Virus record (IMG/VR): IMGVR_UViG_3300025133_000069 | Coordinates: 1 to 64,000 of that record | Strand: one strand, 5' to 3' | From: a virus | Length of the DNA stretch: 64,000 bases | In this document: piece by piece, positions 1 to 64,000 of the stretch | Layout: each line of letters opens with the position of its first letter | Numbering within the stretch: the first letter of the stretch is position 1 | The notes under the pieces: model-generated | Told to the model about the DNA's origin: nothing | The model's input: the letters and a program-made list of their open reading frames with translations, nothing else | The model's database searches: none | Made by a program: the position numbers and the translations under genes

Positions 1-1
1 A

Positions 2-688
2 ATGGAAAATAAAATTTGGCAGCAGGCCAGATTGATAGAGTACTACAATCAAGTTCCAATTATCCAGTTTATGTTTAAGAGTACTGAGGCTGATGATGTC
101 ATCGCGTATATTTCTCACATGAAGGGACTAGAGGATACTGAAAAATTAATTGTTTCGAGTGACAAAGACTTTTTTCAGTTGCTTACGACGAAGACGGTGC
201 AGTATCGCCCAATTCAAAAAGAAATTTTAAATCAGAATTCGATTCTTGAAAAATTTAATATCCATCCAGCTAATTTTGCCATGGCCCGAGCGATGGTCGG
301 TGATAAGTCTGATAATATCGATGGGGTTGATGGCTTGGGTTTAAAAACTGTTGCAAAACGTTTCCCTTTCTTGAAAGAAAATAAATCAGCTACATTTACA
401 GATTTATTGGAACATTGTGAACAAAGAGCAGAAGAAACAAATGTTAAAGCATATCAAAAAGTCTTGGAAAACGAAGACATCTTAAGAAGAAACTACCACA
501 TGATGCAACTCTATACTCCGATTCTCAGCATTGACGCAAAAAATATCATTCGTGACACTATTAAAAATCCTGATTGCTCTTTTAACAAAACAGAGTTAAT
601 TAAAATGATGATGAAGGATGGTTTTGGTGAAGTCAATTTTCTAGAACTTTTTCAACATTTTAATAAAATCTCCATAGACAATCGTTAG
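2..688 (+). CDS. rnh: RNase H / FEN-family 5'-3' nuclease, N-terminus cut by window edge
   Basis: This looks like the T4 RNase H type of 5'-nuclease that removes RNA primers and flaps during lagging-strand synthesis. The acidic metal-binding motifs EADD (residues 29-32) and SSDKDF (D54, D56) and the GDKSDN plus GxGLKTVAK helix-3-turn-helix segment (residues 100-120) are in family order. The T4 protein is about 305 residues and has further N-terminal acidic residues. Only 228 residues are visible here, so the true start very probably lies left of the window. It sits directly before the replicative helicase, as expected in a replication cluster. Confidence 0.88.
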   Translation: MENKIWQQARLIEYYNQVPIIQFMFKSTEADDVIAYISHMKGLEDTEKLIVSSDKDFFQLLTTKTVQYRPIQKEILNQNSILEKFNIHPANFAMARAMVGDKSDNIDGVDGLGLKTVAKRFPFLKENKSATFTDLLEHCEQRAEETNVKAYQKVLENEDILRRNYHMMQLYTPILSIDAKNIIRDTIKNPDCSFNKTELIKMMMKDGFGEVNFLELFQHFNKISIDNR

Positions 689-726
689 ACTGTAACTAAA
701 ATATTAGGTACTGGAGGATAATATAA

Positions 727-2121
727 ATGACTAAAAACCTTGATTTCTCAAGGTACGGGAAACAGTTTCAAGAGTCCCTTGCACAAATGGTGCTTGAAGA
801 CCGTCCGTTTGCTGACCAAATTGAGGAGGTAATTGATACTCAGTTCTTCGAACTAGGTTATCTTCGCGTATTCGTATCAAAAATCTACGATTATCGTAGA
901 AAATATGGAGTGCATCCTACCAAGCAGATCCTAGCATCGATTTTGAGGACTGAGTTAAAAAATCACAACGATGCTGTACAAAAACAAGTAAGGGATTATT
1001 TTGCTAGGGTTTGTATCAAAAGCGTACAAGATGAACAGTATATTAAAGAGACTAGTTTAGATTTTTGTAAGAAACAGAAGCTTAAAGAAGCTTTAATGAA
1101 ATCGGTAGATTTAATACAAAATTCTTCTTATGATGAAGTGCGTCGGATTATCGACGTCGCCCTTAGGCTTGGCACAAATAACGATTTCGGACATGAGTTC
1201 TTGAAAGATTTTGAGTTGAGATATGAAATTAAGTCTAGAAATCCAATTTCTACAGGGTGGGAGAAGATTGACTCTCTAATGAACAACGGCCTAGGGTCTG
1301 GCGAGCTGGGTGTTATAATCGCGCCTACGGGAGCGGGCAAGTCGATGGCTTTATCTCATTTGGGTTCACATGCGGTCAAGGCTGGCAAAAATGTTGTTCA
1401 TTACACACTAGAACTCTCGGAGGCAGCAACTGGTCAAAGGTATGATAGTTGCATTAGCAAAGTGCCTTTGAGTGCCTTGTTTCATCAAAAGGAGGAAGTA
1501 TTGGAGGCGATTAGCGATTTGGAAGGTAGTTTGATTATTAAAGAGTATCCAACAAAGACTGCTTCTTCAAGTACCTTGCGTATGCACCTAGAAAAATTAA
1601 AAAAAAGAAATCATAAAATTGATATGATTTTAGTAGATTACGCTGACTTGCTTAAATCTGCTACAAGTTTTAAGGAGAAGCGTAATGAATTAGAATCTAT
1701 TTATGAAGACCTTCGTGCTATAGCACAAGAATTTAAGTGTCCGATATGGACAGCATCACAAACAAACCGATCAGGACTAAACGCAGAAGTTGTGACTATG
1801 GAATCAATCTCAGAAGCTTTTAACAAATGTTTTGTATCAGACTTTATTTGTTCTATTTCTAGAACAATCAAAGACAAAACTGCTAATACCGGACGGATGT
1901 TCGTTGCTAAAAATAGAAATGGCCCAGATGGACTAGTGTTTCCTATCTTCATGGATACGAGCAACGTACAAATAAAAGTCCTACCCAAGGTTGATAATCC
2001 AGTAATCTCTCTTCAAGCGCCTGGTGATTTAGCAGCTGAGCTTAGTGAGAAATATTTACAACAAAGAAATGCAAAAAAATATATGCGAACAGGAAAAATT
2101 AACAATGGAACTACAAAATAG
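727..2121 (+). CDS. 41: DnaB/gp41-family replicative DNA helicase
   Basis: This is a hexameric RecA-fold helicase that would unwind DNA at the phage fork. A Walker A motif APTGAGKS is at residues 199-206 and a Walker B-like ILVDYADLL around D304, with a leading ISTGWEKIDSLMNNGLGSGE segment typical of DnaB C-terminal domains. The length of 464 aa is close to that of T4 gp41. The start has an upstream GGAGG at about 713. Its 3' end overlaps the start of the ribonucleotide reductase gene, which suggests translational coupling of replication and nucleotide supply. Confidence 0.92.
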   Translation: MTKNLDFSRYGKQFQESLAQMVLEDRPFADQIEEVIDTQFFELGYLRVFVSKIYDYRRKYGVHPTKQILASILRTELKNHNDAVQKQVRDYFARVCIKSVQDEQYIKETSLDFCKKQKLKEALMKSVDLIQNSSYDEVRRIIDVALRLGTNNDFGHEFLKDFELRYEIKSRNPISTGWEKIDSLMNNGLGSGELGVIIAPTGAGKSMALSHLGSHAVKAGKNVVHYTLELSEAATGQRYDSCISKVPLSALFHQKEEVLEAISDLEGSLIIKEYPTKTASSSTLRMHLEKLKKRNHKIDMILVDYADLLKSATSFKEKRNELESIYEDLRAIAQEFKCPIWTASQTNRSGLNAEVVTMESISEAFNKCFVSDFICSISRTIKDKTANTGRMFVAKNRNGPDGLVFPIFMDTSNVQIKVLPKVDNPVISLQAPGDLAAELSEKYLQQRNAKKYMRTGKINNGTTK

Positions 2122-3961
2122 AATTCTATCGGATATCATAGTGCATATGAAATATGCAAAATATATTTCGAGCCTTGAAAGAAGAGAGACCTGGGAGGAG
2201 TTGGTAAGTCGGAATAAAAATATGCATCTTAAAAAATATCCTAATTTAGGGAAAGAGATTAAAGAAGCATATAATTATGTCTATGAAAAAAAAGTTTTAC
2301 CATCTATGCGGTCCATGCAATTCAGTGGCAAGCCGATTGAAGTGGCACCTAACAGGATATATAACTGTGCTTACATGCCTATCGATCATATCGCTTCTTT
2401 TTCTGAGTGCATGTTTCTCCTTCTCGGCGGCACTGGTGTTGGATTTTCTGTCCAAAGGCATCATGTTGATAAGCTCCCCGAAATTCAGAAGCCGAATTCG
2501 AAAAGATTTCGAAGGTTTCTTATCGGAGATTCGATCGAAGGGTGGTCCGATTCAATAAAAACCCTAATTCAAACTTACTTTAAAGGAGGGTCAAAAATAA
2601 AATTTGATTTTTCTGATATCCGTCCGAAAGGAAGCAGACTAGTTACTAGCGGAGGCAAAGCTCCCGGCCCTCAGCCGTTGAAAGAATGTCTCCTTAAGAT
2701 TCAGGGTATCCTTGATGAAAAGGATAATGGAGACAAGCTTGAGCCTATCGAAGTACACGACATTGTTTGTTATATTGCTGATGCTGTTCTTGCCGGGGGG
2801 ATTCGCCGGGCTGCTCTTATTTCGCTTTTTTCCGCAGACGATGAGGAGATGCTTGCCGCAAAGACAGGTAATTGGTGGGAAACAAGTCCTCAGCGAGGAA
2901 GAGCCAACAATTCAGTTGTCCTCATGCGACATCTGATTACTCGTGATTTCTTTATGGAAATATGGGACCGTGTTAAAGAATCTGGCTCCGGCGAGCCTGG
3001 TTTTTACTTTTCTAATGACAAGGACTGGGGCACCAACCCTTGTTGTGAGATTGCTCTAAGGCCTTATCAATTTTGTAATTTAACAGAGATAAATGTTTCT
3101 GATGTAGAAACACAAGAAGAATATGAAAACAGAGCAAGAGTGGCGTCTCTTATTGGCACTCTTCAGGCTGGGTATACTGATTTTCATTATCTTAGAGATG
3201 TTTGGAATCGAACCACAGAAAAAGACTCGCTTATTGGCGTGTCAATGACTGGAATTGCATCTGGCAAGGTATTGGATTTAGACATGAAAGCCGCTTCACT
3301 CGTTGTCAAAAAAGAAAATCGTCGGGTGTCGCGCGCTATTGGCATTAAACCCGCAGCGCGTACTACCTGTGTAAAACCAGCTGGAACAACTTCTCTTACT
3401 TTGGGCACTTCTTCTGGTATACACGCCTGGCATAATGACCACTATGTTCGTCGCATGAGAGTTGGTAAAAATGAGACGATTTATGCCCACCTTGCAGCTA
3501 ACCACCCAGAATTGGTCGAGGATGAATATTTTAGGCCACATGACACTGCTGTCATAACGATACCTCAAAAAGCCCCGGAAGGCGCAATCACTCGGTCAGA
3601 AAGTTCTTTACAACTTTTGAAAAGAATTAAGAAAGTTACAGAAGAGTGGGTAAAGCCAGGACATCATAGAGGGCAAAATACACATAACGTTTCTGCAACA
3701 ATTTCTATCAAAGATACTGAATGGATCGATGTCGGAGAGTGGATGTGGGAAAATCGTGATTGCTACAATGGTCTTTCTGTTATCCCGTATACTGATCATG
3801 TTTATAGACAGCCACCTTTTGAGGACTGCTCACCGGAAAAATATGAAGTACTTTCGTCTGCTCTAGGAGAAGTTAATTTAGCACAGATAGTAGAGTTAGA
3901 AGATAGCACAAATTTAGGTGGTGAGCTAGCTTGCTCTGGCGCTTCGTGCGAAATATTTTAA
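2105..3961 (+). CDS. nrdJ: Class II (adenosylcobalamin-dependent) ribonucleotide reductase
   Basis: This enzyme would reduce ribonucleotides to deoxyribonucleotides for phage DNA synthesis. The visible Cys pattern matches the monomeric class II type: C88 and C324 as the redox pair, NPCxEI with radical Cys C313 and E315, and a C-terminal CSGASC (C610, C615) for reductant delivery. At 618 aa it is shorter than the roughly 740-residue Lactobacillus enzyme. I chose the ATG at 2105, which overlaps the helicase stop; an upstream in-frame ATG at 2045 would force a 77-nt overlap. No small subunit gene (nrdB) is visible nearby, which agrees with a class II enzyme. Confidence 0.88.
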   Translation: MELQNRILSDIIVHMKYAKYISSLERRETWEELVSRNKNMHLKKYPNLGKEIKEAYNYVYEKKVLPSMRSMQFSGKPIEVAPNRIYNCAYMPIDHIASFSECMFLLLGGTGVGFSVQRHHVDKLPEIQKPNSKRFRRFLIGDSIEGWSDSIKTLIQTYFKGGSKIKFDFSDIRPKGSRLVTSGGKAPGPQPLKECLLKIQGILDEKDNGDKLEPIEVHDIVCYIADAVLAGGIRRAALISLFSADDEEMLAAKTGNWWETSPQRGRANNSVVLMRHLITRDFFMEIWDRVKESGSGEPGFYFSNDKDWGTNPCCEIALRPYQFCNLTEINVSDVETQEEYENRARVASLIGTLQAGYTDFHYLRDVWNRTTEKDSLIGVSMTGIASGKVLDLDMKAASLVVKKENRRVSRAIGIKPAARTTCVKPAGTTSLTLGTSSGIHAWHNDHYVRRMRVGKNETIYAHLAANHPELVEDEYFRPHDTAVITIPQKAPEGAITRSESSLQLLKRIKKVTEEWVKPGHHRGQNTHNVSATISIKDTEWIDVGEWMWENRDCYNGLSVIPYTDHVYRQPPFEDCSPEKYEVLSSALGEVNLAQIVELEDSTNLGGELACSGASCEIF

Positions 3962-4008
3962 CATTTTTATATAAGTTACTATATTATCTGTACCTAAGGA
4001 GGTAAAAA

Positions 4009-4251
4009 ATGAGTGATTTAACTACTGAAGAATACGTTGTGGAGTACATTAAGGCTTTTAAGGCTGTCGAAGATGAAATGGAACCCTATAAGGAACACAA
4101 GAGAGATTTACGAAAGAACTACGTACAAAATGGCTGGCTTTCCAAGGATGAAGTGCGCCAGGCTGTTCGTGCTTATCGTATGCTGTCTAAAGGTGACGAT
4201 ATTAACCAGTTTGCTGATTATTATGATAAACTAAGTAAGAAGATTTCGTAA
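4009..4251 (+). CDS. Small charged helical protein, GapR/DUF2312-like
   Basis: An 80-aa, highly charged, helical protein follows a perfect AAGGAGGT ribosome binding site. Its pattern of K/R/E-rich helix, NGWLSKDEVRQAV and then RAYRMLSKGD loosely recalls the alphaproteobacterial GapR/DUF2312 DNA-binding fold, but I rest this on general pattern only. It lies between the ribonucleotide reductase and the co-chaperonin genes. Function is not established. Confidence 0.7.
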   Translation: MSDLTTEEYVVEYIKAFKAVEDEMEPYKEHKRDLRKNYVQNGWLSKDEVRQAVRAYRMLSKGDDINQFADYYDKLSKKIS

Positions 4252-4258
4252 GTCTGTT

Positions 4259-4525
4259 ATGTTATATCCTTTAAACAAATATTTGGTGGTAAAACCAATC
4301 GATGAGGTCAAAAAGCAATCAGGCATTTTAGTGCCTGAGGGCGCCGAGCTTGAAGCTTCAACATTCAAGCTCGTGCAGATAGTGCAGCCTAATCTAGATT
4401 CTAGATTGGATATTGGAATGAAAATTTTAGTACCGACTCATATGATTGAAGAAGCTTCTTTTTTCGGAGAACAATACTATTTAGTAACAGAAAATCATGT
4501 AGTTGGCTTCTACAAAGAGAAATAA
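4259..4525 (+). CDS. GroES-like co-chaperonin (gp31-like)
   Basis: This 88-aa protein has the GroES start LNKYLVVKPIDEVKKQSGILVPE, with a mobile-loop-like segment near residues 17-28, and the usual small beta-barrel length. In T4 the analogous gp31 replaces host GroES so that GroEL can fold the major capsid protein; the same role is likely here. No GroEL gene is visible in the window, so it would work with the host chaperonin. The gene follows the preceding one by 7 nt and belongs to the same run of early genes. Confidence 0.83.
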   Translation: MLYPLNKYLVVKPIDEVKKQSGILVPEGAELEASTFKLVQIVQPNLDSRLDIGMKILVPTHMIEEASFFGEQYYLVTENHVVGFYKEK

Positions 4526-4542
4526 GCCGCGTTGGTGTAGTT

Positions 4543-5196
4543 ATGAGATATATATTATTAGTGTTGTTGACAGCATCTGTTGCTGTCCCTTCTCCTGCCG
4601 TTGCAAGGGGTTTTGTCAAACCCATCCAGAGCGTGGAAACCGAGAAAGGACCCAGCTACGATGAGCTTCATGACGAGGCTTTGTTCAGTTGTCCTTGGGC
4701 AAAAATGACCCATGAAAAGGAAGGCATTATTTCTCAACTAATCGAGATTGAGAAGTCTTTTAACCCCCCGCCTAAGATGCGTGGTATGCTCTTGGCAGCT
4801 GCATGCATGGAGTCCGGTTATAACCCGTCCGCCAAGGGCGATCGAAAATTTAGTAAATCTAAAAAGAAGCCCATGGCCATCGGGCTTCTGCAGCAGTGGC
4901 CAATCTATGAAAAGATGTACCCAGGCATGGACAGGACTAACCCGAAAGATGCTGCGAATACCTGGATGAAACATATTATTAAAATGATTCCCAGGGTAAA
5001 GAGGGATTGCAAATACAGGACGGATGCAAGAATCTGGCTAGCGGCATGGGTGACTGGGATTCGCTCTAAGAAGGTCGGCGGGCGATGCAACGAAAGGCCC
5101 CTTCACTATCGTCTGCTTCAACGTTGGCACAAGAATATCAAAAAAGCTCGCAAGGCTGCAACTGACTGTGAGGGCCAGGATGGACGCGGCTGTTGA
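4543..5196 (+). CDS. Exported lysozyme-like lytic transglycosylase
   Basis: A hydrophobic N-terminal segment followed by AVA (residues 3-21) looks like a cleavable signal peptide. The body has the SLT-type features ACMESGYNPSAKGD, with E as candidate catalytic acid, and GLLQQWPIYEKMY, as in Gly-Leu-Leu-Gln of lytic transglycosylases. It probably cuts peptidoglycan in the periplasm. It is separate from the amidase-type endolysin at 30.4 kb, so the window holds at least three peptidoglycan-active proteins. The last 17 nt or more overlap the next gene. Confidence 0.72.
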   Translation: MRYILLVLLTASVAVPSPAVARGFVKPIQSVETEKGPSYDELHDEALFSCPWAKMTHEKEGIISQLIEIEKSFNPPPKMRGMLLAAACMESGYNPSAKGDRKFSKSKKKPMAIGLLQQWPIYEKMYPGMDRTNPKDAANTWMKHIIKMIPRVKRDCKYRTDARIWLAAWVTGIRSKKVGGRCNERPLHYRLLQRWHKNIKKARKAATDCEGQDGRGC

Positions 5197-5827
5197 TTAT
5201 GAGTGGGGAATTGTTGTTATCGGTGCTGATTTGGATGCTATTAGATTCGCTCACGACAACAAACACTTTCTGATTAGGAACCGGTTGCCCCATCATCACT
5301 CATACGAGGGTGCTGAACAGGAGTGGGCTGAGAAAATTTACCAGCTTTACGAAATAGCTCTTGTACCATTTACAGATAAATCGAACAATATAAGAATATT
5401 CCCAGAAGAAAAAATTCTTAAGGTTTTTACAGATCGTAACGTATACACAGTAAGCTACGATAAATTACATTTATATGATGATGAAAATGTCGAAGGCCTT
5501 TCGTTAGATCGAGATCTAATTCATTATCGTGTGGTTGATTGGTTTGATTGCCAGGGTCTATACGATCTAGATTTTGACGAGATCACAACTGATGATAAAT
5601 TTGTTCATTTGATAAGGTTTTTCAAGACTCGTCGCATTGATGGTGATCAGAGATACCTTGACCTGTTATGTGAGTCATTTTTAACTGATTATCAGTTAAA
5701 AAACTTTGATTACAGCGATACTATGGCCAGGTTTAAGATCGCGGATTTGCTTAAAAAACGTGGGATTAGCAAGATCAAGATGTCTCTATGGAAAAGAGAT
5801 ATATATCCAGTTTACAAGACTATTTAG
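5180..5827 (+). CDS. Protein of unknown function
   Basis: A 215-aa protein of no family I can name. It begins with a hydrophobic strand followed by Gly-Ala (EWGIVVIGADLDAIRFA), reminiscent of a dinucleotide-binding start, and has a HHH cluster near residue 34. The ATG at 5180 has a GAGGG-like purine stretch upstream; another in-frame ATG lies at 5168. It closes the early-gene run just before the first tagged protein. Confidence 0.75.
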   Translation: MDAAVDYEWGIVVIGADLDAIRFAHDNKHFLIRNRLPHHHSYEGAEQEWAEKIYQLYEIALVPFTDKSNNIRIFPEEKILKVFTDRNVYTVSYDKLHLYDDENVEGLSLDRDLIHYRVVDWFDCQGLYDLDFDEITTDDKFVHLIRFFKTRRIDGDQRYLDLLCESFLTDYQLKNFDYSDTMARFKIADLLKKRGISKIKMSLWKRDIYPVYKTI

Positions 5828-5830
5828 AGT

Positions 5831-6616
5831 ATGCAGTTTATAACAAAGTCCAAACTCAAACAAATAATACAAGAAGAGCTATCTGCAACGCTATTTGGCC
5901 AATGGACTTCGGGCGGTTTGCAAGCTGCTATAGATCGTGGAGATAAACCACGAAGACCGAACGATATTAGTGATTATATGTGGGAAGAAAGCATTAGTCG
6001 ATGTCTGAATGGTGAAAGTGAATATTGCCCTATGAACCATGGTGTTATAAGAAGGTCAGAAGTACCAGCTGAAAGAAGGCCTAGGCGCGGTATTGAACCC
6101 ACACCGAAACCTAAAAGACGTGTGTACACAGAAGATGACGAAGTATACCCAGATATTACAGATCATATACTAGGAAATATTTGGTTTCACGCTACTAGAA
6201 GACACCAGGGATATCCGTTGGTGCGCCAGTTGTCACCCGACGGTTACGTGGCGTACGCGCCGCTATGGCGCCGGCGCCCGTCGAAGTTTACGCGGTGGGT
6301 TGAGCGCATGGTGAGGGCCGATCTGGGGCATCCGGACCTTCTGGAGATCTTCGGTACTGATATCGGATCCGGATCCGGCGAGGGCGCGTCGGAAACTGGT
6401 AATGATCGGCAAAAACTGGCCTATTATTTAATTATATGGAATAAGCTAGCATGGTGGGCGCGCAGAAATGGTTATAGGCGATTAATAAAATATCCGTCGT
6501 GGGAAGCACGGTTCGCCCGGGAGCTTAAACATCATTATCGTGCCGGCTCCGAGGAGACAAAAGCATGGGAGAAAGCAACCAAACGTGGATCTTGGCGCCC
6601 AAAAACTAATTACTAG
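5831..6616 (+). CDS. Class A tagged protein with Cys-pair module
   Basis: Begins with a class A N-terminal tag (MQFITKSKLKQIIQEEL). Residues about 45-95 hold a module with W-E, R-C-x-x-G-E, Y-C-P and R-R-G-I-E that recurs in the protein at 8016. From about 6220 to 6400 the DNA turns strongly GC-rich (70% G+C at 6241-6300), encoding an Arg-rich and Gly/Ser-rich stretch. No enzyme family is recognisable. Candidate capsid-internal protein by its tag (inference). Confidence 0.75.
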   Translation: MQFITKSKLKQIIQEELSATLFGQWTSGGLQAAIDRGDKPRRPNDISDYMWEESISRCLNGESEYCPMNHGVIRRSEVPAERRPRRGIEPTPKPKRRVYTEDDEVYPDITDHILGNIWFHATRRHQGYPLVRQLSPDGYVAYAPLWRRRPSKFTRWVERMVRADLGHPDLLEIFGTDIGSGSGEGASETGNDRQKLAYYLIIWNKLAWWARRNGYRRLIKYPSWEARFARELKHHYRAGSEETKAWEKATKRGSWRPKTNY

Positions 6617-6617
6617 C

Positions 6618-7832
6618 ATGAAACTCATACTTGAAAACTGGCGATCATATTTAAACGAACTTGAGACCGATACCGGAGAGGCTAGCGTTGGCTTGGAAAA
6701 GAAGTCAATGTATGAGAAAGACAGAGAAGTACATAAAGTTAAAGTTGAACGAGAAATACGCAAAGCAAAAAAGAAATATTCTCATTCTTTGTCTGTTGGC
6801 CGATCTTATAAAAAGATTATAGAATTTTTGGTTCGAACCACAAAATTGAGCAAACAAGAAGCAAAGTTCCACTATTTGGGATCTATTTTGCCGGCCCTGC
6901 TGCACGAAATAAAAAATGTTAAATACGATTTTGAACAGCTCCCTGGAAAAACGACATATGGCGCGTTTACAGTAGAAGGTGGAGCACGTATAATAATTGA
7001 TGTAAGGTTTACTGATCCTTGGCATGAAGACTGGAAACGGTGGGCGCCTAGGTCGAGGGCGACAGAAAAGCCAACTCTAGAGAATACTTACCCTTCGAAG
7101 GGCGTACCATGGCCAATGGGTGTTTCCGCGGATACGCCGGCGGTGGAGGAGTGGCCACTTAAAATGGGAGGCAATCTGGTATTAACGACTTTTATTCATG
7201 AGCTTGGGCACTTTATTGATTACCTCTGGACCACGGAAAAGATTAAATATCCTGGTAAAGCTTGTGATGCGTTGCCCTATTTTGATATGCATTCAGATAA
7301 AGAATGGAAAATGCAGCATTGCACGCCGGCTGAATTACAAAGAAAAGATTTGGGGAGGCTTTATAAGGATTTTCTGGAACTTACGTACGGCGAAAGGAAA
7401 ACAGGTAAACTAACAAGAACAAAAGCAGAATATAAATCTGATCTGCACGAAGCTGCCGCACATGTAAGAGAAATTTTTATTACTTTGGACCGCGATGTCA
7501 CACTTAAAGAATTAAAGCTTGTGTGTGAATTTAAAGAGTGGACTAGGCAGGCCGATGCCGAGGGTCAAGCGGCAGGCCGGCCGGTCATCGATTGGGAGAA
7601 AATATCAAAAACATGGCAGCTTAGGGGGCGGGGCTATGGGGGCGCGCCGCGGACAAAGACCAGCAGGATGGGCACGCCATTGTTCCGCGCTGGCTGGGAC
7701 TATTCTCTATTATTTAAAAATCAGTTTATTCAACAACTCAACTGTAAGCGCTTAACGAAAGAACGAGTCGACGCGTTGAATCGAGTAACAAAAGTCGATC
7801 CTTCTAAGTTGCCTGGTAGGGAATACGCATAA
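6618..7832 (+). CDS. Class B tagged HExxH metallopeptidase-like protein
   Basis: Starts MKLILENWRSYLNELE, a class B tag ending in L-N-E. The ATG at 6618 is two bases past the previous stop and places the tag at the N-terminus; an upstream in-frame ATG would bury it. The zinc-binding HELGHFIDY lies at about residue 193 and a second HEAAAH at about 276 could supply the third ligand, as in gluzincins. It probably cleaves a host or virion protein. GC-rich stretches occur near 7560-7690. Confidence 0.8.
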   Translation: MKLILENWRSYLNELETDTGEASVGLEKKSMYEKDREVHKVKVEREIRKAKKKYSHSLSVGRSYKKIIEFLVRTTKLSKQEAKFHYLGSILPALLHEIKNVKYDFEQLPGKTTYGAFTVEGGARIIIDVRFTDPWHEDWKRWAPRSRATEKPTLENTYPSKGVPWPMGVSADTPAVEEWPLKMGGNLVLTTFIHELGHFIDYLWTTEKIKYPGKACDALPYFDMHSDKEWKMQHCTPAELQRKDLGRLYKDFLELTYGERKTGKLTRTKAEYKSDLHEAAAHVREIFITLDRDVTLKELKLVCEFKEWTRQADAEGQAAGRPVIDWEKISKTWQLRGRGYGGAPRTKTSRMGTPLFRAGWDYSLLFKNQFIQQLNCKRLTKERVDALNRVTKVDPSKLPGREYA

Positions 7833-7835
7833 TTT

Positions 7836-7934
7836 TTAGTACTTATCTTTTAAGGCTGCATATACAAAAACTAATATAGCACTTAAGTAAAGCAATACTT
7901 CAAATCCTATCTTAAGCCATTCAACCCTGTTCAT
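7836..7934 (-). CDS. Possible 32-aa membrane peptide
   Basis: Minus-strand reading of the otherwise empty stretch between two tagged genes gives a 32-aa peptide with one hydrophobic segment (FEVLLYLSAILVFVYAALK) and flanking charges. No good ribosome binding site is seen, so it may not be expressed. Similar one-helix miniproteins occur elsewhere in the window with convincing binding sites. Confidence 0.35.
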   Translation of the reverse strand: MNRVEWLKIGFEVLLYLSAILVFVYAALKDKY

Positions 7935-8015
7935 ACTATAAAAAGCATCTCATATAAAAAAATACCCAGTAATATTTTAAAAACTAATTAATATTGCAAA
8001 CTCGGGATCTTTATT

Positions 8016-9788
8016 ATGAAAATTACCAAGCCTCTTATACGACTAATCGAAGAAGAGCTAGCAGCTGTTTTGGAAGAGCAAATAACTGATCCGGACGCAC
8101 CACTCATGACCGTCCCTGATGCTGCAGCTGGTCCGGACGAATATTCGCATGAACTTCCTGATCCTGTGGAACATCGGCCGGGCGATGAGGTTGATTTGTA
8201 TGTATATGCTGGTGAGCAGGACGGAGAGGAGGACGTTGCAACCAAAGAAGCCGTGAGGTGGCTTAGGGAGGAAGGGTACCCTTTCTGGTATTATGACGTC
8301 ATGGGAGGACCTTCTGATCAGCCCGCCATGGCTTTTCAAGGGGAGCGCTATAATCAAGAAGAGTATGAAGCAAGTGAATATTATTCACCTTGGGAGGATG
8401 AAGGAGACTTGGTGGATAGTCTAAGGAATCCCGCGGCGGTGGCGCGAGATGATGCAATGCGAGCTTTTTCGGAATTGAAAACTCATATAGGCATATGCAA
8501 TAGATATCCTGTTAACACGGTACCAGGCTGTGCATATGCCGATCCGATAGGAGCGGGATGGCCAGTCTTTTTATTTACTAAAAAAGGCGCATCTAAAATA
8601 TCTCGCCCTCCTGAGTTTCGTCGAGGTTGGAGTGAGGAAGTGAAAGGCTGGTTGCAAGGTATGTTTGGTTCGGGGTATATAAAAAGGAAAAAATTACCGC
8701 GACATCCCCGGAGATCGAGGCCACCAACGCGCTGGCCTGAGCATATTCTTGAGCCATTACTGAAGACACATGGTGGAAAACAGGAAAAAATTACTGAAAC
8801 AACTCTCAAACAATTAATTAAAGAAATACTTGATGATGCATTCAATCCTGAATATTCAGGTTTGAATTTATATACCCCCGAAGAAATTTTGCGAGATGAC
8901 CCTATGGCACCGCCTGGTTTTGATCCTGAAGTTTGGGAAACAGCCAAGAGAAGATGCGTGGATGGTGAAACATGGTATTGCCCGCATAAAAGAAGCGGCT
9001 CACGTCGTGGGGTCCGTTGGGAAGAAGAGCCTCGTCGATCCAGGCGTGGTATAGAATATCCTGTCCCTCGTCCTCCTGTTCCCGTGCAATGGTACCCTAA
9101 AGTAGGGGCGCTTGCAAAAGTTATGGCGAAGATCGAGTGGTGTGATCAGATCTACGATCGGCATGGGGTTCCGGCGCGTGGCGAGCGAGGGTCGCCGGCA
9201 TATAGGCGAGAGCAACGTAAATGTGATAAAAGTGCACTGGCAGCTGCTGTGGGTTCAGATTTTATTCCTATCTTTAAAAAAGGAAGGGAAGGAAGCTATA
9301 ACTTGGAAGCTTGGACGTCAATTTCACCTCATCCCGGAATGACTTATGATTGGGGTGGGTCTCCGGTGGAGAAAGGAACGCCGGGGGAGCGATGGGCGGA
9401 AGCTTCGGAATTTGATGATTGGGGTTGGCACGGCGCCGAAACGTTAAGTTTGGCCAGGGAGATATTGCAATATCGACATGGAATCGATCGCGAAGCGGAG
9501 TGGGATGACCCGCGGCAATATGCCATGTCACCTGAAGAAAGACAATTAAAATTTAAAAAAGGCCGCCATCCAATGAGCAAGAAGCTGGCGCCTTGGTTGT
9601 ATGATGTGGATAATGTACCTGATCATGAAGTGGTTGGTCGGCACATGGCAAGATATCCACACTATGCTGAATATCTGTTGGAGTATTATTTGGATCTCGT
9701 GCGTTATCAAGGTGGCGATGCAAATAAAAAGCCACCAGGGATCTCAAGCAGAAAATGGAATAAGCTTAAACCATCAATCCCAGAATGA
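8016..9788 (+). CDS. Class A tagged protein with a second, internal tag
   Basis: Starts with a class A tag (MKITKPLIRLIEEEL, then AAVLEEQ) and carries a second class A-like copy inside at residues 258-273 (KITETTLKQLIKEIL). The second tag is followed by the Cys-pair module (W-E, RRC-x-x-GE, WYCP, RRGIE) also present in the protein at 5831. This looks like two tagged proteins fused in frame. The remaining sequence is Arg/Pro/Trp-rich with no known domain. An acidic segment follows the first tag. Confidence 0.78.
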   Translation: MKITKPLIRLIEEELAAVLEEQITDPDAPLMTVPDAAAGPDEYSHELPDPVEHRPGDEVDLYVYAGEQDGEEDVATKEAVRWLREEGYPFWYYDVMGGPSDQPAMAFQGERYNQEEYEASEYYSPWEDEGDLVDSLRNPAAVARDDAMRAFSELKTHIGICNRYPVNTVPGCAYADPIGAGWPVFLFTKKGASKISRPPEFRRGWSEEVKGWLQGMFGSGYIKRKKLPRHPRRSRPPTRWPEHILEPLLKTHGGKQEKITETTLKQLIKEILDDAFNPEYSGLNLYTPEEILRDDPMAPPGFDPEVWETAKRRCVDGETWYCPHKRSGSRRGVRWEEEPRRSRRGIEYPVPRPPVPVQWYPKVGALAKVMAKIEWCDQIYDRHGVPARGERGSPAYRREQRKCDKSALAAAVGSDFIPIFKKGREGSYNLEAWTSISPHPGMTYDWGGSPVEKGTPGERWAEASEFDDWGWHGAETLSLAREILQYRHGIDREAEWDDPRQYAMSPEERQLKFKKGRHPMSKKLAPWLYDVDNVPDHEVVGRHMARYPHYAEYLLEYYLDLVRYQGGDANKKPPGISSRKWNKLKPSIPE

Positions 9789-9831
9789 ACCTTTATAACT
9801 ATATAGTATTAAGCCCTTGGAGAAACTAAAT

Positions 9832-11067
9832 ATGAAAATTACCGAAAAAGTTCTTAAGCAATTGATCAAAGAAGAGTTAGCTAAAATATTTGAAGGAGAC
9901 GACGGAGACGTCATTAAGGGCCCATGGGGCGACAAACCCCCCGGAAGTACTGAAGATTGGCTCGACCAGTGGGATGACTCTCTTGATAAGCTGGACACTG
10001 AAAAACAGCGGATGTTCGATCAGTGGCAGAAAGATCCAAATTCAGTACCGGAGAAATGGCGTAAGTTCTTTGAGCCGAATGTGACACAGTTGCCCGGGCG
10101 TGAGCGTATTGCAATACAGCCCCCGGAATCGGGCGCCCCAGGACGAGTAGTTCAGGGCCCATGGGGAGATATTCCAGCTCTTGAACCGCAGAGAGGCAGA
10201 CCGGTCTCTGATTACATGGAAGTTGCTAAAATATTCAAAGGAGATCCTGATGCTATAAAAGATCTTCCGGTTCCACCTGGGCAGCCAAAATTAAATGTGA
10301 ATTCAACAACAGAAGAAATTGCAGCTGCCTTAAAATACGATGAGGACCTTTACTGGAGCGCTAAAGACGCGCCGACGAAGAAGAAGAGTGGTCGTGGTAC
10401 CGCTGCAAGCTTGCATGGAAAAGCAGGGGATCCCATGAACCCCGACGCTCGACGCGAAACTCTTAGAAATGTAAGAGCAATGGAACAGCGTACGCCAGAA
10501 TTAAAAGGTAAGATATTAGAACATCCAAATGTAAAAGATAGAGTGAGAGCTTCTGTAAAGAAAAAAATAGCTGCCGGCGCTTTTATTGGTATTCTTGTAT
10601 GGCAATTGCTGGAAGGCTTGGCCAACGCAACGGAAACACATGGCCATTTATTAGATGAAGAAGGAAATATTAACGAAGATAGTGTTAAAGCCCATGGGAT
10701 AGAACTGGGAAAATTTGGGATTAGCGCGGTGGATCCAACTGGTATAGCAGACGTCGGCTTCGGCATACACGAGATTCTTAGCGCCGATGATCCAAAGTAT
10801 ATGAGTGAGGTACATGGTCAGGCCATGGCTGAGATGTTTGGTATTCCTACTCCATCGGATGCAGGACCAGAAGGAATAAAACCGGGAAGTGCTACTGCGC
10901 CGGGCGAGGTTATTGCGACGGTCGCTCCAGATTGGCTAGAAATATGGAATCCAGTTGGTGAAGAAGAGGGTTTCACGATGGAATGGGAACCGGGGCCCGA
11001 AGATCCGCGTATGCAAGTCCGCGAATCTAAAAAGAACACCAGAAAAATTAAAATATTAATTAAATAA
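9832..11067 (+). CDS. Class A tagged protein with hydrophobic segment and basic C-terminal tail
   Basis: Starts MKITEKVLKQLIKEEL followed by AKIFEGD, so the tag ends in I-F-E. I chose ATG 9832, which has GGAG 10 nt upstream, over an in-frame TTG at 9817. A GPWGD motif occurs twice (near residues 26 and 108). A hydrophobic segment lies near residues 246-262 and is followed at about 300 by DPTGIADVGFGIHEIL, a motif shared with the giant protein at 15002. It ends V-R-E-S then KKNTRKIKILIK, a tail seen in two other tagged proteins. No enzyme family recognised; a membrane-active ejection protein is possible. Confidence 0.78.
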   Translation: MKITEKVLKQLIKEELAKIFEGDDGDVIKGPWGDKPPGSTEDWLDQWDDSLDKLDTEKQRMFDQWQKDPNSVPEKWRKFFEPNVTQLPGRERIAIQPPESGAPGRVVQGPWGDIPALEPQRGRPVSDYMEVAKIFKGDPDAIKDLPVPPGQPKLNVNSTTEEIAAALKYDEDLYWSAKDAPTKKKSGRGTAASLHGKAGDPMNPDARRETLRNVRAMEQRTPELKGKILEHPNVKDRVRASVKKKIAAGAFIGILVWQLLEGLANATETHGHLLDEEGNINEDSVKAHGIELGKFGISAVDPTGIADVGFGIHEILSADDPKYMSEVHGQAMAEMFGIPTPSDAGPEGIKPGSATAPGEVIATVAPDWLEIWNPVGEEEGFTMEWEPGPEDPRMQVRESKKNTRKIKILIK

Positions 11068-11097
11068 TACGAACAGTCTCAAGCTTGTATATGCGAT

Positions 11098-11109
11098 ACT
11101 ATTTATAAT
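11098..11109 (+). promoter_or_regulatory. Candidate late-promoter element ACTATTTATAAT
   Basis: One of a set of ACTATTTA-type elements found just upstream of start codons in this window. Here it abuts the ATG at 11110, and no ribosome binding site is visible. Its core TATTTATA is the reverse complement of the T4 late promoter TATAAATA, so direction and role are uncertain. Confidence 0.35.
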
Positions 11110-13011
11110 ATGCAAAAACTTTTCGAAAATTGGCGTAACTTTGAAAAATTAATTTTATCCGAAGCTCGGGATCCTTTTGGTATTACTGTAGCTAATGAAA
11201 TTACTAAGCATGTACTGGCATTTCTCAAGACTCGTAGCGATGAGTTTTGGGAGAACACCCGACCAGGCGTGGCTCCGCCAGAGCCGGAGGATGCAAGAAG
11301 ATTTCCTTATCCTGTCACTACAACAGTTGAAAGACAACAGGGCCCGCTATTACCTCAACTGACAGATTACAAAAGAATAATAGTAATACCAAAAAATGTT
11401 TTTATTCGGAAATTTAAAGCAAAAAAACTTCCTTCTTCACCTGGGCCAGGAACAATGCAAGCGGCGGGAATTCACGATGTTCGTAATTTGAAAGATGCCT
11501 TTGCGAAGTTTCCTGATTTAGAAAATGTTATTGTAAAAATTGATTTCGTATCAGATAGAATGATGAGCAAGGTCATCAAGGCCGAGGGCGAAGCGGGCGC
11601 ATTACTACCAACGAGACATAGTAAGTTTTTTATGGACGGCGCGGCAGGGAGTAGGTCAGCAAAAGCAGCTTGGAATCCGGAGCATCCTTATTCTCCGAGC
11701 CATCCGCCGCATGGAGGCTCTGGAGATTTAACACTGGAAATCACTCTCTCTGACGACTTTTTCCGTGCAGAATCGAAAGAGTTATTTTTAATTGATTTAA
11801 TAAAACCGTTGCGCGCAGGTCTAATATTCACGACCACTCATGAGTTAGAACACTTTCAACAAGGTTTGCCTCATCCTCTTCGCGGAAAGACTAGTAGACA
11901 TCCTGCTGGACATCTTGAAAAATTTGAAGAGCCTTATAGTCCTGAAGTTGCTGACCGAGGGCGCCCGGGCCCGGGAGAGTCGCCAGCGGCCCCTCCGGGA
12001 AGTGCATGGCGAATATTTGTGTATGAATTATTACCAGATGAATTTGAAGCCAATATAAAAGGGTTGATAAACACAGCTAGAAAAACTGGGTATCCCCTAA
12101 TAAGCAATTACGAAACTGTGTATGGCGCGGCCTCGCAGGTCGACCTCCGCGTCGCCGGCGGCTTTCATCTGGAGACGGGAAGAGGTTTATTTGAACTTTG
12201 GCTTAAGCAGAGAATTAATTCGTATTATCGACTACTTCGACAGACGGGGACAGCAGTCTTGACCGTTGAGAATCATACAAAAATAATTATGGAGAAAGGT
12301 CGTGAACTATTAATAAAATATGCCAAACAAAATCTTCCAAAAATTCATGCTGCTATAATGTCGCAGGTGGAAAAAATTGCAAAGAATAGACAGTTATTGG
12401 CGGATCCCCGAATGCGATTGGAAATTGAGGATGCCGTGGGTCGTCCCACTCCTAAAGGTGAGGCTGTCTTAAAAAGCAAAAAGTCATTTTCTACAAGTCT
12501 TCGAGGCGCGCCCCTTATGGCACTAGACTTATCTTTGAGATTAGAATTTGCAGGCCCAGAAGTAGAAGAGAAGGCCATGGCCGTCTTTGAATGGGGTCGA
12601 GATACCGCTATATGGACAGCTATCGGGGCTGCATCGACCGCTGTCGTTGGTGCTGCATCTCCTGGTGTATTAGCTGGTATGATTATTTCTTGTATGGTTG
12701 ATCCGACATGTCACCCACCAAAATCGCGAAAGGAAGCGCATAGAGAAAAAATAAAAACATCAGAAGCTGGTATCGATGCTGCAATTGATATGTGTAGAAA
12801 ATCTGGAATGGTGCCTGATCCTTTAAATCCCCGGGGCTTAAAATATCGTTCGGGCAAACCTATAGGTGGTGTAGAGTGTGTGACACCCGAAGAAGCTGAA
12901 GAAAGAAAGAAAGAATTACCTTGCTGGGAGCGTCCAGAAGGTTGTAGTCATTTGGAATCTGTTAGAGAAAATAAATCAGTTCATAAAATCAAAATTAAAT
13001 TGTTAAAATAA
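11110..13011 (+). CDS. Class B tagged HExxH metallopeptidase-like protein with membrane segment and basic tail
   Basis: Starts MQKLFENWRNFEKLILSEAR, a class B tag ending in L-S-E. HELEHFQQG lies near residue 242, and DEFEAN near 308 could supply a third zinc ligand, as in gluzincin-type proteases. A hydrophobic Ala/Gly-rich stretch follows at about 501-529. The C-terminus is SVRE then NKSVHKIKIKLLK, the same V-x-E plus basic tail as in the protein at 9832. At 633 aa it is larger than a simple protease. No upstream Shine-Dalgarno is seen. Likely a capsid-packaged, ejected protease (inference). Confidence 0.78.
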   Translation: MQKLFENWRNFEKLILSEARDPFGITVANEITKHVLAFLKTRSDEFWENTRPGVAPPEPEDARRFPYPVTTTVERQQGPLLPQLTDYKRIIVIPKNVFIRKFKAKKLPSSPGPGTMQAAGIHDVRNLKDAFAKFPDLENVIVKIDFVSDRMMSKVIKAEGEAGALLPTRHSKFFMDGAAGSRSAKAAWNPEHPYSPSHPPHGGSGDLTLEITLSDDFFRAESKELFLIDLIKPLRAGLIFTTTHELEHFQQGLPHPLRGKTSRHPAGHLEKFEEPYSPEVADRGRPGPGESPAAPPGSAWRIFVYELLPDEFEANIKGLINTARKTGYPLISNYETVYGAASQVDLRVAGGFHLETGRGLFELWLKQRINSYYRLLRQTGTAVLTVENHTKIIMEKGRELLIKYAKQNLPKIHAAIMSQVEKIAKNRQLLADPRMRLEIEDAVGRPTPKGEAVLKSKKSFSTSLRGAPLMALDLSLRLEFAGPEVEEKAMAVFEWGRDTAIWTAIGAASTAVVGAASPGVLAGMIISCMVDPTCHPPKSRKEAHREKIKTSEAGIDAAIDMCRKSGMVPDPLNPRGLKYRSGKPIGGVECVTPEEAEERKKELPCWERPEGCSHLESVRENKSVHKIKIKLLK

Positions 13012-13047
13012 GGCAGAAAGTCTTTTGAGGGTTTATAACATTTACTT

Positions 13048-13061
13048 ACTATTTAATATTA
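13048..13061 (+). promoter_or_regulatory. Candidate late-promoter element ACTATTTAATATTA
   Basis: An ACTATTTAATA match 24 nt before the ATG at 13085, with an AAAGGG ribosome binding site between. This spacing would suit a -10-like element whose transcript starts just before the ribosome binding site. Confidence 0.4.
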
Positions 13062-13084
13062 GCCTCTTTTGAAAGGGAAAAAAT

Positions 13085-13552
13085 ATGAAAATTACAAAAA
13101 GACAACTTCAACGAATTATTAAAGAAGAACTTGAAAAAGTTTTGAAAGAAGCCGAAAAAGGTTGGGCCGGCGGAATAGGTGATATTATCCGTCGTGGTCT
13201 CGAAGAACTTATAAAAATAGCACAAGGATTGACTCAGGCACTTAAAGCAGCATGTGCACAAAAAGATTTAATTTTAATGGCGGTTAACAATCCAAAGATG
13301 ATTAAATTAATTGTTAGTACTGCTAACCCAGCAGAGGCCGCGGCTGCAATTACTCTAGCTGCACAGGAGGCCGGCATTCCCGTACCGGGAGACGCGACGA
13401 AGGCTTTGACTATGGTGATTACAGAAATGAAGAAAGATACATTTTTCTGGGATCAGCTTGTAAAAGCCATGAAAGATGAAAGTGTACGTAAAACAGTAGT
13501 GGCCACTATTTCAGCAGCGTGCCCGAAACCAACGACGGAGCCGGTACCATAA
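13085..13552 (+). CDS. Class A tagged helical Ala-rich protein
   Basis: A 155-aa protein starting MKITKRQLQRIIKEEL, then EKVLKEAEKG, a class A tag ending in L-K-E/A that closely fits the T4 prohead-protease rule. The rest is Ala-rich and predicted helical, with a Trp-Gly-Gly turn after the tag and two later Cys residues. It has a good ribosome binding site (AAAGGG). No family recognised. Its size and composition resemble small internal head proteins. Confidence 0.78.
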   Translation: MKITKRQLQRIIKEELEKVLKEAEKGWAGGIGDIIRRGLEELIKIAQGLTQALKAACAQKDLILMAVNNPKMIKLIVSTANPAEAAAAITLAAQEAGIPVPGDATKALTMVITEMKKDTFFWDQLVKAMKDESVRKTVVATISAACPKPTTEPVP

Positions 13553-13580
13553 AAATAATCATTTTATAAAGGAGCAAAAA

Positions 13581-13856
13581 ATGAAAGTTACCAAAAATTA
13601 CCTTAGACGATTAATTGAACAAGAATTAAGAAATATACATGAAGATGATGATGATCCTCTCTCTGCTGAGCCTGGTGGTCTCGGTGGTCTCGGTGGTGAG
13701 AAACCTTCATTACCGCCTGATGCTGGTGGGGTGGCTGAGCCAGAAACAGCAGAAGCAATGTTAGAGAAGGTTCATGCAGATCTTGAAAGGTGGTTGGGAG
13801 GCCATGGCGGCGATGTTTCACCAAGTACAGATGTAGAAGACGAAGACGAATTTTAA
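13581..13856 (+). CDS. Small class A tagged acidic protein
   Basis: A 91-aa protein starting MKVTKNYLRRLIEQEL, then RNIHEDDDD, with I-H-E closing the tag. The body is acidic, rich in Gly and Pro, with a GGLGGLGG stretch and a C-terminal DVEDEDEF. An AAAGGAG ribosome binding site precedes it. Only the tag links it to its neighbours; the body is likely disordered. Confidence 0.75.
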   Translation: MKVTKNYLRRLIEQELRNIHEDDDDPLSAEPGGLGGLGGEKPSLPPDAGGVAEPETAEAMLEKVHADLERWLGGHGGDVSPSTDVEDEDEF

Positions 13857-13862
13857 ATCAGT

Positions 13863-14174
13863 TCACCACCAACATTCTGAACTGATATATTCCCATTCAC
13901 ATGTATCCCAATAAAAGCACCACTCATATTCACAAATCCAGGAATCTGAATGTTCTTGCTTCCAAACACAGCATTCCGCATTTGAATATGAATCGCAATA
14001 GCGCATGCCTGTTTCTAAAGGCAGAGGATCATACATGCAATAGTCTACCACTATTGCAGCCTCTTCGTAATAAACTGGCGTATTATCATCAGGATCTGAG
14101 GGGACTAGTCTCAGAGTGCAGCTTGTTGCTAACAAACTTAGCATGCCTAGCATGCAAATAAATAAATTTTTCAT
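13863..14174 (-). CDS. Small Cys/Trp-rich lipoprotein, antisense to the operon
   Basis: A 103-aa minus-strand gene with a lipoprotein-type signal (MKNLFICMLGMLSLLATSC). The mature part has 8 or more Cys and 7 Trp residues and ends SSECWW, so it is probably disulfide-bonded outside the cytoplasm. It stops 6 nt from the end of the preceding gene and is the only minus-strand gene in this tagged block. Lipoproteins of this type are common in former Deltaproteobacteria and could serve superinfection exclusion; both points are inference. Confidence 0.68.
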   Translation of the reverse strand: MKNLFICMLGMLSLLATSCTLRLVPSDPDDNTPVYYEEAAIVVDYCMYDPLPLETGMRYCDSYSNAECCVWKQEHSDSWICEYEWCFYWDTCEWEYISSECWW

Positions 14175-14232
14175 ACTATCAATATAATAACAGTTTAGAA
14201 AGAATTAACTAATTATTTATGAGAACACCAAT

Positions 14233-14994
14233 ATGAAATTATTATTCGAAAGCTGGCGTCAATTTATATCTGAAGAAGAATCACCGCGAATTATCGCTAT
14301 TGGTGACAGTATTACAGCGATGAAAGGATCTTATATTGATCTCTTGGGCGGCGAGAAGTTTGCTAAAGGAGGACAGACAAGCAGACAGCGTATACTTTTT
14401 AATAAAGTTAAAGATGCTACAGCTGGAAGGTCTGATTATCCAGATTATATAATTCTTTTTATGGGTACTAATAATATTGGTGCTGGCGATAGACGTTATG
14501 GTGCTAGATTCGCCAAGCCAGAAGACGAGAATCCAAAATTCGTTAGTGAGTTAATAGCTGATTTAGGGAAATATTATGGTTGGGCCAAAACTGGCTGTGC
14601 GTTTGAAGGGAAGACGTCAAGAGAAACGAAATGTATTCCACAAGACCATTCAGCTACAGTTATTGTATTGCCATTGTTTCCTGCTTATGATTATTGGTTT
14701 AAACGATATAATACGTTGAACGAGAAGAAGAAGATAAGGTATGCTGGTTGGGAACCTAATTTAATGATGAAAAATTTAAATAAAGTTAATCAAGCGATCG
14801 CTGAAATATCAGATATACCTATAAGCAATGAATCAATGTTAGAAGTTGCTGTTAACTGGAAGGATGACGGAAGTGGTTTGGTAGGAAAAAACATCCAAGA
14901 ACAATACAGAGGAAGAAAAGGCAATGATTATATTCATCCCAACAAAGCAGGTCATGCAGCATTAAAAGCCCTAATTAAAGAGAGGCTGTTTTAA
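14233..14994 (+). CDS. Class B tagged SGNH/GDSL hydrolase
   Basis: Starts MKLLFESWRQFISEEE, a class B tag ending I-S-E. The body carries the SGNH blocks: IIAIGDSIT (Ser nucleophile, near residue 26), a Gly in block II, FMGTNNIG (block III) and DYIHPNKAGH near the C-terminus with the Asp-x-x-His pair. Such enzymes deacylate lipids, sugars or glycans. With its tag, it is a candidate head-packaged esterase that acts on the host envelope or glycans during or after ejection (inference). No signal peptide is present. Confidence 0.85.
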   Translation: MKLLFESWRQFISEEESPRIIAIGDSITAMKGSYIDLLGGEKFAKGGQTSRQRILFNKVKDATAGRSDYPDYIILFMGTNNIGAGDRRYGARFAKPEDENPKFVSELIADLGKYYGWAKTGCAFEGKTSRETKCIPQDHSATVIVLPLFPAYDYWFKRYNTLNEKKKIRYAGWEPNLMMKNLNKVNQAIAEISDIPISNESMLEVAVNWKDDGSGLVGKNIQEQYRGRKGNDYIHPNKAGHAALKALIKERLF

Positions 14995-15001
14995 TAATAA
15001 T

Positions 15002-18000
15002 ATGAAAAAAAGAACTATCACCAAATCTCAATTAGAAAATGTCATCTCTGAACGCTTGACTGGTCTATTGCAGGAAGAAAAAATAATTCCTGTAAAGAAA
15101 AGAACTATCACTAAGTCCCAATTAGAGAGCGTTATATCCGAACGTTTAACAAATCTCTTAAAAGAATCGAATCCTGTATTCAAAAATCCCGCCACAGGGC
15201 GTGTGAGGGGTGGGCGCACTGTGACGTCGGCCCGTGGCCTGGAGTTCGTCGAGGCTCACCTGACACACAGAGGGATTGCGCGCGGGCTCCAATTCGGAGT
15301 TAGTACAGAGGGACCACCCGAACAGTATTATTTAAAGGGTAATAATCCCAAAGATTGGCATTGGCCAACTTTAACGAATCGTGATTATGAAAAAGCGCTG
15401 CAGGCGGCCCATGACTTCCTGGGCTTCGAACCAATGCATGGAGAGGTTGGTCCCCATGGGGAGAAGCGCCGGATGATGCTCGCTGAAATGAGTTCGAAAC
15501 AATATTGGACAAGAGTTGCAGCATTACAGGATAAATATGAAAAGATATTACGTGAACACTTTGAAAAACATCCACTTGTTATTAAAGATCCAGTTCTCCG
15601 TCTCGGGAAAACGGCGCCGAGCAAAGCTGCCAAGCGCGCGGCGAGGAGAAGACTTGCTAAGGCGGGGCTCGCAATTGAGAAGCCGGCATATCATGCAGCG
15701 CGAACAGGGGCTGAGCAGCTACCAGCGGTTAAACCGGGCCGCGGCCAACCAGCCAGCAAAGCTGAAATAAAGAAGATGACAATTCCCGAACTAAAAGCTA
15801 AGCTGACGGGTATGGATGAAACGACACTTGCAAAACATCAATTGTCAGCAGAAGAAATAGTTAATGAAAGAATTAAACGAATGTCTTTTGGCAGAGCAAT
15901 AATTCAAGCAGATTCAGAGTGGATTGCAACAAACTTTATGAAAACAAAAGTGCCTGTTATACCACCATTCTTTGAATTAATGAAACTTGAATCTGAATGG
16001 AAAATACGTGAATTTTATCGCGTCATGGGGAGCCGCGGTCAGCGGAAGGGACGTTTGGATCTGCGGCCGGGTGATATTCTTGAAAATAAAGTAGAAACGC
16101 TTCGAGACGCTATGCGTTGGCTTAGTGGAATGGAAGAGATACCAGGGATGAAGGCCGGGATGACTGGAGAAAAATCCGCCATTGAATTAAGGAAAGAAAT
16201 TTGGAAAGGTAATATATCTGGTGAGTTAGAAGAAACAAAGCGTCAAGATCGCCATGGCGCGCACAGGAGCGAAATAGAAAAACAGTTACACACACTTGAG
16301 AAGCAAACGAATGCACTTGAAAAAGAGCTGGGGTATAAGAAGGGTAAAATATGGGAAGAATTATTATTAGACTATAAAGAAACACCGGTAATAGAGAAAG
16401 AAACAAGAGGAGAGCGTCGAAAAAGAGGATATCCAGAAAAGAAAGAAAAAAAAGGCACGCCCCAAGCAAAAAAGAAACTTCCAAGAAGAGTACGTACACT
16501 TGAACAACCAGGATGGCGTTATAGATCAGACCTGAGATTTCACGCCACGGCTCCGACTGCCTCCCCTAGAGAAATGTGGTCACCAACTTTGCAACGCTCT
16601 CCTTCAGCTGAGCCTTCAATGCCTGGTAAAAGGTATTTTGGAAACGAACAATTCCAGATAATGACAGCCTTACGTTCTTTAGGTGATCCTATAATTTTAC
16701 CAGATGAACTTTGGAATAATTTATATGGAGAAGGACCAATTTGGGGTGTTAAACTTCTAGGTACCCCGACGGAGCCGGTCCTGCGCGAAGAAGGATTATT
16801 TGGTAGATTTCCCAGTGGCCGCGGCTTGCCTGAAGAAATAATATCAGATTTAACATTTTGGAAAGATAATACGATATCAGAAAGTAAAGTTCGAGAACGT
16901 TTCAAACGTCTGCCTGAAGTGTTTGGTACTTTAAGAGACCTTCGGATTGCGGCGCCACAGGCCTGGCTCCCGAAAAAAATTGCAGATGTAGTATCTCCCA
17001 GGGGTCGTGACCCGGGTAGGTATGTTACCGATAAAATAATAAATGAATTTATTGATGCGTATTCTTTGAACTTGGGAACAACAGGAACTTCTGATATTCT
17101 TATTAGTGAAGATGGAACTATAAGATTTCTTGATAAAAAAGGCCGTCTGTCCCCCACAAAAAAATTGACACGAGGGAAGAATTTATTACAAGGTAAATTA
17201 CTAGAAGAAGTCGCAGATCTCATTGAAGAATTACATAAAGAAAGTGTAGCCAAAATAACAAGAGAAGAAGTTGTAAAAGCAACCCCAAGAGAAGGTGACC
17301 ACCTTCATTACCGTATTAACTTGGAGCGCGAACAGAGAGTCCGACCGACCTGGGGGGCAGGCGAGACGTTTGAGAGCAGGTATCCCGGTGGGAGCGCGCA
17401 TCCGCCGCGAACTGATCGAGGTGCTGGTATGCGTCCCAAATGGGAAAGATGGCATATAGGTGAACAGTATGTTCCAGATCTATTTCATGGAGAACGATTT
17501 GATATCGAAGGCACCACGGTCGGCGACCGGTCGTCGCGCCTGCAGCAGCTTTTGGCAATGCGAGGAGAAGATTCTGTTTGGGATGCTAAGCCATTAGAAA
17601 ATTTCAAAAATGACCCACGTCTCGGGAAACAACCTATAGGCCCCGATGGTAGGCCGATGGACTCCAACGCGTGGCATGATCAAGTGGTTTACCATTGGCC
17701 AGAGGAGGTGGCGGCCCGAAGAGCTCTGCGGGGCGCGGCTATAAACATGCGTAATAAGATACGTTATAGAGATGGGATCCCCCCGACGTCGGGGGGACGG
17801 CTCGTGATTGGTGCCAACTTACTTGAAGAAGCCAAGTTTGGACCAAGAGATATGAAATTAAAAGATGGCACAATTATATTCTTAGAAGATTATCTAATGC
17901 TAAAAGAAGGCGAGGGTATCTTGATGGGAGAATATGGGAAAAGATATGTTTATCCTATCCCCGTCAAAGCAAGGGAACACCACCCGGGAACCCAGCGTTG

Positions 18001-21000
18001 GGCAGAAAAAAACCTTCCCGATACTCCGTTGGCCCGGGCAAGGGCCCGGGCTATAGCCATAATAGGAGCAAATGCGTATGAAGGCGTTTATATGCCCTCC
18101 GGACCGTCTGGCGAAGGATCCCGTGTGGGCAACGCCTGGTACTTCGAGTCTGGCATGGAATCGTCGGTGTGGGAAACGAACCCTAACTGGATTGCGATTG
18201 AAGGTGATTCAACGTGGATGCACCAAGGCCAAATTGATAGGATTAAAAAACATATATTGGGAACTGAAAATGGTACGGCAAGATGGAATAGAGTAGAAAG
18301 GGATGTAGTACACTGGTTAAAGGATGGCATACCAAGTTATATAAAAGAAGAGTGGGTTGAAACAAATAAAAAAATCATCTACCTCCACCGGCGCCGGCTG
18401 AGCACGGCGTACGGTCCGGACGTGGATCGTGGGCGCGTGAGACGCGAAGTTGTGAAACTGATCGGGGAGATAGAGAAGGGTGAGGGTCCAGGTGTCTTAC
18501 GAGGCGCACAGATCAGTCCTATGACTCCCACGTGGAAGGCACCGAATGGAGCATTGATCCACGCAGGATTTCGAGATGATATGTACGAACTTTTGGAACT
18601 ATATGATCTTGAAAGTTCACATAAAATAGAAAAAGAGATTTTAACGCAAAAAGCATATAGTGACGCAATAAAAAATATGGAAAGACGTTGGCTTACTAAT
18701 AACTTCAAAGAACAATCTGTATATTTTGGTGGTCAATCGCGAGCGGAGAAGAGTTTGGGGCGTGCGAGGTTTGAGGTTACCTTGAGCCCTGAGGCGCGTA
18801 TTCTGTGGGTATTGCAAGATAGAGATTTATTAGAAATTATAGAATTTATGAATGAAAATCCAGGGGAGCGTGTTTTCATACCTAGAATAGTACAACATTA
18901 TTGGGGATCAGTTAGTACTTATCCTACAGGAAGAGCACTGCCAGAAGAAATATTAAATGATGTGAGGCTTTTAATCCATGATAAAATGACATCTGTTGAA
19001 GATGCCTTGCTACACACTGAACGGCGATGGGGTGGCGGCAAAACTACAAAAGAATGGAAGAACGATAAATTATGGGAAGAATATGTTAGAGAAAATATGC
19101 GCCTTGGAAGTAGGGGGTTTGGAGTTTGGCAAAAGGGTATTTGGGATCCCGAGACCGGTGATCCTGTATATGATGAGAAGGGTAAACAGAAATTTCGGCT
19201 AGAAGAAATTCATGATGAAGGCAAAGCTAAAAGAATAAAGAAGATTAATGAAGCAAGAGCGGAGAGACGGCGCGCAGCGGCGGAGAGACGGCGCCCGTCG
19301 CCCCAATCGCCGCGCCTCGACGTGACGTCCGGGCGTGGACTCGTACCTTCGGGTTTGCACGCGGAGCCCGTGCCCGGGTTTGGCGCGAGGTCTAATATAG
19401 TTTTGGCGACCGGCGAAATTGTGTCGGTAAATGTTGAATGGGCCCGGGAGTGGATTGAATCTGAATTATGGAAAAAATTAAACCCTGGTCGCGTGGAACC
19501 GCTCCTTAACCCCGTGGGGGAAGTGGAAAAAATGTATAATCAGCTTCTTCTTTATCCTGATTTGCCTGAGGGGGCAGCAAGAGTAGTACTCACTAACAAA
19601 GCTATAGCGGTTGAAGAACAAGTGTTGATCAATTTGATGCAAGGCCATACGAGCAGAGAATTTCACTTATTAGAATTTGAAAAGATTCTACGTCGGGAAA
19701 TGATTCCACAAGTAGAAGCTGGAAAAATTTCGCCGGCTAAAGCTGATGCTTTGGCGGCGAGATTGTCGCGACAGGCATGGGAAAAAGGCCTGAATCGTCA
19801 TATAATCCAATTGGAAATTCGAGCGCGGTCGGAAGCTGGAGCGTATGAAAGTGCAGAAGCATTAATGGCAAGAATTAATAATTCTGGCAATATACCTCCT
19901 TCTGTAAAGAAGGCTCTTAAGGGGGTTAAAAAAACTTTGCCTCCAGCAATGTTTATTTTGATAGGATACGGCATGTGGGAGATTTGGTATGATCCTGGAG
20001 CTGATCTTACCGATGATGATACAGTTTTTGAAAAAATTAGGCAGACTTCAATTCTGTTGGATCCAACAATTTTTGGTGTTCAAGCAGTTACAGGTGTTGT
20101 TGACATATTATATGAAGACAATCCAGAATGGCGCTGGGATGATCCGTGGCATCTTATTCCTGGACATATTCTTTGGAGTCGACTTGGCAAAATACGTGAA
20201 CCGGAAGAAGCAAAACGAAAAAGTAGAGAACACGCAGAGGCCGGCAAGGGCGTCCTCGATTGGGTTAGCAGGTATCGACCATGGTGGGGACAGCCGACAG
20301 GTCGAACGTTTGGAGGTGAGCATGCGCCTGGCGGGGCACATGTCCTGGGCCAGCATGATCGCTATGGTGGTATATCACCAGGTACATTAAAATTCTGTTT
20401 AGACCAACCAGATGATGGATGGTGTAAAGAATATGCACCAAATATATGGCCAGAATTTTGTTTGCAATATCCTGAGAGCGCAGAATGTAAAGATATCAAA
20501 GAGAAGATTAAGAATTATCGACAAGATATATTTGACAGATTTATGGATCCAATTAAAGAAAAAGCGCTAGAAGAATTAATAGGTGAACCATTTGAGCTTC
20601 CAGAAGATATATGTAAAGATGCAAAAGGAAGTACAGAAGAAGAGAAAAAGAAAGATTGTAAACGTCTTAAAAATTTAGCGTTCAAGCAACATCTTATGAA
20701 AGGTGTTTTTAAACAAATAGAACAAGATAAGGAACTCACACCTAAACGAGCATTTAAAAAACTATTAGATGAATGGACGTCTATGACCCTTGAAGGATGT
20801 AAAGATATTCCTGGCAATCCATGTAAAGCTGGATCTACCACATTACCCTTTAAGGATTGGGATGCCCGCGCGGCCAAAAAGAGATTGCCTAAACCTGTAG
20901 CTGAATTAGGACCTGAAGAAGAATTTGAAATGACTTTCGAACCAGATCCAATGGTGCCTCAAGATTATGATCCTGATACAGGGAAACCGAAAGCTAGACC

Positions 21001-21289
21001 TAAACCATCAGAATATGATCCAAAGGGCAAGGAACAAATGAAACGTAGAAGACAAAGCATACAAAAATATAAAGAAGCAACAGTCAGAACGTTGGTTAAA
21101 CGCATGTTAACAGGCGTTCGTGGAGCAGAGAGGGAAAAGAGAATAAAGCAAATAAAAGATTTGCAAAAAATTGACTTACCGTGGGATATGAAATGGCCAA
21201 GTAAACAGAGGTCCGTAAAAGAAAATCTTAATCTAGATATTGCAGAAATCGCAAAAATAATAATTGAAGAAACTAAAAAACTTTTCTAA
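15002..21289 (+). CDS. Giant (2095 aa) protein with tandem class A tags
   Basis: The N-terminus has two class A tags in tandem (KKRTITKSQLENVISERL and KKRTITKSQLESVISERL), closing in L-Q-E and L-K-E. Two related segments, with YP/FP-S/T-GR-G/A-LPEEI, lie near residues 600-625 and 1305-1330, indicating internal duplication. A hydrophobic segment (about 1648) is followed by LLDPTIFGVQAVTGVVDIL (about 1680-1697), matching the module at 9832. The end is SVKENLNLDIAEIAKIIIEE then TKKLF. Several GC-rich islands interrupt the AT-rich gene. No enzyme domain is recognisable; size and tag recall giant ejected virion proteins. Confidence 0.78.
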   Translation: MKKRTITKSQLENVISERLTGLLQEEKIIPVKKRTITKSQLESVISERLTNLLKESNPVFKNPATGRVRGGRTVTSARGLEFVEAHLTHRGIARGLQFGVSTEGPPEQYYLKGNNPKDWHWPTLTNRDYEKALQAAHDFLGFEPMHGEVGPHGEKRRMMLAEMSSKQYWTRVAALQDKYEKILREHFEKHPLVIKDPVLRLGKTAPSKAAKRAARRRLAKAGLAIEKPAYHAARTGAEQLPAVKPGRGQPASKAEIKKMTIPELKAKLTGMDETTLAKHQLSAEEIVNERIKRMSFGRAIIQADSEWIATNFMKTKVPVIPPFFELMKLESEWKIREFYRVMGSRGQRKGRLDLRPGDILENKVETLRDAMRWLSGMEEIPGMKAGMTGEKSAIELRKEIWKGNISGELEETKRQDRHGAHRSEIEKQLHTLEKQTNALEKELGYKKGKIWEELLLDYKETPVIEKETRGERRKRGYPEKKEKKGTPQAKKKLPRRVRTLEQPGWRYRSDLRFHATAPTASPREMWSPTLQRSPSAEPSMPGKRYFGNEQFQIMTALRSLGDPIILPDELWNNLYGEGPIWGVKLLGTPTEPVLREEGLFGRFPSGRGLPEEIISDLTFWKDNTISESKVRERFKRLPEVFGTLRDLRIAAPQAWLPKKIADVVSPRGRDPGRYVTDKIINEFIDAYSLNLGTTGTSDILISEDGTIRFLDKKGRLSPTKKLTRGKNLLQGKLLEEVADLIEELHKESVAKITREEVVKATPREGDHLHYRINLEREQRVRPTWGAGETFESRYPGGSAHPPRTDRGAGMRPKWERWHIGEQYVPDLFHGERFDIEGTTVGDRSSRLQQLLAMRGEDSVWDAKPLENFKNDPRLGKQPIGPDGRPMDSNAWHDQVVYHWPEEVAARRALRGAAINMRNKIRYRDGIPPTSGGRLVIGANLLEEAKFGPRDMKLKDGTIIFLEDYLMLKEGEGILMGEYGKRYVYPIPVKAREHHPGTQRWAEKNLPDTPLARARARAIAIIGANAYEGVYMPSGPSGEGSRVGNAWYFESGMESSVWETNPNWIAIEGDSTWMHQGQIDRIKKHILGTENGTARWNRVERDVVHWLKDGIPSYIKEEWVETNKKIIYLHRRRLSTAYGPDVDRGRVRREVVKLIGEIEKGEGPGVLRGAQISPMTPTWKAPNGALIHAGFRDDMYELLELYDLESSHKIEKEILTQKAYSDAIKNMERRWLTNNFKEQSVYFGGQSRAEKSLGRARFEVTLSPEARILWVLQDRDLLEIIEFMNENPGERVFIPRIVQHYWGSVSTYPTGRALPEEILNDVRLLIHDKMTSVEDALLHTERRWGGGKTTKEWKNDKLWEEYVRENMRLGSRGFGVWQKGIWDPETGDPVYDEKGKQKFRLEEIHDEGKAKRIKKINEARAERRRAAAERRRPSPQSPRLDVTSGRGLVPSGLHAEPVPGFGARSNIVLATGEIVSVNVEWAREWIESELWKKLNPGRVEPLLNPVGEVEKMYNQLLLYPDLPEGAARVVLTNKAIAVEEQVLINLMQGHTSREFHLLEFEKILRREMIPQVEAGKISPAKADALAARLSRQAWEKGLNRHIIQLEIRARSEAGAYESAEALMARINNSGNIPPSVKKALKGVKKTLPPAMFILIGYGMWEIWYDPGADLTDDDTVFEKIRQTSILLDPTIFGVQAVTGVVDILYEDNPEWRWDDPWHLIPGHILWSRLGKIREPEEAKRKSREHAEAGKGVLDWVSRYRPWWGQPTGRTFGGEHAPGGAHVLGQHDRYGGISPGTLKFCLDQPDDGWCKEYAPNIWPEFCLQYPESAECKDIKEKIKNYRQDIFDRFMDPIKEKALEELIGEPFELPEDICKDAKGSTEEEKKKDCKRLKNLAFKQHLMKGVFKQIEQDKELTPKRAFKKLLDEWTSMTLEGCKDIPGNPCKAGSTTLPFKDWDARAAKKRLPKPVAELGPEEEFEMTFEPDPMVPQDYDPDTGKPKARPKPSEYDPKGKEQMKRRRQSIQKYKEATVRTLVKRMLTGVRGAEREKRIKQIKDLQKIDLPWDMKWPSKQRSVKENLNLDIAEIAKIIIEETKKLF
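17778..17797. repeat. 20-bp perfect palindrome inside the giant gene
   Basis: The sequence is six C, then GACGTC, then six G, flanked by a matching T/A pair, making a perfect 20-bp palindrome with no loop. It lies in a GC-rich patch of the giant coding sequence, where it encodes IPPTSGGR. One of this length is unexpected by chance in 64 kb. Confidence 0.9.
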
Positions 21290-21312
21290 TTATAAGTCAT
21301 GGAGGTTTTAAA

Positions 21313-21402
21313 ATGGATAAAGTACTAACTGCCCTTAAAAAACATTGGTGGGTTGTTCCTGCTGTTGTCGCAGCTGCCGTTGTTGTAAATCATTGTTTAT
21401 AG
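21313..21402 (+). CDS. 29-aa single-helix membrane protein
   Basis: A short gene with a clear GGAGG ribosome binding site 7 nt before the ATG. It encodes a peptide with a KKHWW basic-aromatic start and one Val/Ala-rich membrane helix. It is one of several one-helix miniproteins in the window. Function unknown. Confidence 0.6.
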   Translation: MDKVLTALKKHWWVVPAVVAAAVVVNHCL

Positions 21403-21411
21403 GAAACTACT

Positions 21412-21588
21412 ATGTGTTTAATTTGTACACAAATCATACAAGATAAATTGACAGTTAAAGAAGCTCGCCACAACCTTGGTGAACTTTATCTTAATATGGA
21501 TAAAGAACATATCCATGAAGTTTTAAAACTTATTTGGCAGAAAGAAGACGAGGAATATGAATCTTTAAGTGATGTTGGTTCGGACTAG
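21412..21588 (+). CDS. Small protein of unknown function
   Basis: A 58-aa protein starting MCLICTQIIQDKLTVKEARH. It follows the previous stop by 9 nt with GGAAAC as a weak ribosome binding site. Its CxxC start and helical, acidic body give no family. Its TAG stop overlaps the stop codon of the opposing gene at 21585. Confidence 0.55.
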   Translation: MCLICTQIIQDKLTVKEARHNLGELYLNMDKEHIHEVLKLIWQKEDEEYESLSDVGSD

Positions 21589-21884
21589 CTCATTACTTTC
21601 AACACTGTCCACAAATGTCTTACGGCTTTGTTATCAAAATAGAGGTAGGCGCCCTCTGGGAGCACCTCTACCGACCTAATACCCTTGCGGCATCTTTTGA
21701 TGGCGTTACATAGATCAGAATTTGTTGCATAGAAGCAGACAACTCCTTCTTCTTTTACTTCTCTCTTGTTTCTTGTAACGATTGTTTCACAATCCGAATC
21801 TCCTGCCAAATTAAAATAACGTTCGCATAGCATATCGAGTGTTTCTTCAAATTTTGGACTTGAACGAGAAATCTTTTTTGTCAT
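21585..21884 (-). CDS. Small Cys-containing protein, antisense
   Basis: A 99-aa minus-strand gene with AAGGAAAA upstream of its ATG. Its basic N-terminus and five Cys residues do not match a family I know. It converges on the + strand gene at 21412: both stop codons lie within one CTAG, so the two genes overlap by four bases. This tight packing supports that both are real. Confidence 0.6.
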   Translation of the reverse strand: MTKKISRSSPKFEETLDMLCERYFNLAGDSDCETIVTRNKREVKEEGVVCFYATNSDLCNAIKRCRKGIRSVEVLPEGAYLYFDNKAVRHLWTVLKVMS

Positions 21885-21948
21885 ATTGATTTTTCCTTAA
21901 CGAAAATAAAATTTTATTGTACCTTTAATGTAGGTACTAGTTATTAGT

Positions 21949-22041
21949 ATGGAAACAGTTTTATTAGTGGCAGCAATGTTCTCAGTTTTTTTTATGGGAA
22001 TCATAATTGGAATAATCGTAGGAGCGGCAATTTATAAATGA
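21949..22041 (+). CDS. 30-aa single-helix membrane protein
   Basis: A 30-aa peptide (starting METVLLVAAMF) that is nearly all membrane helix with Gly-rich IIIGIIVGAA. Its stop overlaps the next start as ATGA, which supports coupled translation and hence its reality. Function unknown. Confidence 0.5.
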   Translation: METVLLVAAMFSVFFMGIIIGIIVGAAIYK

Positions 22042-22334
22042 AAATAGGTTTTCGAAAATACGACGATGGTTTAAAAAATAAAATCTTTCTTGATAATAAA
22101 CTTATCGGTGAAGTAGGACTAAACATTTGGAATCAAAAATGGAAGATGACTCCATATTTTAGTTTTAGTCCGATGGAACAAGGAATTTTATATTCTGAAT
22201 ATGGATCCTGTTATAAAGCAGGGAAAGCTTTAGTAAAATTATATTCTGATACTTATATGGTATTTGAAGAAGACGATTTAGATGATACGCAAGAGATAGA
22301 TATGAGGAGTATAATTAAACGTCGTCGTCCGTGA
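22038..22334 (+). CDS. Protein of unknown function
   Basis: A 98-aa protein with a beta-rich N-terminus (MKIGFRKYDDGLKNKIFLDN) and an acidic end followed by a basic IIKRRRP. Start overlaps the preceding miniprotein stop. I do not recognise a family. It directly precedes the vWA lipoprotein gene. Confidence 0.65.
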   Translation: MKIGFRKYDDGLKNKIFLDNKLIGEVGLNIWNQKWKMTPYFSFSPMEQGILYSEYGSCYKAGKALVKLYSDTYMVFEEDDLDDTQEIDMRSIIKRRRP

Positions 22335-22345
22335 GGATTCAAAGT

Positions 22346-24241
22346 ATGAAAAAAATAGCGCTAGCTTTTATGATATTTACTTTTTTGCAAATCGGTTGCA
22401 GCAATGTAGAACAAGGAGCTGGTTCTAATGATTTAGATGTTGCGGAAGATATCTCTGAAGATGTACACAAAGAAGAAATAGTTATTGTACCTTGGGAAGA
22501 AGAGGAACCCGAACCAGATCCAGAATGTATTGACTGTGCAATGTATTTCTGTCCTCCATTAGATGCAATTTGGAGAAAAGAAATATGCATGAATATATGC
22601 GATGATCCTCCTACACTTTACTCTGAATCTGAATGCATACAATATATGGAGTGTGATCCAACGCAATATCTTATTGACGAAGTTGAATGTATGACTGAAG
22701 ATGGATATCCTGGTACCCAAGAAAAGGTTTGTAATAAAGGGTTAATACAATATACAGACTGTACTACTGCCTGTGAAGAAGAGTTGTGTAATTATGAAGA
22801 CGACGACTGTGACGGTGAGATTGACGAAGGACAATTAAACGACTGTAACGAATGTGGGATTGTTCCTACAGAAGAATGTAATGGCGTCGATGATAATTGT
22901 GATGGGGATACAGACGAAGATTTAATTCAACCCTGCATCACAGCATGCGGTGCGGGATATGAAATGTGTTATGAGGGCAATTGGATATCTTGTACGGCGC
23001 CGCCGGAGAGTGATGAGATATGTGATGGCTTGGACAATGATTGTGATGGTCAAATAGACGAAAACTTAGATTGTGTATGTACCATACAAGATATTGGAGT
23101 GTTGTTTCCATGTCAAGATGATCCTCTTATATGTGGTCAAGGATATAAAACTTGTCAGTGTTTAGACCCTGATTGTATAGATCTTGTAATGACAGAATGT
23201 TATGCTTTGTGTTACTGGGCGCCTTCTGGCGATCCAAACGCTGTTTGTGACCCACTGATTGGTATGGAATTAGCACAGGAAAAATGTAATAATTTTGATG
23301 ATAATTGTAATCAAGAGATTGATGAAGATCTTTATGGCGCTTGCTACACAGGGCCAGAAGGCACCCTTATGGTTGGTATTTGTGTTCCTGGAGAGATGAC
23401 TTGTGATGCTGGGACTTGGGGAAATTATGATGAGGAAAATTTTATTCCATATTATTGTAAAGATGAAATAGTACCTCAAGATGAAATATGTAATGGATTA
23501 GATGATGATTGTGACGGTATAGCAGACTGGGGTGAAGAGATGAAAGAGACCGATGTCCTCTTCATCGTTGATTGGTCTGGATCGATGGGTGATGAGATGA
23601 GCGCTGTTATGATAGCATTAAATCAGTTTGCACAAAATTTCAGCGATGAGGATGTTATTAAGTGGGCATTTATGCGGGGCCCAGTGGCCGTGTTACCTTC
23701 AACTTATGATGAACGTTTGGAGCTAATACAAGATTTAATTGGATTTTCTGATTATTTAGTTTCATTAGCTGGAATGGATACCAGCATGCAATCAATGAGT
23801 ACTGCTTACGAGATGTTATTGGACGCGATTTATATATCAGTCCATAATATAACAGCTACGTTACCACAACCTATCTCCAATTTTGTTTGGCCCGGGGCAG
23901 CTAACTTTGGTACAAGTGTAATTGAATCGGAGCCTCCATTACAAAATTTCGATATCAGTTGGCGTTCGGGGGCTGATCGCATCATCATTGTTTTTAGTGA
24001 CGAAGTACCGCAAAGTTATTTAGAACCAAATTTAAGTATAGAAGAAGTCAAAACAGCTGTTTCCGGGACACCTCAACTTAAATTATTTACATTTTCTAGG
24101 ACGTCCGGGTCGTCCCAGTGGGAAGATATAGCTGTTGCCGGCAATGGCGCTTGGTACAAACTTACAAATAATCCTACAGAAATGTATGCTAGCTTAATGG
24201 AAATTCTTGATGAAATATGTAAAGGTGATACAAATGAATAA
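22346..24241 (+). CDS. Exported lipoprotein with MopE Cys/Asp repeats and a vWA domain
   Basis: Starts with a lipoprotein-like signal (MKKIALAFMIFTFLQIGC). The middle holds five copies of the C-[ND]-x3-D-[DN]-[DN]-C-[DN]-x2-[IT]-D motif, for example CNGVDDNCDGDTDED and CDGLDNDCDGQIDEN, known as MopE or putative metal-binding repeats. The C-terminal third is a von Willebrand A domain with the MIDAS motif DWSGS. Such proteins are typical of Myxococcota and related bacteria and would sit on the cell surface binding metal and a protein partner. In a phage it suggests capture from the host and a role in altering the host surface (inference). Confidence 0.82.
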   Translation: MKKIALAFMIFTFLQIGCSNVEQGAGSNDLDVAEDISEDVHKEEIVIVPWEEEEPEPDPECIDCAMYFCPPLDAIWRKEICMNICDDPPTLYSESECIQYMECDPTQYLIDEVECMTEDGYPGTQEKVCNKGLIQYTDCTTACEEELCNYEDDDCDGEIDEGQLNDCNECGIVPTEECNGVDDNCDGDTDEDLIQPCITACGAGYEMCYEGNWISCTAPPESDEICDGLDNDCDGQIDENLDCVCTIQDIGVLFPCQDDPLICGQGYKTCQCLDPDCIDLVMTECYALCYWAPSGDPNAVCDPLIGMELAQEKCNNFDDNCNQEIDEDLYGACYTGPEGTLMVGICVPGEMTCDAGTWGNYDEENFIPYYCKDEIVPQDEICNGLDDDCDGIADWGEEMKETDVLFIVDWSGSMGDEMSAVMIALNQFAQNFSDEDVIKWAFMRGPVAVLPSTYDERLELIQDLIGFSDYLVSLAGMDTSMQSMSTAYEMLLDAIYISVHNITATLPQPISNFVWPGAANFGTSVIESEPPLQNFDISWRSGADRIIIVFSDEVPQSYLEPNLSIEEVKTAVSGTPQLKLFTFSRTSGSSQWEDIAVAGNGAWYKLTNNPTEMYASLMEILDEICKGDTNE

Positions 24242-24461
24242 AGTTGATGAATTAGAAGAAGAGATTGAAAAATTAGAAGAGTTAATAACAAAAGCTAAAA
24301 AAGAAAACGCAGAGCTTAAAGATGAGGTCGATTCGCTTTGGTCAATGATGGATGAAATAACAAAATCTGATATTGAAAATTTTTCTCATATTCTAGAAGA
24401 TCTGAAAGCTGATATTATTACAAAGACGCTGATGATAACAAAGAAAGTAGCAGACTGTTAA
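24234..24461 (+). CDS. 75-aa coiled-coil protein
   Basis: A short protein dominated by a Glu/Lys/Leu heptad pattern (DELEEEIEKLEELITKAKKE), likely a coiled coil. I chose the ATG at 24234, overlapping the lipoprotein stop; an earlier in-frame ATG at 24207 would overlap further. Probably an accessory to its neighbours; no family named. Confidence 0.6.
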   Translation: MNKVDELEEEIEKLEELITKAKKENAELKDEVDSLWSMMDEITKSDIENFSHILEDLKADIITKTLMITKKVADC

Positions 24462-24473
24462 GAGGAAGAATGT

Positions 24474-25079
24474 TTGTTTAAAAAAATAGTAATATTATTA
24501 TCTATATTTTCCTGTTTTACATGTTCAGGCCATGGCCCTGGTGTTTTTTTATTAAATGAGAATAAACCTATTTATAAACGTTCAGTATGTGATCCAGAAA
24601 AATCTTTTCCTCAAATGATTATAATTCCTTTTTTTGAGAACGCTTCTCAGGTCGTACCGAATTGTCAAACATATCCCAAACATGAAACTACTTTGGCTTT
24701 ATTTGTTTTTTATCATAATTGGACTGAATATTTTGGTGATAGTAATTACGCTGTTAGAGGAATGCTTGAGAAGGTTATGATTCAGTGGGGTACTGATAAG
24801 AGGGTTAGTAAAAGAGGTTATAACCTCAAAGGAAAACCTTTTGAAAATCGCAATATTATAGGACGAGTTGAATCTGATACCATGACTTGGGTTTGGCAAG
24901 GTTATCATCATAGAATTTCACAAAGTGCTTTGTTTCATGAATTAGTTCATTTAGCATTGCGTGCCAAGTATGGCACTGCAGATCCAGACCACGAAGGTTC
25001 GAAATATCGTGGATGGACGCCGGCCCACTCTGCAATGATCGTTGAATCTAAACAAATGTTATCTGCCTTTAATTTATAG
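24474..25079 (+). CDS. Exported lipoprotein with HExxH metallopeptidase motif
   Basis: Begins at a TTG with AGAGGAAG correctly spaced; the nearby ATG at 24470 reads into a stop after three codons. The N-terminus (MFKKIVILLSIFSC) is a lipoprotein-like signal. HELVHLAL lies near residue 153, followed by DPDHEG, which may supply a further ligand. It is likely a zinc peptidase anchored outside the cytoplasm. It belongs with the MopE lipoprotein and the next exported protein in an envelope-directed cluster. Confidence 0.7.
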   Translation: MFKKIVILLSIFSCFTCSGHGPGVFLLNENKPIYKRSVCDPEKSFPQMIIIPFFENASQVVPNCQTYPKHETTLALFVFYHNWTEYFGDSNYAVRGMLEKVMIQWGTDKRVSKRGYNLKGKPFENRNIIGRVESDTMTWVWQGYHHRISQSALFHELVHLALRAKYGTADPDHEGSKYRGWTPAHSAMIVESKQMLSAFNL

Positions 25080-25091
25080 GAGGGTTTATGA

Positions 25092-25337
25092 TTGAAATAT
25101 TTTATTAGTTTTACTATTTTCCTTTTTATTTTTTTAAATGCGACTGCTACTGTCGCCAAACAGCCTAAATCTAAATTTTATGATTTTAATGAACAGATTA
25201 TTGATGGCGAAGTAAAAAAACCGACGACCCTCTACACAAATGCCAGACAACAAGTAAAATTTGATCGACTTATGAAACTAAAAAAAAGTTTTTTACCAAA
25301 ATTATTTGCTACTGCCAAAGAAAGAGTTTTCAAATAA
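25092..25337 (+). CDS. Small exported protein
   Basis: An 81-aa protein with a signal peptide (KYFISFTIFLFIFLNATATVA) starting at a TTG, preceded by GGAGGG. The mature part has YDFNEQIIDGEVKKP and a Lys-rich end with KSFLPKLFATAKERVFK. From memory it recalls short exported proteins of former Deltaproteobacteria with a Y/F-DF-x-IDGE motif, which I cannot check here. It would fit the host guess. Confidence 0.55.
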   Translation: MKYFISFTIFLFIFLNATATVAKQPKSKFYDFNEQIIDGEVKKPTTLYTNARQQVKFDRLMKLKKSFLPKLFATAKERVFK

Positions 25338-25342
25338 GAAAA

Positions 25343-25354
25343 ACTATTTATATA
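25343..25354 (+). promoter_or_regulatory. Candidate late-promoter element ACTATTTATATA
   Basis: ACTATTTATATA lies 16 nt before the ATG at 25370, with TGGAG between. The spacing matches the other ACTATTTA elements and suits a late -10-like element for the tagged muramidase-SGNH gene. Confidence 0.42.
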
Positions 25355-25369
25355 GATCTGGAGCGTAAA

Positions 25370-27541
25370 ATGAAATCATATCACGATAATTGGCGTAATT
25401 TTTTAACAGAGGCGACCCCAATAAGACAAGACGATGGCGGTCCTGTCATGGTGGATAGTAGTTCGCTAGAGGAAGGCAGATATACTGCTGAAGCCTTGAC
25501 GAGAGTGGCCGAAGACACAGGGGTTAACCCAGCCTGGCTATGGGGCTTAATGGGCGCGGAATCAGGCGGCGGTAGAGGTAAATTTAGAGGTGGAAAATGT
25601 CAGGCGCGCGCATTCAATAATTATTTGCTTAAAGATCGCTGGGTGACGTACGAAAGTGGAAAGCGCGTTTTTAAAAGAGGCTATACCACCATATATAATG
25701 AAGATATTAAAGCCGTAAGAAATGCCGGCGTGAGAACTCGTGGTCAAACTTATGGTGATTCTCGCAAAGATCGATCTGCCGATTCACAGTTTCATAAATG
25801 TTTTAAAGTTGCGCCCAAGAGCGCAATTGCGGTTGCTGCCTGGGGCGCCAATCAAGTAATGGGTTTCAACATTAAAGAAATGTGGGAAAATGACCCACAA
25901 GGCTTCTATGATCGATGGTATGGTAACAATGGAGCAAACCAGTGTGCGATGAGTGAAGAAGCAAGTAGGGTTTATAATGCAGCGCCGCGGCGGAATGCGA
26001 AGCTTCAGAGATACTCTAATAATGCTGTTTTTGGGGGAATCAATGGTGCATATAGAAGTTGGCAGAGCATTGTACAAATATATCATGGGTCATCGCCCGG
26101 AAGTGAAAAAAATACAAGATATGTAAGTTCGGCCAGAAAAGCAGCAAAACAATTTATAGCAAAGTTCCCCAACCAGATGAGACAGTGGTGGAAAGATCGT
26201 GGCAAAAGCGAAGAAGAAATCAATACTTTTTTCAGAAGATGGAGGGTTAATCCCGGCGAGGCCTCAGTTGCAACACCAGCTTCTCCAGAATTGCCAATTG
26301 AGCCTGTATCAGAAATCAAACATAGAAAAATTCTTGTAATTGGTGATTCCAACACAGCTCGTATGAAAGCAGCTCTAACCCAAAAATATGGCGGGGATCC
26401 AAATACTGAAATAAAAGTTTGGGGCAGGGGTGTTGAAGATGGTGTGGCTACAACGACGAAATATATCTATAAAAATATAAAAGATCCAAATTCTAAATTA
26501 AAAAAACTCATTAATAACTTTAATCCAACTCATATTGTTATAGGTTCATTAGGTGGAAATGATTGGGCATATGCTTGTCCCGGTCGAGAAGAGACACTAC
26601 AAAGTTATATTAAAAATTATGTAAAACCACTTATGATATATATTAAAGCGCACAATGGATCATGGGGGGGTTTACCGCCGGCTGGGCCGGAGGCGACAAG
26701 AAAGTGTAAAGGTAAGTCTATACTTTTTCAACCAATGAGGGCTAAAATTAATGATAGATATAAACAAGTTGCAGAAGACATAGGCTTAGAATATCGCGAT
26801 GTTATAGGTTCAGGCTTTTTCAATCCTCCAGGTGATAAATATCATATTCCACAAAAAAAGTGGATAGACTATTTTAAAGATAATACTCTTGTGAGAAAAA
26901 AAATAAAAAAGAAATTCCCATTACGTTTAGATGTACCTGGTACAATTGTAGTTAAAACACATCCTCCACATGGAACTTCATGGGAAAGACCCTTCCCAGA
27001 AAAAGGATTACCATGGGGCATGAAGTGGCCTGAAGATCAAATCAACTTAGATATATCACAAATAGATGATTTCGAAGTAGCTTGTCATTTCTGGAACAAT
27101 CCTGAACATGAAAGTTTCTGGGGTTTTACAAATTATAAAAAGAAAGGTATGATTCTTAACAGAGAAGATCCATATGGTGAGATCCATGATGCGATAGAGG
27201 AATTATGGGAAGAGGCGATCGCTAGTGTAACTGAAGATTGCCCTGAAGGTACAAACTGCCGCGTTGATACAACTCCCTGGGTCACTAAACAAATTAACAA
27301 ACGTATTAAAAGAGGTGATTTAGAAAGTCCCGTAATTACTCATTGGAAGACAGAAGATATTATTGAACTTTTTAATAAAACAAGAAGTCGTTATCCAACA
27401 CGCTGGAAGCCTTGGTTTAAAGCAGGAATGTGTGATGGCGACTATGAATCAAAAATTAAAAGTCTTCTCGACCAAGAAGAAATAGAAGAGAGAGAAAGAG
27501 AAAAACACCGAAAACTATTCCGGCGTATGATGAACCGATAA
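25370..27541 (+). CDS. Class B tagged muramidase-like plus SGNH hydrolase fusion
   Basis: Starts MKSYHDNWRNFLTEA, a class B tag that lines up with the T4 capsid-targeting pattern MKTYQEFIAEA, including the final x-E-A. Residues 40-300 resemble an N-acetylmuramidase-like lysozyme fold: GAESGGG at 62-68, with E64 as candidate acid, and AWGANQVMGFN near 157. An SGNH hydrolase domain follows: ILVIGDSN at about 320, GGNDW at 395 and DKYHIP at 488. Two cell-wall or glycan activities joined to a packaging tag suggest an ejected envelope-processing enzyme. The C-terminal 200 residues are unassigned. Confidence 0.83.
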   Translation: MKSYHDNWRNFLTEATPIRQDDGGPVMVDSSSLEEGRYTAEALTRVAEDTGVNPAWLWGLMGAESGGGRGKFRGGKCQARAFNNYLLKDRWVTYESGKRVFKRGYTTIYNEDIKAVRNAGVRTRGQTYGDSRKDRSADSQFHKCFKVAPKSAIAVAAWGANQVMGFNIKEMWENDPQGFYDRWYGNNGANQCAMSEEASRVYNAAPRRNAKLQRYSNNAVFGGINGAYRSWQSIVQIYHGSSPGSEKNTRYVSSARKAAKQFIAKFPNQMRQWWKDRGKSEEEINTFFRRWRVNPGEASVATPASPELPIEPVSEIKHRKILVIGDSNTARMKAALTQKYGGDPNTEIKVWGRGVEDGVATTTKYIYKNIKDPNSKLKKLINNFNPTHIVIGSLGGNDWAYACPGREETLQSYIKNYVKPLMIYIKAHNGSWGGLPPAGPEATRKCKGKSILFQPMRAKINDRYKQVAEDIGLEYRDVIGSGFFNPPGDKYHIPQKKWIDYFKDNTLVRKKIKKKFPLRLDVPGTIVVKTHPPHGTSWERPFPEKGLPWGMKWPEDQINLDISQIDDFEVACHFWNNPEHESFWGFTNYKKKGMILNREDPYGEIHDAIEELWEEAIASVTEDCPEGTNCRVDTTPWVTKQINKRIKRGDLESPVITHWKTEDIIELFNKTRSRYPTRWKPWFKAGMCDGDYESKIKSLLDQEEIEEREREKHRKLFRRMMNR

Positions 27542-27546
27542 AGCAT

Positions 27547-28134
27547 ATGACACGTAAAAAGAAACAAATTGATGAACAGATTCAGGGTTCAAATAGATCA
27601 AGACCGGGCAGCGCCATGGCTTCTTTTGAACAGCCAAATGAGCCATGGATGGAACCATGGGACGATTTTAAAAGTGATGCGCAAGAACCAAGTAGTGGTA
27701 GCATAATGAAAATTGTCTTACACAGGAATGGCTTTTGTTTATTTCTTCGTAATGAGCAGGGTTTGGATTTACCGGGGGGCCATATGGAAAGGGATGATTT
27801 TACTAAGATTGAGGCGCTCAGGAGAGAGGTTCTTGAAGAGACTGGTTTAACACTTTCAACTGATGATCGTGATATAGTTGAACTATTTGGTTTAGAACTA
27901 GCACATCCTAGAAAGCACTATTATGTGGGCCCGTTGCCGGGCGGCAAGTGTCACGCAAGCGGGGAACACATAGGAGGTTGTGAAGAAGTTAGATTAGAAG
28001 ATGTAGAAAATAGGGACGATATTTCTGCAGAATATAAAGAAGTTATACGTAAAGTACTAAATACAATTGTAGATAGAAGTGGTGACGACCTTCAACCCTT
28101 TGCCCCGGGCGTTGGTTTAATGGGAAAGCGTTAA
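27547..28134 (+). CDS. Nudix hydrolase
   Basis: A Nudix-fold pyrophosphohydrolase by its Nudix box: LPGGHMERDDF, then ALRREVLEETGL (residues 75-101), with the REVLEETG core intact. Substrates of such enzymes include NTPs, NAD derivatives, nucleotide sugars and capped RNA; the sequence does not decide. The 50-residue N-terminal extension rich in Pro, Trp and Ser is not part of the domain and is not a class A or B tag. It lies between a tagged gene and a repeat-tagged gene. Confidence 0.82.
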   Translation: MTRKKKQIDEQIQGSNRSRPGSAMASFEQPNEPWMEPWDDFKSDAQEPSSGSIMKIVLHRNGFCLFLRNEQGLDLPGGHMERDDFTKIEALRREVLEETGLTLSTDDRDIVELFGLELAHPRKHYYVGPLPGGKCHASGEHIGGCEEVRLEDVENRDDISAEYKEVIRKVLNTIVDRSGDDLQPFAPGVGLMGKR

Positions 28135-28135
28135 T

Positions 28136-30406
28136 ATGAAAAATTTAATTAAAGAAAACTTACTGGCTGTTAGTAACAAAACTTACCTTAAAGAAAATTT
28201 ATTGGCTGTTAATAAAGAAACTGCCGATCTTCTTCTTGAAGTACAACTTGACGCAGAACAACAGGAATGGCGTAAAAAAATAAATGCTATGGCTCCACCA
28301 GATGTGGTGAAAGGAGGCAATGGCTCGCTTACGGAACCGCAATGGAAACAAGCAAGAAGGATGGTCTATAAAAAGGACTGGGAAGGAATAAAAAAGATAA
28401 TTGAGAGGGGAACGTTCCAGAAAAATGTACCTGGTGCGGCTGCAACATACAAAGGCGGCGCGGTTAAGCAGTGTCCAAAAGGAGAATTTAGGTCAGGAGG
28501 TGAATGTGTTAAACTTCCTCCAATTAAAAGTTTCGCGGACGCGGACGCGGTGGATGCTTACGTGAAAAGAGTAGGGCGCCGGCCGTCCTTTATATTCTTA
28601 AAATCATTAAAAAAAGTTTATAGATGGGATGAGGAAGCAAAGAAATGGACTGAGGCTCCTCAGCTCACAGCTGCTGTTGCAGCGGACCCAGCTGTTGTTT
28701 CAGCTCCTGCTGCTGCACCGACAGCAGCAGCAGATATCCAAAAGAACTTTATTAAAAAATGCGGACCAGGGAGCAAAGAACATGGCACTCCGGTGTGTAA
28801 CCAACTTAATAAATTGACAGCGCTGTGGTCCGTGCATGCCTTCGACTTCACCCATGTGAAGGACGGGGCCATATATAGAAAAGGCTTAGCAGACTTTGAT
28901 CAAACTTTAGGAACTCATGGCCATATAAAAGCTGCACAACTTCTTGCAAGCCTGTTTAAGGAAGGAGAAGCTAAAAACAAAGCAAATGCAATTTTAGAAG
29001 AAATTGGAACAATTCCAATTGCTGCTGCTCCGACAGCTGAGCCTGCCGATAAAGGCGAATTAATAGGAGTTCCTCTTCTAGGTTATCAGTTTAAATCAGA
29101 TGAACCTTGGAAAGTAGAGAAATTGGAAATTTGGAATAGGCCGGATACAAAGAATAGAGAAGGCAAGATTGTTAAAAAAGGAATTAATTTGCTTAAATAT
29201 GGGGGCGCCGAATTTTCTTTAGATTCTCATTTGAAAGAAACAATGGGCTTTGCTTCTTGGGCAGCTTATAAAGGACTTAATAAAGAAGATCTTAAAAATA
29301 GAAATATCAAACCTTTCCATCTTGTCTTTATCTTTTTGGAGTATAGAAAGAATAAGAGAGCGGAAGCCGGAGAATTTATTTCTATAAATCTTAATGAGCC
29401 TAATATCGTTGAGAGAGACAAGATCGTAGCGAACCGAATTCATCAAACTAGATTAAAATTTAAAGATTTAGTGAACACAGAAATTCTTGATGGCTATACC
29501 AATCATAAAACAATAAAAGATATAGTAAGAATGCACTTTGAGGGAGCAGATACAGTTCAATTTACTATCGGTGGTGGTGGCACAATACAAATTCCCAAAT
29601 CGGCGAAGGCGGCCTTTGATCCAGAGGGCGGAAAAGGTAGTTATTTTACTCGTGCTGAGTTGACACTAGCTAAAAGAATCGGTATCAGTGCTATTCCGGT
29701 GAAGGGGGAAGTTACGCCTGGGACGCCGGTCGGTAAAGGGCCCGAAGCGCCGGTGCTCGGGCCGCCTGCGCAGGATACCCCGCCAGGCGAGCAGCCCGGG
29801 CCCGACGAGGAACCCAAGGCCGACGAGGAACCCAAGGCCGACGAGGAACCCAAGGCCGACGAGGAGCCCTCAGAAGGGAAACCAATATTAGAGGATACTC
29901 CTTATATGAAGGCAAGAGAAATAGTTAAGAGCAATACTAGAGAGACGGCAAAGAAGTCTAAGTTAAGAAAAATTGTTAACAGCCTGGCACCTCGATTTCT
30001 TGGAGGAGATACCGATAAAAAAGTTAAAGGAGGCAGAGGCTGGTTTACAGAAAAGGACTGGAGATTGGCGAGGCGAGCGCTTAAGCGCAACAAATTCAAG
30101 GAAGTAGCTCAGCTTATTCTTGACAGGGCTCAAACTGGTTCCGAGAATTCAGGTCCTTCGATGGACAATCTCTATGACCAAGCCAAAGATGAAGCAAAAA
30201 GATTATTAAGAGATAAACCGGTTCCGGCGAGCTGGTACTCTGACGATGACGAGGACGAGGAGGCAGAGTGGGGAGTTGTGCCTGACCCACGGATGGTGGG
30301 GAGAATGTTGCTCGCAATAAAAGATAAAGATGATATTTATAGAATGCCCGAGCCAGGATGGAAGTGGCTGAATTCGGAGAAAAAGGAGAAAGTAGTAAAG
30401 AGATAA
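28136..30406 (+). CDS. Repeat-rich protein with tandem N-terminal motif and duplicated module
   Basis: A 756-aa protein. The N-terminus has a tandem motif, KENLLAVSNKTYLKENLLAVN, then DLLLEVQ with L-L-E, which may be a third kind of tag. A module with RKI-N-x-x-AP, VKGG-x-G, L/FTE-x-x-W and ARR occurs near residues 45-95 and again near 600-660, so the ends are duplicated around a different middle. A disordered linker of DEEPKA repeats lies at about residues 555-580. A PKGEFRSGGECVK segment and long Ala-rich stretches also occur. Function unknown. Confidence 0.72.
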   Translation: MKNLIKENLLAVSNKTYLKENLLAVNKETADLLLEVQLDAEQQEWRKKINAMAPPDVVKGGNGSLTEPQWKQARRMVYKKDWEGIKKIIERGTFQKNVPGAAATYKGGAVKQCPKGEFRSGGECVKLPPIKSFADADAVDAYVKRVGRRPSFIFLKSLKKVYRWDEEAKKWTEAPQLTAAVAADPAVVSAPAAAPTAAADIQKNFIKKCGPGSKEHGTPVCNQLNKLTALWSVHAFDFTHVKDGAIYRKGLADFDQTLGTHGHIKAAQLLASLFKEGEAKNKANAILEEIGTIPIAAAPTAEPADKGELIGVPLLGYQFKSDEPWKVEKLEIWNRPDTKNREGKIVKKGINLLKYGGAEFSLDSHLKETMGFASWAAYKGLNKEDLKNRNIKPFHLVFIFLEYRKNKRAEAGEFISINLNEPNIVERDKIVANRIHQTRLKFKDLVNTEILDGYTNHKTIKDIVRMHFEGADTVQFTIGGGGTIQIPKSAKAAFDPEGGKGSYFTRAELTLAKRIGISAIPVKGEVTPGTPVGKGPEAPVLGPPAQDTPPGEQPGPDEEPKADEEPKADEEPKADEEPSEGKPILEDTPYMKAREIVKSNTRETAKKSKLRKIVNSLAPRFLGGDTDKKVKGGRGWFTEKDWRLARRALKRNKFKEVAQLILDRAQTGSENSGPSMDNLYDQAKDEAKRLLRDKPVPASWYSDDDEDEEAEWGVVPDPRMVGRMLLAIKDKDDIYRMPEPGWKWLNSEKKEKVVKR
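29804..29875 (+). repeat. 18-bp tandem repeat encoding DEEPKA units
   Basis: Four tandem 18-bp units (GACGAGGAACCCAAGGCC, the last one diverged) encode an acidic Pro/Glu linker. The units are nearly identical and GC-rich inside an AT-rich gene, so they probably expanded recently by slippage. Confidence 0.9.
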
Positions 30407-30409
30407 ATT

Positions 30410-31264
30410 ATGAGTTGGAGAATAAACAGATATAATAAAAAATCTTCAAAACGTTTTGGTTGGCATCCAAATTGGTTTGGTGCTTTCTTGGAAGATTTTA
30501 ATGATCACTTAACTAAAGCAATCATATCTTTTCAAGAAAGACATGAAATCAAAGTTGATGGATTGGTTGGCCCTCAAACGTTTAGAAGAATATTAACATC
30601 TCGACCAGAAGAAGTCAAGCAAAAAAATCATATTTTAATTAATGGTTTGAACGTTGCAATCGATTGGGATGTTAAAATCGATCTAATGAAGCCTAGTTGT
30701 TACAGACATCATAACTATGTTAGAAAACCAAATATGATTGTAACTCATTGGGATGCAACAACTTCTGCTGCAAAATGCAGGAGAGTTTTAGAGGCAAGAA
30801 ATATTTCATCACACTTTTGTATTGATAACGATGGCATCATTTATCAATATGTTGATACAAATAATACTGCCTGGCATGCACGAGGTGTGAACAAATATGC
30901 AATAGGTATTGATTTTAGTAATGCCTATTACTTAAAATATCAAGATAGGTATACTTCACACATGGGTTTGAACACGAGACCTGTCTGCAATAGCAGCACC
31001 GTCCATGGCGTAAAACTGAAACCGCATTTAGGATATTACCCTGTGCAGATCGAAGCTTACAAAAAACTAGTAAAAGTTTTATGCAACCATTACGACATTC
31101 CTTTGCAGGTTCCTGTCGATGAAGATAATAAGTTACTTACAAAAGTTCACAAAGAATCATCGAAAGGTAAATTCAAAGGTATCGTTTGTCATTATCACCT
31201 TACAAGAAATAAGATTGATTGTGCAGGATTGGAATTAAAACGAATTATCGATTCGCTTTGCTGA
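30410..31264 (+). CDS. Endolysin: peptidoglycan-binding domain plus N-acetylmuramoyl-L-alanine amidase
   Basis: Residues about 35-65 form a peptidoglycan-binding repeat (FQERHEIKVDGLVGPQTFRR). The rest is an Amidase_2/PGRP-type fold: IVTHWDATTSA, SSHFCIDNDGIIYQYVD, AWHARGVN and AIGIDF, with His residues placed for zinc binding and a later CHYHL. It would cut the amide bond between MurNAc and the stem peptide at lysis. Two membrane proteins with coiled-coil features and a minus-strand miniprotein follow, which suggests a lysis region. Confidence 0.87.
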   Translation: MSWRINRYNKKSSKRFGWHPNWFGAFLEDFNDHLTKAIISFQERHEIKVDGLVGPQTFRRILTSRPEEVKQKNHILINGLNVAIDWDVKIDLMKPSCYRHHNYVRKPNMIVTHWDATTSAAKCRRVLEARNISSHFCIDNDGIIYQYVDTNNTAWHARGVNKYAIGIDFSNAYYLKYQDRYTSHMGLNTRPVCNSSTVHGVKLKPHLGYYPVQIEAYKKLVKVLCNHYDIPLQVPVDEDNKLLTKVHKESSKGKFKGIVCHYHLTRNKIDCAGLELKRIIDSLC

Positions 31265-31448
31265 TTACTTCTATCTTTTTTGGTTGAAGAATATTATGTA
31301 CAGCGAACCTTTGAGCTATTTTTTTATTAAGCCAGAATACCTCAATGTCTTTTGTCGCCCACTTCCTTTTAACCAATCCAATAGGTTTCTCTAATAATTT
31401 GGACATCCCTTTTAAAGTAACGAGATCTCCCACTTGTATTTCTGTCAT
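31245..31448 (-). CDS. Small SH3-like protein of unknown function, antisense
   Basis: A 67-aa minus-strand gene, starting MTEIQVGDLVTLKGM and containing WATKDIEVFWLNKKIAQRF, which reads as a small beta-barrel (KOW/SH3-like) protein. It overlaps the end of the endolysin gene by 20 bases on the other strand. From memory, similar short proteins occur in marine T4-like phages; function unknown. Confidence 0.65.
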   Translation of the reverse strand: MTEIQVGDLVTLKGMSKLLEKPIGLVKRKWATKDIEVFWLNKKIAQRFAVHNILQPKKIEVISKANR

Positions 31449-31464
31449 ATTAAGATTATTCCGT

Positions 31465-31474
31465 ACTATTTAAA
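31465..31474 (+). promoter_or_regulatory. Candidate late-promoter element ACTATTTAAA
   Basis: ACTATTTAAA lies 27 nt before the ATG at 31501, with TGGAG between. It would drive the small membrane proteins of the lysis region rightward after the antisense gene. Confidence 0.38.
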
Positions 31475-31500
31475 AATAGCATGCTGGAGCTAATTTAAAT

Positions 31501-31707
31501 ATGTTTTGTAATAAAAAAGTTTTTAGTAAATTTCTATTATTTTCGATAATATTGTTACTGTCTAGTTTTTGTTGCAATGCTATTTTTGTTTCTGCCTCAC
31601 CCCCCAAACATACAACGACTTCTTTAGAAAAAAGAGTAAATGTTGAAGTTCAACAGCGAACTATAATTCAAAACCTAAGACGTATTGAAGATAAGTTGGA
31701 TCGTTAA
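31501..31707 (+). CDS. Small exported or membrane-anchored protein, lysis region
   Basis: A 68-aa protein with a long hydrophobic signal or anchor (FLLFSIILLLSSFCCNAIFV) and a charged C-terminal helix (NVEVQQRTIIQNLRRIEDKLDR). It overlaps no gene and precedes another membrane plus coiled-coil protein. Placement after the endolysin suggests a spanin- or holin-type role, but no diagnostic motif is present. Confidence 0.6.
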   Translation: MFCNKKVFSKFLLFSIILLLSSFCCNAIFVSASPPKHTTTSLEKRVNVEVQQRTIIQNLRRIEDKLDR

Positions 31708-31711
31708 AAAC

Positions 31712-31942
31712 ATGGCAAATAATATTAATTTTCAAAGTGTTAAAGATTGGATTACCTTTAGTATTGCAGTGGTCGCTTGTGTTACTGCTACAATATTTTG
31801 GGTTCAAACTTCTCATGATTCAGAATTGGCTCGAATTGATACCAAGGTGGAAAAAATTCAAGAGCAAATTGATAAAATTCGCGATAATAACAACGAGATC
31901 TTACGCATCATTGGTCGCTTAGAGGGCAAGATTGATGGCTAA
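31712..31942 (+). CDS. Membrane-anchored coiled-coil protein, possible holin/spanin component
   Basis: From the ATG at 31712 this 76-aa protein has one membrane helix (WITFSIAVVACVTATIFWV) and then a long coiled coil (ELARIDTKVEKIQEQIDKI and onward). The layout fits an inner-membrane spanin-like or T4-holin-unlike accessory protein. An in-frame ATG at 31685 is less likely because it overlaps the preceding gene without need. Role inferred only from position and topology. Confidence 0.62.
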   Translation: MANNINFQSVKDWITFSIAVVACVTATIFWVQTSHDSELARIDTKVEKIQEQIDKIRDNNNEILRIIGRLEGKIDG

Positions 31943-32044
31943 TCAGTTCCAGGCCAATACGTAAAGAAGCAGAATTATCGGTGCGCCGATGACAACTGCC
32001 AATGTCCAGAAAATTCCCTTTGCAATACCTTTTATAATACTCAT
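31943..32044 (-). CDS. 33-aa single-helix membrane protein, antisense
   Basis: A minus-strand 33-aa peptide with one membrane helix (IFWTLAVVIGAPIILLLYVLA) and a strong GGAGG ribosome binding site 6-10 nt before the ATG. It ends at the base after the stop of the convergent gene at 31712. Its placement in the lysis region could mean a role in lysis control. Confidence 0.6.
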   Translation of the reverse strand: MSIIKGIAKGIFWTLAVVIGAPIILLLYVLAWN

Positions 32045-32058
32045 ATTGTTATCCTCCA

Positions 32059-32075
32059 TATTTATAATATAAATA
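32059..32075. promoter_or_regulatory. Divergent pair of TATAAATA elements
   Basis: TATTTATA (32059-32066) and TATAAATA (32068-32075) form an inverted pair between the diverging genes at 32044 (minus) and 32131 (plus). TATAAATA is the T4 late-promoter consensus read by gp55, and a gp55-like factor is encoded in this window. The pair could fire in both directions. Confidence 0.4.
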
Positions 32076-32101
32076 CATTGATGTATAAGTTAAAATTAAT
32101 A

Positions 32102-32112
32102 ACTATTTAATA
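32102..32112 (+). promoter_or_regulatory. Candidate late-promoter element ACTATTTAATA
   Basis: ACTATTTAATA lies 18 nt before the ATG at 32131 with AAAAGGAG between. It is identical in its first eleven bases to the elements at 13048 and 40581. Confidence 0.42.
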
Positions 32113-32130
32113 TGTAAAAAGGAGAAAAAA

Positions 32131-33069
32131 ATGAAAGTTGATGGTATCTTACAGATTAACGATGAATTAAATTCAATTCTTTGGAAAAATGAACAACTTT
32201 CTCCTATAGTTCATGGTAGATTATTAGAAATTGCTGAAAATTTCTTTTCTAAACTTGATTTAGGGGTTGATTTAGAAGATATCACAATTACCGGGTCTAT
32301 GGCAAATTATAATTGGACTAAATATTCGGATATAGATCTTCATATTGTAATCGACTTTTCAGAAATTGATGATAATAGAGAACTTGTAAGAGAATTTTTT
32401 AGCTCTAAAACATCTAATTGGAATAAAAATCATAATATTTCATTTTTTGGACATGAAATTGAAATTTATGTACAAAATCTTAATGAAAAACACTTCTCAA
32501 CTGGAGTGTATTCCCTGTTAAATAACGAATGGAGTATTGTACCAACCAAGGTTGATCCAAAAGTCGATGTAGAGATGGTGAAAAGAAAAGCGAACTCTCT
32601 TATTGACATGATTGAACGCGCAGAAGACATGTACCTTGACAGGGATTATAGCGATGCTTATGATTTCTCATTAAGATTGATAGAGAGAATCAAAAAGTTT
32701 CGACAATCAGGACTAGAGGGTGTAGGGGAGTACTCGAATGAAAACCTGACCTTTAAATACCTAAGGAATCACAAATATACCGACATCCTTTTTGGCATCC
32801 GAAACAACTCTTACGACAGAATGATGTCTTTAGACGGCGATCATGATAGAAAATTCAAAATTTTCATACAAAAAGAAGATGCTCCGGAAGAATCTGGGTT
32901 TCATAGGCTTAATGAGATAGGAAAGTTTCAAAAATCAGTGAGAAGAAGGCACATGCGTCAGAAAAAACGATTATTAAGGCGCGGACCACAAAATCCTGGG
33001 GGCGCCTTTCCGAAAAAGCCTAGTTATAAGAGATCAAAGTCCTCGCCGGCGGGTTTTGGAGGGACTTAA
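32131..33069 (+). CDS. MNT-type nucleotidyltransferase
   Basis: Residues 55-75 carry GSMANYNWTKYSDIDLHIVID, the pol-beta nucleotidyltransferase signature GS-x(10)-SDIDLH, with a third acidic residue likely in EIEIYV. Such enzymes add a nucleotide to a protein, tRNA or small molecule. The C-terminal region (RRRHMRQKKRLLRRGPQNP) is very basic and suggests nucleic acid contact. The gene opens a four-gene run conserved, in my recollection, in marine T4-like phages. Confidence 0.8.
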   Translation: MKVDGILQINDELNSILWKNEQLSPIVHGRLLEIAENFFSKLDLGVDLEDITITGSMANYNWTKYSDIDLHIVIDFSEIDDNRELVREFFSSKTSNWNKNHNISFFGHEIEIYVQNLNEKHFSTGVYSLLNNEWSIVPTKVDPKVDVEMVKRKANSLIDMIERAEDMYLDRDYSDAYDFSLRLIERIKKFRQSGLEGVGEYSNENLTFKYLRNHKYTDILFGIRNNSYDRMMSLDGDHDRKFKIFIQKEDAPEESGFHRLNEIGKFQKSVRRRHMRQKKRLLRRGPQNPGGAFPKKPSYKRSKSSPAGFGGT

Positions 33070-33128
33070 AATGAAAATTTCCAAAAAATTGGCTAAAAAT
33101 CACTTTTTAAGCAAAATTGGAGCTAAAA

Positions 33129-34289
33129 ATGTTTAAAATTATTGGAAATGAACAAAATTTTCCAGAATTTCATCAATTTTATGAATTGGGCAACAAATTT
33201 GTGCCTTTTGCACAAAAAAAGCTTGGTTTTGATAAGCCAGTTGACATTGATTTGGTCTCAGACCCGGAAAATGCCAAAGATCCCCTTGGAAAGACGGCTT
33301 ATTATGACCCAAGCATGATGAAAATCACTTTATTTGTCGATAAACGGCATGTAAAAGATATTTTGCGGTCTTTATCACATGAACTCGTTCATCATGCTCA
33401 AAATTGCCGAGGAGAGTTCAATAAAGGCCACGATCTCGGTGAAGGGTCATTTTCAACGAATAAAGAGCTTCAAAGGCTAGAACTTGAAGCATATGCTAAA
33501 GGAAATGGTGATATTGTGCGTAGATTTGAAGATTTACAAAAAGAATCAAGAAAGGAGGTTTCAGAAATGAAATTAGAAGAAAATAAAAAAGAAATTATTA
33601 ATGAAAAGTTCGAATGGCCGTTTCGAAGTCGGTGGTGGGATAATCTTATTGGTAAACTCATGAAATGGATGAGAAAAAGATCAGAACAGTTAAAAAAAGC
33701 ATCCGATGAAGAAAAAGAGGCCGAGGTGCAAAGAACTCTAAATGAAATAGAGATAAAATATAGAATAGAACTTAATCTACCGGGGAAGCCAAACACACAG
33801 TCGTACCGGTACGAAAAAACTTTTCAAGAGAAACCAAAGGTTTATAGTGAGCCTATAAAACCTGAACGACGGGGGCGGGAACCAGAAAGTAAATACGAGA
33901 AAGTAGTGCCTGAATCAATAGATCATTTTGTGGAATCGATTCTAAATGAACTAAACTATTTACCTAAGCAAGATATTCTAAAGGAGAATAATGATATGTC
34001 AGTAAAAGAAGAAGGAAAAGGGCCGCATCCTGGTTTAACCTGTGCAGAAGCGCACAAAGGAACTCCTTGTCCAAGTGAAGATGTAGTTGAAGAAGGCGCC
34101 CCCACTTGTCCGGACGGTAAAGAGCCCGAACTAGGCGATGATGGCCATCCGACGGGTAGATGTGTGAAGAGAAGACAAATGGATGCTCCTATGGGCGAAA
34201 ATATTGAAGAAGAAGTCAATGAAAATTGGCGTTTTGCTAACAAAGATCAACTTCTATTTGAAGAATTAGTCAAAAAATGGACTAAATAA
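33129..34289 (+). CDS. HExxH metallopeptidase-like protein with class B-like C-terminal segment
   Basis: I chose ATG 33129, which has GGAG 7 nt upstream. SLSHELVHHAQNCRGEF at about residue 83 is the zinc-binding HExxH core, and GEGSFSTNKELQRLELEAYAK supplies a likely third Glu ligand. After about residue 140 the protein is a linker-rich scaffold with ISHFV-type helices, a TCAEAHKGTPCP segment and a second Cys segment. It ends EENWRF-like (VNENWRFANKDQLLFEEL), echoing the class B tag at the wrong end of the protein. Role unknown; virion maturation or host proteolysis is possible. Confidence 0.78.
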   Translation: MFKIIGNEQNFPEFHQFYELGNKFVPFAQKKLGFDKPVDIDLVSDPENAKDPLGKTAYYDPSMMKITLFVDKRHVKDILRSLSHELVHHAQNCRGEFNKGHDLGEGSFSTNKELQRLELEAYAKGNGDIVRRFEDLQKESRKEVSEMKLEENKKEIINEKFEWPFRSRWWDNLIGKLMKWMRKRSEQLKKASDEEKEAEVQRTLNEIEIKYRIELNLPGKPNTQSYRYEKTFQEKPKVYSEPIKPERRGREPESKYEKVVPESIDHFVESILNELNYLPKQDILKENNDMSVKEEGKGPHPGLTCAEAHKGTPCPSEDVVEEGAPTCPDGKEPELGDDGHPTGRCVKRRQMDAPMGENIEEEVNENWRFANKDQLLFEELVKKWTK

Positions 34290-34298
34290 GGGGTAGTT

Positions 34299-37157
34299 AT
34301 GGGCGGTTCAGCTGGACATATGGCGCATCCCTTTGATTGCCGCGAGGTAAGAAATGGTCAAGATTTAATCAATTTTTATATAAAAGCGATTAGTAATATA
34401 CCTCTTTATCAAGGAGAGATGTCTCGTGATGATTGGTTAGCTGATTTTGGTGGTGTTAACCCTTCTTCAGTTAAATTTGATGGGGTTAATGCCTCTTTTC
34501 GTCTTGAAAAGACTAACACTCCTGCAGGGTTCATGTTTGTGCACGATCGTGGCGCGGCAAGTGACAAATCTGATGTTGGAAAAATAGATTATAAGGGTAT
34601 CACCTCTGATAATGCTCACGAGCGGTTTCCAAGTAAGCCTTTTGAACCAGAAACGAACGAACAAGGCGAACAAGTTTGTCCAGAAGATGCTGAAATTGTT
34701 AACGTTGATGGAAAAATGATGTGTTCAAAACAACACGGCATGATTCATGTTGTGGAGATAATGTCTAAGATATTAAACCATGATTTAATGAAAGTCAAAC
34801 CCTATATTGAAGCGCTTGGTATATTTGAGAATGGTATCGGGCCCGAAGGTGTTACTTTTAATGCAGAGTTTTATTCAAATGAGGATCCGGAAAAAGATAT
34901 TAAATCAATTAAAAATGTAACTGATTACAACCAAAATTTTATTGCTATTCACAATTTACAAGATTTTCACACTGAAGAGAAGGTTTCAGCAAGAGGGAAA
35001 GTGGCTACTAGCCGTAAAACTAGAGGGTATTATTGGCAAACGCAAGAAGAATTACAGCAATTATTTGATCAGAAAGATCAACTGCAAGCTCAAAGACAAG
35101 ATACAGTTGAAATTGATACACTAATAGGTGAAAAAAACCAAGATCTTTATAGAAGACAAAATGAACACCAAGAAATTATCAATAAGTTCGCCGAAGCTTT
35201 AGCAGATAACGCAAATGCTTTGGATCTTCCGTTTAACGTACATACACAAGTTGGTTTACAATTCAAAGAAGGTTTAACAAGAGAAATCGTTATTAGAAGA
35301 ATTGAAGAAGCTCTAGAAACTAAAGTTCCTTACAATTATGAGAAAATAGATGATAATACAAGTATAGGCCCCACTGCAATTAATGAACAAACTAATGAAG
35401 TAGAGCCTAGAAAATTAGGGGATCTTTTATTGCAGATAAAAGAAAATCCGGCGCATGCGGCATATTTTCCTGATGAGTTTAAAAAAACTAAAAAAGACGG
35501 TACACGAAAACCAGAATTAGCGGCTATTAAGGTAAGTTCAGACTTTAGTAAACGACATGCGAGTCCATCAGGCAAATTATTAAACACCAAACAAAGTGCT
35601 TTTGCAGTAAAACTCTATACGGATATTATAGTTGATGGACCACATACTGGCATCGGAGTCGGAGATGTTGCTGGAGATGCAGATAAGAGTTTTGAAGCAA
35701 TTAACAGTGCGGTAATATTATGGCATGCAGTAAGATTACTTGGCAATGTTTTAAAAGAGTCTGTTTTATCTAAAGTCGACTTTGGATTGCCAATGTCAGA
35801 ACAAGAAGGAATTGTTATACAATCAGAAAAAATGTGTGATGGGATTCCATTTAAGTTTACAGGTGAATTTATTGTTCAAGGCCGAGAATCTCCACATAGA
35901 AAAGATGCACCTCCACAAATAAATGAAGTTAAATTAAAATATGGTGAGTTATTAGAAAGATTTGTAGTTGAGCAAGAAGATGTTCCTGCTGAAGAAAAAC
36001 GAACACAGTACGTAGTTCTCGTTCCAGGTGGTTTTAAACCTCCAACTGGTGGCCATTATTCAATGATTCGACAATATGAAGAGAGACCAGACGTCGCAAA
36101 AGTGATTGTTGTTACTGGGTTTAAACCCAGAACAGGTCAAGGCATGACTATTACTTATCAACAAAGTAAAGCTATTTTTGATTTATATGGTGGTTTTGGA
36201 GATAAAGTAGAATTTAGAGATCAGGGGCCATGGCCGACGCCAATGAGAACTTGTTATGAGCTTATGAATGATGAAAGATTTATATCTGAATTCCACGGTG
36301 CAGTTTTTGCTTTAGGCGCTAGCGACAAAGATGATGACGAAGCAAGAATTGGTGAATTTGCAAATTATTTTCAAAACAATCCAACGAAAACCGGTGTGCA
36401 AGTTGCTAGCGCAGGTCCCGCTAAAGCTCTCGAAGTACGTGGAGAGGCAGCTAGTGCTTCCCGTATGAGAAAAGCCTTTATTGAAGGAGATTGGGAACTT
36501 TTTAAGGAACTATTACCAGATGATAATTTTTATGATGACGTCGTCCAAATTTTGAATGGCCAGGTAACAAATATTGTACTCGGCCAAGGGGAGGAACAAG
36601 TGAATGAAAATTTTTTTTCAGCGGACTCCCTATTTTCTCTGGTTGATGATGTCTTATTAGAATATGCATGTAAGAGCGGTAAAAAGTGGACAGTATGTAG
36701 TCATGAAACCAAAAAGGTAATTCCAACAGCAGGCAAATTTTCTTCTAAGGGAGCCGCAAAAAAAAGAGCTGCGCAAATGCATGCACATTCTAATCAAGAA
36801 AGCTTAAAACAAAAAGAAAAGAACGTTATACTTACCGAAAGGGAAGATGAGGCACTTAACGTTATGTTAAACAAGATGGTCCAAGACGCTTTAAAAAATA
36901 AAACAATAACTAATTTACCTGAATTCATTAAAAGCCTTACAGGAGACGCTGTTGAAGCGGTATTAGCTCAATTTCAAAATATCGCACCAGAAGAAGTAAC
37001 AGGAACAGAAGAACCAACAGTTGTAAGTCAGATAGCAGAAGAAGAACCATTAGAAGAAATATCAGCCATGGGCGCAGGTGGCGCTGGTGGGGGTGCTGTT
37101 GAAGGCGCCGGGGGAGGATGGATTAATGACAAAAAAAGAATTAATGCAGGAATTTAA
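34299..37157 (+). CDS. Fusion of ligase-like KxDG domain and cytidylyltransferase/NMNAT-like domain
   Basis: The N-terminal region has VKFDGVNASFRL (residues 56-67), like motif I (K-x-DG) of nucleotidyltransferases and RNA ligases. A domain with GGFKPPTGGHYSMIRQY (about 575-592) and ASASRMRKAFIEGD (about 715) matches the (H/T)-x-GH and S-x-S-x-x-R signatures of the cytidylyltransferase/NMNAT superfamily. A third module near 800 (CKSGKKWTVCSHETKK) is Cys/His-containing. The protein could join two nucleotide-transfer steps, such as NAD or RNA processing. At 952 aa it is longer than single-domain relatives. Confidence 0.72.
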   Translation: MGGSAGHMAHPFDCREVRNGQDLINFYIKAISNIPLYQGEMSRDDWLADFGGVNPSSVKFDGVNASFRLEKTNTPAGFMFVHDRGAASDKSDVGKIDYKGITSDNAHERFPSKPFEPETNEQGEQVCPEDAEIVNVDGKMMCSKQHGMIHVVEIMSKILNHDLMKVKPYIEALGIFENGIGPEGVTFNAEFYSNEDPEKDIKSIKNVTDYNQNFIAIHNLQDFHTEEKVSARGKVATSRKTRGYYWQTQEELQQLFDQKDQLQAQRQDTVEIDTLIGEKNQDLYRRQNEHQEIINKFAEALADNANALDLPFNVHTQVGLQFKEGLTREIVIRRIEEALETKVPYNYEKIDDNTSIGPTAINEQTNEVEPRKLGDLLLQIKENPAHAAYFPDEFKKTKKDGTRKPELAAIKVSSDFSKRHASPSGKLLNTKQSAFAVKLYTDIIVDGPHTGIGVGDVAGDADKSFEAINSAVILWHAVRLLGNVLKESVLSKVDFGLPMSEQEGIVIQSEKMCDGIPFKFTGEFIVQGRESPHRKDAPPQINEVKLKYGELLERFVVEQEDVPAEEKRTQYVVLVPGGFKPPTGGHYSMIRQYEERPDVAKVIVVTGFKPRTGQGMTITYQQSKAIFDLYGGFGDKVEFRDQGPWPTPMRTCYELMNDERFISEFHGAVFALGASDKDDDEARIGEFANYFQNNPTKTGVQVASAGPAKALEVRGEAASASRMRKAFIEGDWELFKELLPDDNFYDDVVQILNGQVTNIVLGQGEEQVNENFFSADSLFSLVDDVLLEYACKSGKKWTVCSHETKKVIPTAGKFSSKGAAKKRAAQMHAHSNQESLKQKEKNVILTEREDEALNVMLNKMVQDALKNKTITNLPEFIKSLTGDAVEAVLAQFQNIAPEEVTGTEEPTVVSQIAEEEPLEEISAMGAGGAGGGAVEGAGGGWINDKKRINAGI

Positions 37158-38043
37158 ATTACGAAGATTAATTCGTGGTGCAATTAAAATCCGAGAACGA
37201 AAATTAAAAACGCAAGATCTCAATAAATTAGAAGATGAACAGAAGCTTCGTAAAATAGTACGTTATTTTCTAAAAGAAGCAAAAGATGTTGATGCGTCAA
37301 CAAATCCTGTTGGTTATGGTTCAACAGCTTTAAACGCGGTAGCAACTGCTTTTAACGATATTCTTAAAACTGTCAAAGAGGGATTTCGCTTTTTGGAAGA
37401 GCCAGAAGAAAGAGAATCTTTTAGAATCCATACTTTAGAAAAAATGAAAAGTATTCTTGATCACCTAGAAGCATTAGATTTTCAAGGCGCCGAAGCAGCG
37501 GAAGGGGGAGTTGTAGGTGAAGATAGCATTGCTGAGCAAGAAAGAGATGAAGAAAAAATAGAAATTGATATTGAGAAAGTTGATGATCCGGATGCGAGAA
37601 TAATTCCAGATTTTGAGAAAGAAAGGTATACTCCAGATGAAGAAACAGATGAAGAAACAGAAAAAAAAGAATTTGGAGAGTTTTCTATTTCTGAGTTGGA
37701 CGTAACTGGAGCGAGAAAAGCTTTTGAGATGTTTAATAATTCAAATATACAAGATACCATTACTAAAAATAGAAAAACTATTGAAGATAAGCCGGGCGCA
37801 GCAAAAGAATATAGAGAGTTTGTTTTATATAATATAGATTTGTGGTTATTGACTTATGAAGAAGAATATGCCAAGGAACTTGGGCAAGAACCAGCGTTCA
37901 CAGAGACAATTATGGACAGGCCAGAATCTGCTGTTGAAATAGGTAAAGGTAGACAATACGGCCCTCCAGGAGCTGGAGAGGTAGCAGCTGGCATGGAAGA
38001 ACCTACTGAGGCAGAGGAAGGTTTGCCTCCGTTAGGGATGTAA
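37126..38043 (+). CDS. Helical protein of unknown function, T4-like cluster
   Basis: ATG 37126 has GGAGGA upstream and overlaps the end of the preceding gene by 32 bases in another frame. The 305-aa protein starts with a basic helical region (KLRRLIRGAIKIRERKLK) that includes LRKIVRYFLKEAKD, with L-K-E/A matching the prohead-protease pattern at residue 47 or so. The rest is acidic and helical with a Pro/Gly end. It is a candidate head scaffold or core protein, by resemblance only. Confidence 0.68.
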   Translation: MTKKELMQEFKLRRLIRGAIKIRERKLKTQDLNKLEDEQKLRKIVRYFLKEAKDVDASTNPVGYGSTALNAVATAFNDILKTVKEGFRFLEEPEERESFRIHTLEKMKSILDHLEALDFQGAEAAEGGVVGEDSIAEQERDEEKIEIDIEKVDDPDARIIPDFEKERYTPDEETDEETEKKEFGEFSISELDVTGARKAFEMFNNSNIQDTITKNRKTIEDKPGAAKEYREFVLYNIDLWLLTYEEEYAKELGQEPAFTETIMDRPESAVEIGKGRQYGPPGAGEVAAGMEEPTEAEEGLPPLGM

Positions 38044-38523
38044 ATGTTAACTTTCTTATCCTATGTTTCTGCTATAGTTTGTGCAATCTTATATTCCAAT
38101 ATAGTAGAATGGCTGGCGCATAAGCATTTTTTGCATGGCTTTGGCAAAAGCAAAAGTAGCATATGGTCTTTTCATTGGCACCAACATCATAAAAAAGCAA
38201 GAAAAAATGATTTCTATGATGAAGATTATTTAGATGGATGGGTTGGTGCACCTTTAAGAGAGAAAATTGGATTGTTTTCTTTACTGGTCCTTCATTCTCC
38301 TTTACTTTTTACAGCACCTGTATTTTATATAACTTTGGTTCTATGTTCTATTAGATACTATAGAATTCATAAATATGCTCATTTATTTCCTAGTTGGGGA
38401 AAAGTTTATTTAAGATGTCATTATGATCACCATATGGGTAAAAATCAAGATGCCAATTGGGGCGTTACAACAAGTTGGGTTGATAAATTACTTGGCACGA
38501 GAATAGAATATGTGGGAGAGTAA
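38044..38523 (+). CDS. Fatty acid hydroxylase/sterol desaturase-like membrane protein
   Basis: A 159-aa protein with the His boxes of the fatty acid hydroxylase superfamily: HKHFLH (26-31), HWHQHH (44-49), HKYAH (109-113) and HYDHH (126-130), interspersed with membrane helices near 1-22 and 75-105. Such enzymes use a di-iron centre and oxygen to hydroxylate or desaturate lipids and carotenoids. It starts one base after the preceding stop. A phage copy would be an auxiliary gene that alters host membrane lipid. Confidence 0.83.
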   Translation: MLTFLSYVSAIVCAILYSNIVEWLAHKHFLHGFGKSKSSIWSFHWHQHHKKARKNDFYDEDYLDGWVGAPLREKIGLFSLLVLHSPLLFTAPVFYITLVLCSIRYYRIHKYAHLFPSWGKVYLRCHYDHHMGKNQDANWGVTTSWVDKLLGTRIEYVGE

Positions 38524-38872
38524 AAGAAGCAGATTTAAGAGGCCTGATCATGATTATTATAGTATTGCAAATAAACTGAAAGCTGAAGGCAAAATCAATG
38601 AAAAATTTGAAATTATGCTTTCATCTCTTACTTTAGAAGAAATAATAGGTCTGAGATTGGAGCTAGCTGCTAAGTCTGTTAATTATAAGCTTTATGGCTT
38701 AAATATTTGGAGTTCTGTTCCAAATATGGTACGAGATGGTATATTAAAATATGTGTATTCTGCAGCTCGTACAAAAGGAGAAATGGCTAGTTTTTTGGGT
38801 ATAGATAAAAATACACTCAAAAGATTGCTCAAGAAATATGATATTACTAATTATTTTAGTAAAGAGGGGTAA
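38510..38872 (+). CDS. Fis-type helix-turn-helix protein
   Basis: A 120-aa protein whose C-terminus (ARTKGEMASFLGIDKNTLKR, then LLKKYDI) is a HTH_8/Fis-type DNA-binding motif. The N-terminus is a basic helical region. It overlaps the end of the hydroxylase gene by 14 bases. It may regulate transcription or organise DNA; operator sites are not evident. Confidence 0.72.
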   Translation: MWESKRSRFKRPDHDYYSIANKLKAEGKINEKFEIMLSSLTLEEIIGLRLELAAKSVNYKLYGLNIWSSVPNMVRDGILKYVYSAARTKGEMASFLGIDKNTLKRLLKKYDITNYFSKEG

Positions 38873-38876
38873 TTTC

Positions 38877-39575
38877 ATGAAAATAACAAAATCACAATTA
38901 AAACAAATTATTAAAGAAGAACTGAAAAGTGTTTTAAGTGAACAATTGCCACGTCGCTCGGCTGAGCGCCGGCGACAAGACCGCGAGAAGTTTAAAAAGT
39001 GTCTTAAGACTTTCAATCCTGAAAAAGAAGGTACTAATTTTTCGTATGAAAATATAGCTTTAAATCTTAAAATGGCTTTAATCCTTAATGATCTTAGAAC
39101 ATCGACGAACAGCGGAAAATCTCTCAAAAAATGGAAAATTGATCCGTTAATAAGTTTAAATCCCGGGCATGTTGAAGAAATTAAAGAACGTTATATAGAA
39201 ATGCGTTGTCAGGATCCTGATCAGAGTCCTGCTAGAGTTCGAAGAAGGGCTGGTGCAATTGGTGGCGATAGTAGCTTTTTTAGGGACCAGAGCAGTGGCC
39301 TGGGTGCTGGCGTGCGGCGATTTCATAAGGGCCCGCTGTCGCGCGGGTCCATAACTAATATTTTTGATGGTTTTGGGGATCCCGGCGGATATTCGCCTTT
39401 GAGAGATGAGCTTAACGATCTTCTAGAAAAAACAGGTGCATGGAAAAAAATGCGCATGGATGACCCTGTACGTAAACAATATAAAAATTGGATTCAAACA
39501 AGATTAGGGCGATGTGAAAAGGGGGGTGGAAAAACCCTCCCAGATGGTAGTTGTTCGAAAGATGTAGTGCATTAA
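38877..39575 (+). CDS. Class A tagged protein (first of three in a row)
   Basis: Starts MKITKSQLKQIIKEEL, then KSVLSEQ, a class A tag closing in L-S-E. ATG 38877 follows GAGGGG at a good distance. The body is basic with PRRSAERRRQDREKF and RVRRRAGAI stretches, GC-rich at 39290-39350, and has two Cys near the end (CEKGGGKTLPDGSC). No family recognised. Its first 55 bases are nearly identical to those at 39592 and 39974, so the three genes share a recently copied tag module. Confidence 0.78.
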   Translation: MKITKSQLKQIIKEELKSVLSEQLPRRSAERRRQDREKFKKCLKTFNPEKEGTNFSYENIALNLKMALILNDLRTSTNSGKSLKKWKIDPLISLNPGHVEEIKERYIEMRCQDPDQSPARVRRRAGAIGGDSSFFRDQSSGLGAGVRRFHKGPLSRGSITNIFDGFGDPGGYSPLRDELNDLLEKTGAWKKMRMDDPVRKQYKNWIQTRLGRCEKGGGKTLPDGSCSKDVVH

Positions 39576-39591
39576 CAATGGAGGTGAACTA

Positions 39592-39954
39592 ATGAAAATC
39601 ACAAAATCACAATTAAAACAAATTATTAAAGAAGAGCTGGAAAGTGTTAAGATACACGAGCGGAAGGCGAAAGCAGGAGAGGAATACGGTGACTTCGTCG
39701 TCGTCAAAACAGTCGACGGGGGTACAGCCGCGGTCCGCAAGGATGTTTATAAATATTTTGGCCCTATTTCTACTATACTTCCGACTGACACGCTTATGAA
39801 TGCTTTAGAACAGGCTATGAAAAAAAATAATATTCCTTTAGATATCGTCGGTTCCGGGGTTGGTAGAATAGGTGCGGACTCGGGCGGCAGATTCACGTTT
39901 AAATTTAGTGTAGATCTCGAACCTGCCAAACTGCCGGCCCCAGAAGAAAAATAA
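39592..39954 (+). CDS. Class A tagged small protein (second of three)
   Basis: A 120-aa protein with ATG after GGAGGTG. The tag MKITKSQLKQIIKEEL is followed by ESVKIHE, with I-H-E as candidate cleavage site. The body (DFVVVKTVDGGTAAVRKDVY and onward) reads as a compact alpha/beta fold with a GSGVGRIGADSGG loop. No family recognised. Confidence 0.77.
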   Translation: MKITKSQLKQIIKEELESVKIHERKAKAGEEYGDFVVVKTVDGGTAAVRKDVYKYFGPISTILPTDTLMNALEQAMKKNNIPLDIVGSGVGRIGADSGGRFTFKFSVDLEPAKLPAPEEK

Positions 39955-39973
39955 ACAATACGGGGATAAACTA

Positions 39974-40228
39974 ATGAAAATCACAAAATCACAATTAAAA
40001 CAAATTATTAAAGAAGAGATGGAAAGTGTCTTAAAAGAACAAGAGGTGCTGCGAGGGGCGAGAATAACGAAGAAGAAACAAGACGGGGACTATTGGATTG
40101 TAACTGTGTGTCTAAGAGACACTTGTGCAGAAGGAAAAGCAAAAGGAGCTACTACCAGCATCGCGATCCGCGCGGCCGAGCAGAAGGCCCGGACTAATTT
40201 GTTAAAGAAACTAAAGGGAAATGACTAA
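39974..40228 (+). CDS. Class A tagged small protein (third of three), just before tmRNA
   Basis: An 84-aa protein whose tag MKITKSQLKQIIKEEM is followed by ESVLKEQEVL, with L-K-E. The body is a short basic beta-alpha unit (KKQDGDYWIVTVCLRDTC). It ends 3 nt before the 5' end of the tmRNA gene and may share its transcript. Confidence 0.75.
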   Translation: MKITKSQLKQIIKEEMESVLKEQEVLRGARITKKKQDGDYWIVTVCLRDTCAEGKAKGATTSIAIRAAEQKARTNLLKKLKGND

Positions 40229-40231
40229 TAC

Positions 40232-40580
40232 GGGGGTGAACTGGTATCGACTGAGTATTGAAAATATAACGTGCAAGGCTGTGATGAGTGAAGGCACAGC
40301 ATAAAACACTCAAAATTTAAACGCCAACGATAACGTTGAGTTTGATTACGCCCTAGCGGCGTAGTCATGGGGAATGACGAGAGCCTTATTAACCAAAGAC
40401 TGTTCATCGATGGTTTTCTTCGGAAAGTAGATGTAAGAGGGTTTTTCCAAGTTAGGCCCATAGGATAAACTTGGTGGTGCGCGGTGCGAGTTTGTCAGAG
40501 TTCATAAACTGACTAACCTTGTGAATGACGTTGTATTAGAAATATTCAGGACCCGGGTTCGACTCCCGGCACCTCCACCA
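40232..40580 (+). ncRNA. ssrA: tmRNA (ssrA) with encoded CCA and tag peptide ANDNVEFDYALAA
   Basis: A full-length 349-nt transfer-messenger RNA that rescues stalled ribosomes and tags the product for proteolysis. The 5' GGGGGTGAACTGGTATCGAC pairs its first seven bases with CACCTCC before ACCA at the 3' end, and CCGGG-TTCGACT-CCCGG forms the T arm. The tag reading frame at 40323-40364 starts at resume codon GCC and ends TAG, giving ANDNVEFDYALAA, which ends in the ALAA degron read by ClpXP. It is a one-piece type. Phage tmRNA genes are known but uncommon. Confidence 0.95.
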
Positions 40581-40594
40581 ACTATTTAATAATA
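40581..40594 (+). promoter_or_regulatory. Candidate late-promoter element ACTATTTAATAATA
   Basis: ACTATTTAATAATA begins at the base after the tmRNA CCA and overlaps the ATG at 40594. A near copy, ACTATTTATTAATATG, precedes the gene at 41682. There is no ribosome binding site between element and start, so if it is a promoter the message would be close to leaderless. Confidence 0.35.
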
Positions 40595-41649
40595 TGCAGA
40601 AACTATTTGAAAATTGGCGGAGATTCGTAGAAGAAGACAATAAAGCTTTAGAATCTAAAATACGCGCGGCATTAGCTGAAGAAGGCGGCGCTGCTGATAT
40701 GGAAACATTGAAAGAGTATACTGGAGCGACCGAGGAAGAAATCAAATCTGCCATGGGGGATTGGGAGGGCATAGAAGAGCATCCGGGATCGTCTGACTTT
40801 AGAAAAAATATTTTATTAGAAGGCCAACGCGAAAATCTTCCAGAATGGTTTAAAGAGTGGCTTGGGGATTTTCTAGAAAAAGATTTAGATGCACCTGGCG
40901 CGAAAGAATATTTTCGTAATAGGTCGGCACCTATGCCGCCGGCGACGGATCTTGAAGGATATCGTGGAAGAGGAGGAGGCTTCCCCGCGCGATGGGACCG
41001 ACCGCCGATTCCGCCGATCCACGCGAGTAGCACGGGCCGGCAGGCGCCGCATTTGGATCTGCAGGGCCGGCCAAAGGCGCCGGGCGAGCAGAGGTGGCGG
41101 CGATGGGCTGACCGAGCGCTCGGGCTTCCACCTCATCCTGAACCTGTCGCCGGTGCTGGCCATCGCGCAGTGCCTGCTAGCCGGCGAGAGCTTCGATCTG
41201 CGCACAACAAGAACAAAAGTAGATTAGTAAATGATATTAGAAGAGAAGCCACGATTATAGAAAAAGCTGTTCCAAGACGTCCCGGGGCCTTTAAACAATT
41301 TTTGCAAAAAGCTAGGAATATTCCATTTTTAGGTAATTTTTTCAAACTTGCACTTCTTGGGTATGTAGGTACTGATATTCTAACTAGAGCTGATAATGCG
41401 TATGCTAGCCAGGGAGTAATAGGAGTATCTAAAACTATAGCAGAAGAAAGTCTTTTATTTTTACCTAGCTATATAGAAATAAGCTTAATAGCTTCTGCGT
41501 TGGAAGAGGCATTCCCAGATATTGTGTTCCCAGGAAAATGGAAACGTGATAAATATTGGAAGTCTTCAAAATATGATGTTGAAGATTATCCCGGTGGATC
41601 AGAAGAAGAAACACCTGAAGAAGACGTGGGGCCTCTACCAGATGTATAA
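40594..41649 (+). CDS. Class B tagged protein with GC-rich island and hydrophobic region
   Basis: Starts MQKLFENWRRFVEEDN, a class B tag ending V-E-E. Positions 40980-41200 are a GC-rich island (73% G+C at 41041-41100, against 33% at 41401-41460) coding a Pro/Arg/Ala-rich stretch. The last third has hydrophobic helices (FFKLALLGYVGTDIL and SLLFLPSYIEISLIASAL), recalling the membrane-like region of other tagged proteins. It lies right after the tmRNA. No family recognised. Confidence 0.72.
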   Translation: MQKLFENWRRFVEEDNKALESKIRAALAEEGGAADMETLKEYTGATEEEIKSAMGDWEGIEEHPGSSDFRKNILLEGQRENLPEWFKEWLGDFLEKDLDAPGAKEYFRNRSAPMPPATDLEGYRGRGGGFPARWDRPPIPPIHASSTGRQAPHLDLQGRPKAPGEQRWRRWADRALGLPPHPEPVAGAGHRAVPASRRELRSAHNKNKSRLVNDIRREATIIEKAVPRRPGAFKQFLQKARNIPFLGNFFKLALLGYVGTDILTRADNAYASQGVIGVSKTIAEESLLFLPSYIEISLIASALEEAFPDIVFPGKWKRDKYWKSSKYDVEDYPGGSEEETPEEDVGPLPDV

Positions 41650-41668
41650 TAGAGATAACGTGACACCA

Positions 41669-41682
41669 ACTATTTATTAATA
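41669..41682 (+). promoter_or_regulatory. Candidate late-promoter element ACTATTTATTAATA
   Basis: ACTATTTATTAATA overlaps the ATG at 41682, and the 20 or so bases around it match those after the tmRNA (CACC-AACTATTTA-TAATATG). No ribosome binding site is seen between element and start. Confidence 0.36.
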
Positions 41683-41834
41683 TGAAACTTGATTTTAAAA
41701 CACTAATTACTTTACTAACTATAGCGGCTACTTTAGGTGGATTTTATTATACAACACAAGCAAGATTAGATAGTCTAGAGCAAGAAGTTACAAAATTGCA
41801 AAAACAAGTTAAAAGGGTAACTAGGAAAAAGTAA
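41682..41834 (+). CDS. 50-aa membrane-anchored coiled-coil protein
   Basis: A 50-aa protein with one N-terminal membrane helix (LITLLTIAATLGGFYY) and a basic coiled coil (RLDSLEQEVTKLQKQVKRV). It ends one base before the next ATG. Comparable small proteins occur in marine T4-like phages as I recall; function unknown. Confidence 0.65.
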   Translation: MKLDFKTLITLLTIAATLGGFYYTTQARLDSLEQEVTKLQKQVKRVTRKK

Positions 41835-42152
41835 ATGAAGAATTTATTCGAAAATTGGCAAAATTATTTACAAGAAGATAGTGAAGAAAAAACGGATAAA
41901 CCAAAAGTAGTATGTAACTGTCTTTGTACTGATTGTATTTTTAATAAAAGTGAACAATGTATAACTGAAGAAATTAATCTAGATTTTGCACAAACGAAAC
42001 AAGGTAAATGGATATGTGAATGTTTGACTTATGAGGTTGATGAAGGAAAAGAAAAAGGCCCAGAAGATTCTACTGTGCGTGGAAGAGAAGAAGTAGATGA
42101 ATCTGCTTGGTCAGGTTCTGGACCGTTAAAAGAACCAATTGAAGAAATGTGA
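41835..42152 (+). CDS. Class B tagged Cys-rich (DUF1540-like) protein
   Basis: Starts MKNLFENWQNYLQEDSEE, a class B tag ending L-Q-E. The body has VVCNCLCTDCIFNKSEQC, then INLDFAQ and later CECLTYE, the Cys spacing of DUF1540-type zinc-binding proteins. The remainder is acidic. A small zinc protein carrying the packaging tag would fit an internal head protein. Confidence 0.72.
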   Translation: MKNLFENWQNYLQEDSEEKTDKPKVVCNCLCTDCIFNKSEQCITEEINLDFAQTKQGKWICECLTYEVDEGKEKGPEDSTVRGREEVDESAWSGSGPLKEPIEEM

Positions 42153-42186
42153 CCAGACAATGATTCCTAGTTAAGGATATTTATTA

Positions 42187-44442
42187 ATGAAAGAAATATA
42201 TGAAAATTGGAGATTGTTTACTGAAGCAGCAGATCCTTTAAGTGACGCCGAAATTGTTAAAGCGTTTCAAAAACTAGATATTGTTGCTGATATAGATCTG
42301 CCATCGGCCGATGCGCCGGAAGAGGTCTGGGGGAGATACGGGCGCTCGGGGACCCCGGAAGCTCGCGAAGAACTTTCCCGTGTTGCCCGACGTTTTTTAG
42401 ATCAAGGAACACCAAAAATAAGAATTCTTGAACTAGCACATCGCAGTGGACTTCGTCGATGGTTATTAAAAGATCTTGCAACGGAACTTGGTGTGCCACT
42501 GGAGGCGCTTCAGACTCGTCAGTTTGCCGACGACAAGGTGATGCCCAAGAGCAAGCGCGCAAAAAGACGGCGAAGGAAGGGCCTGTCAAAAAAGGAGATG
42601 TTGCGTCTTCCTGATATAGAGGATCCTTTTTTTGATATACCAGAAGCAGAGAGAGAATACTTAGAAGTATTACATGGGGCGCCAGGTGAAGCGCCCGATG
42701 GATGGATTCGAGCGGGAAGTCCTTCACATATGACACAGGATCCTGGTCGGTTTTTGGAAACGATACGAAGGGATGTAGCAGATCTTTCTGGCGGTAGCAA
42801 TCTTTTTAATCCCGATGAAGATTACCTTTATTATAATTATAAGACTAAAAAGATTGCCATTGCTAAAGCACATCCAGAAGTTAGAGGAATAATTGTGCTA
42901 CCAGATAATATAAGATGGGATTATAATACTGGAAGATGGTCTGGTACTGTCAGTATAGAGACGTTAACAGATTGGGTGCCTGAATATATACCAAAAGAAC
43001 ACAATCCTCTTTGGACAGGCGCAGTTGATACGCGTATCAATATGCCTGAAGTTCATGAACCTAGGCCAGGTTGGGGACGTGGTCCGGAGCTGGATCACCT
43101 GGATGATCCTGGGTCGAAAAGATGGACAGAAGTCAAAGAGAGATATGTCCCTAAAGATTATGAAGTCGGAGATAGTTATGAGACGGAGGCTCAAAGAAAT
43201 GAACGTCTTATCAGAAATGAAGAACTAGGTCCAGAGCATGCAAGACTTGCACAAGACGAGCGCGCACGTGCCGAACTGCTGGCGGAGCAATCTCTAGATG
43301 ATTCCAGGCTTCGAGCCAGTTTAGATAAAAAAGAAAAAAAACTTTTTAATAAAAGCTTCAAGAAGTTTGTTAAAAAAACCAAAGATGTCGGTCAAGCTGA
43401 GAGCATGGCCCTCCAGGCTATTCGTACAAGAAGAAAGCTAATAGCTGATTTAGAAAAGATGCCATTTCTTCCAAAGAGTATGAAAACGTTGATCTCGATG
43501 GGCAAACGAACACTCCTGATTTTAGCAATTATACTCACGCTCTCAGGGGTCTGGATAGCTATAGATTGGAAGAGTTTCATGAAGTACGGTCCGCCGGGGT
43601 GGATTGCGTTTCTACTTGGAGCCGTATGGGAAGCGATAGTTGGCATAGAATGGAGCACGTGGGTACAATCAAATGGTGTTAAACCACCTGAAACTCTTGA
43701 AGAAATGAAAGCAATGTTAGATCGCGAATTGCATCCAGATCAAAAAGCAGAACTTAGAGATATAGCACTAGCAGGTATAGGCACTAGTCTCACAGTAGGT
43801 TTAGTTGATCTTGCTGATGTAACCGCTACCATACAAGTAGAAGAAGCGCTTAAGGATTTTCGATTCAAATGGTCTCTATGGAATGCACAGATTGGTAGAG
43901 AAAACAAAAAATTCATGATCCTCGATCCGAAAGATTATCATCGCAGCGAGGTGATCGCTTCTCCAACCGCTAAAGATCCACGTGGTTTTACAACACCTGA
44001 TAAAACAACAGAACTTAAATTACAATGTGCAGAACATCAAAGATTTAAAATTAGAACTTTACCTAGAGTCAAAGATATGGTACGTCTTGGAATTGTCCCT
44101 ACTCCAGAACTGATCGATCTGGCTAGTAAGGTTGGTTATCGTTATGAAGGTAGCAACGCTGATGGTTCTCCAGCTTGGAGAGGTATACCTCCGGATAGCC
44201 CGGGCGCTAAATCCTGCAAAGAATTAGCAAAGAGAGGTATACCGGTGCCTGTACCAGGTAAATGGATGGGGCCTGAAGATCCGATAAGATCTACACCTGG
44301 ACCTAGGCCAGAAGACACACGATTGCATGAAAACATTAAACATAAAGTAATTAAATTAAAAATTTTAAAAGAACGTAAAGTAGCTGAACATAAAGTAATT
44401 AAATTGAAAATTATAAAAGAACGTAAGAAATATAAGAAATAA
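42187..44442 (+). CDS. Large class B tagged protein with membrane helices and repeated basic tail
   Basis: Starts MKEIYENWRLFTEAAD, a class B tag ending F-T-E/A. At about residues 130-140 it is very basic (KSKRAKRRRRKGLSKKE). Two membrane helices lie near 440 (TLLILAIILTLSGVWIAI) and 470. The C-terminus is R-L-H-E then NIKHKVIKLKILKERK, with the HKVIKLKI unit repeated immediately after, matching the tails of the proteins at 9832 and 11110. Region 42300-42600 is GC-rich. No enzyme family; candidate ejected membrane-spanning protein. Confidence 0.75.
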   Translation: MKEIYENWRLFTEAADPLSDAEIVKAFQKLDIVADIDLPSADAPEEVWGRYGRSGTPEAREELSRVARRFLDQGTPKIRILELAHRSGLRRWLLKDLATELGVPLEALQTRQFADDKVMPKSKRAKRRRRKGLSKKEMLRLPDIEDPFFDIPEAEREYLEVLHGAPGEAPDGWIRAGSPSHMTQDPGRFLETIRRDVADLSGGSNLFNPDEDYLYYNYKTKKIAIAKAHPEVRGIIVLPDNIRWDYNTGRWSGTVSIETLTDWVPEYIPKEHNPLWTGAVDTRINMPEVHEPRPGWGRGPELDHLDDPGSKRWTEVKERYVPKDYEVGDSYETEAQRNERLIRNEELGPEHARLAQDERARAELLAEQSLDDSRLRASLDKKEKKLFNKSFKKFVKKTKDVGQAESMALQAIRTRRKLIADLEKMPFLPKSMKTLISMGKRTLLILAIILTLSGVWIAIDWKSFMKYGPPGWIAFLLGAVWEAIVGIEWSTWVQSNGVKPPETLEEMKAMLDRELHPDQKAELRDIALAGIGTSLTVGLVDLADVTATIQVEEALKDFRFKWSLWNAQIGRENKKFMILDPKDYHRSEVIASPTAKDPRGFTTPDKTTELKLQCAEHQRFKIRTLPRVKDMVRLGIVPTPELIDLASKVGYRYEGSNADGSPAWRGIPPDSPGAKSCKELAKRGIPVPVPGKWMGPEDPIRSTPGPRPEDTRLHENIKHKVIKLKILKERKVAEHKVIKLKIIKERKKYKK

Positions 44443-44466
44443 ATTTAACTATTATATATAATGTAT

Positions 44467-44513
44467 TTATAATAGTCATTAAGCAAGTGAGCAGACTTGC
44501 TTTACTATTATAA
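44467..44513 (+). promoter_or_regulatory. Two-tier hairpin overlapping a ribosome binding site
   Basis: TTATAATAGT (44467-44476) pairs perfectly with ACTATTATAA (44504-44513), and inside it AAGCAAGT (44481-44488) pairs with ACTTGCTT (44495-44502), with loop GAGCAG. The outer 3' arm runs into AAGGA, the binding site for the gene at 44525. No U-run follows, so it is not a terminator by itself. It could mask the start of the next gene or protect an RNA end. Confidence 0.6.
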
Positions 44514-44524
44514 GGAAAAGAAGA

Positions 44525-44686
44525 ATGGCAGTAAAGGAAAATTCTGAGAAAATTGAAAAACTACAAAGTAGAGTCAATAAATTAGTAGATGAAGTATTTG
44601 TACTTAATAATAATGTAGCTACTTTCAAAGTAGCAGTGGCTGAAGATATTAAGCAAGTACTTAAAGCTATTAGAGAAAAGAAATAA
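44525..44686 (+). CDS. 53-aa coiled-coil-like protein
   Basis: A 53-aa helical protein (MAVKENSEKIEKLQSRVNKL) with a heptad-like pattern. AAGGA precedes the start, embedded in a strong hairpin. The next ATG overlaps the stop as TAATG. Function unknown. Confidence 0.6.
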   Translation: MAVKENSEKIEKLQSRVNKLVDEVFVLNNNVATFKVAVAEDIKQVLKAIREKK

Positions 44687-44964
44687 TGACCACTGGTAAA
44701 CTCTGGAAGAATGAATCATATCATTCCAGCTTCGAAGATGCTGATATTAAAAGAAATAAATTAATTGTAAATTGGTCTGAAGACGAAAAGCATAAAGGTA
44801 TGCAAGTCAAGGTTAAAGCTTTGTCAGAAGGTCGTTTCGTTGTAAAAACTAGGTTACATCCAGATTTCGAAGAAAAGAAGGAGAATAAGAAACGTGGGAA
44901 AAATCGCAAGAGAAATAAAAAAAATCCAGACACAAGAATGTTTGACGCTTCCTCAGGTGTTTGA
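44686..44964 (+). CDS. Small basic protein of unknown function
   Basis: A 92-aa protein with a beta-rich N-terminal half (HKGMQVKVKALSEGRFVVK) and a very basic tail with KKENKKRGKNRKRNKK. It may bind nucleic acid. It is translationally coupled to the gene before it and overlaps a GTG-start gene at 44894. Confidence 0.6.
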   Translation: MTTGKLWKNESYHSSFEDADIKRNKLIVNWSEDEKHKGMQVKVKALSEGRFVVKTRLHPDFEEKKENKKRGKNRKRNKKNPDTRMFDASSGV

Positions 44965-45064
44965 GAAGTATCCTCATTTAGCTAGTCTTCAATATGAAGA
45001 ATTAAATGAGGAATCTCAATTGAATGAAGAGTCAAATAAACAAATTCAACTTTTGTTGGATTGA
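44894..45064 (+). CDS. Small acidic protein, GTG start (possible)
   Basis: A 56-aa protein starting at GTG, with content MGKIAREIKKIQTQECLTLP and an acidic helical end. It overlaps the preceding gene by 71 bases in another frame. The end is followed by AAAGGAGG for the next gene. No family is recognised, and the start is uncertain. Confidence 0.45.
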   Translation: MGKIAREIKKIQTQECLTLPQVFEKYPHLASLQYEELNEESQLNEESNKQIQLLLD

Positions 45065-45083
45065 TTAAGAAAGGAGGTTTTCT

Positions 45084-45167
45084 ATGGAAAGCTTAGTAGT
45101 CCTTGTTTGCGTAGGCGTCTGTGGCGCTGTCGTAGGCTGGGTATTAGCTAAAAAGAATGTTCTTTAG
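45084..45167 (+). CDS. 27-aa single-helix membrane protein
   Basis: A 27-aa peptide that is one Val/Gly/Cys-rich membrane helix ending in AKKNVL. It has a very strong AAAGGAGG ribosome binding site 6 nt before the ATG and is the last gene before a strong terminator. Function unknown. Confidence 0.62.
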   Translation: MESLVVLVCVGVCGAVVGWVLAKKNVL

Positions 45168-45179
45168 CTAATTTTGTAT

Positions 45180-45216
45180 GACCCCCCAATGGTTAATATC
45201 TTTGGGGGGTCTTTTT
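45180..45216 (+). terminator. Strong rho-independent terminator
   Basis: GACCCCCC (45180-45187) pairs perfectly with GGGGGGTC (45204-45211) around a 16-nt loop and is followed by TTTTT. It ends the operon of tagged proteins and separates it from the tRNA-PurA unit, where a new promoter would be needed. Confidence 0.93.
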
Positions 45217-45260
45217 ATTTACCTTTTAAAAAAACGAGCTTATTATTATAGTATAATTAA

Positions 45261-45336
45261 TGGCCCGTAGCTCAGAGGTTAGAGCACCATTCTTATAAAG
45301 TGGGAGTCCCGGGTTCAAGTCCCGGCGGGCCGACCA
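45261..45336 (+). tRNA. trnI: tRNA-Ile, anticodon UAU
   Basis: A 76-nt tRNA with encoded CCA. The stems are TGGCCCG/CGGGCCG (acceptor, closing with one U-G), GCTC/GAGC (D), CCATT/AGTGG (anticodon) and CCGGG/CCCGG (T). The anticodon loop CTTATAA places TAT at 34-36. It would read AUA, a codon frequent in this AT-rich genome and rare in many bacterial hosts. Confidence 0.92.
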
Positions 45337-45352
45337 CACAAAAGGAAAAAAA

Positions 45353-46369
45353 ATGATTGCAGATATTGTTGTTGGATTACAGCATGGAGACGAAGCAAAA
45401 GGAAAAGTGACTCACCATCTTTGTTCAGAAGGTGGCTATACACATGTATTGAGATTTAATGGCGGTGGAAATGCTGGCCATACCATTTATCATAATGGTC
45501 GCAAGTTTGTAACACACTATATTCCAGCAGGTGTTTTTTATGGTATTAAAAGCATTATTGGAAGTGGATGTGTATTAAATATTCAGCATTTCTTCGAAGA
45601 GGTAGAAGAACTAAGAAAAGCAGATATTGATACATCTTTAATTAAAATAGCTAAAAATTGTCATATTATTACCAGTGATCATCTAAGTGAAGACAATAAA
45701 GATAAAAAAATTGGTACAACAAAAAGAGGCAATGGACCAGCTTATCGTAACAAATACAATCGTACAGGTTATCAAGCAAAAGATACTGTTGAATTACAAC
45801 CATTTTTGATCGATCTTTATGACGAATTTTTTAATAATGAAAACGAGGTTAAGATCTTATGTGAGGGTGCTCAGGGATTTGAGCTTGATATTGATTGGGG
45901 TGACTATCCATATGTTACTTCTAGTCATTGTACATCTGCCAGCGCGCTGTTGAACAGTATCCCCGCATCTGCAGTTAGAAATATTTGGGGTGTTGGAAAA
46001 GTATATGATACATATGTGGGAACAAAACATTTTGAGCCAAATGATGATGTATTCAATAAAATTAGAGAAGTTGGCGAAGAATATGGAGCAACGACCGGCC
46101 GTAACCGACAATGCAACTGGTTGGATATTAATCGACTGATTAAATCTATTAATATTAATGGTATTACCCACTTGGTGTTGAACAAGGTTGATGTATTAGA
46201 AAAAATTGGTGTTCATGCTTTATATGATCAGGAGAGGACACTTAAATTTAATGACGGCGCCGACATGCGGGCCTATATTTTAGGGCGCTTAGAGACACCA
46301 GATCTTCTTAGCGAATTACAAGAAGTATATTTTTCTGGTAATAAAAATAACTTAAACATGCCCTCTTAG
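45353..46369 (+). CDS. purA: Adenylosuccinate synthetase (PurA-type, short form)
   Basis: This enzyme makes adenylosuccinate from IMP, Asp and GTP. VVGLQHGDEAKGK has the catalytic Asp at residue 13, followed by GGGNAGHT (catalytic His43) and IGTTKRGNGPAY. At 338 aa it is far shorter than the roughly 430-aa bacterial enzyme and resembles archaeal or viral short forms. Phage PurZ enzymes of the 2-aminoadenine pathway replace the Asp at this position; here it is retained, which argues for PurA, though an intermediate form is possible. Its last ten bases overlap the tRNA-Lys gene. Confidence 0.87.
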   Translation: MIADIVVGLQHGDEAKGKVTHHLCSEGGYTHVLRFNGGGNAGHTIYHNGRKFVTHYIPAGVFYGIKSIIGSGCVLNIQHFFEEVEELRKADIDTSLIKIAKNCHIITSDHLSEDNKDKKIGTTKRGNGPAYRNKYNRTGYQAKDTVELQPFLIDLYDEFFNNENEVKILCEGAQGFELDIDWGDYPYVTSSHCTSASALLNSIPASAVRNIWGVGKVYDTYVGTKHFEPNDDVFNKIREVGEEYGATTGRNRQCNWLDINRLIKSININGITHLVLNKVDVLEKIGVHALYDQERTLKFNDGADMRAYILGRLETPDLLSELQEVYFSGNKNNLNMPS

Positions 46370-46435
46370 CTCAGTTGGTAGAGCATCGGACTCTTAATCC
46401 GCAGGTCGTAGGTTCGATCCCTACAGGGGGTACCA
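46360..46435 (+). tRNA. trnK: tRNA-Lys, anticodon CUU, overlapping the purA end
   Basis: A 76-nt tRNA with encoded CCA. The stems are GCCCTCT/AGGGGGT (with two G-U pairs), GCTC/GAGC, TCGGA/TCCGC (first pair mismatched) and GTAGG/CCTAC. The loop CTCTTAA gives anticodon CUU for AAG. The TAG stop of purA at 46367-46369 lies inside the acceptor and D-stem boundary, so the two genes share ten bases. Confidence 0.93.
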
Positions 46436-46448
46436 CACACAGGTGAAT

Positions 46449-46772
46449 ATGAATTATAAATTAAAAAAAGATGAATACCTTTCTTCCAAAAAATATGTCT
46501 GGAAAGAAGGGGTATGCCTAGGACATATATATTCAGAAGTAAAAGAGAAACAAGGCATTAATTGGTCGAAATATAAACAAGATAAAACTCTTAGGATGAC
46601 AGTTAATGACAGGTTGATCGTAAAGTATAACGCGATATGTTATCCAAATGAAAGTTGTGGACAATATTCATCGTTAAAAGAAGCGATTACAGCTATTGAA
46701 AATAAACAACTAGAATTATTTGACAATTTAGAAAATTTTGATATAATTACTATTGGAAACGATAATGTCTGA
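46449..46772 (+). CDS. Small protein of unknown function
   Basis: A 107-aa protein starting MNYKLKKDEYLSSKK, with AGGTG just upstream. An in-frame GTG at 46443 lies within that site. It reads as a mixed alpha/beta protein with no recognised family. Its stop overlaps the next ATG, so it is coupled to the RNA methyltransferase gene. Confidence 0.62.
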   Translation: MNYKLKKDEYLSSKKYVWKEGVCLGHIYSEVKEKQGINWSKYKQDKTLRMTVNDRLIVKYNAICYPNESCGQYSSLKEAITAIENKQLELFDNLENFDIITIGNDNV

Positions 46773-47397
46773 TCGGTGGAGTATGTGGACACGCAATGTT
46801 ATTGACAGATATAAAAATTGGTCTACTGAATCAATACGGAAAGATTTGCAGAGAACCGCAAATCCCTTCGCAGTTTGCATGGAACACTGGCAAGGCGATT
46901 TCAACATTAGTACGCTCATTCGTAACGCAAATGCGTTTAACGCTAAAAAAGTTTTTTATTTGGGCAAGAGACGCTTTGATCGCCGCGGAACGGTGGGTAC
47001 ACATCATTATGTGGATCTTGTTTTTCTTGGTGACAATCATAACTCACTGGTAGGCCTTAAAGATGAGTATACTTTCGTTGCGATTGACAACAACGTATCA
47101 AATACGCGCAAATTGAGTGAATTTGATTGGAATATGCTACAAAAACCACCTCTTATGCTCTTTGGTGAGGAGGGAGTAGGTTTAACTAGTGAGACTTTAG
47201 CTCTGGCTGATTATACGGTAGAGGTTCCTCAATATGGTTCGGTTCGGAGTTTGAACGTAGGCACTTGTTCGGGGATATTGATGTATGATTATATGATGAA
47301 TTTACAAAATTCCAAAGATTTCTGTGAGTCACAGACAAAGAAATGTGATGAAATCTGTAATGGACAGAATGAATCATCCCAACTACTTCTCCTTTAA
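46765..47397 (+). CDS. SpoU/TrmH-family RNA 2'-O-methyltransferase
   Basis: A SPOUT-class enzyme that would methylate a ribose 2'-OH in tRNA or rRNA using S-adenosylmethionine. Family motifs are present in order: NISTLIRNANAF with conserved Asn and Arg, LMLFGEEGVGL, and VPQYGSVRSLNVGTCSGIL, which forms the knotted cofactor site. It lies just after two tRNA genes, so a tRNA is a natural target (inference). ATG 46765 is favoured over a TTG at 46753. The last 212 bases are antisense to the protease gene at 47186. Confidence 0.85.
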   Translation: MSDRWSMWTRNVIDRYKNWSTESIRKDLQRTANPFAVCMEHWQGDFNISTLIRNANAFNAKKVFYLGKRRFDRRGTVGTHHYVDLVFLGDNHNSLVGLKDEYTFVAIDNNVSNTRKLSEFDWNMLQKPPLMLFGEEGVGLTSETLALADYTVEVPQYGSVRSLNVGTCSGILMYDYMMNLQNSKDFCESQTKKCDEICNGQNESSQLLLL

Positions 47398-48001
47398 CAT
47401 TTAATACCGCTGATCCGGAAGATCCGCCAATCACTGGAATACTATAAAACGCCCTATTATTACTTATGCCAAAAAAGAAACCTTCATATAATGGTACCAT
47501 TTCGCCATCTGCTATTCCTACAGGTGCTGAAATATTGTATACTCTATCACCATATTCTGGCTTTACAGGAGATACTTCGATTGCACTCATTGGTAACTTT
47601 TCTGCGTTTAGTAGACAAACATCTAAATCTACATCATATTTTATTACATCTACATAGAATTTTTTATTATCGCGATCAATTGCTCGAAGAACAATCTTTG
47701 CACCCTCAAATGATCCTAACATGCCCTTAAATTCATCAACTTTGCAAACATGAGCTGCTGTCAAAATAACTTTACTATTATTATGGCGAATCACCATCCC
47801 AGAACCAGATGAAAATAACATGTAGGGATCACAAAGTGCTGGGTCTTCTTCTAGCTCACAAACTTTAAATTTGACTAGTGTTTCTATTTTCACAAAAGAT
47901 TTTTTAGCTGTTGTTAAATTCTTTAGAGCGTTGATTTGCAACGCGCAGCTATTTATTATGAATGAAAATAACAATATAAAAATTAAAGAAAAATATTTCA
48001 T
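47186..48001 (-). CDS. Exported trypsin-like serine protease (lipoprotein), antisense
   Basis: A 271-aa minus-strand gene with a lipoprotein-type signal (MKYFSLIFILLFSFIINSC). The catalytic triad is visible in context: His in LTAAHVCKV, Asp in DVDLDVCLLN and Ser in GGSSGSAVLN. It resembles HtrA-type proteases without a PDZ domain. It would act outside the cytoplasm. Its 3' end overlaps 212 bases of the RNA methyltransferase gene on the opposite strand, so both products cannot be changed independently there. Confidence 0.82.
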   Translation of the reverse strand: MKYFSLIFILLFSFIINSCALQINALKNLTTAKKSFVKIETLVKFKVCELEEDPALCDPYMLFSSGSGMVIRHNNSKVILTAAHVCKVDEFKGMLGSFEGAKIVLRAIDRDNKKFYVDVIKYDVDLDVCLLNAEKLPMSAIEVSPVKPEYGDRVYNISAPVGIADGEMVPLYEGFFFGISNNRAFYSIPVIGGSSGSAVLNVKGEVVGMIHSVHYRFHHISLSVTHRNLWNFVNSSYNHTSISPNKCLRSNSEPNHIEEPLPYNQPELKSH

Positions 48002-48002
48002 T

Positions 48003-48013
48003 GTATTTATAAC
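48003..48013 (+). promoter_or_regulatory. Candidate promoter element GTATTTATAAC
   Basis: TATTTATA lies between the diverging protease (minus) and PhoH (plus) genes, 25 nt before the PhoH ATG. Its reverse complement is TATAAATA, but in that direction it would lie only two bases before the minus-strand ATG, so the + direction is preferred. Confidence 0.35.
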
Positions 48014-48038
48014 TAGTGGCTGAACATCTGAGAATTTT

Positions 48039-49346
48039 ATGAAAAAAATTTATATTCTTGATACAAACGTTTTTTTGACAAACGCTAAATCAATTTTTGA
48101 GTTTAAAAACAACGATATAGTCGTTCCTCTTAAGGTTCTTGACGAAATTGATAAACACAAAAAAAGACAAGATGGCGTTGGTTTAAACGCTCGTGCTGTT
48201 ATTCGTACGTTGGACAACTTAAGAAGTCGAGGAAATTTGCATAAAGGCGTGCGAATCGCGAAAGGAAGAGGAATATTATTTGTAAGAGGATACGATATAG
48301 AAGATATTCCTCTTGGATGTGATTTAAAGAGCGCAGATAACGAAATTATTACAACAGCGATTACTGAACAAAAAAAGAACCTTAAAAGAAAAGTGATCGT
48401 TGTAACACGCGATATTAACATGCGTGTGAAGTGTGATTCACTTGAAATATTAACTGAAGATTATATCACTAACAAGGTTGTAACAGATCACAATAAATTA
48501 TTTGCTGGATTTTCAAAACATTTAGTTGACGATCAAATAGTTGATCATGTATACGAAGGACAAGAAGTCGTTTTTGATAAAGAAGAAGGAAAATTTAACC
48601 CAAATCAATTTTTAATGTTGGTATCTAACGCAAATGAAAAGAAAACAGCTTTAGTAAGATTTAAAAATTACAACGTACCTTTACATAAAGTTTCTGAATA
48701 TAAGAATGGCGTTTGGGGACTGAAGCCTAGAAACAAAGAACAAATGTTCGCTTTAGACGTTCTATTAGATCCAAACATACCTATCGTTACATTAGTTGGA
48801 AAAGCTGGTTGCGGTAAAACTCTTTTGGCAATTGCAGCTGGTTTAGATCAAGTATTAGACCAAGAAAGATATAAAAAATTGGTTGTGTCTAGGCCGGTGC
48901 AGCCATTAGGAAAAGATATAGGTTATCTTCCCGGGACAATGGAAGAAAAAATGAGACCATGGCTAATGCCGATCCAAGATAACTTGGATCACTTGTTAGA
49001 TGGTAAAAAAGAGTCTATGTCTATGTTTTTTGAAAATGGCACTATTCAGATAGAGGCACTTACATACATCAGAGGTAGATCGATATCTAATGCATTTATT
49101 ATTGTTGATGAAGCACAAAATTTAACAATACATGAATTAAAGACTATAATCACTAGAGTGGGTGAAAATACTAAAATAGTCCTTACAGGCGACATAGAAC
49201 AAATTGATAGTGTTTATTTAGATTCAACATCTAATGGGCTATCCTATGCAGTAGAAAAACTTAAAGCGCATGATCTATCTGGTCATATGACTTTAATAAA
49301 AGGTGAAAGATCAAAAGTAGCTACTTTAGCTTCAAGGGTGTTATAA
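48039..49346 (+). CDS. phoH: PIN-PhoH family ATPase
   Basis: Residues 1-150 form a PIN-type RNase domain (IYILDTNVFL with D8, plus VVPLKVLDEIDK). Residues from about 230 form the PhoH ATPase, with Walker A GKAGCGKT near 255 and Walker B AFIIVDEAQNL. The PIN-PhoH pair is the known PhoH2 toxin-like RNA helicase/RNase arrangement, and PhoH is a frequent phage gene. It may process host or phage RNA during infection. The 435-aa length is normal for the family. Confidence 0.9.
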   Translation: MKKIYILDTNVFLTNAKSIFEFKNNDIVVPLKVLDEIDKHKKRQDGVGLNARAVIRTLDNLRSRGNLHKGVRIAKGRGILFVRGYDIEDIPLGCDLKSADNEIITTAITEQKKNLKRKVIVVTRDINMRVKCDSLEILTEDYITNKVVTDHNKLFAGFSKHLVDDQIVDHVYEGQEVVFDKEEGKFNPNQFLMLVSNANEKKTALVRFKNYNVPLHKVSEYKNGVWGLKPRNKEQMFALDVLLDPNIPIVTLVGKAGCGKTLLAIAAGLDQVLDQERYKKLVVSRPVQPLGKDIGYLPGTMEEKMRPWLMPIQDNLDHLLDGKKESMSMFFENGTIQIEALTYIRGRSISNAFIIVDEAQNLTIHELKTIITRVGENTKIVLTGDIEQIDSVYLDSTSNGLSYAVEKLKAHDLSGHMTLIKGERSKVATLASRVL

Positions 49347-49657
49347 TGGAAATAATGAAAGCAAAGGAACTTGAAAAAAACCCAACATTAAAACAGGTAG
49401 TAGAGCCTGAAAACGATTTAAAAAATTTTTTAGTTGAATATGTTGGTGAAAAAGCAAGCCCTAACGACCAAAATGTTACGGTTGAGATGATAATTGAGAC
49501 AATGGCTAATGAATTCCCAGAATTTCTTCTTGCCATGGCAGAAGAGAACTGGATTCGAGGCTATCAACAAGCACTTGACGATGTTGACCTTGGAAAAGGT
49601 ATATTTGAGAAAATCGATGACAAACAGAAAAAACATTGTAAATTATGTGAAAAATAA
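49346..49657 (+). CDS. Small conserved helical protein
   Basis: A 103-aa protein that starts by overlapping the PhoH stop as TAATG. It has a helical body (MIIETMANEFPEFLLAMAEE, ENWIRGYQQALDDVDLGK) and a CKLCEK end with a Cys pair. I recall similar proteins beside phoH in marine T4-like phages. Function unknown. Confidence 0.7.
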   Translation: MEIMKAKELEKNPTLKQVVEPENDLKNFLVEYVGEKASPNDQNVTVEMIIETMANEFPEFLLAMAEENWIRGYQQALDDVDLGKGIFEKIDDKQKKHCKLCEK

Positions 49658-50315
49658 GAAAAATAGCCTAAAACAGCAGAAAATTGGTGATATAAGCATC
49701 TTTATAAAGGATAATATCACGAATAACGTTAAATATGAGACTGTTTTTGAGCATATTAATTTTATTTTACCTTATAAGATATTAAATTTGATTGATGTGG
49801 TGTATATTGGTGATTTTGATTTTTTTGAACATCGAGCAATCAATGCAGTATATATGGACCGTGCTATCTATGTTTCTAATGAACAGAGTAATAAAGAAGA
49901 CATGATTGACGATATAGTGCATGAAGTTGCACATGCTGTTGAAGAAACACATAAATATTTTATTTATAATGATAAATTAGTAGAAAATGAGTTTTTAGGC
50001 AAAAGAAACAAATTGGAACTAATGTTAAACCATGAAGGGTATAATACTGATCATTTAGACTTTTTAAATCTGGCTTATGAAAAAGAGTTAGATCTTTTTT
50101 TGTATGATGAGGTAGGAAATGCAAATTTAAATAAATTAATTAATGGACTCTTCATGAGAGGATATTCAGCTGTTTCACTGAGAGAATATTTCGCTACTAC
50201 TTTTGAAGAATACTATTTAGGAAATAACTTTGATGTAAAAGGAATATCACCTTTTTTATATGAAAAAATAAATTTAATAAACGAAGAACAGGAACTTAAT
50301 AAAAATGAATTTTAA
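49617..50315 (+). CDS. HExxH metallopeptidase-like protein
   Basis: DDIVHEVAHAVEETHKYF near residue 100 holds the zinc-binding HExxH, and YFATTFEEYYLG near 200 may supply a third ligand, as in gluzincins. Likely start codons are ATG 49617 or GTG 49647; neither has a clear ribosome binding site, so the start is uncertain. It is the fifth HExxH protein in this window. Substrate unknown. Confidence 0.7.
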   Translation: MTNRKNIVNYVKNKKNSLKQQKIGDISIFIKDNITNNVKYETVFEHINFILPYKILNLIDVVYIGDFDFFEHRAINAVYMDRAIYVSNEQSNKEDMIDDIVHEVAHAVEETHKYFIYNDKLVENEFLGKRNKLELMLNHEGYNTDHLDFLNLAYEKELDLFLYDEVGNANLNKLINGLFMRGYSAVSLREYFATTFEEYYLGNNFDVKGISPFLYEKINLINEEQELNKNEF

Positions 50316-50712
50316 TATTGATATTGATAAAGAAAAAAATGTACTTACTATTACTGTAATACTGCCAACTCGGAGAGTGGCAAAAACACCAAAAAAGAAG
50401 GTTGGTTATCGTACTATGAAAAAACTTTTAGATGAAAATTTGAAGCTTCCTAAAAATTATACTTTAGGAAAATGTATTAATCCTCATGTAACGGTTGATA
50501 ATTCTCCTGATACTTCGACAAAAGCGGTTTGGAGTTTTAATCTCCTATCAGACGTAAAGCCCTCGCAGAAAAAAGTAGTCGCACCGAAAAAGACTCTCCT
50601 ATCAGACGTAAAGCCCTCGAAGAAAAAAGTAGTCGCACCGAAAAAGACGGTGACAAAATCTCAACCTTCCCTGAAAAAGAAAAAAACGAAAAAGCCTGTG
50701 GAGGAAAAGTGA
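50305..50712 (+). CDS. Basic protein with tandem Lys-rich repeats
   Basis: A 135-aa protein with an alpha/beta N-terminal half (NVLTITVILPTRRVAKTPKK) and a Lys-rich C-terminal half made of two 18-aa repeats (LLSDVKPS-K/Q-KKVVAPKKT). The repeats look like a disordered nucleic-acid-binding tail. It overlaps its neighbours by 11 and 4 bases. No family recognised. Confidence 0.65.
   Translation: MNFNIDIDKEKNVLTITVILPTRRVAKTPKKKVGYRTMKKLLDENLKLPKNYTLGKCINPHVTVDNSPDTSTKAVWSFNLLSDVKPSQKKVVAPKKTLLSDVKPSKKKVVAPKKTVTKSQPSLKKKKTKKPVEEK
50541..50648 (+). repeat. 54-bp tandem duplication
   Basis: Two adjacent 54-bp copies (50541-50594 and 50595-50648) differ at only a couple of positions. They code for the 18-aa repeats of the basic tail at 50305, indicating a recent in-frame duplication. 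Confidence 0.92.
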
Positions 50713-51488
50713 GTCATATATCTTTTTCCGAATTAAAAAACTGGAATGATTGTCCTTTTAAACATAAATTAGTATATGTTGATAAGATAAAAAAGTTTGT
50801 TGGGAATGAATACACTGCTTTTGGAAAAGCAATTCACGATACTTGTGAAAAGATGATTCTTTCTGAAACTGTAGTACCTAATTTGAGTACATTTTTCGAT
50901 CTCCAATTTTTAGATGAGTTGCAAAGACTAAAAGAAGAAAATATAGAACTTAAACAAAATTTGATCAACGATATGAGAGAGCAAGGTAGTTCTTTAACCA
51001 ACTTCATCCTTCCGGCGGTCAAAGAAACTTTTGTAGAATATGAAGTTATTTCAGCAGAAGAAGCGCTTTATGAAGATATAGAAAACTCTGAATTTAAATT
51101 TAAAGGGTACATTGATTTAGTCTTAAAAACAAAAGATGGCAAATACCATATTATTGATTGGAAAACTTGTTCGTGGGGATGGGACAGGAAAAGAAAAGCG
51201 GATAGAATGACAACATATCAGCTAACTTTGTATAAGTATTATTTTGCAAAAAAGCATAATGTTGATTTGTCTAATATCGAAACTCACTTTGCTTTATTAA
51301 AAAGAACTGCCAAGAAAAACAAAGTAGAGATATTTCGTGTAACTAGTGGACCAAAAAAAACAGAAAATGCTGTTAACTTATTGAACAAAGCGCTTTATAA
51401 TATAGAACATAAGAAATATATAAAAAATCGTTTATCTTGTACACAAGGATACGGTTGCGAATTTTATAAAACAGAACATTGTAGGTAG
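50709..51488 (+). CDS. PD-(D/E)XK nuclease, RecB/Cas4-like
   Basis: Starts at GTG, overlapping the previous stop. The motifs GKAIHD (residues 38-43), FKGYIDLVLKTKDGKYHIID and then WKTC form the RecB-type D-x(n)-(D/E)-x-K active site, with three or four Cys at the far C-terminus (CTQGYGC and EHC) that could bind an iron-sulfur cluster as in Cas4. Such phage nucleases trim DNA ends or aid recombination. Confidence 0.82.
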   Translation: MSHISFSELKNWNDCPFKHKLVYVDKIKKFVGNEYTAFGKAIHDTCEKMILSETVVPNLSTFFDLQFLDELQRLKEENIELKQNLINDMREQGSSLTNFILPAVKETFVEYEVISAEEALYEDIENSEFKFKGYIDLVLKTKDGKYHIIDWKTCSWGWDRKRKADRMTTYQLTLYKYYFAKKHNVDLSNIETHFALLKRTAKKNKVEIFRVTSGPKKTENAVNLLNKALYNIEHKKYIKNRLSCTQGYGCEFYKTEHCR

Positions 51489-51491
51489 TAT

Positions 51492-52745
51492 ATGAAAAGA
51501 CTTAAGATTTTTGTAATATCCGATCATCCTTTTTCTCCATCGGGCGTTGGTATACAGACTCGAAATATGATTGAGAACTTGCTTGAAACTGGCAAATATA
51601 TATTTAGATGCTTTGGTGGAGCAATCAAACATCAAAACTATGAGCCCCAAAAAACAGAAAAATATGGAGATGATTTAATCGTTTACCCTGTCGATGGTTA
51701 CGGTAGCCAAGAAACAGTAAGATCCATGATAAGAACGGAAAGACCAGATATGCTTTGGTTCATGACTGATCCAAGGTTTTTTCCGTGGCTTTGGGAAATA
51801 GAAGATGAAATTCGCTCGTTGATACCGATGGTATATTATCATGTATGGGATAATTACCCATATCCAGATTTCAATGGTCAGTGGTACAATTCAACAGATG
51901 TAATAACTTGTATATCAAAAGTAACTCATGATATAGTAAAAAATGTTGCGCCAGCAGTAGAAAGTCATTATCTCCCACATGCTGTTGCTTCTGATATATT
52001 TAAGCCTTTAAGCGAAGAAGAAATATTAGATTTTCGAAAAACTCATGTTGGCGTTGACGAAAATAAATTTATTGTTTTTTGGAATAATCGAAACGCTCGT
52101 CGCAAACAACCAGGTACTTTGATTCATTGGTTTAAAGAGTTTTTGGAAAAAGTTGGAAAAGATAAAGCGATGCTTATAATGCATACTGATCCATCTGATC
52201 CCAATGGGCCAAACTTAACCAATATAATTGAAAATTTAGGGCTTACTGATGGCGAAGTAAAATTTTCAACTCAAAAAGTTGAATTTCATCATTTAGCCGC
52301 AATGTATAATATAGCAGATGTCACTGTTAACATATCAGACGCAGAGGGTTTTGGTTTAGCAACACTAGAGTCTCTTTCGTGTGGAACACCAATCATTGTG
52401 ACAATGACCGGAGGTTTACAAGAGCAAGTAACTGATGGAGAAGAGTGGTTCGGTGTAGGAATTGAACCAAATTCTAAAGCTGTTATAGGATCTCAAGATG
52501 TACCATATATCTATGAAGATCGAATTGGAAAAGAGGATTTTGTTAGTGCTCTTATAAAAATCTATGAGTTAAACAGACCTCAAAGAAGAGAATTTGGTCT
52601 TAAAGGCCGCGAACATGTTATAAAAAACTATAATTTTGAAACTTATCACAAGAGATGGGATGAGCTATTACAAAATATACATGAAAAATATGGCTCTTGG
52701 GATACAAGAAAGCATTACAAAACTTGGGAGTTCACAGAGGTATAA
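51492..52745 (+). CDS. Glycosyltransferase family 4 (GT-B)
   Basis: A 417-aa GT-B glycosyltransferase with a GVGIQTRNMIENLL N-terminal domain and the E-x7-E motif EGFGLATLE in its C-terminal sugar-nucleotide domain. It opens an island of sugar-transfer genes. It would add a sugar to a phage or host glycan, DNA base or lipid; acceptor unknown. A second protein of identical length follows at 52749. Confidence 0.85.
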   Translation: MKRLKIFVISDHPFSPSGVGIQTRNMIENLLETGKYIFRCFGGAIKHQNYEPQKTEKYGDDLIVYPVDGYGSQETVRSMIRTERPDMLWFMTDPRFFPWLWEIEDEIRSLIPMVYYHVWDNYPYPDFNGQWYNSTDVITCISKVTHDIVKNVAPAVESHYLPHAVASDIFKPLSEEEILDFRKTHVGVDENKFIVFWNNRNARRKQPGTLIHWFKEFLEKVGKDKAMLIMHTDPSDPNGPNLTNIIENLGLTDGEVKFSTQKVEFHHLAAMYNIADVTVNISDAEGFGLATLESLSCGTPIIVTMTGGLQEQVTDGEEWFGVGIEPNSKAVIGSQDVPYIYEDRIGKEDFVSALIKIYELNRPQRREFGLKGREHVIKNYNFETYHKRWDELLQNIHEKYGSWDTRKHYKTWEFTEV

Positions 52746-52748
52746 AAT

Positions 52749-54002
52749 ATGCGAAAGAAAATACTTTTAAAAGGCCCGGTTTTAACTCAATCTGGATATG
52801 GTCATCACGCACGTACGGTTTTAAGAGCTTTACGAACACGAGAAGACCTTTTCGATATTTATATCCAAGCTATAACCTGGGGAAATTGCAGTTGGCAGTG
52901 GGAAGATTCAGAAGAAAGAAGATGGATTGACACAATTTTGCAAAAGACTTTGGTCCATATAAAGGAGCAAGGGCATTTTGATATATCTTTACAAGTCACT
53001 ATACCTAACGAGTGGGAAAAATTGGCTCCTGTAAACATTGGTATAACAGCAGGCATCGAAACTACAAAAGTGTCGTCGCAATGGATTGAAAAATCCTTTT
53101 TAATGGATAAAATCATAACCATCTCAGAACATTCTAAATGGTCTTATGAAAGCACAGTATATCAAGCACAAGACCCAGATACTGGTCAAATTTTTGAAGC
53201 TAAATGTGAAACTCCAATAGAAGTTGTACATTATCCTGTGCGAAAATTTGAACCTGCTAAATTAGACTTGAATTTGTCTACTGACTTCAATTTTTTGAGC
53301 GTAGCTCAATGGAGCCCTAGGAAAAATATTCAACAATTAATAAAATGTTTTGTTGAACAATATAAAGAAGATGAGAACGTAGGTTTAATTCTTAAACTTA
53401 ATATCGCTAAAAATTCCCTAATTGATCGTATCCATTTAAACCATCAAGTTAAAAGCTTTTTACACGAATTCTCAGAGAGAAAATGTAAAATTTATACTTT
53501 ACATGGTTATATGACCGATGAAGAAATGGCTGGTTTATACAACCATCCAAAAATCAAGGCTTATGCCACAACAACACATGGCGAGGGTTTTGGTTTACCA
53601 TTATTTGAAGCAGCATATTACGGCATGCCAGTTGTTGCACCCGATTGGAGTGGTCATTTAGACTTTCTTTACATGCCAAAAAAAGACAAAAAAGGTACAT
53701 TTAAGAAGAAACCGATGTTTTCAAGAGTTGGATACACTCTACAACCAATTGAACCATCCTCGGTTTGGGATGGCGTTCTTCAGGCCGATTCAAAGTGGGC
53801 CATCCCAGAAGACGGCTCTCTTAAGATGGCAATGAGTGATCTGACTAACGATTATGGTAGACATGTTAAGAGAGCAAAAGAGCTTCAAAAATGGATTTGT
53901 GAAGAATTTAATGAAGAAAAACAATATGAAAACTTTATCTCCTCAATTCATGATTTCGTGGGCGATCTAGAATCTGAAGAAGCAATTAAAATCTTTTCAT
54001 GA
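52749..54002 (+). CDS. Glycosyltransferase family 4 (GT-B), second copy
   Basis: Also 417 aa, with EGFGLPLFE as E-x7-E motif and GYGHHARTVLRAL at the N-terminal end. Sequence and length suggest an old paralogue of the gene before it, but the two are not nearly identical. The stop overlaps the next start by four bases. Confidence 0.84.
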   Translation: MRKKILLKGPVLTQSGYGHHARTVLRALRTREDLFDIYIQAITWGNCSWQWEDSEERRWIDTILQKTLVHIKEQGHFDISLQVTIPNEWEKLAPVNIGITAGIETTKVSSQWIEKSFLMDKIITISEHSKWSYESTVYQAQDPDTGQIFEAKCETPIEVVHYPVRKFEPAKLDLNLSTDFNFLSVAQWSPRKNIQQLIKCFVEQYKEDENVGLILKLNIAKNSLIDRIHLNHQVKSFLHEFSERKCKIYTLHGYMTDEEMAGLYNHPKIKAYATTTHGEGFGLPLFEAAYYGMPVVAPDWSGHLDFLYMPKKDKKGTFKKKPMFSRVGYTLQPIEPSSVWDGVLQADSKWAIPEDGSLKMAMSDLTNDYGRHVKRAKELQKWICEEFNEEKQYENFISSIHDFVGDLESEEAIKIFS

Positions 54003-55627
54003 AATTTGTTTTCATAGCTGATTTTTTTTCTAATGAAATTTGTGGAGGCGGCGAACTCAATAATCAATATTTAATTGAATCTTTGAGAAAAAAAGGCCAT
54101 GAAGTTGAAGAGAAGAAATCAGTTGATGTAATATATAAATTTTTAGAAGACAATTGTGAATCTAATTTTATAATTGCTAATTTTGTACAATTAAATCCTG
54201 TATTTATACAAAAAATACAAAAATTAAAATATATTATATATGAGCATGACCACAAATATATAAAATCTAGAAATCCGGCGTTATATCATAACTACAAAGT
54301 ACCTAAAAACCAATTAATCAACGAAAACTTCTATAAAAATGCAATTTCGGTTTTTTGCCAAAGCGATTTACATGCAGAAATCGTAAATAAAAATCTTAAT
54401 ATAGAAAATATCAAGAATTTAAGCGGCAACATGTGGTCTACCGAAACCCTTGATTTGCTTGAAAAACTGTCTAAAAATTCCAAAAAAGATCGTTTTTCAG
54501 TGATGGAATCTTCAATTTCACATAAAAATACGCCTGGTGCCGTTAGATATTGTGAATCTAAAGAAGAAGAATACCAGTTGATAAGATCTTCAGATTATTA
54601 TAATTTTTTAGAGCAATTATCGGGTAATAATAAGTTTGCTTTCTTTCCGCAAACACCAGAAACCCTATCTAGAGTATCTGTAGAGGCGCGCATGCTCAAT
54701 GTTGAGGTGCATATAAATTCTAAAGTCGGCGCAGCAGGAGAGCCTTGGTTTAAACTTAAAGGCAAAAAGCTGATTGATTTTATGCGTAAGAGAAAATCTG
54801 AAATTACAAGTGCTGTTGAACACGTATTCGAAGGTGGGAAAATAACAAGGTCTTTAAAGGAAGCGCCCCTACCAAAAATTTCTTTAATTACATCTCTGTA
54901 TAAAGGAGATGACCATATTGAAGCTTTTATGAAGAATATAACGTCACAAAGCATATTTGAAGAATGTGAATTGATTATAATTAATGCTAATTCTCCTGGG
55001 AGTGAGTCAGAAGTTATAGAAAAGTATATGAAAAAGCATTCGAATATCATATACGAGAAATTAGATAAAGATCCAGGAATCTATGGCTGTTGGAATCTAG
55101 CCATAGAAAAATCATCGGGAGAATTTATATCTAACGCAAACTTAGATGATAGAAGATCAAAACAGCATGTTGAAATATTAGCTACGAAACTTATGAACAA
55201 TCCAGATGTTGATTTGGTCTATTCGGAATGCTTTCTAACTAAAAAAGATCATGAAAGCTATATAAATAACTCTTCTGATGGGGAAACATATCCAATAATT
55301 GATTTCTCCCCCGAAGCAATGATAAAGTGTCTACCTGGCTGTATGCCTATTTGGCGAAGATCAATGCATAAAAAAGTTGGGAATTTTAATGAAAAGTATA
55401 AATTTGCTGGCGACTGGGATATGTGGTTGCGGGCAGTTAAGAATGGTTCACGCTTTAAACGAATTGAAGGTGCCCATGGACTTTATTACTTCAATCCGAA
55501 AGGTCTGTCAACAGATAAAACGAAAGAACATGAAAAATATAAAGAGGAAAAAGTTGTATTTCACGAGTATGCCGAGGTATTTGGAAAAGAAAACTGCAAT
55601 CGGTATAGAGAATATTTTTCACAATGA
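53999..55627 (+). CDS. Bifunctional GT-B-like plus family 2 (GT-A) glycosyltransferase
   Basis: The N-terminal half has a GT-B pattern (CGGGELNNQYLIESL and ETLSRVSVE). The C-terminal half is a family 2 GT-A transferase, with KISLITSLYKGDDHIEAF, LDKDPGIYGCWNLAI, ANLDDR and GDWDMWLRA. The two would transfer sugars in sequence or to each other's product. At 542 aa the double-domain layout is unusual. Confidence 0.82.
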   Translation: MKFVFIADFFSNEICGGGELNNQYLIESLRKKGHEVEEKKSVDVIYKFLEDNCESNFIIANFVQLNPVFIQKIQKLKYIIYEHDHKYIKSRNPALYHNYKVPKNQLINENFYKNAISVFCQSDLHAEIVNKNLNIENIKNLSGNMWSTETLDLLEKLSKNSKKDRFSVMESSISHKNTPGAVRYCESKEEEYQLIRSSDYYNFLEQLSGNNKFAFFPQTPETLSRVSVEARMLNVEVHINSKVGAAGEPWFKLKGKKLIDFMRKRKSEITSAVEHVFEGGKITRSLKEAPLPKISLITSLYKGDDHIEAFMKNITSQSIFEECELIIINANSPGSESEVIEKYMKKHSNIIYEKLDKDPGIYGCWNLAIEKSSGEFISNANLDDRRSKQHVEILATKLMNNPDVDLVYSECFLTKKDHESYINNSSDGETYPIIDFSPEAMIKCLPGCMPIWRRSMHKKVGNFNEKYKFAGDWDMWLRAVKNGSRFKRIEGAHGLYYFNPKGLSTDKTKEHEKYKEEKVVFHEYAEVFGKENCNRYREYFSQ

Positions 55628-56271
55628 AAAAAATTATATCATTTAGCTTATGGGGTGATAAACCGATGTATACCATCGGCGCCATTAAAAATGCAGATTT
55701 GGCTCTGGATGTTTATCCCGATTGGATTTGTCGTTACTATGTTGGTAAGTCTGTACCAATTGATATAATTACATCGCTTGTGGAGAGAAAAAATACCGAA
55801 GTATTTGTGATGAACGAACAAGGTGACTGGACGGGAATGTTTTGGAGATTCTATCCAGCATCAGATGCTGATGTTGACATCATGATTTCTCGTGATACGG
55901 ATAGTCGCTTGAACTTAAGAGAAAAAGCAGCAGTTGAAGAATGGCTAACAAGCGATAAAGATTTCCATATCATGAGAGATCATCCTCATCACGCAACAGA
56001 GATCTTGGGAGGTATGTGGGGAATACGGGGTAACAGGTTATCAAACATGAAACAAATGATTCGTGATTATACGAAGGGTGATTTTTGGCAAATTGATCAA
56101 AATTTCTTAAAAGAAAGGGTATATCCTGTTATAATAAATCATGTTTGTGTGCATGATGAATATTTTGAAAAAAAACCATTTCCAACTAAAAGAGTACCAA
56201 AAAGCTTTGTAGGCCAAGCTTATAATAAAAACGATGAAATAATGTATCCAGAGCATGCGAAGATGTTATGA
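55624..56271 (+). CDS. Putative glycan-cluster transferase
   Basis: A 215-aa protein beginning MKKIISFSLWGDKPMYTIG, with DIMISRDTDSRL as a possible metal-binding DxD and IMRDHPHHATEILGGMWG in the centre. It looks like a small GT-A-type enzyme found in viral and bacterial glycan clusters as far as I recall. It overlaps the transferase before it by four bases. Confidence 0.65.
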   Translation: MKKIISFSLWGDKPMYTIGAIKNADLALDVYPDWICRYYVGKSVPIDIITSLVERKNTEVFVMNEQGDWTGMFWRFYPASDADVDIMISRDTDSRLNLREKAAVEEWLTSDKDFHIMRDHPHHATEILGGMWGIRGNRLSNMKQMIRDYTKGDFWQIDQNFLKERVYPVIINHVCVHDEYFEKKPFPTKRVPKSFVGQAYNKNDEIMYPEHAKML

Positions 56272-56286
56272 AAATAAGGAGTAATA

Positions 56287-56535
56287 ATGGGCGTAATACA
56301 AAAAATACTTTCAGTTGCGAAAATAAGTGAAAAACGAGGATCACAAGTTGAAATTGAATTAAATGAAAATGATCATCATTCTGCTCCAAAAGTAAATGGA
56401 TTGGGAGGCGTTATTCATCTTCAAAACGATGTTTGGAGGATTGAAATGTTTCTTCCTGAATTCATAGAGTTCGCCACATGTTGTGTTGAGGCAGGCCAAA
56501 AATTGAAAAAAAATAAGAATATAACAAATGAATAA
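56287..56535 (+). CDS. Small protein, shares a domain with the protein at 57178
   Basis: An 82-aa protein whose C-terminal part (HLQNDVWRIEMFLPEFIEFA, then TCCVEAGQKLK) matches the N-terminal part of the protein at 57178 (HYNNIRLDYSIKELLSFATA, then CQKALEEL). Both would be copies of a small domain of unknown function in this glycan island. AAGGAG precedes the start. Confidence 0.6.
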   Translation: MGVIQKILSVAKISEKRGSQVEIELNENDHHSAPKVNGLGGVIHLQNDVWRIEMFLPEFIEFATCCVEAGQKLKKNKNITNE

Positions 56536-57157
56536 AATTCAACTAATAGAGCAGACATTTAGCGAAATAGATAAACAGTTCCAATTTATTACTTTAAGGA
56601 ATTTTCATTTAATTCCTGCGCAGTCCTCTAAAAAAAATGATATAGACATATTAATATCAAAAGCTGACTCTAAAAAACTAATGAAACTTATGTCGGACAT
56701 GGATTACCAAGTATTTTATGATTGGAATACAGAATATCTTTATGGCGCCAATAGTCATATTCATTGTGTAAATGATAAAATTGATGTACATTTTGATGTA
56801 GTCCCCGGACTTTATTATAGAAGTTTGCAACAAAGAAATTTATTTATAGGCGGATATGAAAAGCTAGAACAAAGTATGTGGGAAAACAAGAAATGTGTTG
56901 CTGAATGTTATCGATATATCCCCGCCACAGAAGATTTATTAACTCATCTTTGTTGTCATTCTATTTTTGATAAGATGGAAATAACGCAGACTTATAATGA
57001 AATGATAGAAAAATTATATGCCGACGCAGACAAGAAAAAACTAAAAGAATTATTTTCTATAGCTTTTCATAAAGTGGCGGATCATCTAATATCTGTTGTG
57101 GAATCAGGGGATATATCACAATTAGTTAGGGAATATACTCAATACAATGATTATTAA
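56528..57157 (+). CDS. NTP_transf_5-like nucleotidyltransferase
   Basis: A 209-aa protein with FITLRNFHLIP, SSKKNDIDILISK as the acidic catalytic pair (DID), and KIDVHFDVVPGLYYR. This is the pattern of uncharacterised nucleotidyltransferases found in polysaccharide clusters. It may attach a nucleotide or sugar-nucleotide to an acceptor. Overlaps the preceding stop. Confidence 0.7.
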   Translation: MNKIQLIEQTFSEIDKQFQFITLRNFHLIPAQSSKKNDIDILISKADSKKLMKLMSDMDYQVFYDWNTEYLYGANSHIHCVNDKIDVHFDVVPGLYYRSLQQRNLFIGGYEKLEQSMWENKKCVAECYRYIPATEDLLTHLCCHSIFDKMEITQTYNEMIEKLYADADKKKLKELFSIAFHKVADHLISVVESGDISQLVREYTQYNDY

Positions 57158-57177
57158 AAAGTAAAAAAGGAGAAAAA

Positions 57178-58134
57178 ATGAGTACCAATACGGGTGTAAT
57201 TCTTTTGGCGTCGAGGTCTAAAGGAGATTATAGGCTTGATATAGAAGATAATATTGGAGAGGGGATTCATATCCATTATAATAATATTAGGCTTGATTAC
57301 AGTATTAAAGAATTGTTAAGTTTTGCAACTGCATGTCAGAAAGCTTTAGAAGAGTTAGGTTTCAATCAGGTGACAAATAAAAAACAAAAACTTTCAGTCT
57401 TTATTTCTGGTCAAGGCTATGTTGAAAAAGAATTTGTGGTAGAAAAATCACTAACTATATGGTCCCCTGGTCCATCATTATCAAAAAGAACTTATGAAAT
57501 TTGGAAGGATTTGGACAATAATAAATATTGGGCTTTGATAAATCAACAAATAGACGCCAGAGTTACTGATAATAAAGAAGTCAATGAGGCTATATTAGAA
57601 TATTCACAACAAAACAATTGGGCTATAGAAACCTATAGATTAGCATCAGATTATACTTTAACAAAATATTATGATGGATATTATCCTGTCGTTATTAACG
57701 AGCCAAGTACTTGGTTTTATAGCGCCAAAGAGTACCAAGATCGCGTTATTTCACACTATTATTCATTTGGCAATCCATATAGAACTGTGCATTATAATGA
57801 CAATGGTACAGATAAAGAGTTGCCTAAATCAGAACATGCGATTGAAAATAGGACAAAGTTTTATAATGAGGCAGTCAAACAACACCAGCAGTTTTCTGAT
57901 GCAACAGATTGTTTCTTTGGAGATATACAGCCAAATAATTTTTTAGCTAATCATGATTTTAGTGACATTAAAATTATTGATGTTTGTTCAATTGAAGTCG
58001 GACACATTAAAGATTTTGTATGTCAGGGTGGAGAAGGAAAGTGGCCTCTACCAGAAAGTCGGTTCGTTGGGCCCAAATCGAACGATCATTTTTATAGAAA
58101 CAAATATCACGCGCCAGGATCCAGGTCACGATAA
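57178..58134 (+). CDS. Putative small-molecule kinase-like protein with shared N-terminal domain
   Basis: A 318-aa protein. Residues about 30-65 form the domain shared with the protein at 56287. Near residue 250, CFFGDIQPNNFLANHD is followed by IKIIDVCSIEVG. This resembles the catalytic loop and metal-binding strand of aminoglycoside or choline kinase folds (GD-x-x-x-x-N, then IDV), although the first His is replaced. A sugar or lipid-head kinase is my guess. Confidence 0.62.
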   Translation: MSTNTGVILLASRSKGDYRLDIEDNIGEGIHIHYNNIRLDYSIKELLSFATACQKALEELGFNQVTNKKQKLSVFISGQGYVEKEFVVEKSLTIWSPGPSLSKRTYEIWKDLDNNKYWALINQQIDARVTDNKEVNEAILEYSQQNNWAIETYRLASDYTLTKYYDGYYPVVINEPSTWFYSAKEYQDRVISHYYSFGNPYRTVHYNDNGTDKELPKSEHAIENRTKFYNEAVKQHQQFSDATDCFFGDIQPNNFLANHDFSDIKIIDVCSIEVGHIKDFVCQGGEGKWPLPESRFVGPKSNDHFYRNKYHAPGSRSR

Positions 58135-58151
58135 AAATATGGTGACATAAA

Positions 58152-58343
58152 ATGAAAGAATTATGTATACATCACCATTTAGGCTTAGGAGATCATTTTG
58201 TTTGTAATGGCCTTGTACATGAAGTTTCCAAAAAATATTCTAAAATTCATCTTCCAACAAAGATAAAGAGGTCAAACAGGGGTCTAAGTTTGAAAAGTTT
58301 CAGAGAAACGTTGATACAAAGCTTAAACAGAAAGGCCTTTTAA
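58152..58343 (+). pseudogene. 5' remnant of a GT9-like heptosyltransferase gene
   Basis: The first 30 residues (CIHHHLGLGDHFVCNGLVHE) read like the N-terminus of heptosyltransferase-type GT-B proteins. The protein then ends after 63 residues with unrelated basic sequence, while family members have several hundred. It is most likely the start of a transferase gene left behind after a deletion in the glycan island. Confidence 0.6.
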
Positions 58344-58347
58344 GGTA

Positions 58348-59412
58348 ATGAAATTTTTTAATCTAGATTTGCATATTTCTGTTATTTCAGATATAAAATA
58401 TATATTTGAAAAACTAGGTCACCAAGTCGATAATTGGAGTATATCTGGTCATGCGCATATAATGGGCTGGCCCCAAAAAGATTTAGAACATATCAACCAA
58501 AATACTTGGAGAGATATTAATGAAAATTTAATTGAAAAATTTTATGATTCTCATAAGCAAGAACTAGAGAAATATGATGGATTTATTGTTACACATACAC
58601 CTTGTTTTTCTTTGCTATATGAAAAATTTAACAAACCAATTATAACCATTGCTAGTACGAGATACGAGGATCCGTTTTCTAAAGATCGATCTCGTTGGCA
58701 CGGTTTCAATTCTTATCTTAAGAAAAAGATAGACAGCGGCATGATCATACCTGTTGCTAATAATAAATATGATAAAAAATATACAGAGCTTTTTACTAAT
58801 AGACAATGGGAACACATACCTAGTCTTTGCGAATATACAAATTCAAAGTACACTGGACATAAAAAACAGTTTATTTATTCATCAAAGCTGAGAATCAATA
58901 CTTCTTTTCTAGAAAATCTTCTAGAAAAGAACCTCGCCCTAGGCCAAAATTATAAATGGCAAGATCTAGCAGATTATTCTGGTATTGTTAATATACCTTA
59001 TAATGCATCAACAATGTCTTTGTTCGAACAGTATACTTCTAATATCCCCCTGTTCTTTCCTTCGCATAAGTTCCTTTCTCAGCTGAGGGAGACTTTTTTT
59101 AGAAATGGTGTTTTATCTGAACTTTCCTGGAACCAAATCCATGGCTTAGAGTCTAAATCATATATCGTTGACGATAAAAACGATCCAAATAATTTTCTAG
59201 ATAATCAAATCATGATGGAGTGGGCAAAACTTTCTGACTACTATGATCAAGAAAACATGCCGTATATACAATATTTTAATTCTTTTGATCATCTTAAGAA
59301 AATATTAAAAGATACGAATTTAGATATCGTATCACAGAAAATGAAAAAACACAATAATTTTAGAAAAGAAATGGTTTACGATAGATGGAAAACAATATTA
59401 AAAAAGCTTTAG
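58348..59412 (+). CDS. Putative glycosyltransferase
   Basis: A 354-aa protein with GT-B-like features: a beta-strand start (FFNLDLHISVISDIKYIFEK), IVTHTPCFSLLYE, and a C-terminal SLFEQYTSNIPLFFPSHKFL loop. The fold assignment comes from pattern, not from a diagnostic motif. Position among transferases supports it. AAGGTAATG overlaps the previous remnant closely. Confidence 0.65.
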   Translation: MKFFNLDLHISVISDIKYIFEKLGHQVDNWSISGHAHIMGWPQKDLEHINQNTWRDINENLIEKFYDSHKQELEKYDGFIVTHTPCFSLLYEKFNKPIITIASTRYEDPFSKDRSRWHGFNSYLKKKIDSGMIIPVANNKYDKKYTELFTNRQWEHIPSLCEYTNSKYTGHKKQFIYSSKLRINTSFLENLLEKNLALGQNYKWQDLADYSGIVNIPYNASTMSLFEQYTSNIPLFFPSHKFLSQLRETFFRNGVLSELSWNQIHGLESKSYIVDDKNDPNNFLDNQIMMEWAKLSDYYDQENMPYIQYFNSFDHLKKILKDTNLDIVSQKMKKHNNFRKEMVYDRWKTILKKL

Positions 59413-59633
59413 ATAAAAGAATATTAGGAAAAGTGTTAAATATTGATACAGGAATGAACTATAATATACTAGAGTTGGTAAAAATGGTAGAAGGAAAATA
59501 TAAATTTATTCCTCCCCGACCGGGAGAATCTAGAGAAACCTTAGCGGATAACAGCAAAGCAAGAGAATTTCTTTGCTGGCATCCAGAAATTAATTTAAAA
59601 AAATGGATAAAACAGGAGAAAAAACATGCTTAA
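59385..59633 (+). pseudogene. 3' remnant of an NAD-dependent sugar epimerase/dehydratase gene
   Basis: Only the C-terminal part of an epimerase is present: NIDTGMNYNILELVKMV, then FIPPRPGESRETLADNSKA, and the W-HPEINLKKWI ending. Intact family members have about 300 residues with a Gly-rich NAD site, which is missing here. The fragment starts inside the end of the preceding gene in another frame. It is a relic of sugar-nucleotide synthesis, or a captured domain. Confidence 0.7.
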
Positions 59634-59841
59634 ATTATCAAATGAAGCCTTAGGAGCCTTAATGATGGCCTTACAAAAATCATTGCTTGAACAATCAGAT
59701 ATTGTTCCTGTTTTGAAAGGCTTTGATTTCAAAGTTAACGAAGAAAAAGAACTTTATATTATGAATCCTCCAATTGTTAATTATGGCAATGTTAACGAAT
59801 TTGATGAAGAAGACTATCCTATCGACAGCAGCACTGATTGA
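59626..59841 (+). CDS. Small conserved protein of unknown function
   Basis: A 71-aa protein starting MLKLSNEALGALMMALQKSL, then a hydrophobic-acidic beta stretch and an acidic end. I recall similar short proteins in marine T4-like phages. The stop shares bases with the next ATG (ATGA-type overlap). Confidence 0.65.
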   Translation: MLKLSNEALGALMMALQKSLLEQSDIVPVLKGFDFKVNEEKELYIMNPPIVNYGNVNEFDEEDYPIDSSTD

Positions 59842-60104
59842 TGCCAAAGTATCGGTATAAATGTAATAGTTGTGAGGTTACCTTTTTTAAACACCATTCT
59901 GTTTCAAATATCTTGGAAAATTGTGAGCATTGTGGTATAGAAGGCTCTTTAAATAAGATCCCTACTAGTTTTAGAGTGACGGAAGCTTTTGATGGCAAAG
60001 TTTCGACTGGCCAAATTGTAAAAAAATCAATTGAAGAGTTCCGTGAAGATTTAAAAGAAGAAAAGCGTCGCTTAAAAGAAAAAGAGTGGCTAGTAGATGA
60101 ATAG
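59841..60104 (+). CDS. FmdB-like zinc-ribbon protein
   Basis: An 87-aa protein starting MPKYRYKCNSCEVTFF, with a CxxC, and later ENCEHCGIEG with the second CxxC. The two pairs form an FmdB-type zinc ribbon. The rest is a charged helix. It may bind nucleic acid or act as an adaptor; I place ATG at 59841 rather than the TTG at 59838. Confidence 0.72.
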   Translation: MPKYRYKCNSCEVTFFKHHSVSNILENCEHCGIEGSLNKIPTSFRVTEAFDGKVSTGQIVKKSIEEFREDLKEEKRRLKEKEWLVDE

Positions 60105-60498
60105 ATATATTTTAGGATTTTCATTAATTTTTAATGCAGTATTATTAATAGTATTATTTGGTTTGATTCCTTTTTTGTTATATTTAAGCGTACTTGCAAA
60201 CCTCTTTTTTGTTTGGTTTGTTAAAAAAAGCCTTGATGAAGCGAGTGAGACAAAAGAAGATATGCTTTTTATTCTAGATTCAACAGAATCCTTTGCAAAT
60301 CATCTAGACAAACTACATGAATTGGAGACTTTTTATGGAGATGAAACACTACAACATTTAATCAATCACTCTAGAGAAATAATTAATAATATTGTAGATA
60401 TACAAGAGAAATATTATGATGTTGAAATAGGATTAGAAACATATGACGATGATAACGAAGAAGCCCAAACGCAAGAGGAGGCCTCGGAAGAAGAATGA
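60097..60498 (+). CDS. Two-helix membrane protein with acidic tail
   Basis: A 133-aa protein with two membrane helices (FSLIFNAVLLIVLFGLIPFL and LYLSVLANLFFVWFV) and a helical acidic cytosolic part ending in EEASEEE. Small genes of this form precede gp55 in some marine T4-like phages as I recall. Overlaps the sigma factor gene by 56 bases in another frame. Confidence 0.65.
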   Translation: MNRYILGFSLIFNAVLLIVLFGLIPFLLYLSVLANLFFVWFVKKSLDEASETKEDMLFILDSTESFANHLDKLHELETFYGDETLQHLINHSREIINNIVDIQEKYYDVEIGLETYDDDNEEAQTQEEASEEE

Positions 60499-61156
60499 AT
60501 ATTTTACTAAAGTACATGAAAGAGCAGTAATAGAATATGCTTTGTCGGATGACAAGGCTGTGCGCACAAGACTTTATATTGAATTCCTCGGCCCTGCCTT
60601 CGATGAGATGGTTGATAAAATTGTTTATACTTACAAGTTTAATAATCTTCCTAATATAGATTATTTAAAGGATGATTGTAAATTGTGGTTGATGACAATT
60701 TTAGACAAATATGATCCAAATAGAAAATCAAAAGCTTTTTCTTATTTTAGCGTCATAACTAAAAATTGGTTTATTCATAAAGTAAAGCAAAATTCTAAAC
60801 GGCTAAAGAGAGATGTCCAGTATGAAGCCTTAGGCGCCGACTCAGCAAAAGAAGAATTAATAATTCATAATGAGTATGAAAGTAAGAGAGAACAAGCAGA
60901 GTTTTGGTTACACTTGTGGAGAGAGATGGATGATTGGCAAAAATTAAAACTTAAAGACAGTGAAAGAAAAGTTTTAGATGCAATAAAGATTCTTTTTGAA
61001 AGCGTGGATGAAATTGAAATTTTTAATAAAAAAGCTATTTATCTATATATGCGAGAAATAACCGGCATGAATACTAAACAAGTGGTTAATAATTTAAATC
61101 GTATTAGGAAAAGATATAGGAATTTTAAAAGCGAATGGGAAAAGGGAAACGTATAA
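60443..61156 (+). CDS. 55: Late sigma factor (T4 gp55-like)
   Basis: A 237-aa sigma-like protein. FLGPAFDEMVDKIVYTYKFN and LWLMTILDKYDPNRKSKAFS, then YFSVITKNWFIHKVKQ, match the region 2-like core of gp55-family late sigma factors, including the aromatic YFSVITKNWFI stretch that contacts the -10 element. The N-terminus is very basic. It would direct host RNA polymerase to phage late promoters. The start at 60443 overlaps the preceding gene; ATG 60449 is also possible. Confidence 0.85.
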   Translation: MTMITKKPKRKRRPRKKNEYFTKVHERAVIEYALSDDKAVRTRLYIEFLGPAFDEMVDKIVYTYKFNNLPNIDYLKDDCKLWLMTILDKYDPNRKSKAFSYFSVITKNWFIHKVKQNSKRLKRDVQYEALGADSAKEELIIHNEYESKREQAEFWLHLWREMDDWQKLKLKDSERKVLDAIKILFESVDEIEIFNKKAIYLYMREITGMNTKQVVNNLNRIRKRYRNFKSEWEKGNV

Positions 61157-61434
61157 GTTCAGAAGAGTATGTTCAAGAGGCAATCGTTAATATTCGCGAT
61201 GATCGGGCGATCGCGTCGACTTTGCTTATTGATCTAATGAAAGTTCTAAAAGAAGATACAACAAAACATCAATATTCAGGCCCAGTTGCCGCAAAATATT
61301 TAGAAACCCTACAAAGATCGAATGAGCAATTAGTTAAATTGGCTTCTTTAATAGCTAAGAAAGAAGGCGCCGACAGCAGTTTGTCTTCACTTGACAAATC
61401 TGAGATATATGATCTAATAAACGAAGAAAAATGA
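61135..61434 (+). CDS. Small conserved phage protein of unknown function
   Basis: A 99-aa helical protein (RISSEEYVQEAIVNIRDDRA, and AKYLETLQRSNEQLVKLASL) whose start overlaps the sigma factor stop. I recall similar proteins in marine T4-like phages beside late genes. Function unknown. Confidence 0.7.
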   Translation: MGKGKRISSEEYVQEAIVNIRDDRAIASTLLIDLMKVLKEDTTKHQYSGPVAAKYLETLQRSNEQLVKLASLIAKKEGADSSLSSLDKSEIYDLINEEK

Positions 61435-61445
61435 GGATTGAATAG

Positions 61446-64000
61446 ATGGGAATAGATGTATGGAGCATGTTTCGCGGCTTGGACGGACCAGATTTTGATC
61501 CTCTTAACGACTTCACTTATACTGATATGTATAACGATGAAGTTCCGGCAGTTAATTTATTAGCTTCTTTGTTTACTGACCATTTTGAATATGATGTTCT
61601 TTCTGACATGGGTTCTCAATACCCCGCCGTAGTTATAAAAGTTTTATCTGGACCACAGTCAAAAACTGCAGCGCTAGGAGATCTGACATATACATCAGAT
61701 CTTTTTGGTGATTCTACAGAATCCCCATCACTGTGGCAGATGTCTTCGAAACTTAAATTAAAAGAAGGGAAGATAAGAGTACTAGCAAAAGTTCCGCCTA
61801 TCCACAAGTTGGCTTATCCAAAAGATCTTGATGACGAATTTCAAATGAGTCTTTTTCCTGAATTTGTTGCTGCAAGAGATACGGAGGACGATCCATCTTT
61901 AGCTTCAATTAAGGCCGGCGCCATAGTGTGGGTTAGTTTGCCAAGTCCTAACGCTAAATTAGGTACACTTATAGGTGTTCATAGCACAAATTTTATAGCT
62001 AAAATAAAAGAAGCCAGATCAGCGTTAACTGCTTTTACTGCAACTTGTACTCTTCCAAAAGTTTGTACACCCCAAGAAGCAAAAAACTTATATGCCGGCA
62101 ATTCTTCGCATGAATATGAGTCTACTGGACCCCCAATTAGAAAAATAAAAGGTAAAATTAAGACAGGTGTTTATGGAGATGGAACAGAACAAACAAAAAC
62201 ACATTTTGCCGGCTGTTTAAAAGAAGCTTCAGCTTCTTATAAATACAAACTTTCCGGTCCTGCTCCTGGGCCAAAGAATGCTTTTATGTGGGTTGGACAT
62301 TTAGAAGGTAACGGAAGAGGAGATTTAGTTGATAGGCCTCCAGGTCCAGGCAGAGAAACAATTATATATGCTTCAAAAACACTTGATATCACGGAACCAA
62401 TTGAAATAAAATATTATTTTCATGATATTGCAGGTTTTGGTTATTCGTGGATCCACGGCCCAGAAACGACAATTGCGGAATCTGAAAATAGTGTTATGAC
62501 AGCTAACAACGATTTAAGAACAATAGCGGCAAATTTGAAAGACTTAATTCGAGCCGGCCGCAACTTTGTTCTTGTCATCCCTGAAATGCTATATTCAAGA
62601 GGTTTTGGTACTAAATTGGGAGATTCCACAAGAATAAAAAGTTATACGAAATGTACAAGAGTTCTTCGCGGCGATGTTACAAAAACAGACCTTATCAGAA
62701 CAAATCTAGAAGCTGCAGCAAACAGCAGCGCGCTTCCTGCAATTAGGGATTATTTATCTAGCGTTTCGGAAGATGCAACATCAAATTATGTAACATCGGA
62801 TAGAATTCTTTCGACATTTGTTAAAAGCGGCAATTTAGGTACACTTCATAATGAAGTTATCGGTATATTGCATCAACATATATCTAAAAATCTAGAAGTC
62901 GGGTATGTTTCAATTCTGGCAGAAGGAGCAGGCGCCTTATCTTTGGCTGCTATACCAGTAGAAAGCTTAGAAAGTGTTCCTATTAACAGAATAGACTTTA
63001 TTGCAAATGGGTTTGACAGATTAGATAGATATAATTATTTCTTTGAAAGATCAGCGTCCGGCATGCCCGGAGAGTCGGCCTTTTTGCCAAATATACCTTC
63101 TCTTGTTCTCTATAACGATTTTTTACTTAAGAATGCTGATATTAATGATTTAGAATTTAATTATATTGTTAATCAAAATGCAAGTTTCAGCCCACTTGAA
63201 TTCGGAAATAGCGACGGCGCAGTACACTTTTTTGATCATTTAGATAAGGGAACAGAGTTCCAAAATAATTTTAATGGTTCTGTACCCGCCGCGCAGTGGA
63301 AGTTTAATTTTTGGATTGAAAACAACGAAGCAAATCTTACTTCAATTGGATGTTATGTTGGCGGAAACAAACAGGCTGATCACGCTTTTAGCATGATTAA
63401 CAATGAACTATCTGCTTTCGCAAACTTGCCTATCAAATCTGATACTGTTTCAAGAATTGGTTTGGACTCCGTACCGAACCATGCACAAAAAATCTCTGCT
63501 AAACAAAAATCAGCAGCAGTTAGCGGATATAAAGCAAAAAGAGAGAAGCATGAAAAGAAAATAGAAAATTTTGATAAAATGTTAAATTCAATAGGGGGAG
63601 GACTAAATGATTTATGTAAAGATCCTAAATATAAAGTTTATTGTTCACAACTTAGCCCTGAATTCTCTATATTAAAATTTGGTGAAAATTCATTATTTCA
63701 TAAACGATATAAAAATTATATAAATAGCAAAACAGAAATTTCTAAATTAGACCAATTAACAGAAGGTCACATAATATTAATTGAAATTGGAAAAGATAAA
63801 AAACTTATAGATGAACGCCTTAAAGAATATGAAGATTTACTAAAAGAATCAGAGAATGGTATTGAAGATACAAACACTATTTTAACGAGTTTACAAGTGT
63901 TTAAGCCAAGTTTCTTTACATCAGTAAATAAACAGAAAACTTTAAGTTCCTTAGGCCATGCAACAGACCATATCGGACGTCGTCAAGGAATAGAAGAAAT
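61446..64000 (+). CDS. Large virion protein, possible baseplate hub (incomplete at right edge)
   Basis: An open frame runs from ATG 61446 to the window edge (851 codons) with no stop. Residues about 115-200 have KIRVLAKVPPIHKLAYP and IKAGAIVWVSLPSPNAKLG, which resemble the OB-fold of phage baseplate hub proteins (gp5-type). The middle has ESENSVMTANNDLRTIAANL and FVLVIPEMLYSRGF, and the end is a coiled coil. It could be a tail hub with a lysozyme or esterase-like part, but no catalytic motif is clear. Its place right after gp55 fits a late structural gene. Confidence 0.68.
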   Translation, partial: MGIDVWSMFRGLDGPDFDPLNDFTYTDMYNDEVPAVNLLASLFTDHFEYDVLSDMGSQYPAVVIKVLSGPQSKTAALGDLTYTSDLFGDSTESPSLWQMSSKLKLKEGKIRVLAKVPPIHKLAYPKDLDDEFQMSLFPEFVAARDTEDDPSLASIKAGAIVWVSLPSPNAKLGTLIGVHSTNFIAKIKEARSALTAFTATCTLPKVCTPQEAKNLYAGNSSHEYESTGPPIRKIKGKIKTGVYGDGTEQTKTHFAGCLKEASASYKYKLSGPAPGPKNAFMWVGHLEGNGRGDLVDRPPGPGRETIIYASKTLDITEPIEIKYYFHDIAGFGYSWIHGPETTIAESENSVMTANNDLRTIAANLKDLIRAGRNFVLVIPEMLYSRGFGTKLGDSTRIKSYTKCTRVLRGDVTKTDLIRTNLEAAANSSALPAIRDYLSSVSEDATSNYVTSDRILSTFVKSGNLGTLHNEVIGILHQHISKNLEVGYVSILAEGAGALSLAAIPVESLESVPINRIDFIANGFDRLDRYNYFFERSASGMPGESAFLPNIPSLVLYNDFLLKNADINDLEFNYIVNQNASFSPLEFGNSDGAVHFFDHLDKGTEFQNNFNGSVPAAQWKFNFWIENNEANLTSIGCYVGGNKQADHAFSMINNELSAFANLPIKSDTVSRIGLDSVPNHAQKISAKQKSAAVSGYKAKREKHEKKIENFDKMLNSIGGGLNDLCKDPKYKVYCSQLSPEFSILKFGENSLFHKRYKNYINSKTEISKLDQLTEGHIILIEIGKDKKLIDERLKEYEDLLKESENGIEDTNTILTSLQVFKPSFFTSVNKQKTLSSLGHATDHIGRRQGIEE

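Follow-up and report, generated by a model that had tools for sequence, protein, structure and literature searches.

What do the two short peptides do that begin sixteen otherwise unrelated proteins on one fragment of a marine virus of bacteria? The window, the whole stretch of 64,000 nucleotides analysed here, is part of a 76,429-base IMG/VR record. This record is a fragment of a T4-like phage, as marked by a gp55-like late sigma factor, a gp41-like DnaB helicase and PhoH, and hundreds of sampled relatives of the virus share the same tagging habit. An earlier note on this DNA divided the peptides into nine class A and seven class B tags, and all sixteen were found at the start codons that it gave. 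The tags, together with two additional class A copies inside tagged proteins, are:

5831-5872, + strand: class A tag MQFITKSKLKQIIQEEL with a one-residue insertion; gene 5831-6616, 261 aa.
6618-6659, + strand: class B tag MKLILENWRSYLNE, followed by L; gene 6618-7832, 404 aa.
8016-8054, + strand: class A tag MKITKPLIRLIEEEL with a one-residue deletion; gene 8016-9788, 590 aa.
8787-8825, + strand: extra internal class A tag KITETTLKQLIKE of the 8016 protein, residues 258-270.
9832-9873, + strand: class A tag MKITEKVLKQLIKEEL..IFE; gene 9832-11067, 411 aa.
11110-11163, + strand: class B tag MQKLFENWRNFEKLILSE with displaced L-x-E, followed by A; gene 11110-13011, 633 aa.
13085-13126, + strand: class A tag MKITKRQLQRIIKEEL..VLKE, followed by A; gene 13085-13552, 155 aa.
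13581-13622, + strand: class A tag MKVTKNYLRRLIEQEL..IHE, followed by D; gene 13581-13856, 91 aa.
14233-14274, + strand: class B tag MKLLFESWRQFISE, followed by E; gene 14233-14994, 253 aa, GDSL-like esterase body.
15002-15076, + strand: class A tag, copy 1, MKKRTITKSQLENVISERLTGLLQE; gene 15002-21289, 2095 aa.
15095-15166, + strand: class A tag, tandem copy 2, KKRTITKSQLESVISERLTNLLKE, in the same 15002 gene.
25370-25411, + strand: class B tag MKSYHDNWRNFLTE, followed by A; gene 25370-27541, 723 aa, muramidase-like and GDSL-like domains.
38877-38918, + strand: class A tag MKITKSQLKQIIKEEL..VLSE, followed by Q; gene 38877-39575, 232 aa.
39592-39633, + strand: class A tag MKITKSQLKQIIKEEL..KIHE, followed by R; gene 39592-39954, 120 aa.
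39974-40015, + strand: class A tag MKITKSQLKQIIKEEM..VLKE, followed by Q; gene 39974-40228, 84 aa.
40594-40635, + strand: class B tag MQKLFENWRRFVEE, followed by D; gene 40594-41649, 351 aa.
41835-41876, + strand: class B tag MKNLFENWQNYLQE, followed by D; gene 41835-42152, 105 aa.
42187-42225, + strand: class B tag MKEIYENWRLFTE, followed by A; gene 42187-44442, 751 aa.

When a tag profile trained solely on other contigs was run on the window, 12 of the 16 tags exceeded its threshold, as did none of the 641 internal start-like codons. The four sub-threshold tags, three with an insertion or deletion (5831, 8016 and 15002) and one divergent (42187), are all clear by eye. The bodies behind the tags, described earlier as unrelated, gave no mutual BLASTP match at 1e-5 outside the tags; as an exception, Pfam sees GDSL-type domains in both the 14233 and the 25370 protein. 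The body of the 41835 protein shares 63% identity with a class B protein of another contig (L151), and a single-sequence search of viral contigs found no relatives of the 14233, 25370 and 42187 bodies.

Several other features of the record were observed. A tmRNA gene (window 40232-40580, with the tag peptide ANDNVEFDYALAA) lies immediately upstream of the class B gene at 40594, and the window has a GroES-like co-chaperonin at 4259, a NUDIX hydrolase at 27547 and an adenylosuccinate synthetase-like protein at 45353, of which the NUDIX hydrolase alone was confirmed by search. At L004:1446-16427 (record 61446-76427) are huge open frames of 1232 aa and more than 3287 aa, which probably encode virion proteins; a PHROG search with the 1232-aa frame returned no match.

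The tags follow a clear grammar. Position-by-position information content gave a 14-residue consensus for each class: MKITKSQLKQIIKE, or M K [IL] T K x Q L [KR] [QR] I I K E, for class A, and MKLLFENWRKFLNE, or M K L L [FL] E N W R K [YF] L x E, for class B. Both 14-mers close with a near-fixed [IL]12-x-E14. The [LIVF]-x-E ending proposed in the earlier note is borne out, with [LIVMF]-x-E in 95% of 239 class B tags, compared with about 10% of control windows, and the tag at 39592 ends in K-I-H-E. Past E14, conservation in class B is near background at once. In class A a second, weaker motif follows, L20-x-E22, and there are two candidate cut sites, E14 and E22; some tags, including the one at 5831, have no L-x-E at the second site. 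Of 44 class B tags with a displaced E14, 35 still have an L-x-E no more than five residues on, with about 9% expected. Thus the predicted cut site can be told apart from the helix. For such a helix, the structure predicted for a protein that carries either tag in different phages is only suggestive, with a helix at residues 3-15 followed by strands (mean pLDDT 64.6).

Could the shared starts be a recombination or gene-conversion module, in which identical 5' ends allow cassettes to be swapped and the peptide has no function? The tags at 38877, 39592 and 39974 are indeed nearly identical in DNA, and tagged genes can form dense tandem arrays, with 17 class A genes inside 8 kb of L299, a phage contig binned with a bacterium. 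However, at tag positions with the same residue the codon differs in 39-46%, and these differences cluster at third positions in the tag and not in the body, which points to selection on the peptide and not on the DNA. A functionless peptide also fits poorly with an L-x-E that is kept when displaced, with a tag that recurs internally and in tandem, and with a conserved head gene that has the tag (see below). We therefore regard a recombination module as hardly credible. A few class A tags sit internally or at the C-terminus of proteins; the class A-like stretches at L276:7494-7718 and in two proteins of genome G002 (L480:15491 and L491:11354) look as if they were fused cargo modules.

The closest known parallel is the capsid-targeting sequence of phage T4. 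T4 IPII and IPIII begin with MKTYQEFIAE (NC_000866), in which residues 4 and 7 were mapped by mutation to targeting and residues 8 and 10 to processing, and gp21 cuts after L/I-x-E (PMC9026906). When the peptides are anchored at the Glu, T4 positions 4, 7, 8 and 10 correspond to tag positions 8, 11, 12 and 14, which are L/W, I/[YF], I/L and E in class A/B, that is hydrophobic, hydrophobic, [IL] and Glu; this match was made post hoc over four positions, although fixing the Glu leaves nothing in the register to adjust. Like the T4 sequence, which IPI, IPII, IPIII and Alt share and gp21 removes (PMC9026906, PMC12373910), the tags are short N-terminal peptides on unrelated accessory bodies. Counted back from [IL]-x-E, their hydrophobic residues fall where T4 has those for targeting, and an S77 prohead protease is found in the relatives. 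On the other hand, the tags here have 14 residues and the T4 sequence 10, with no sequence match beyond the register. One phage may have two unrelated-looking tags, some of them tandem or internal, up to 25 tags were detected in a near-complete genome, and dense tandem arrays occur. The T4 proteins are packed in the head (PMC9026906, PMC12373910), as those described here are predicted to be.

The window's own fragment has no S77 protease, no T4-type portal and no match to the capsid N-terminus of a relative, and head assembly was therefore studied in relatives. A link between the tags and prohead protease genes, raised in the earlier note, was found among them: S77 is present in 24 of 24 tagged contigs of at least 150 kb and in 38 of 50 of at least 84 kb. 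The 12 tagged contigs of at least 84 kb without S77 also have no capsid gene, and in two of them a portal gene is placed at the contig end; thus these 12 are fragments missing the head operon. Wherever a tested tagged contig includes the head operon, S77 is present too. Among untagged random contigs, S77 was present in 3 of 11 of at least 84 kb (Fisher p=0.004 versus tagged) and in 3 of 5 of at least 150 kb (p=0.025). This association is support and not proof, and is weak on its own because the base rate of S77 is high in very large phages and phylogeny confounds the comparison. In 14 capsid genes from tagged phages, [LV]-L-[RK]-E is kept at the end of the prodomain.

A conserved small gene near the protease, usually the next gene, itself starts with a class A tag, MAKITKRMLKGIVKECLVEILSE or alike; examples in the head operon are MAKITKRMLKGIVKECLVEILSEG in L271 and MKKSELKAIIKECVKEALFEEG in L265. 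Because class A matches the N-terminus of this gene beside the protease, the tag probably either descends from a core protein or mimics the way one binds. A corresponding origin of class B from the N-terminus of the S77 protease was considered and rejected, since for most proteases this N-terminus scores mid-rank among 724 background genes.

The tags might also address some site other than the head interior, such as the tail or baseplate, a membrane or a replication compartment. Cell-wall hydrolases are present among the bodies (muramidase-like in 25370, Amidase_2 and M74), and in other phages such enzymes are tail-located. Such an address is quite improbable in view of the T4 head-tag register with its [IL]-x-E end, the class A start of the gene beside the prohead protease, and the presence of S77 in all tested tagged contigs with a head operon; moreover, the tags show nothing like a transmembrane segment.

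Tags and bodies combine in a modular way. In a small family, LDIEVGDVILTGRFKNKR..GQPTING.., three phages have a class A tag and three others a class B tag; alignment of the bodies starts right after residue 14, and E14 is invariant. The NT5C nucleotidases are untagged in G030 and class B-tagged in six phages, and those of immuto, HTVC008M and L164 have other N-terminal extensions with the same domain start. Since the same body can have either tag, classes A and B look like variants of a single signal that can stand in for each other. Two binding sites or two layers of the core, which the earlier note had offered as the meaning of the two classes, are disfavoured by these swaps and by the large class A phages, in which no class B tags were detected.

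If class B alone targeted head cargo, class A could mark proteins of the structural core or the scaffold, destined for degradation. The resemblance of class A to the head-operon core gene would be explained in this way, as would the short class A proteins (median 118 aa, versus 212 aa for class B). This division of roles is nevertheless unlikely, for the same bodies bear A or B, and class A bodies, which include long proteins, are as diverse as those of class B (501 versus 251 body clusters).

Nearly all tagged bodies match no known domain. Among 144 class B proteins, Pfam identified protein kinases (7), NUDIX (3), NT5C (3), acetyltransferases (2) and nucleotidyltransferases (2), along with guanylate kinase, murein hydrolases, a zeta-toxin-like kinase and others. 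Of six other bodies tested, one resembles ART-PolyVal at a level below the cut-off and is a possible ADP-ribosyltransferase. The annotated bodies suggest host takeover or the blocking of defence, and this suggestion is based on T4 Alt and IP1-3 (PMC9026906, PMC12373910). A common C-terminal signal was looked for, and just a rare basic tail was found. This tail, like RENKSVHKIKIKLLK, occurs at the C-termini of the large tagged proteins 9832, 11110 and 42187, the last with two copies, and also in L159, L161 and L196.

The tagging habit recurs in many viral contigs. A degenerate-pattern scan of the viral collection found the class A DNA pattern in at least 120 stretches and the class B pattern in at least 119, with a chance expectation for class A of about 1e-6 in the whole collection as roughly estimated from uniform bases. 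In the sampled loci, 963 proteins have a tag, and their bodies form about 750 clusters. Near-complete genomes had 25 (G002, all class A), 15 (G030), 10 (G049) and 3 (G081) detected tags. The class A core was absent from about 350,000 residue positions of random viral loci, and the class A pattern was found in 0 of 47 random viral contigs of at least 30 kb; one of these 47, G081, has class B and two class A tags by profile. A wide occurrence in non-phage proteins, which by the earlier note would speak against a head signal, was not seen for class A, the class scanned for: its pattern is nearly restricted to phage contigs, with four contigs only across bacterial and archaeal genomes totalling 257 Gb. 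Three of these four were checked, and S77 was present on one contig, elsewhere in the bin of another, and not in the bin of the third.

Upstream of the tagged genes of the window is a candidate late promoter element:

5819-5826, + strand: candidate late promoter element ACTATTTA, 12 nt before the ATG at 5831.
6605, 7983, 11098, 13048, 14208, 25343, 38846 and 40581, + strand: further copies of the ACTATTTA element.

The motif ACTA[AT]TTA occurs 16 times on the + strand of the window and 0 times on the - strand, and precedes 9 of 16 tagged genes compared with 2 of 50 untagged ones (Fisher p=1.3e-5). In relatives it was found before scaffold and virion-like genes. Most tagged genes of other genomes individually have no such motif, and the promoter pattern is thus specific to the window. 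At 5819, 6605, 11098, 40581 and 41669 the motif is merely 12-13 nt upstream of the ATG. Leaderless late transcripts are possible, because this spacing leaves scant room for a leader.

By portal and capsid protein, the closest cultured relatives are Flavobacterium phage immuto, Microcystis phage Mel-JY01 and Rhodothermus phage RM378, all with annotated prohead proteases. The class A or B consensus tag was not found in these three phages, nor any repeated tag in RM378; two sets of analogous tags, NFDLKKFLVE and MKKSQLRQIIKE, occur in immuto. Three proteins of Mel-JY01 (L510:10275, 10922 and 12055) start with MIKL-x-SL-x-x-E followed by SDRVWH; these starts fit the T4 10-residue register (hydrophobic 4, 7 and 8; E10) and are a possible further tag. 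A start of the form Phi-x-x-Phi-[LIVM]-x-E was considered as a universal feature of S77 phages and rejected: it is enriched in immuto and the tagged genomes, but not in RM378, Mel-JY01 or G081, and this wider grammar is not enriched in the untagged genes of most S77 phages. A tblastn search of the tags against cultured phages gave no match, in which the low-complexity filter may have removed class A. The paper on Far-T4 phages, the group of RM378, mentions no such tags (PMC4360716). Our literature search, which left most subscription papers outside its scope, found neither tag described, and found the T4 sequence and the longer propeptides of giant phages.

In the giant phages SPN3US and phiKZ, many head proteins have N-terminal propeptides that are cleaved by a gp21-like protease (PMC5694885). 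Unlike one shared short tag, the propeptides of their ejection proteins are much longer than those of T4, several exceeding 100 residues, and a reported SPN3US site is A-V-E, not L/I-x-E; the tags here span 14-22 residues. In phage P1, an N-terminal signal directs the anti-restriction protein DarB to the head (PMC9024508), but this signal is no short peptide common to many proteins.

It is very likely that the tags direct cargo proteins to the head and are then removed, in the manner of the T4 capsid-targeting sequence but on a greatly expanded scale. The T4-type tag that the earlier note proposed is backed by the register, the [IL]-x-E end, the linkage to S77 and the head operon, and the near-absence of class A from cellular genomes. 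Points that weigh against it are the second candidate cut site of class A, the tags with no L-x-E there, the class A tags at internal or C-terminal places, the fragment of the window with its missing S77, portal and capsid genes, and the wider grammar that shows no enrichment among untagged genes of most S77 phages. In the mechanism that we propose, the tagged proteins would be made late in infection, and the amphipathic N-terminal 14-mer, with classes A and B acting as interchangeable forms of one signal, would bind the prohead core. At head maturation, as the motif and the linkage suggest, the S77 prohead protease would cleave after the Glu of [IL]-x-E. By analogy with T4, the mature bodies would be kept inside the head and, together with the DNA, pass into the next host.

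A broader proposal, which we hold tentatively and at slightly less than even confidence, is that widespread T4-like and jumbo phages have an open cargo system. Any protein that gained a 14-residue tag would be packed, cut and delivered with the DNA; tandem and internal tags would produce polyproteins split by the protease; and the bodies would form a pool of effectors evolving like the substrates of secretion systems. Head-packaged injected proteins have mostly been discovered singly by virion proteomics. A sequence rule could nominate thousands of likely injected proteins at once, mostly in uncultured phages, and would make cargo choice, cleavage and counter-defence testable. The presence of two interchangeable tags in one phage raises the question of what the core receptor recognises.
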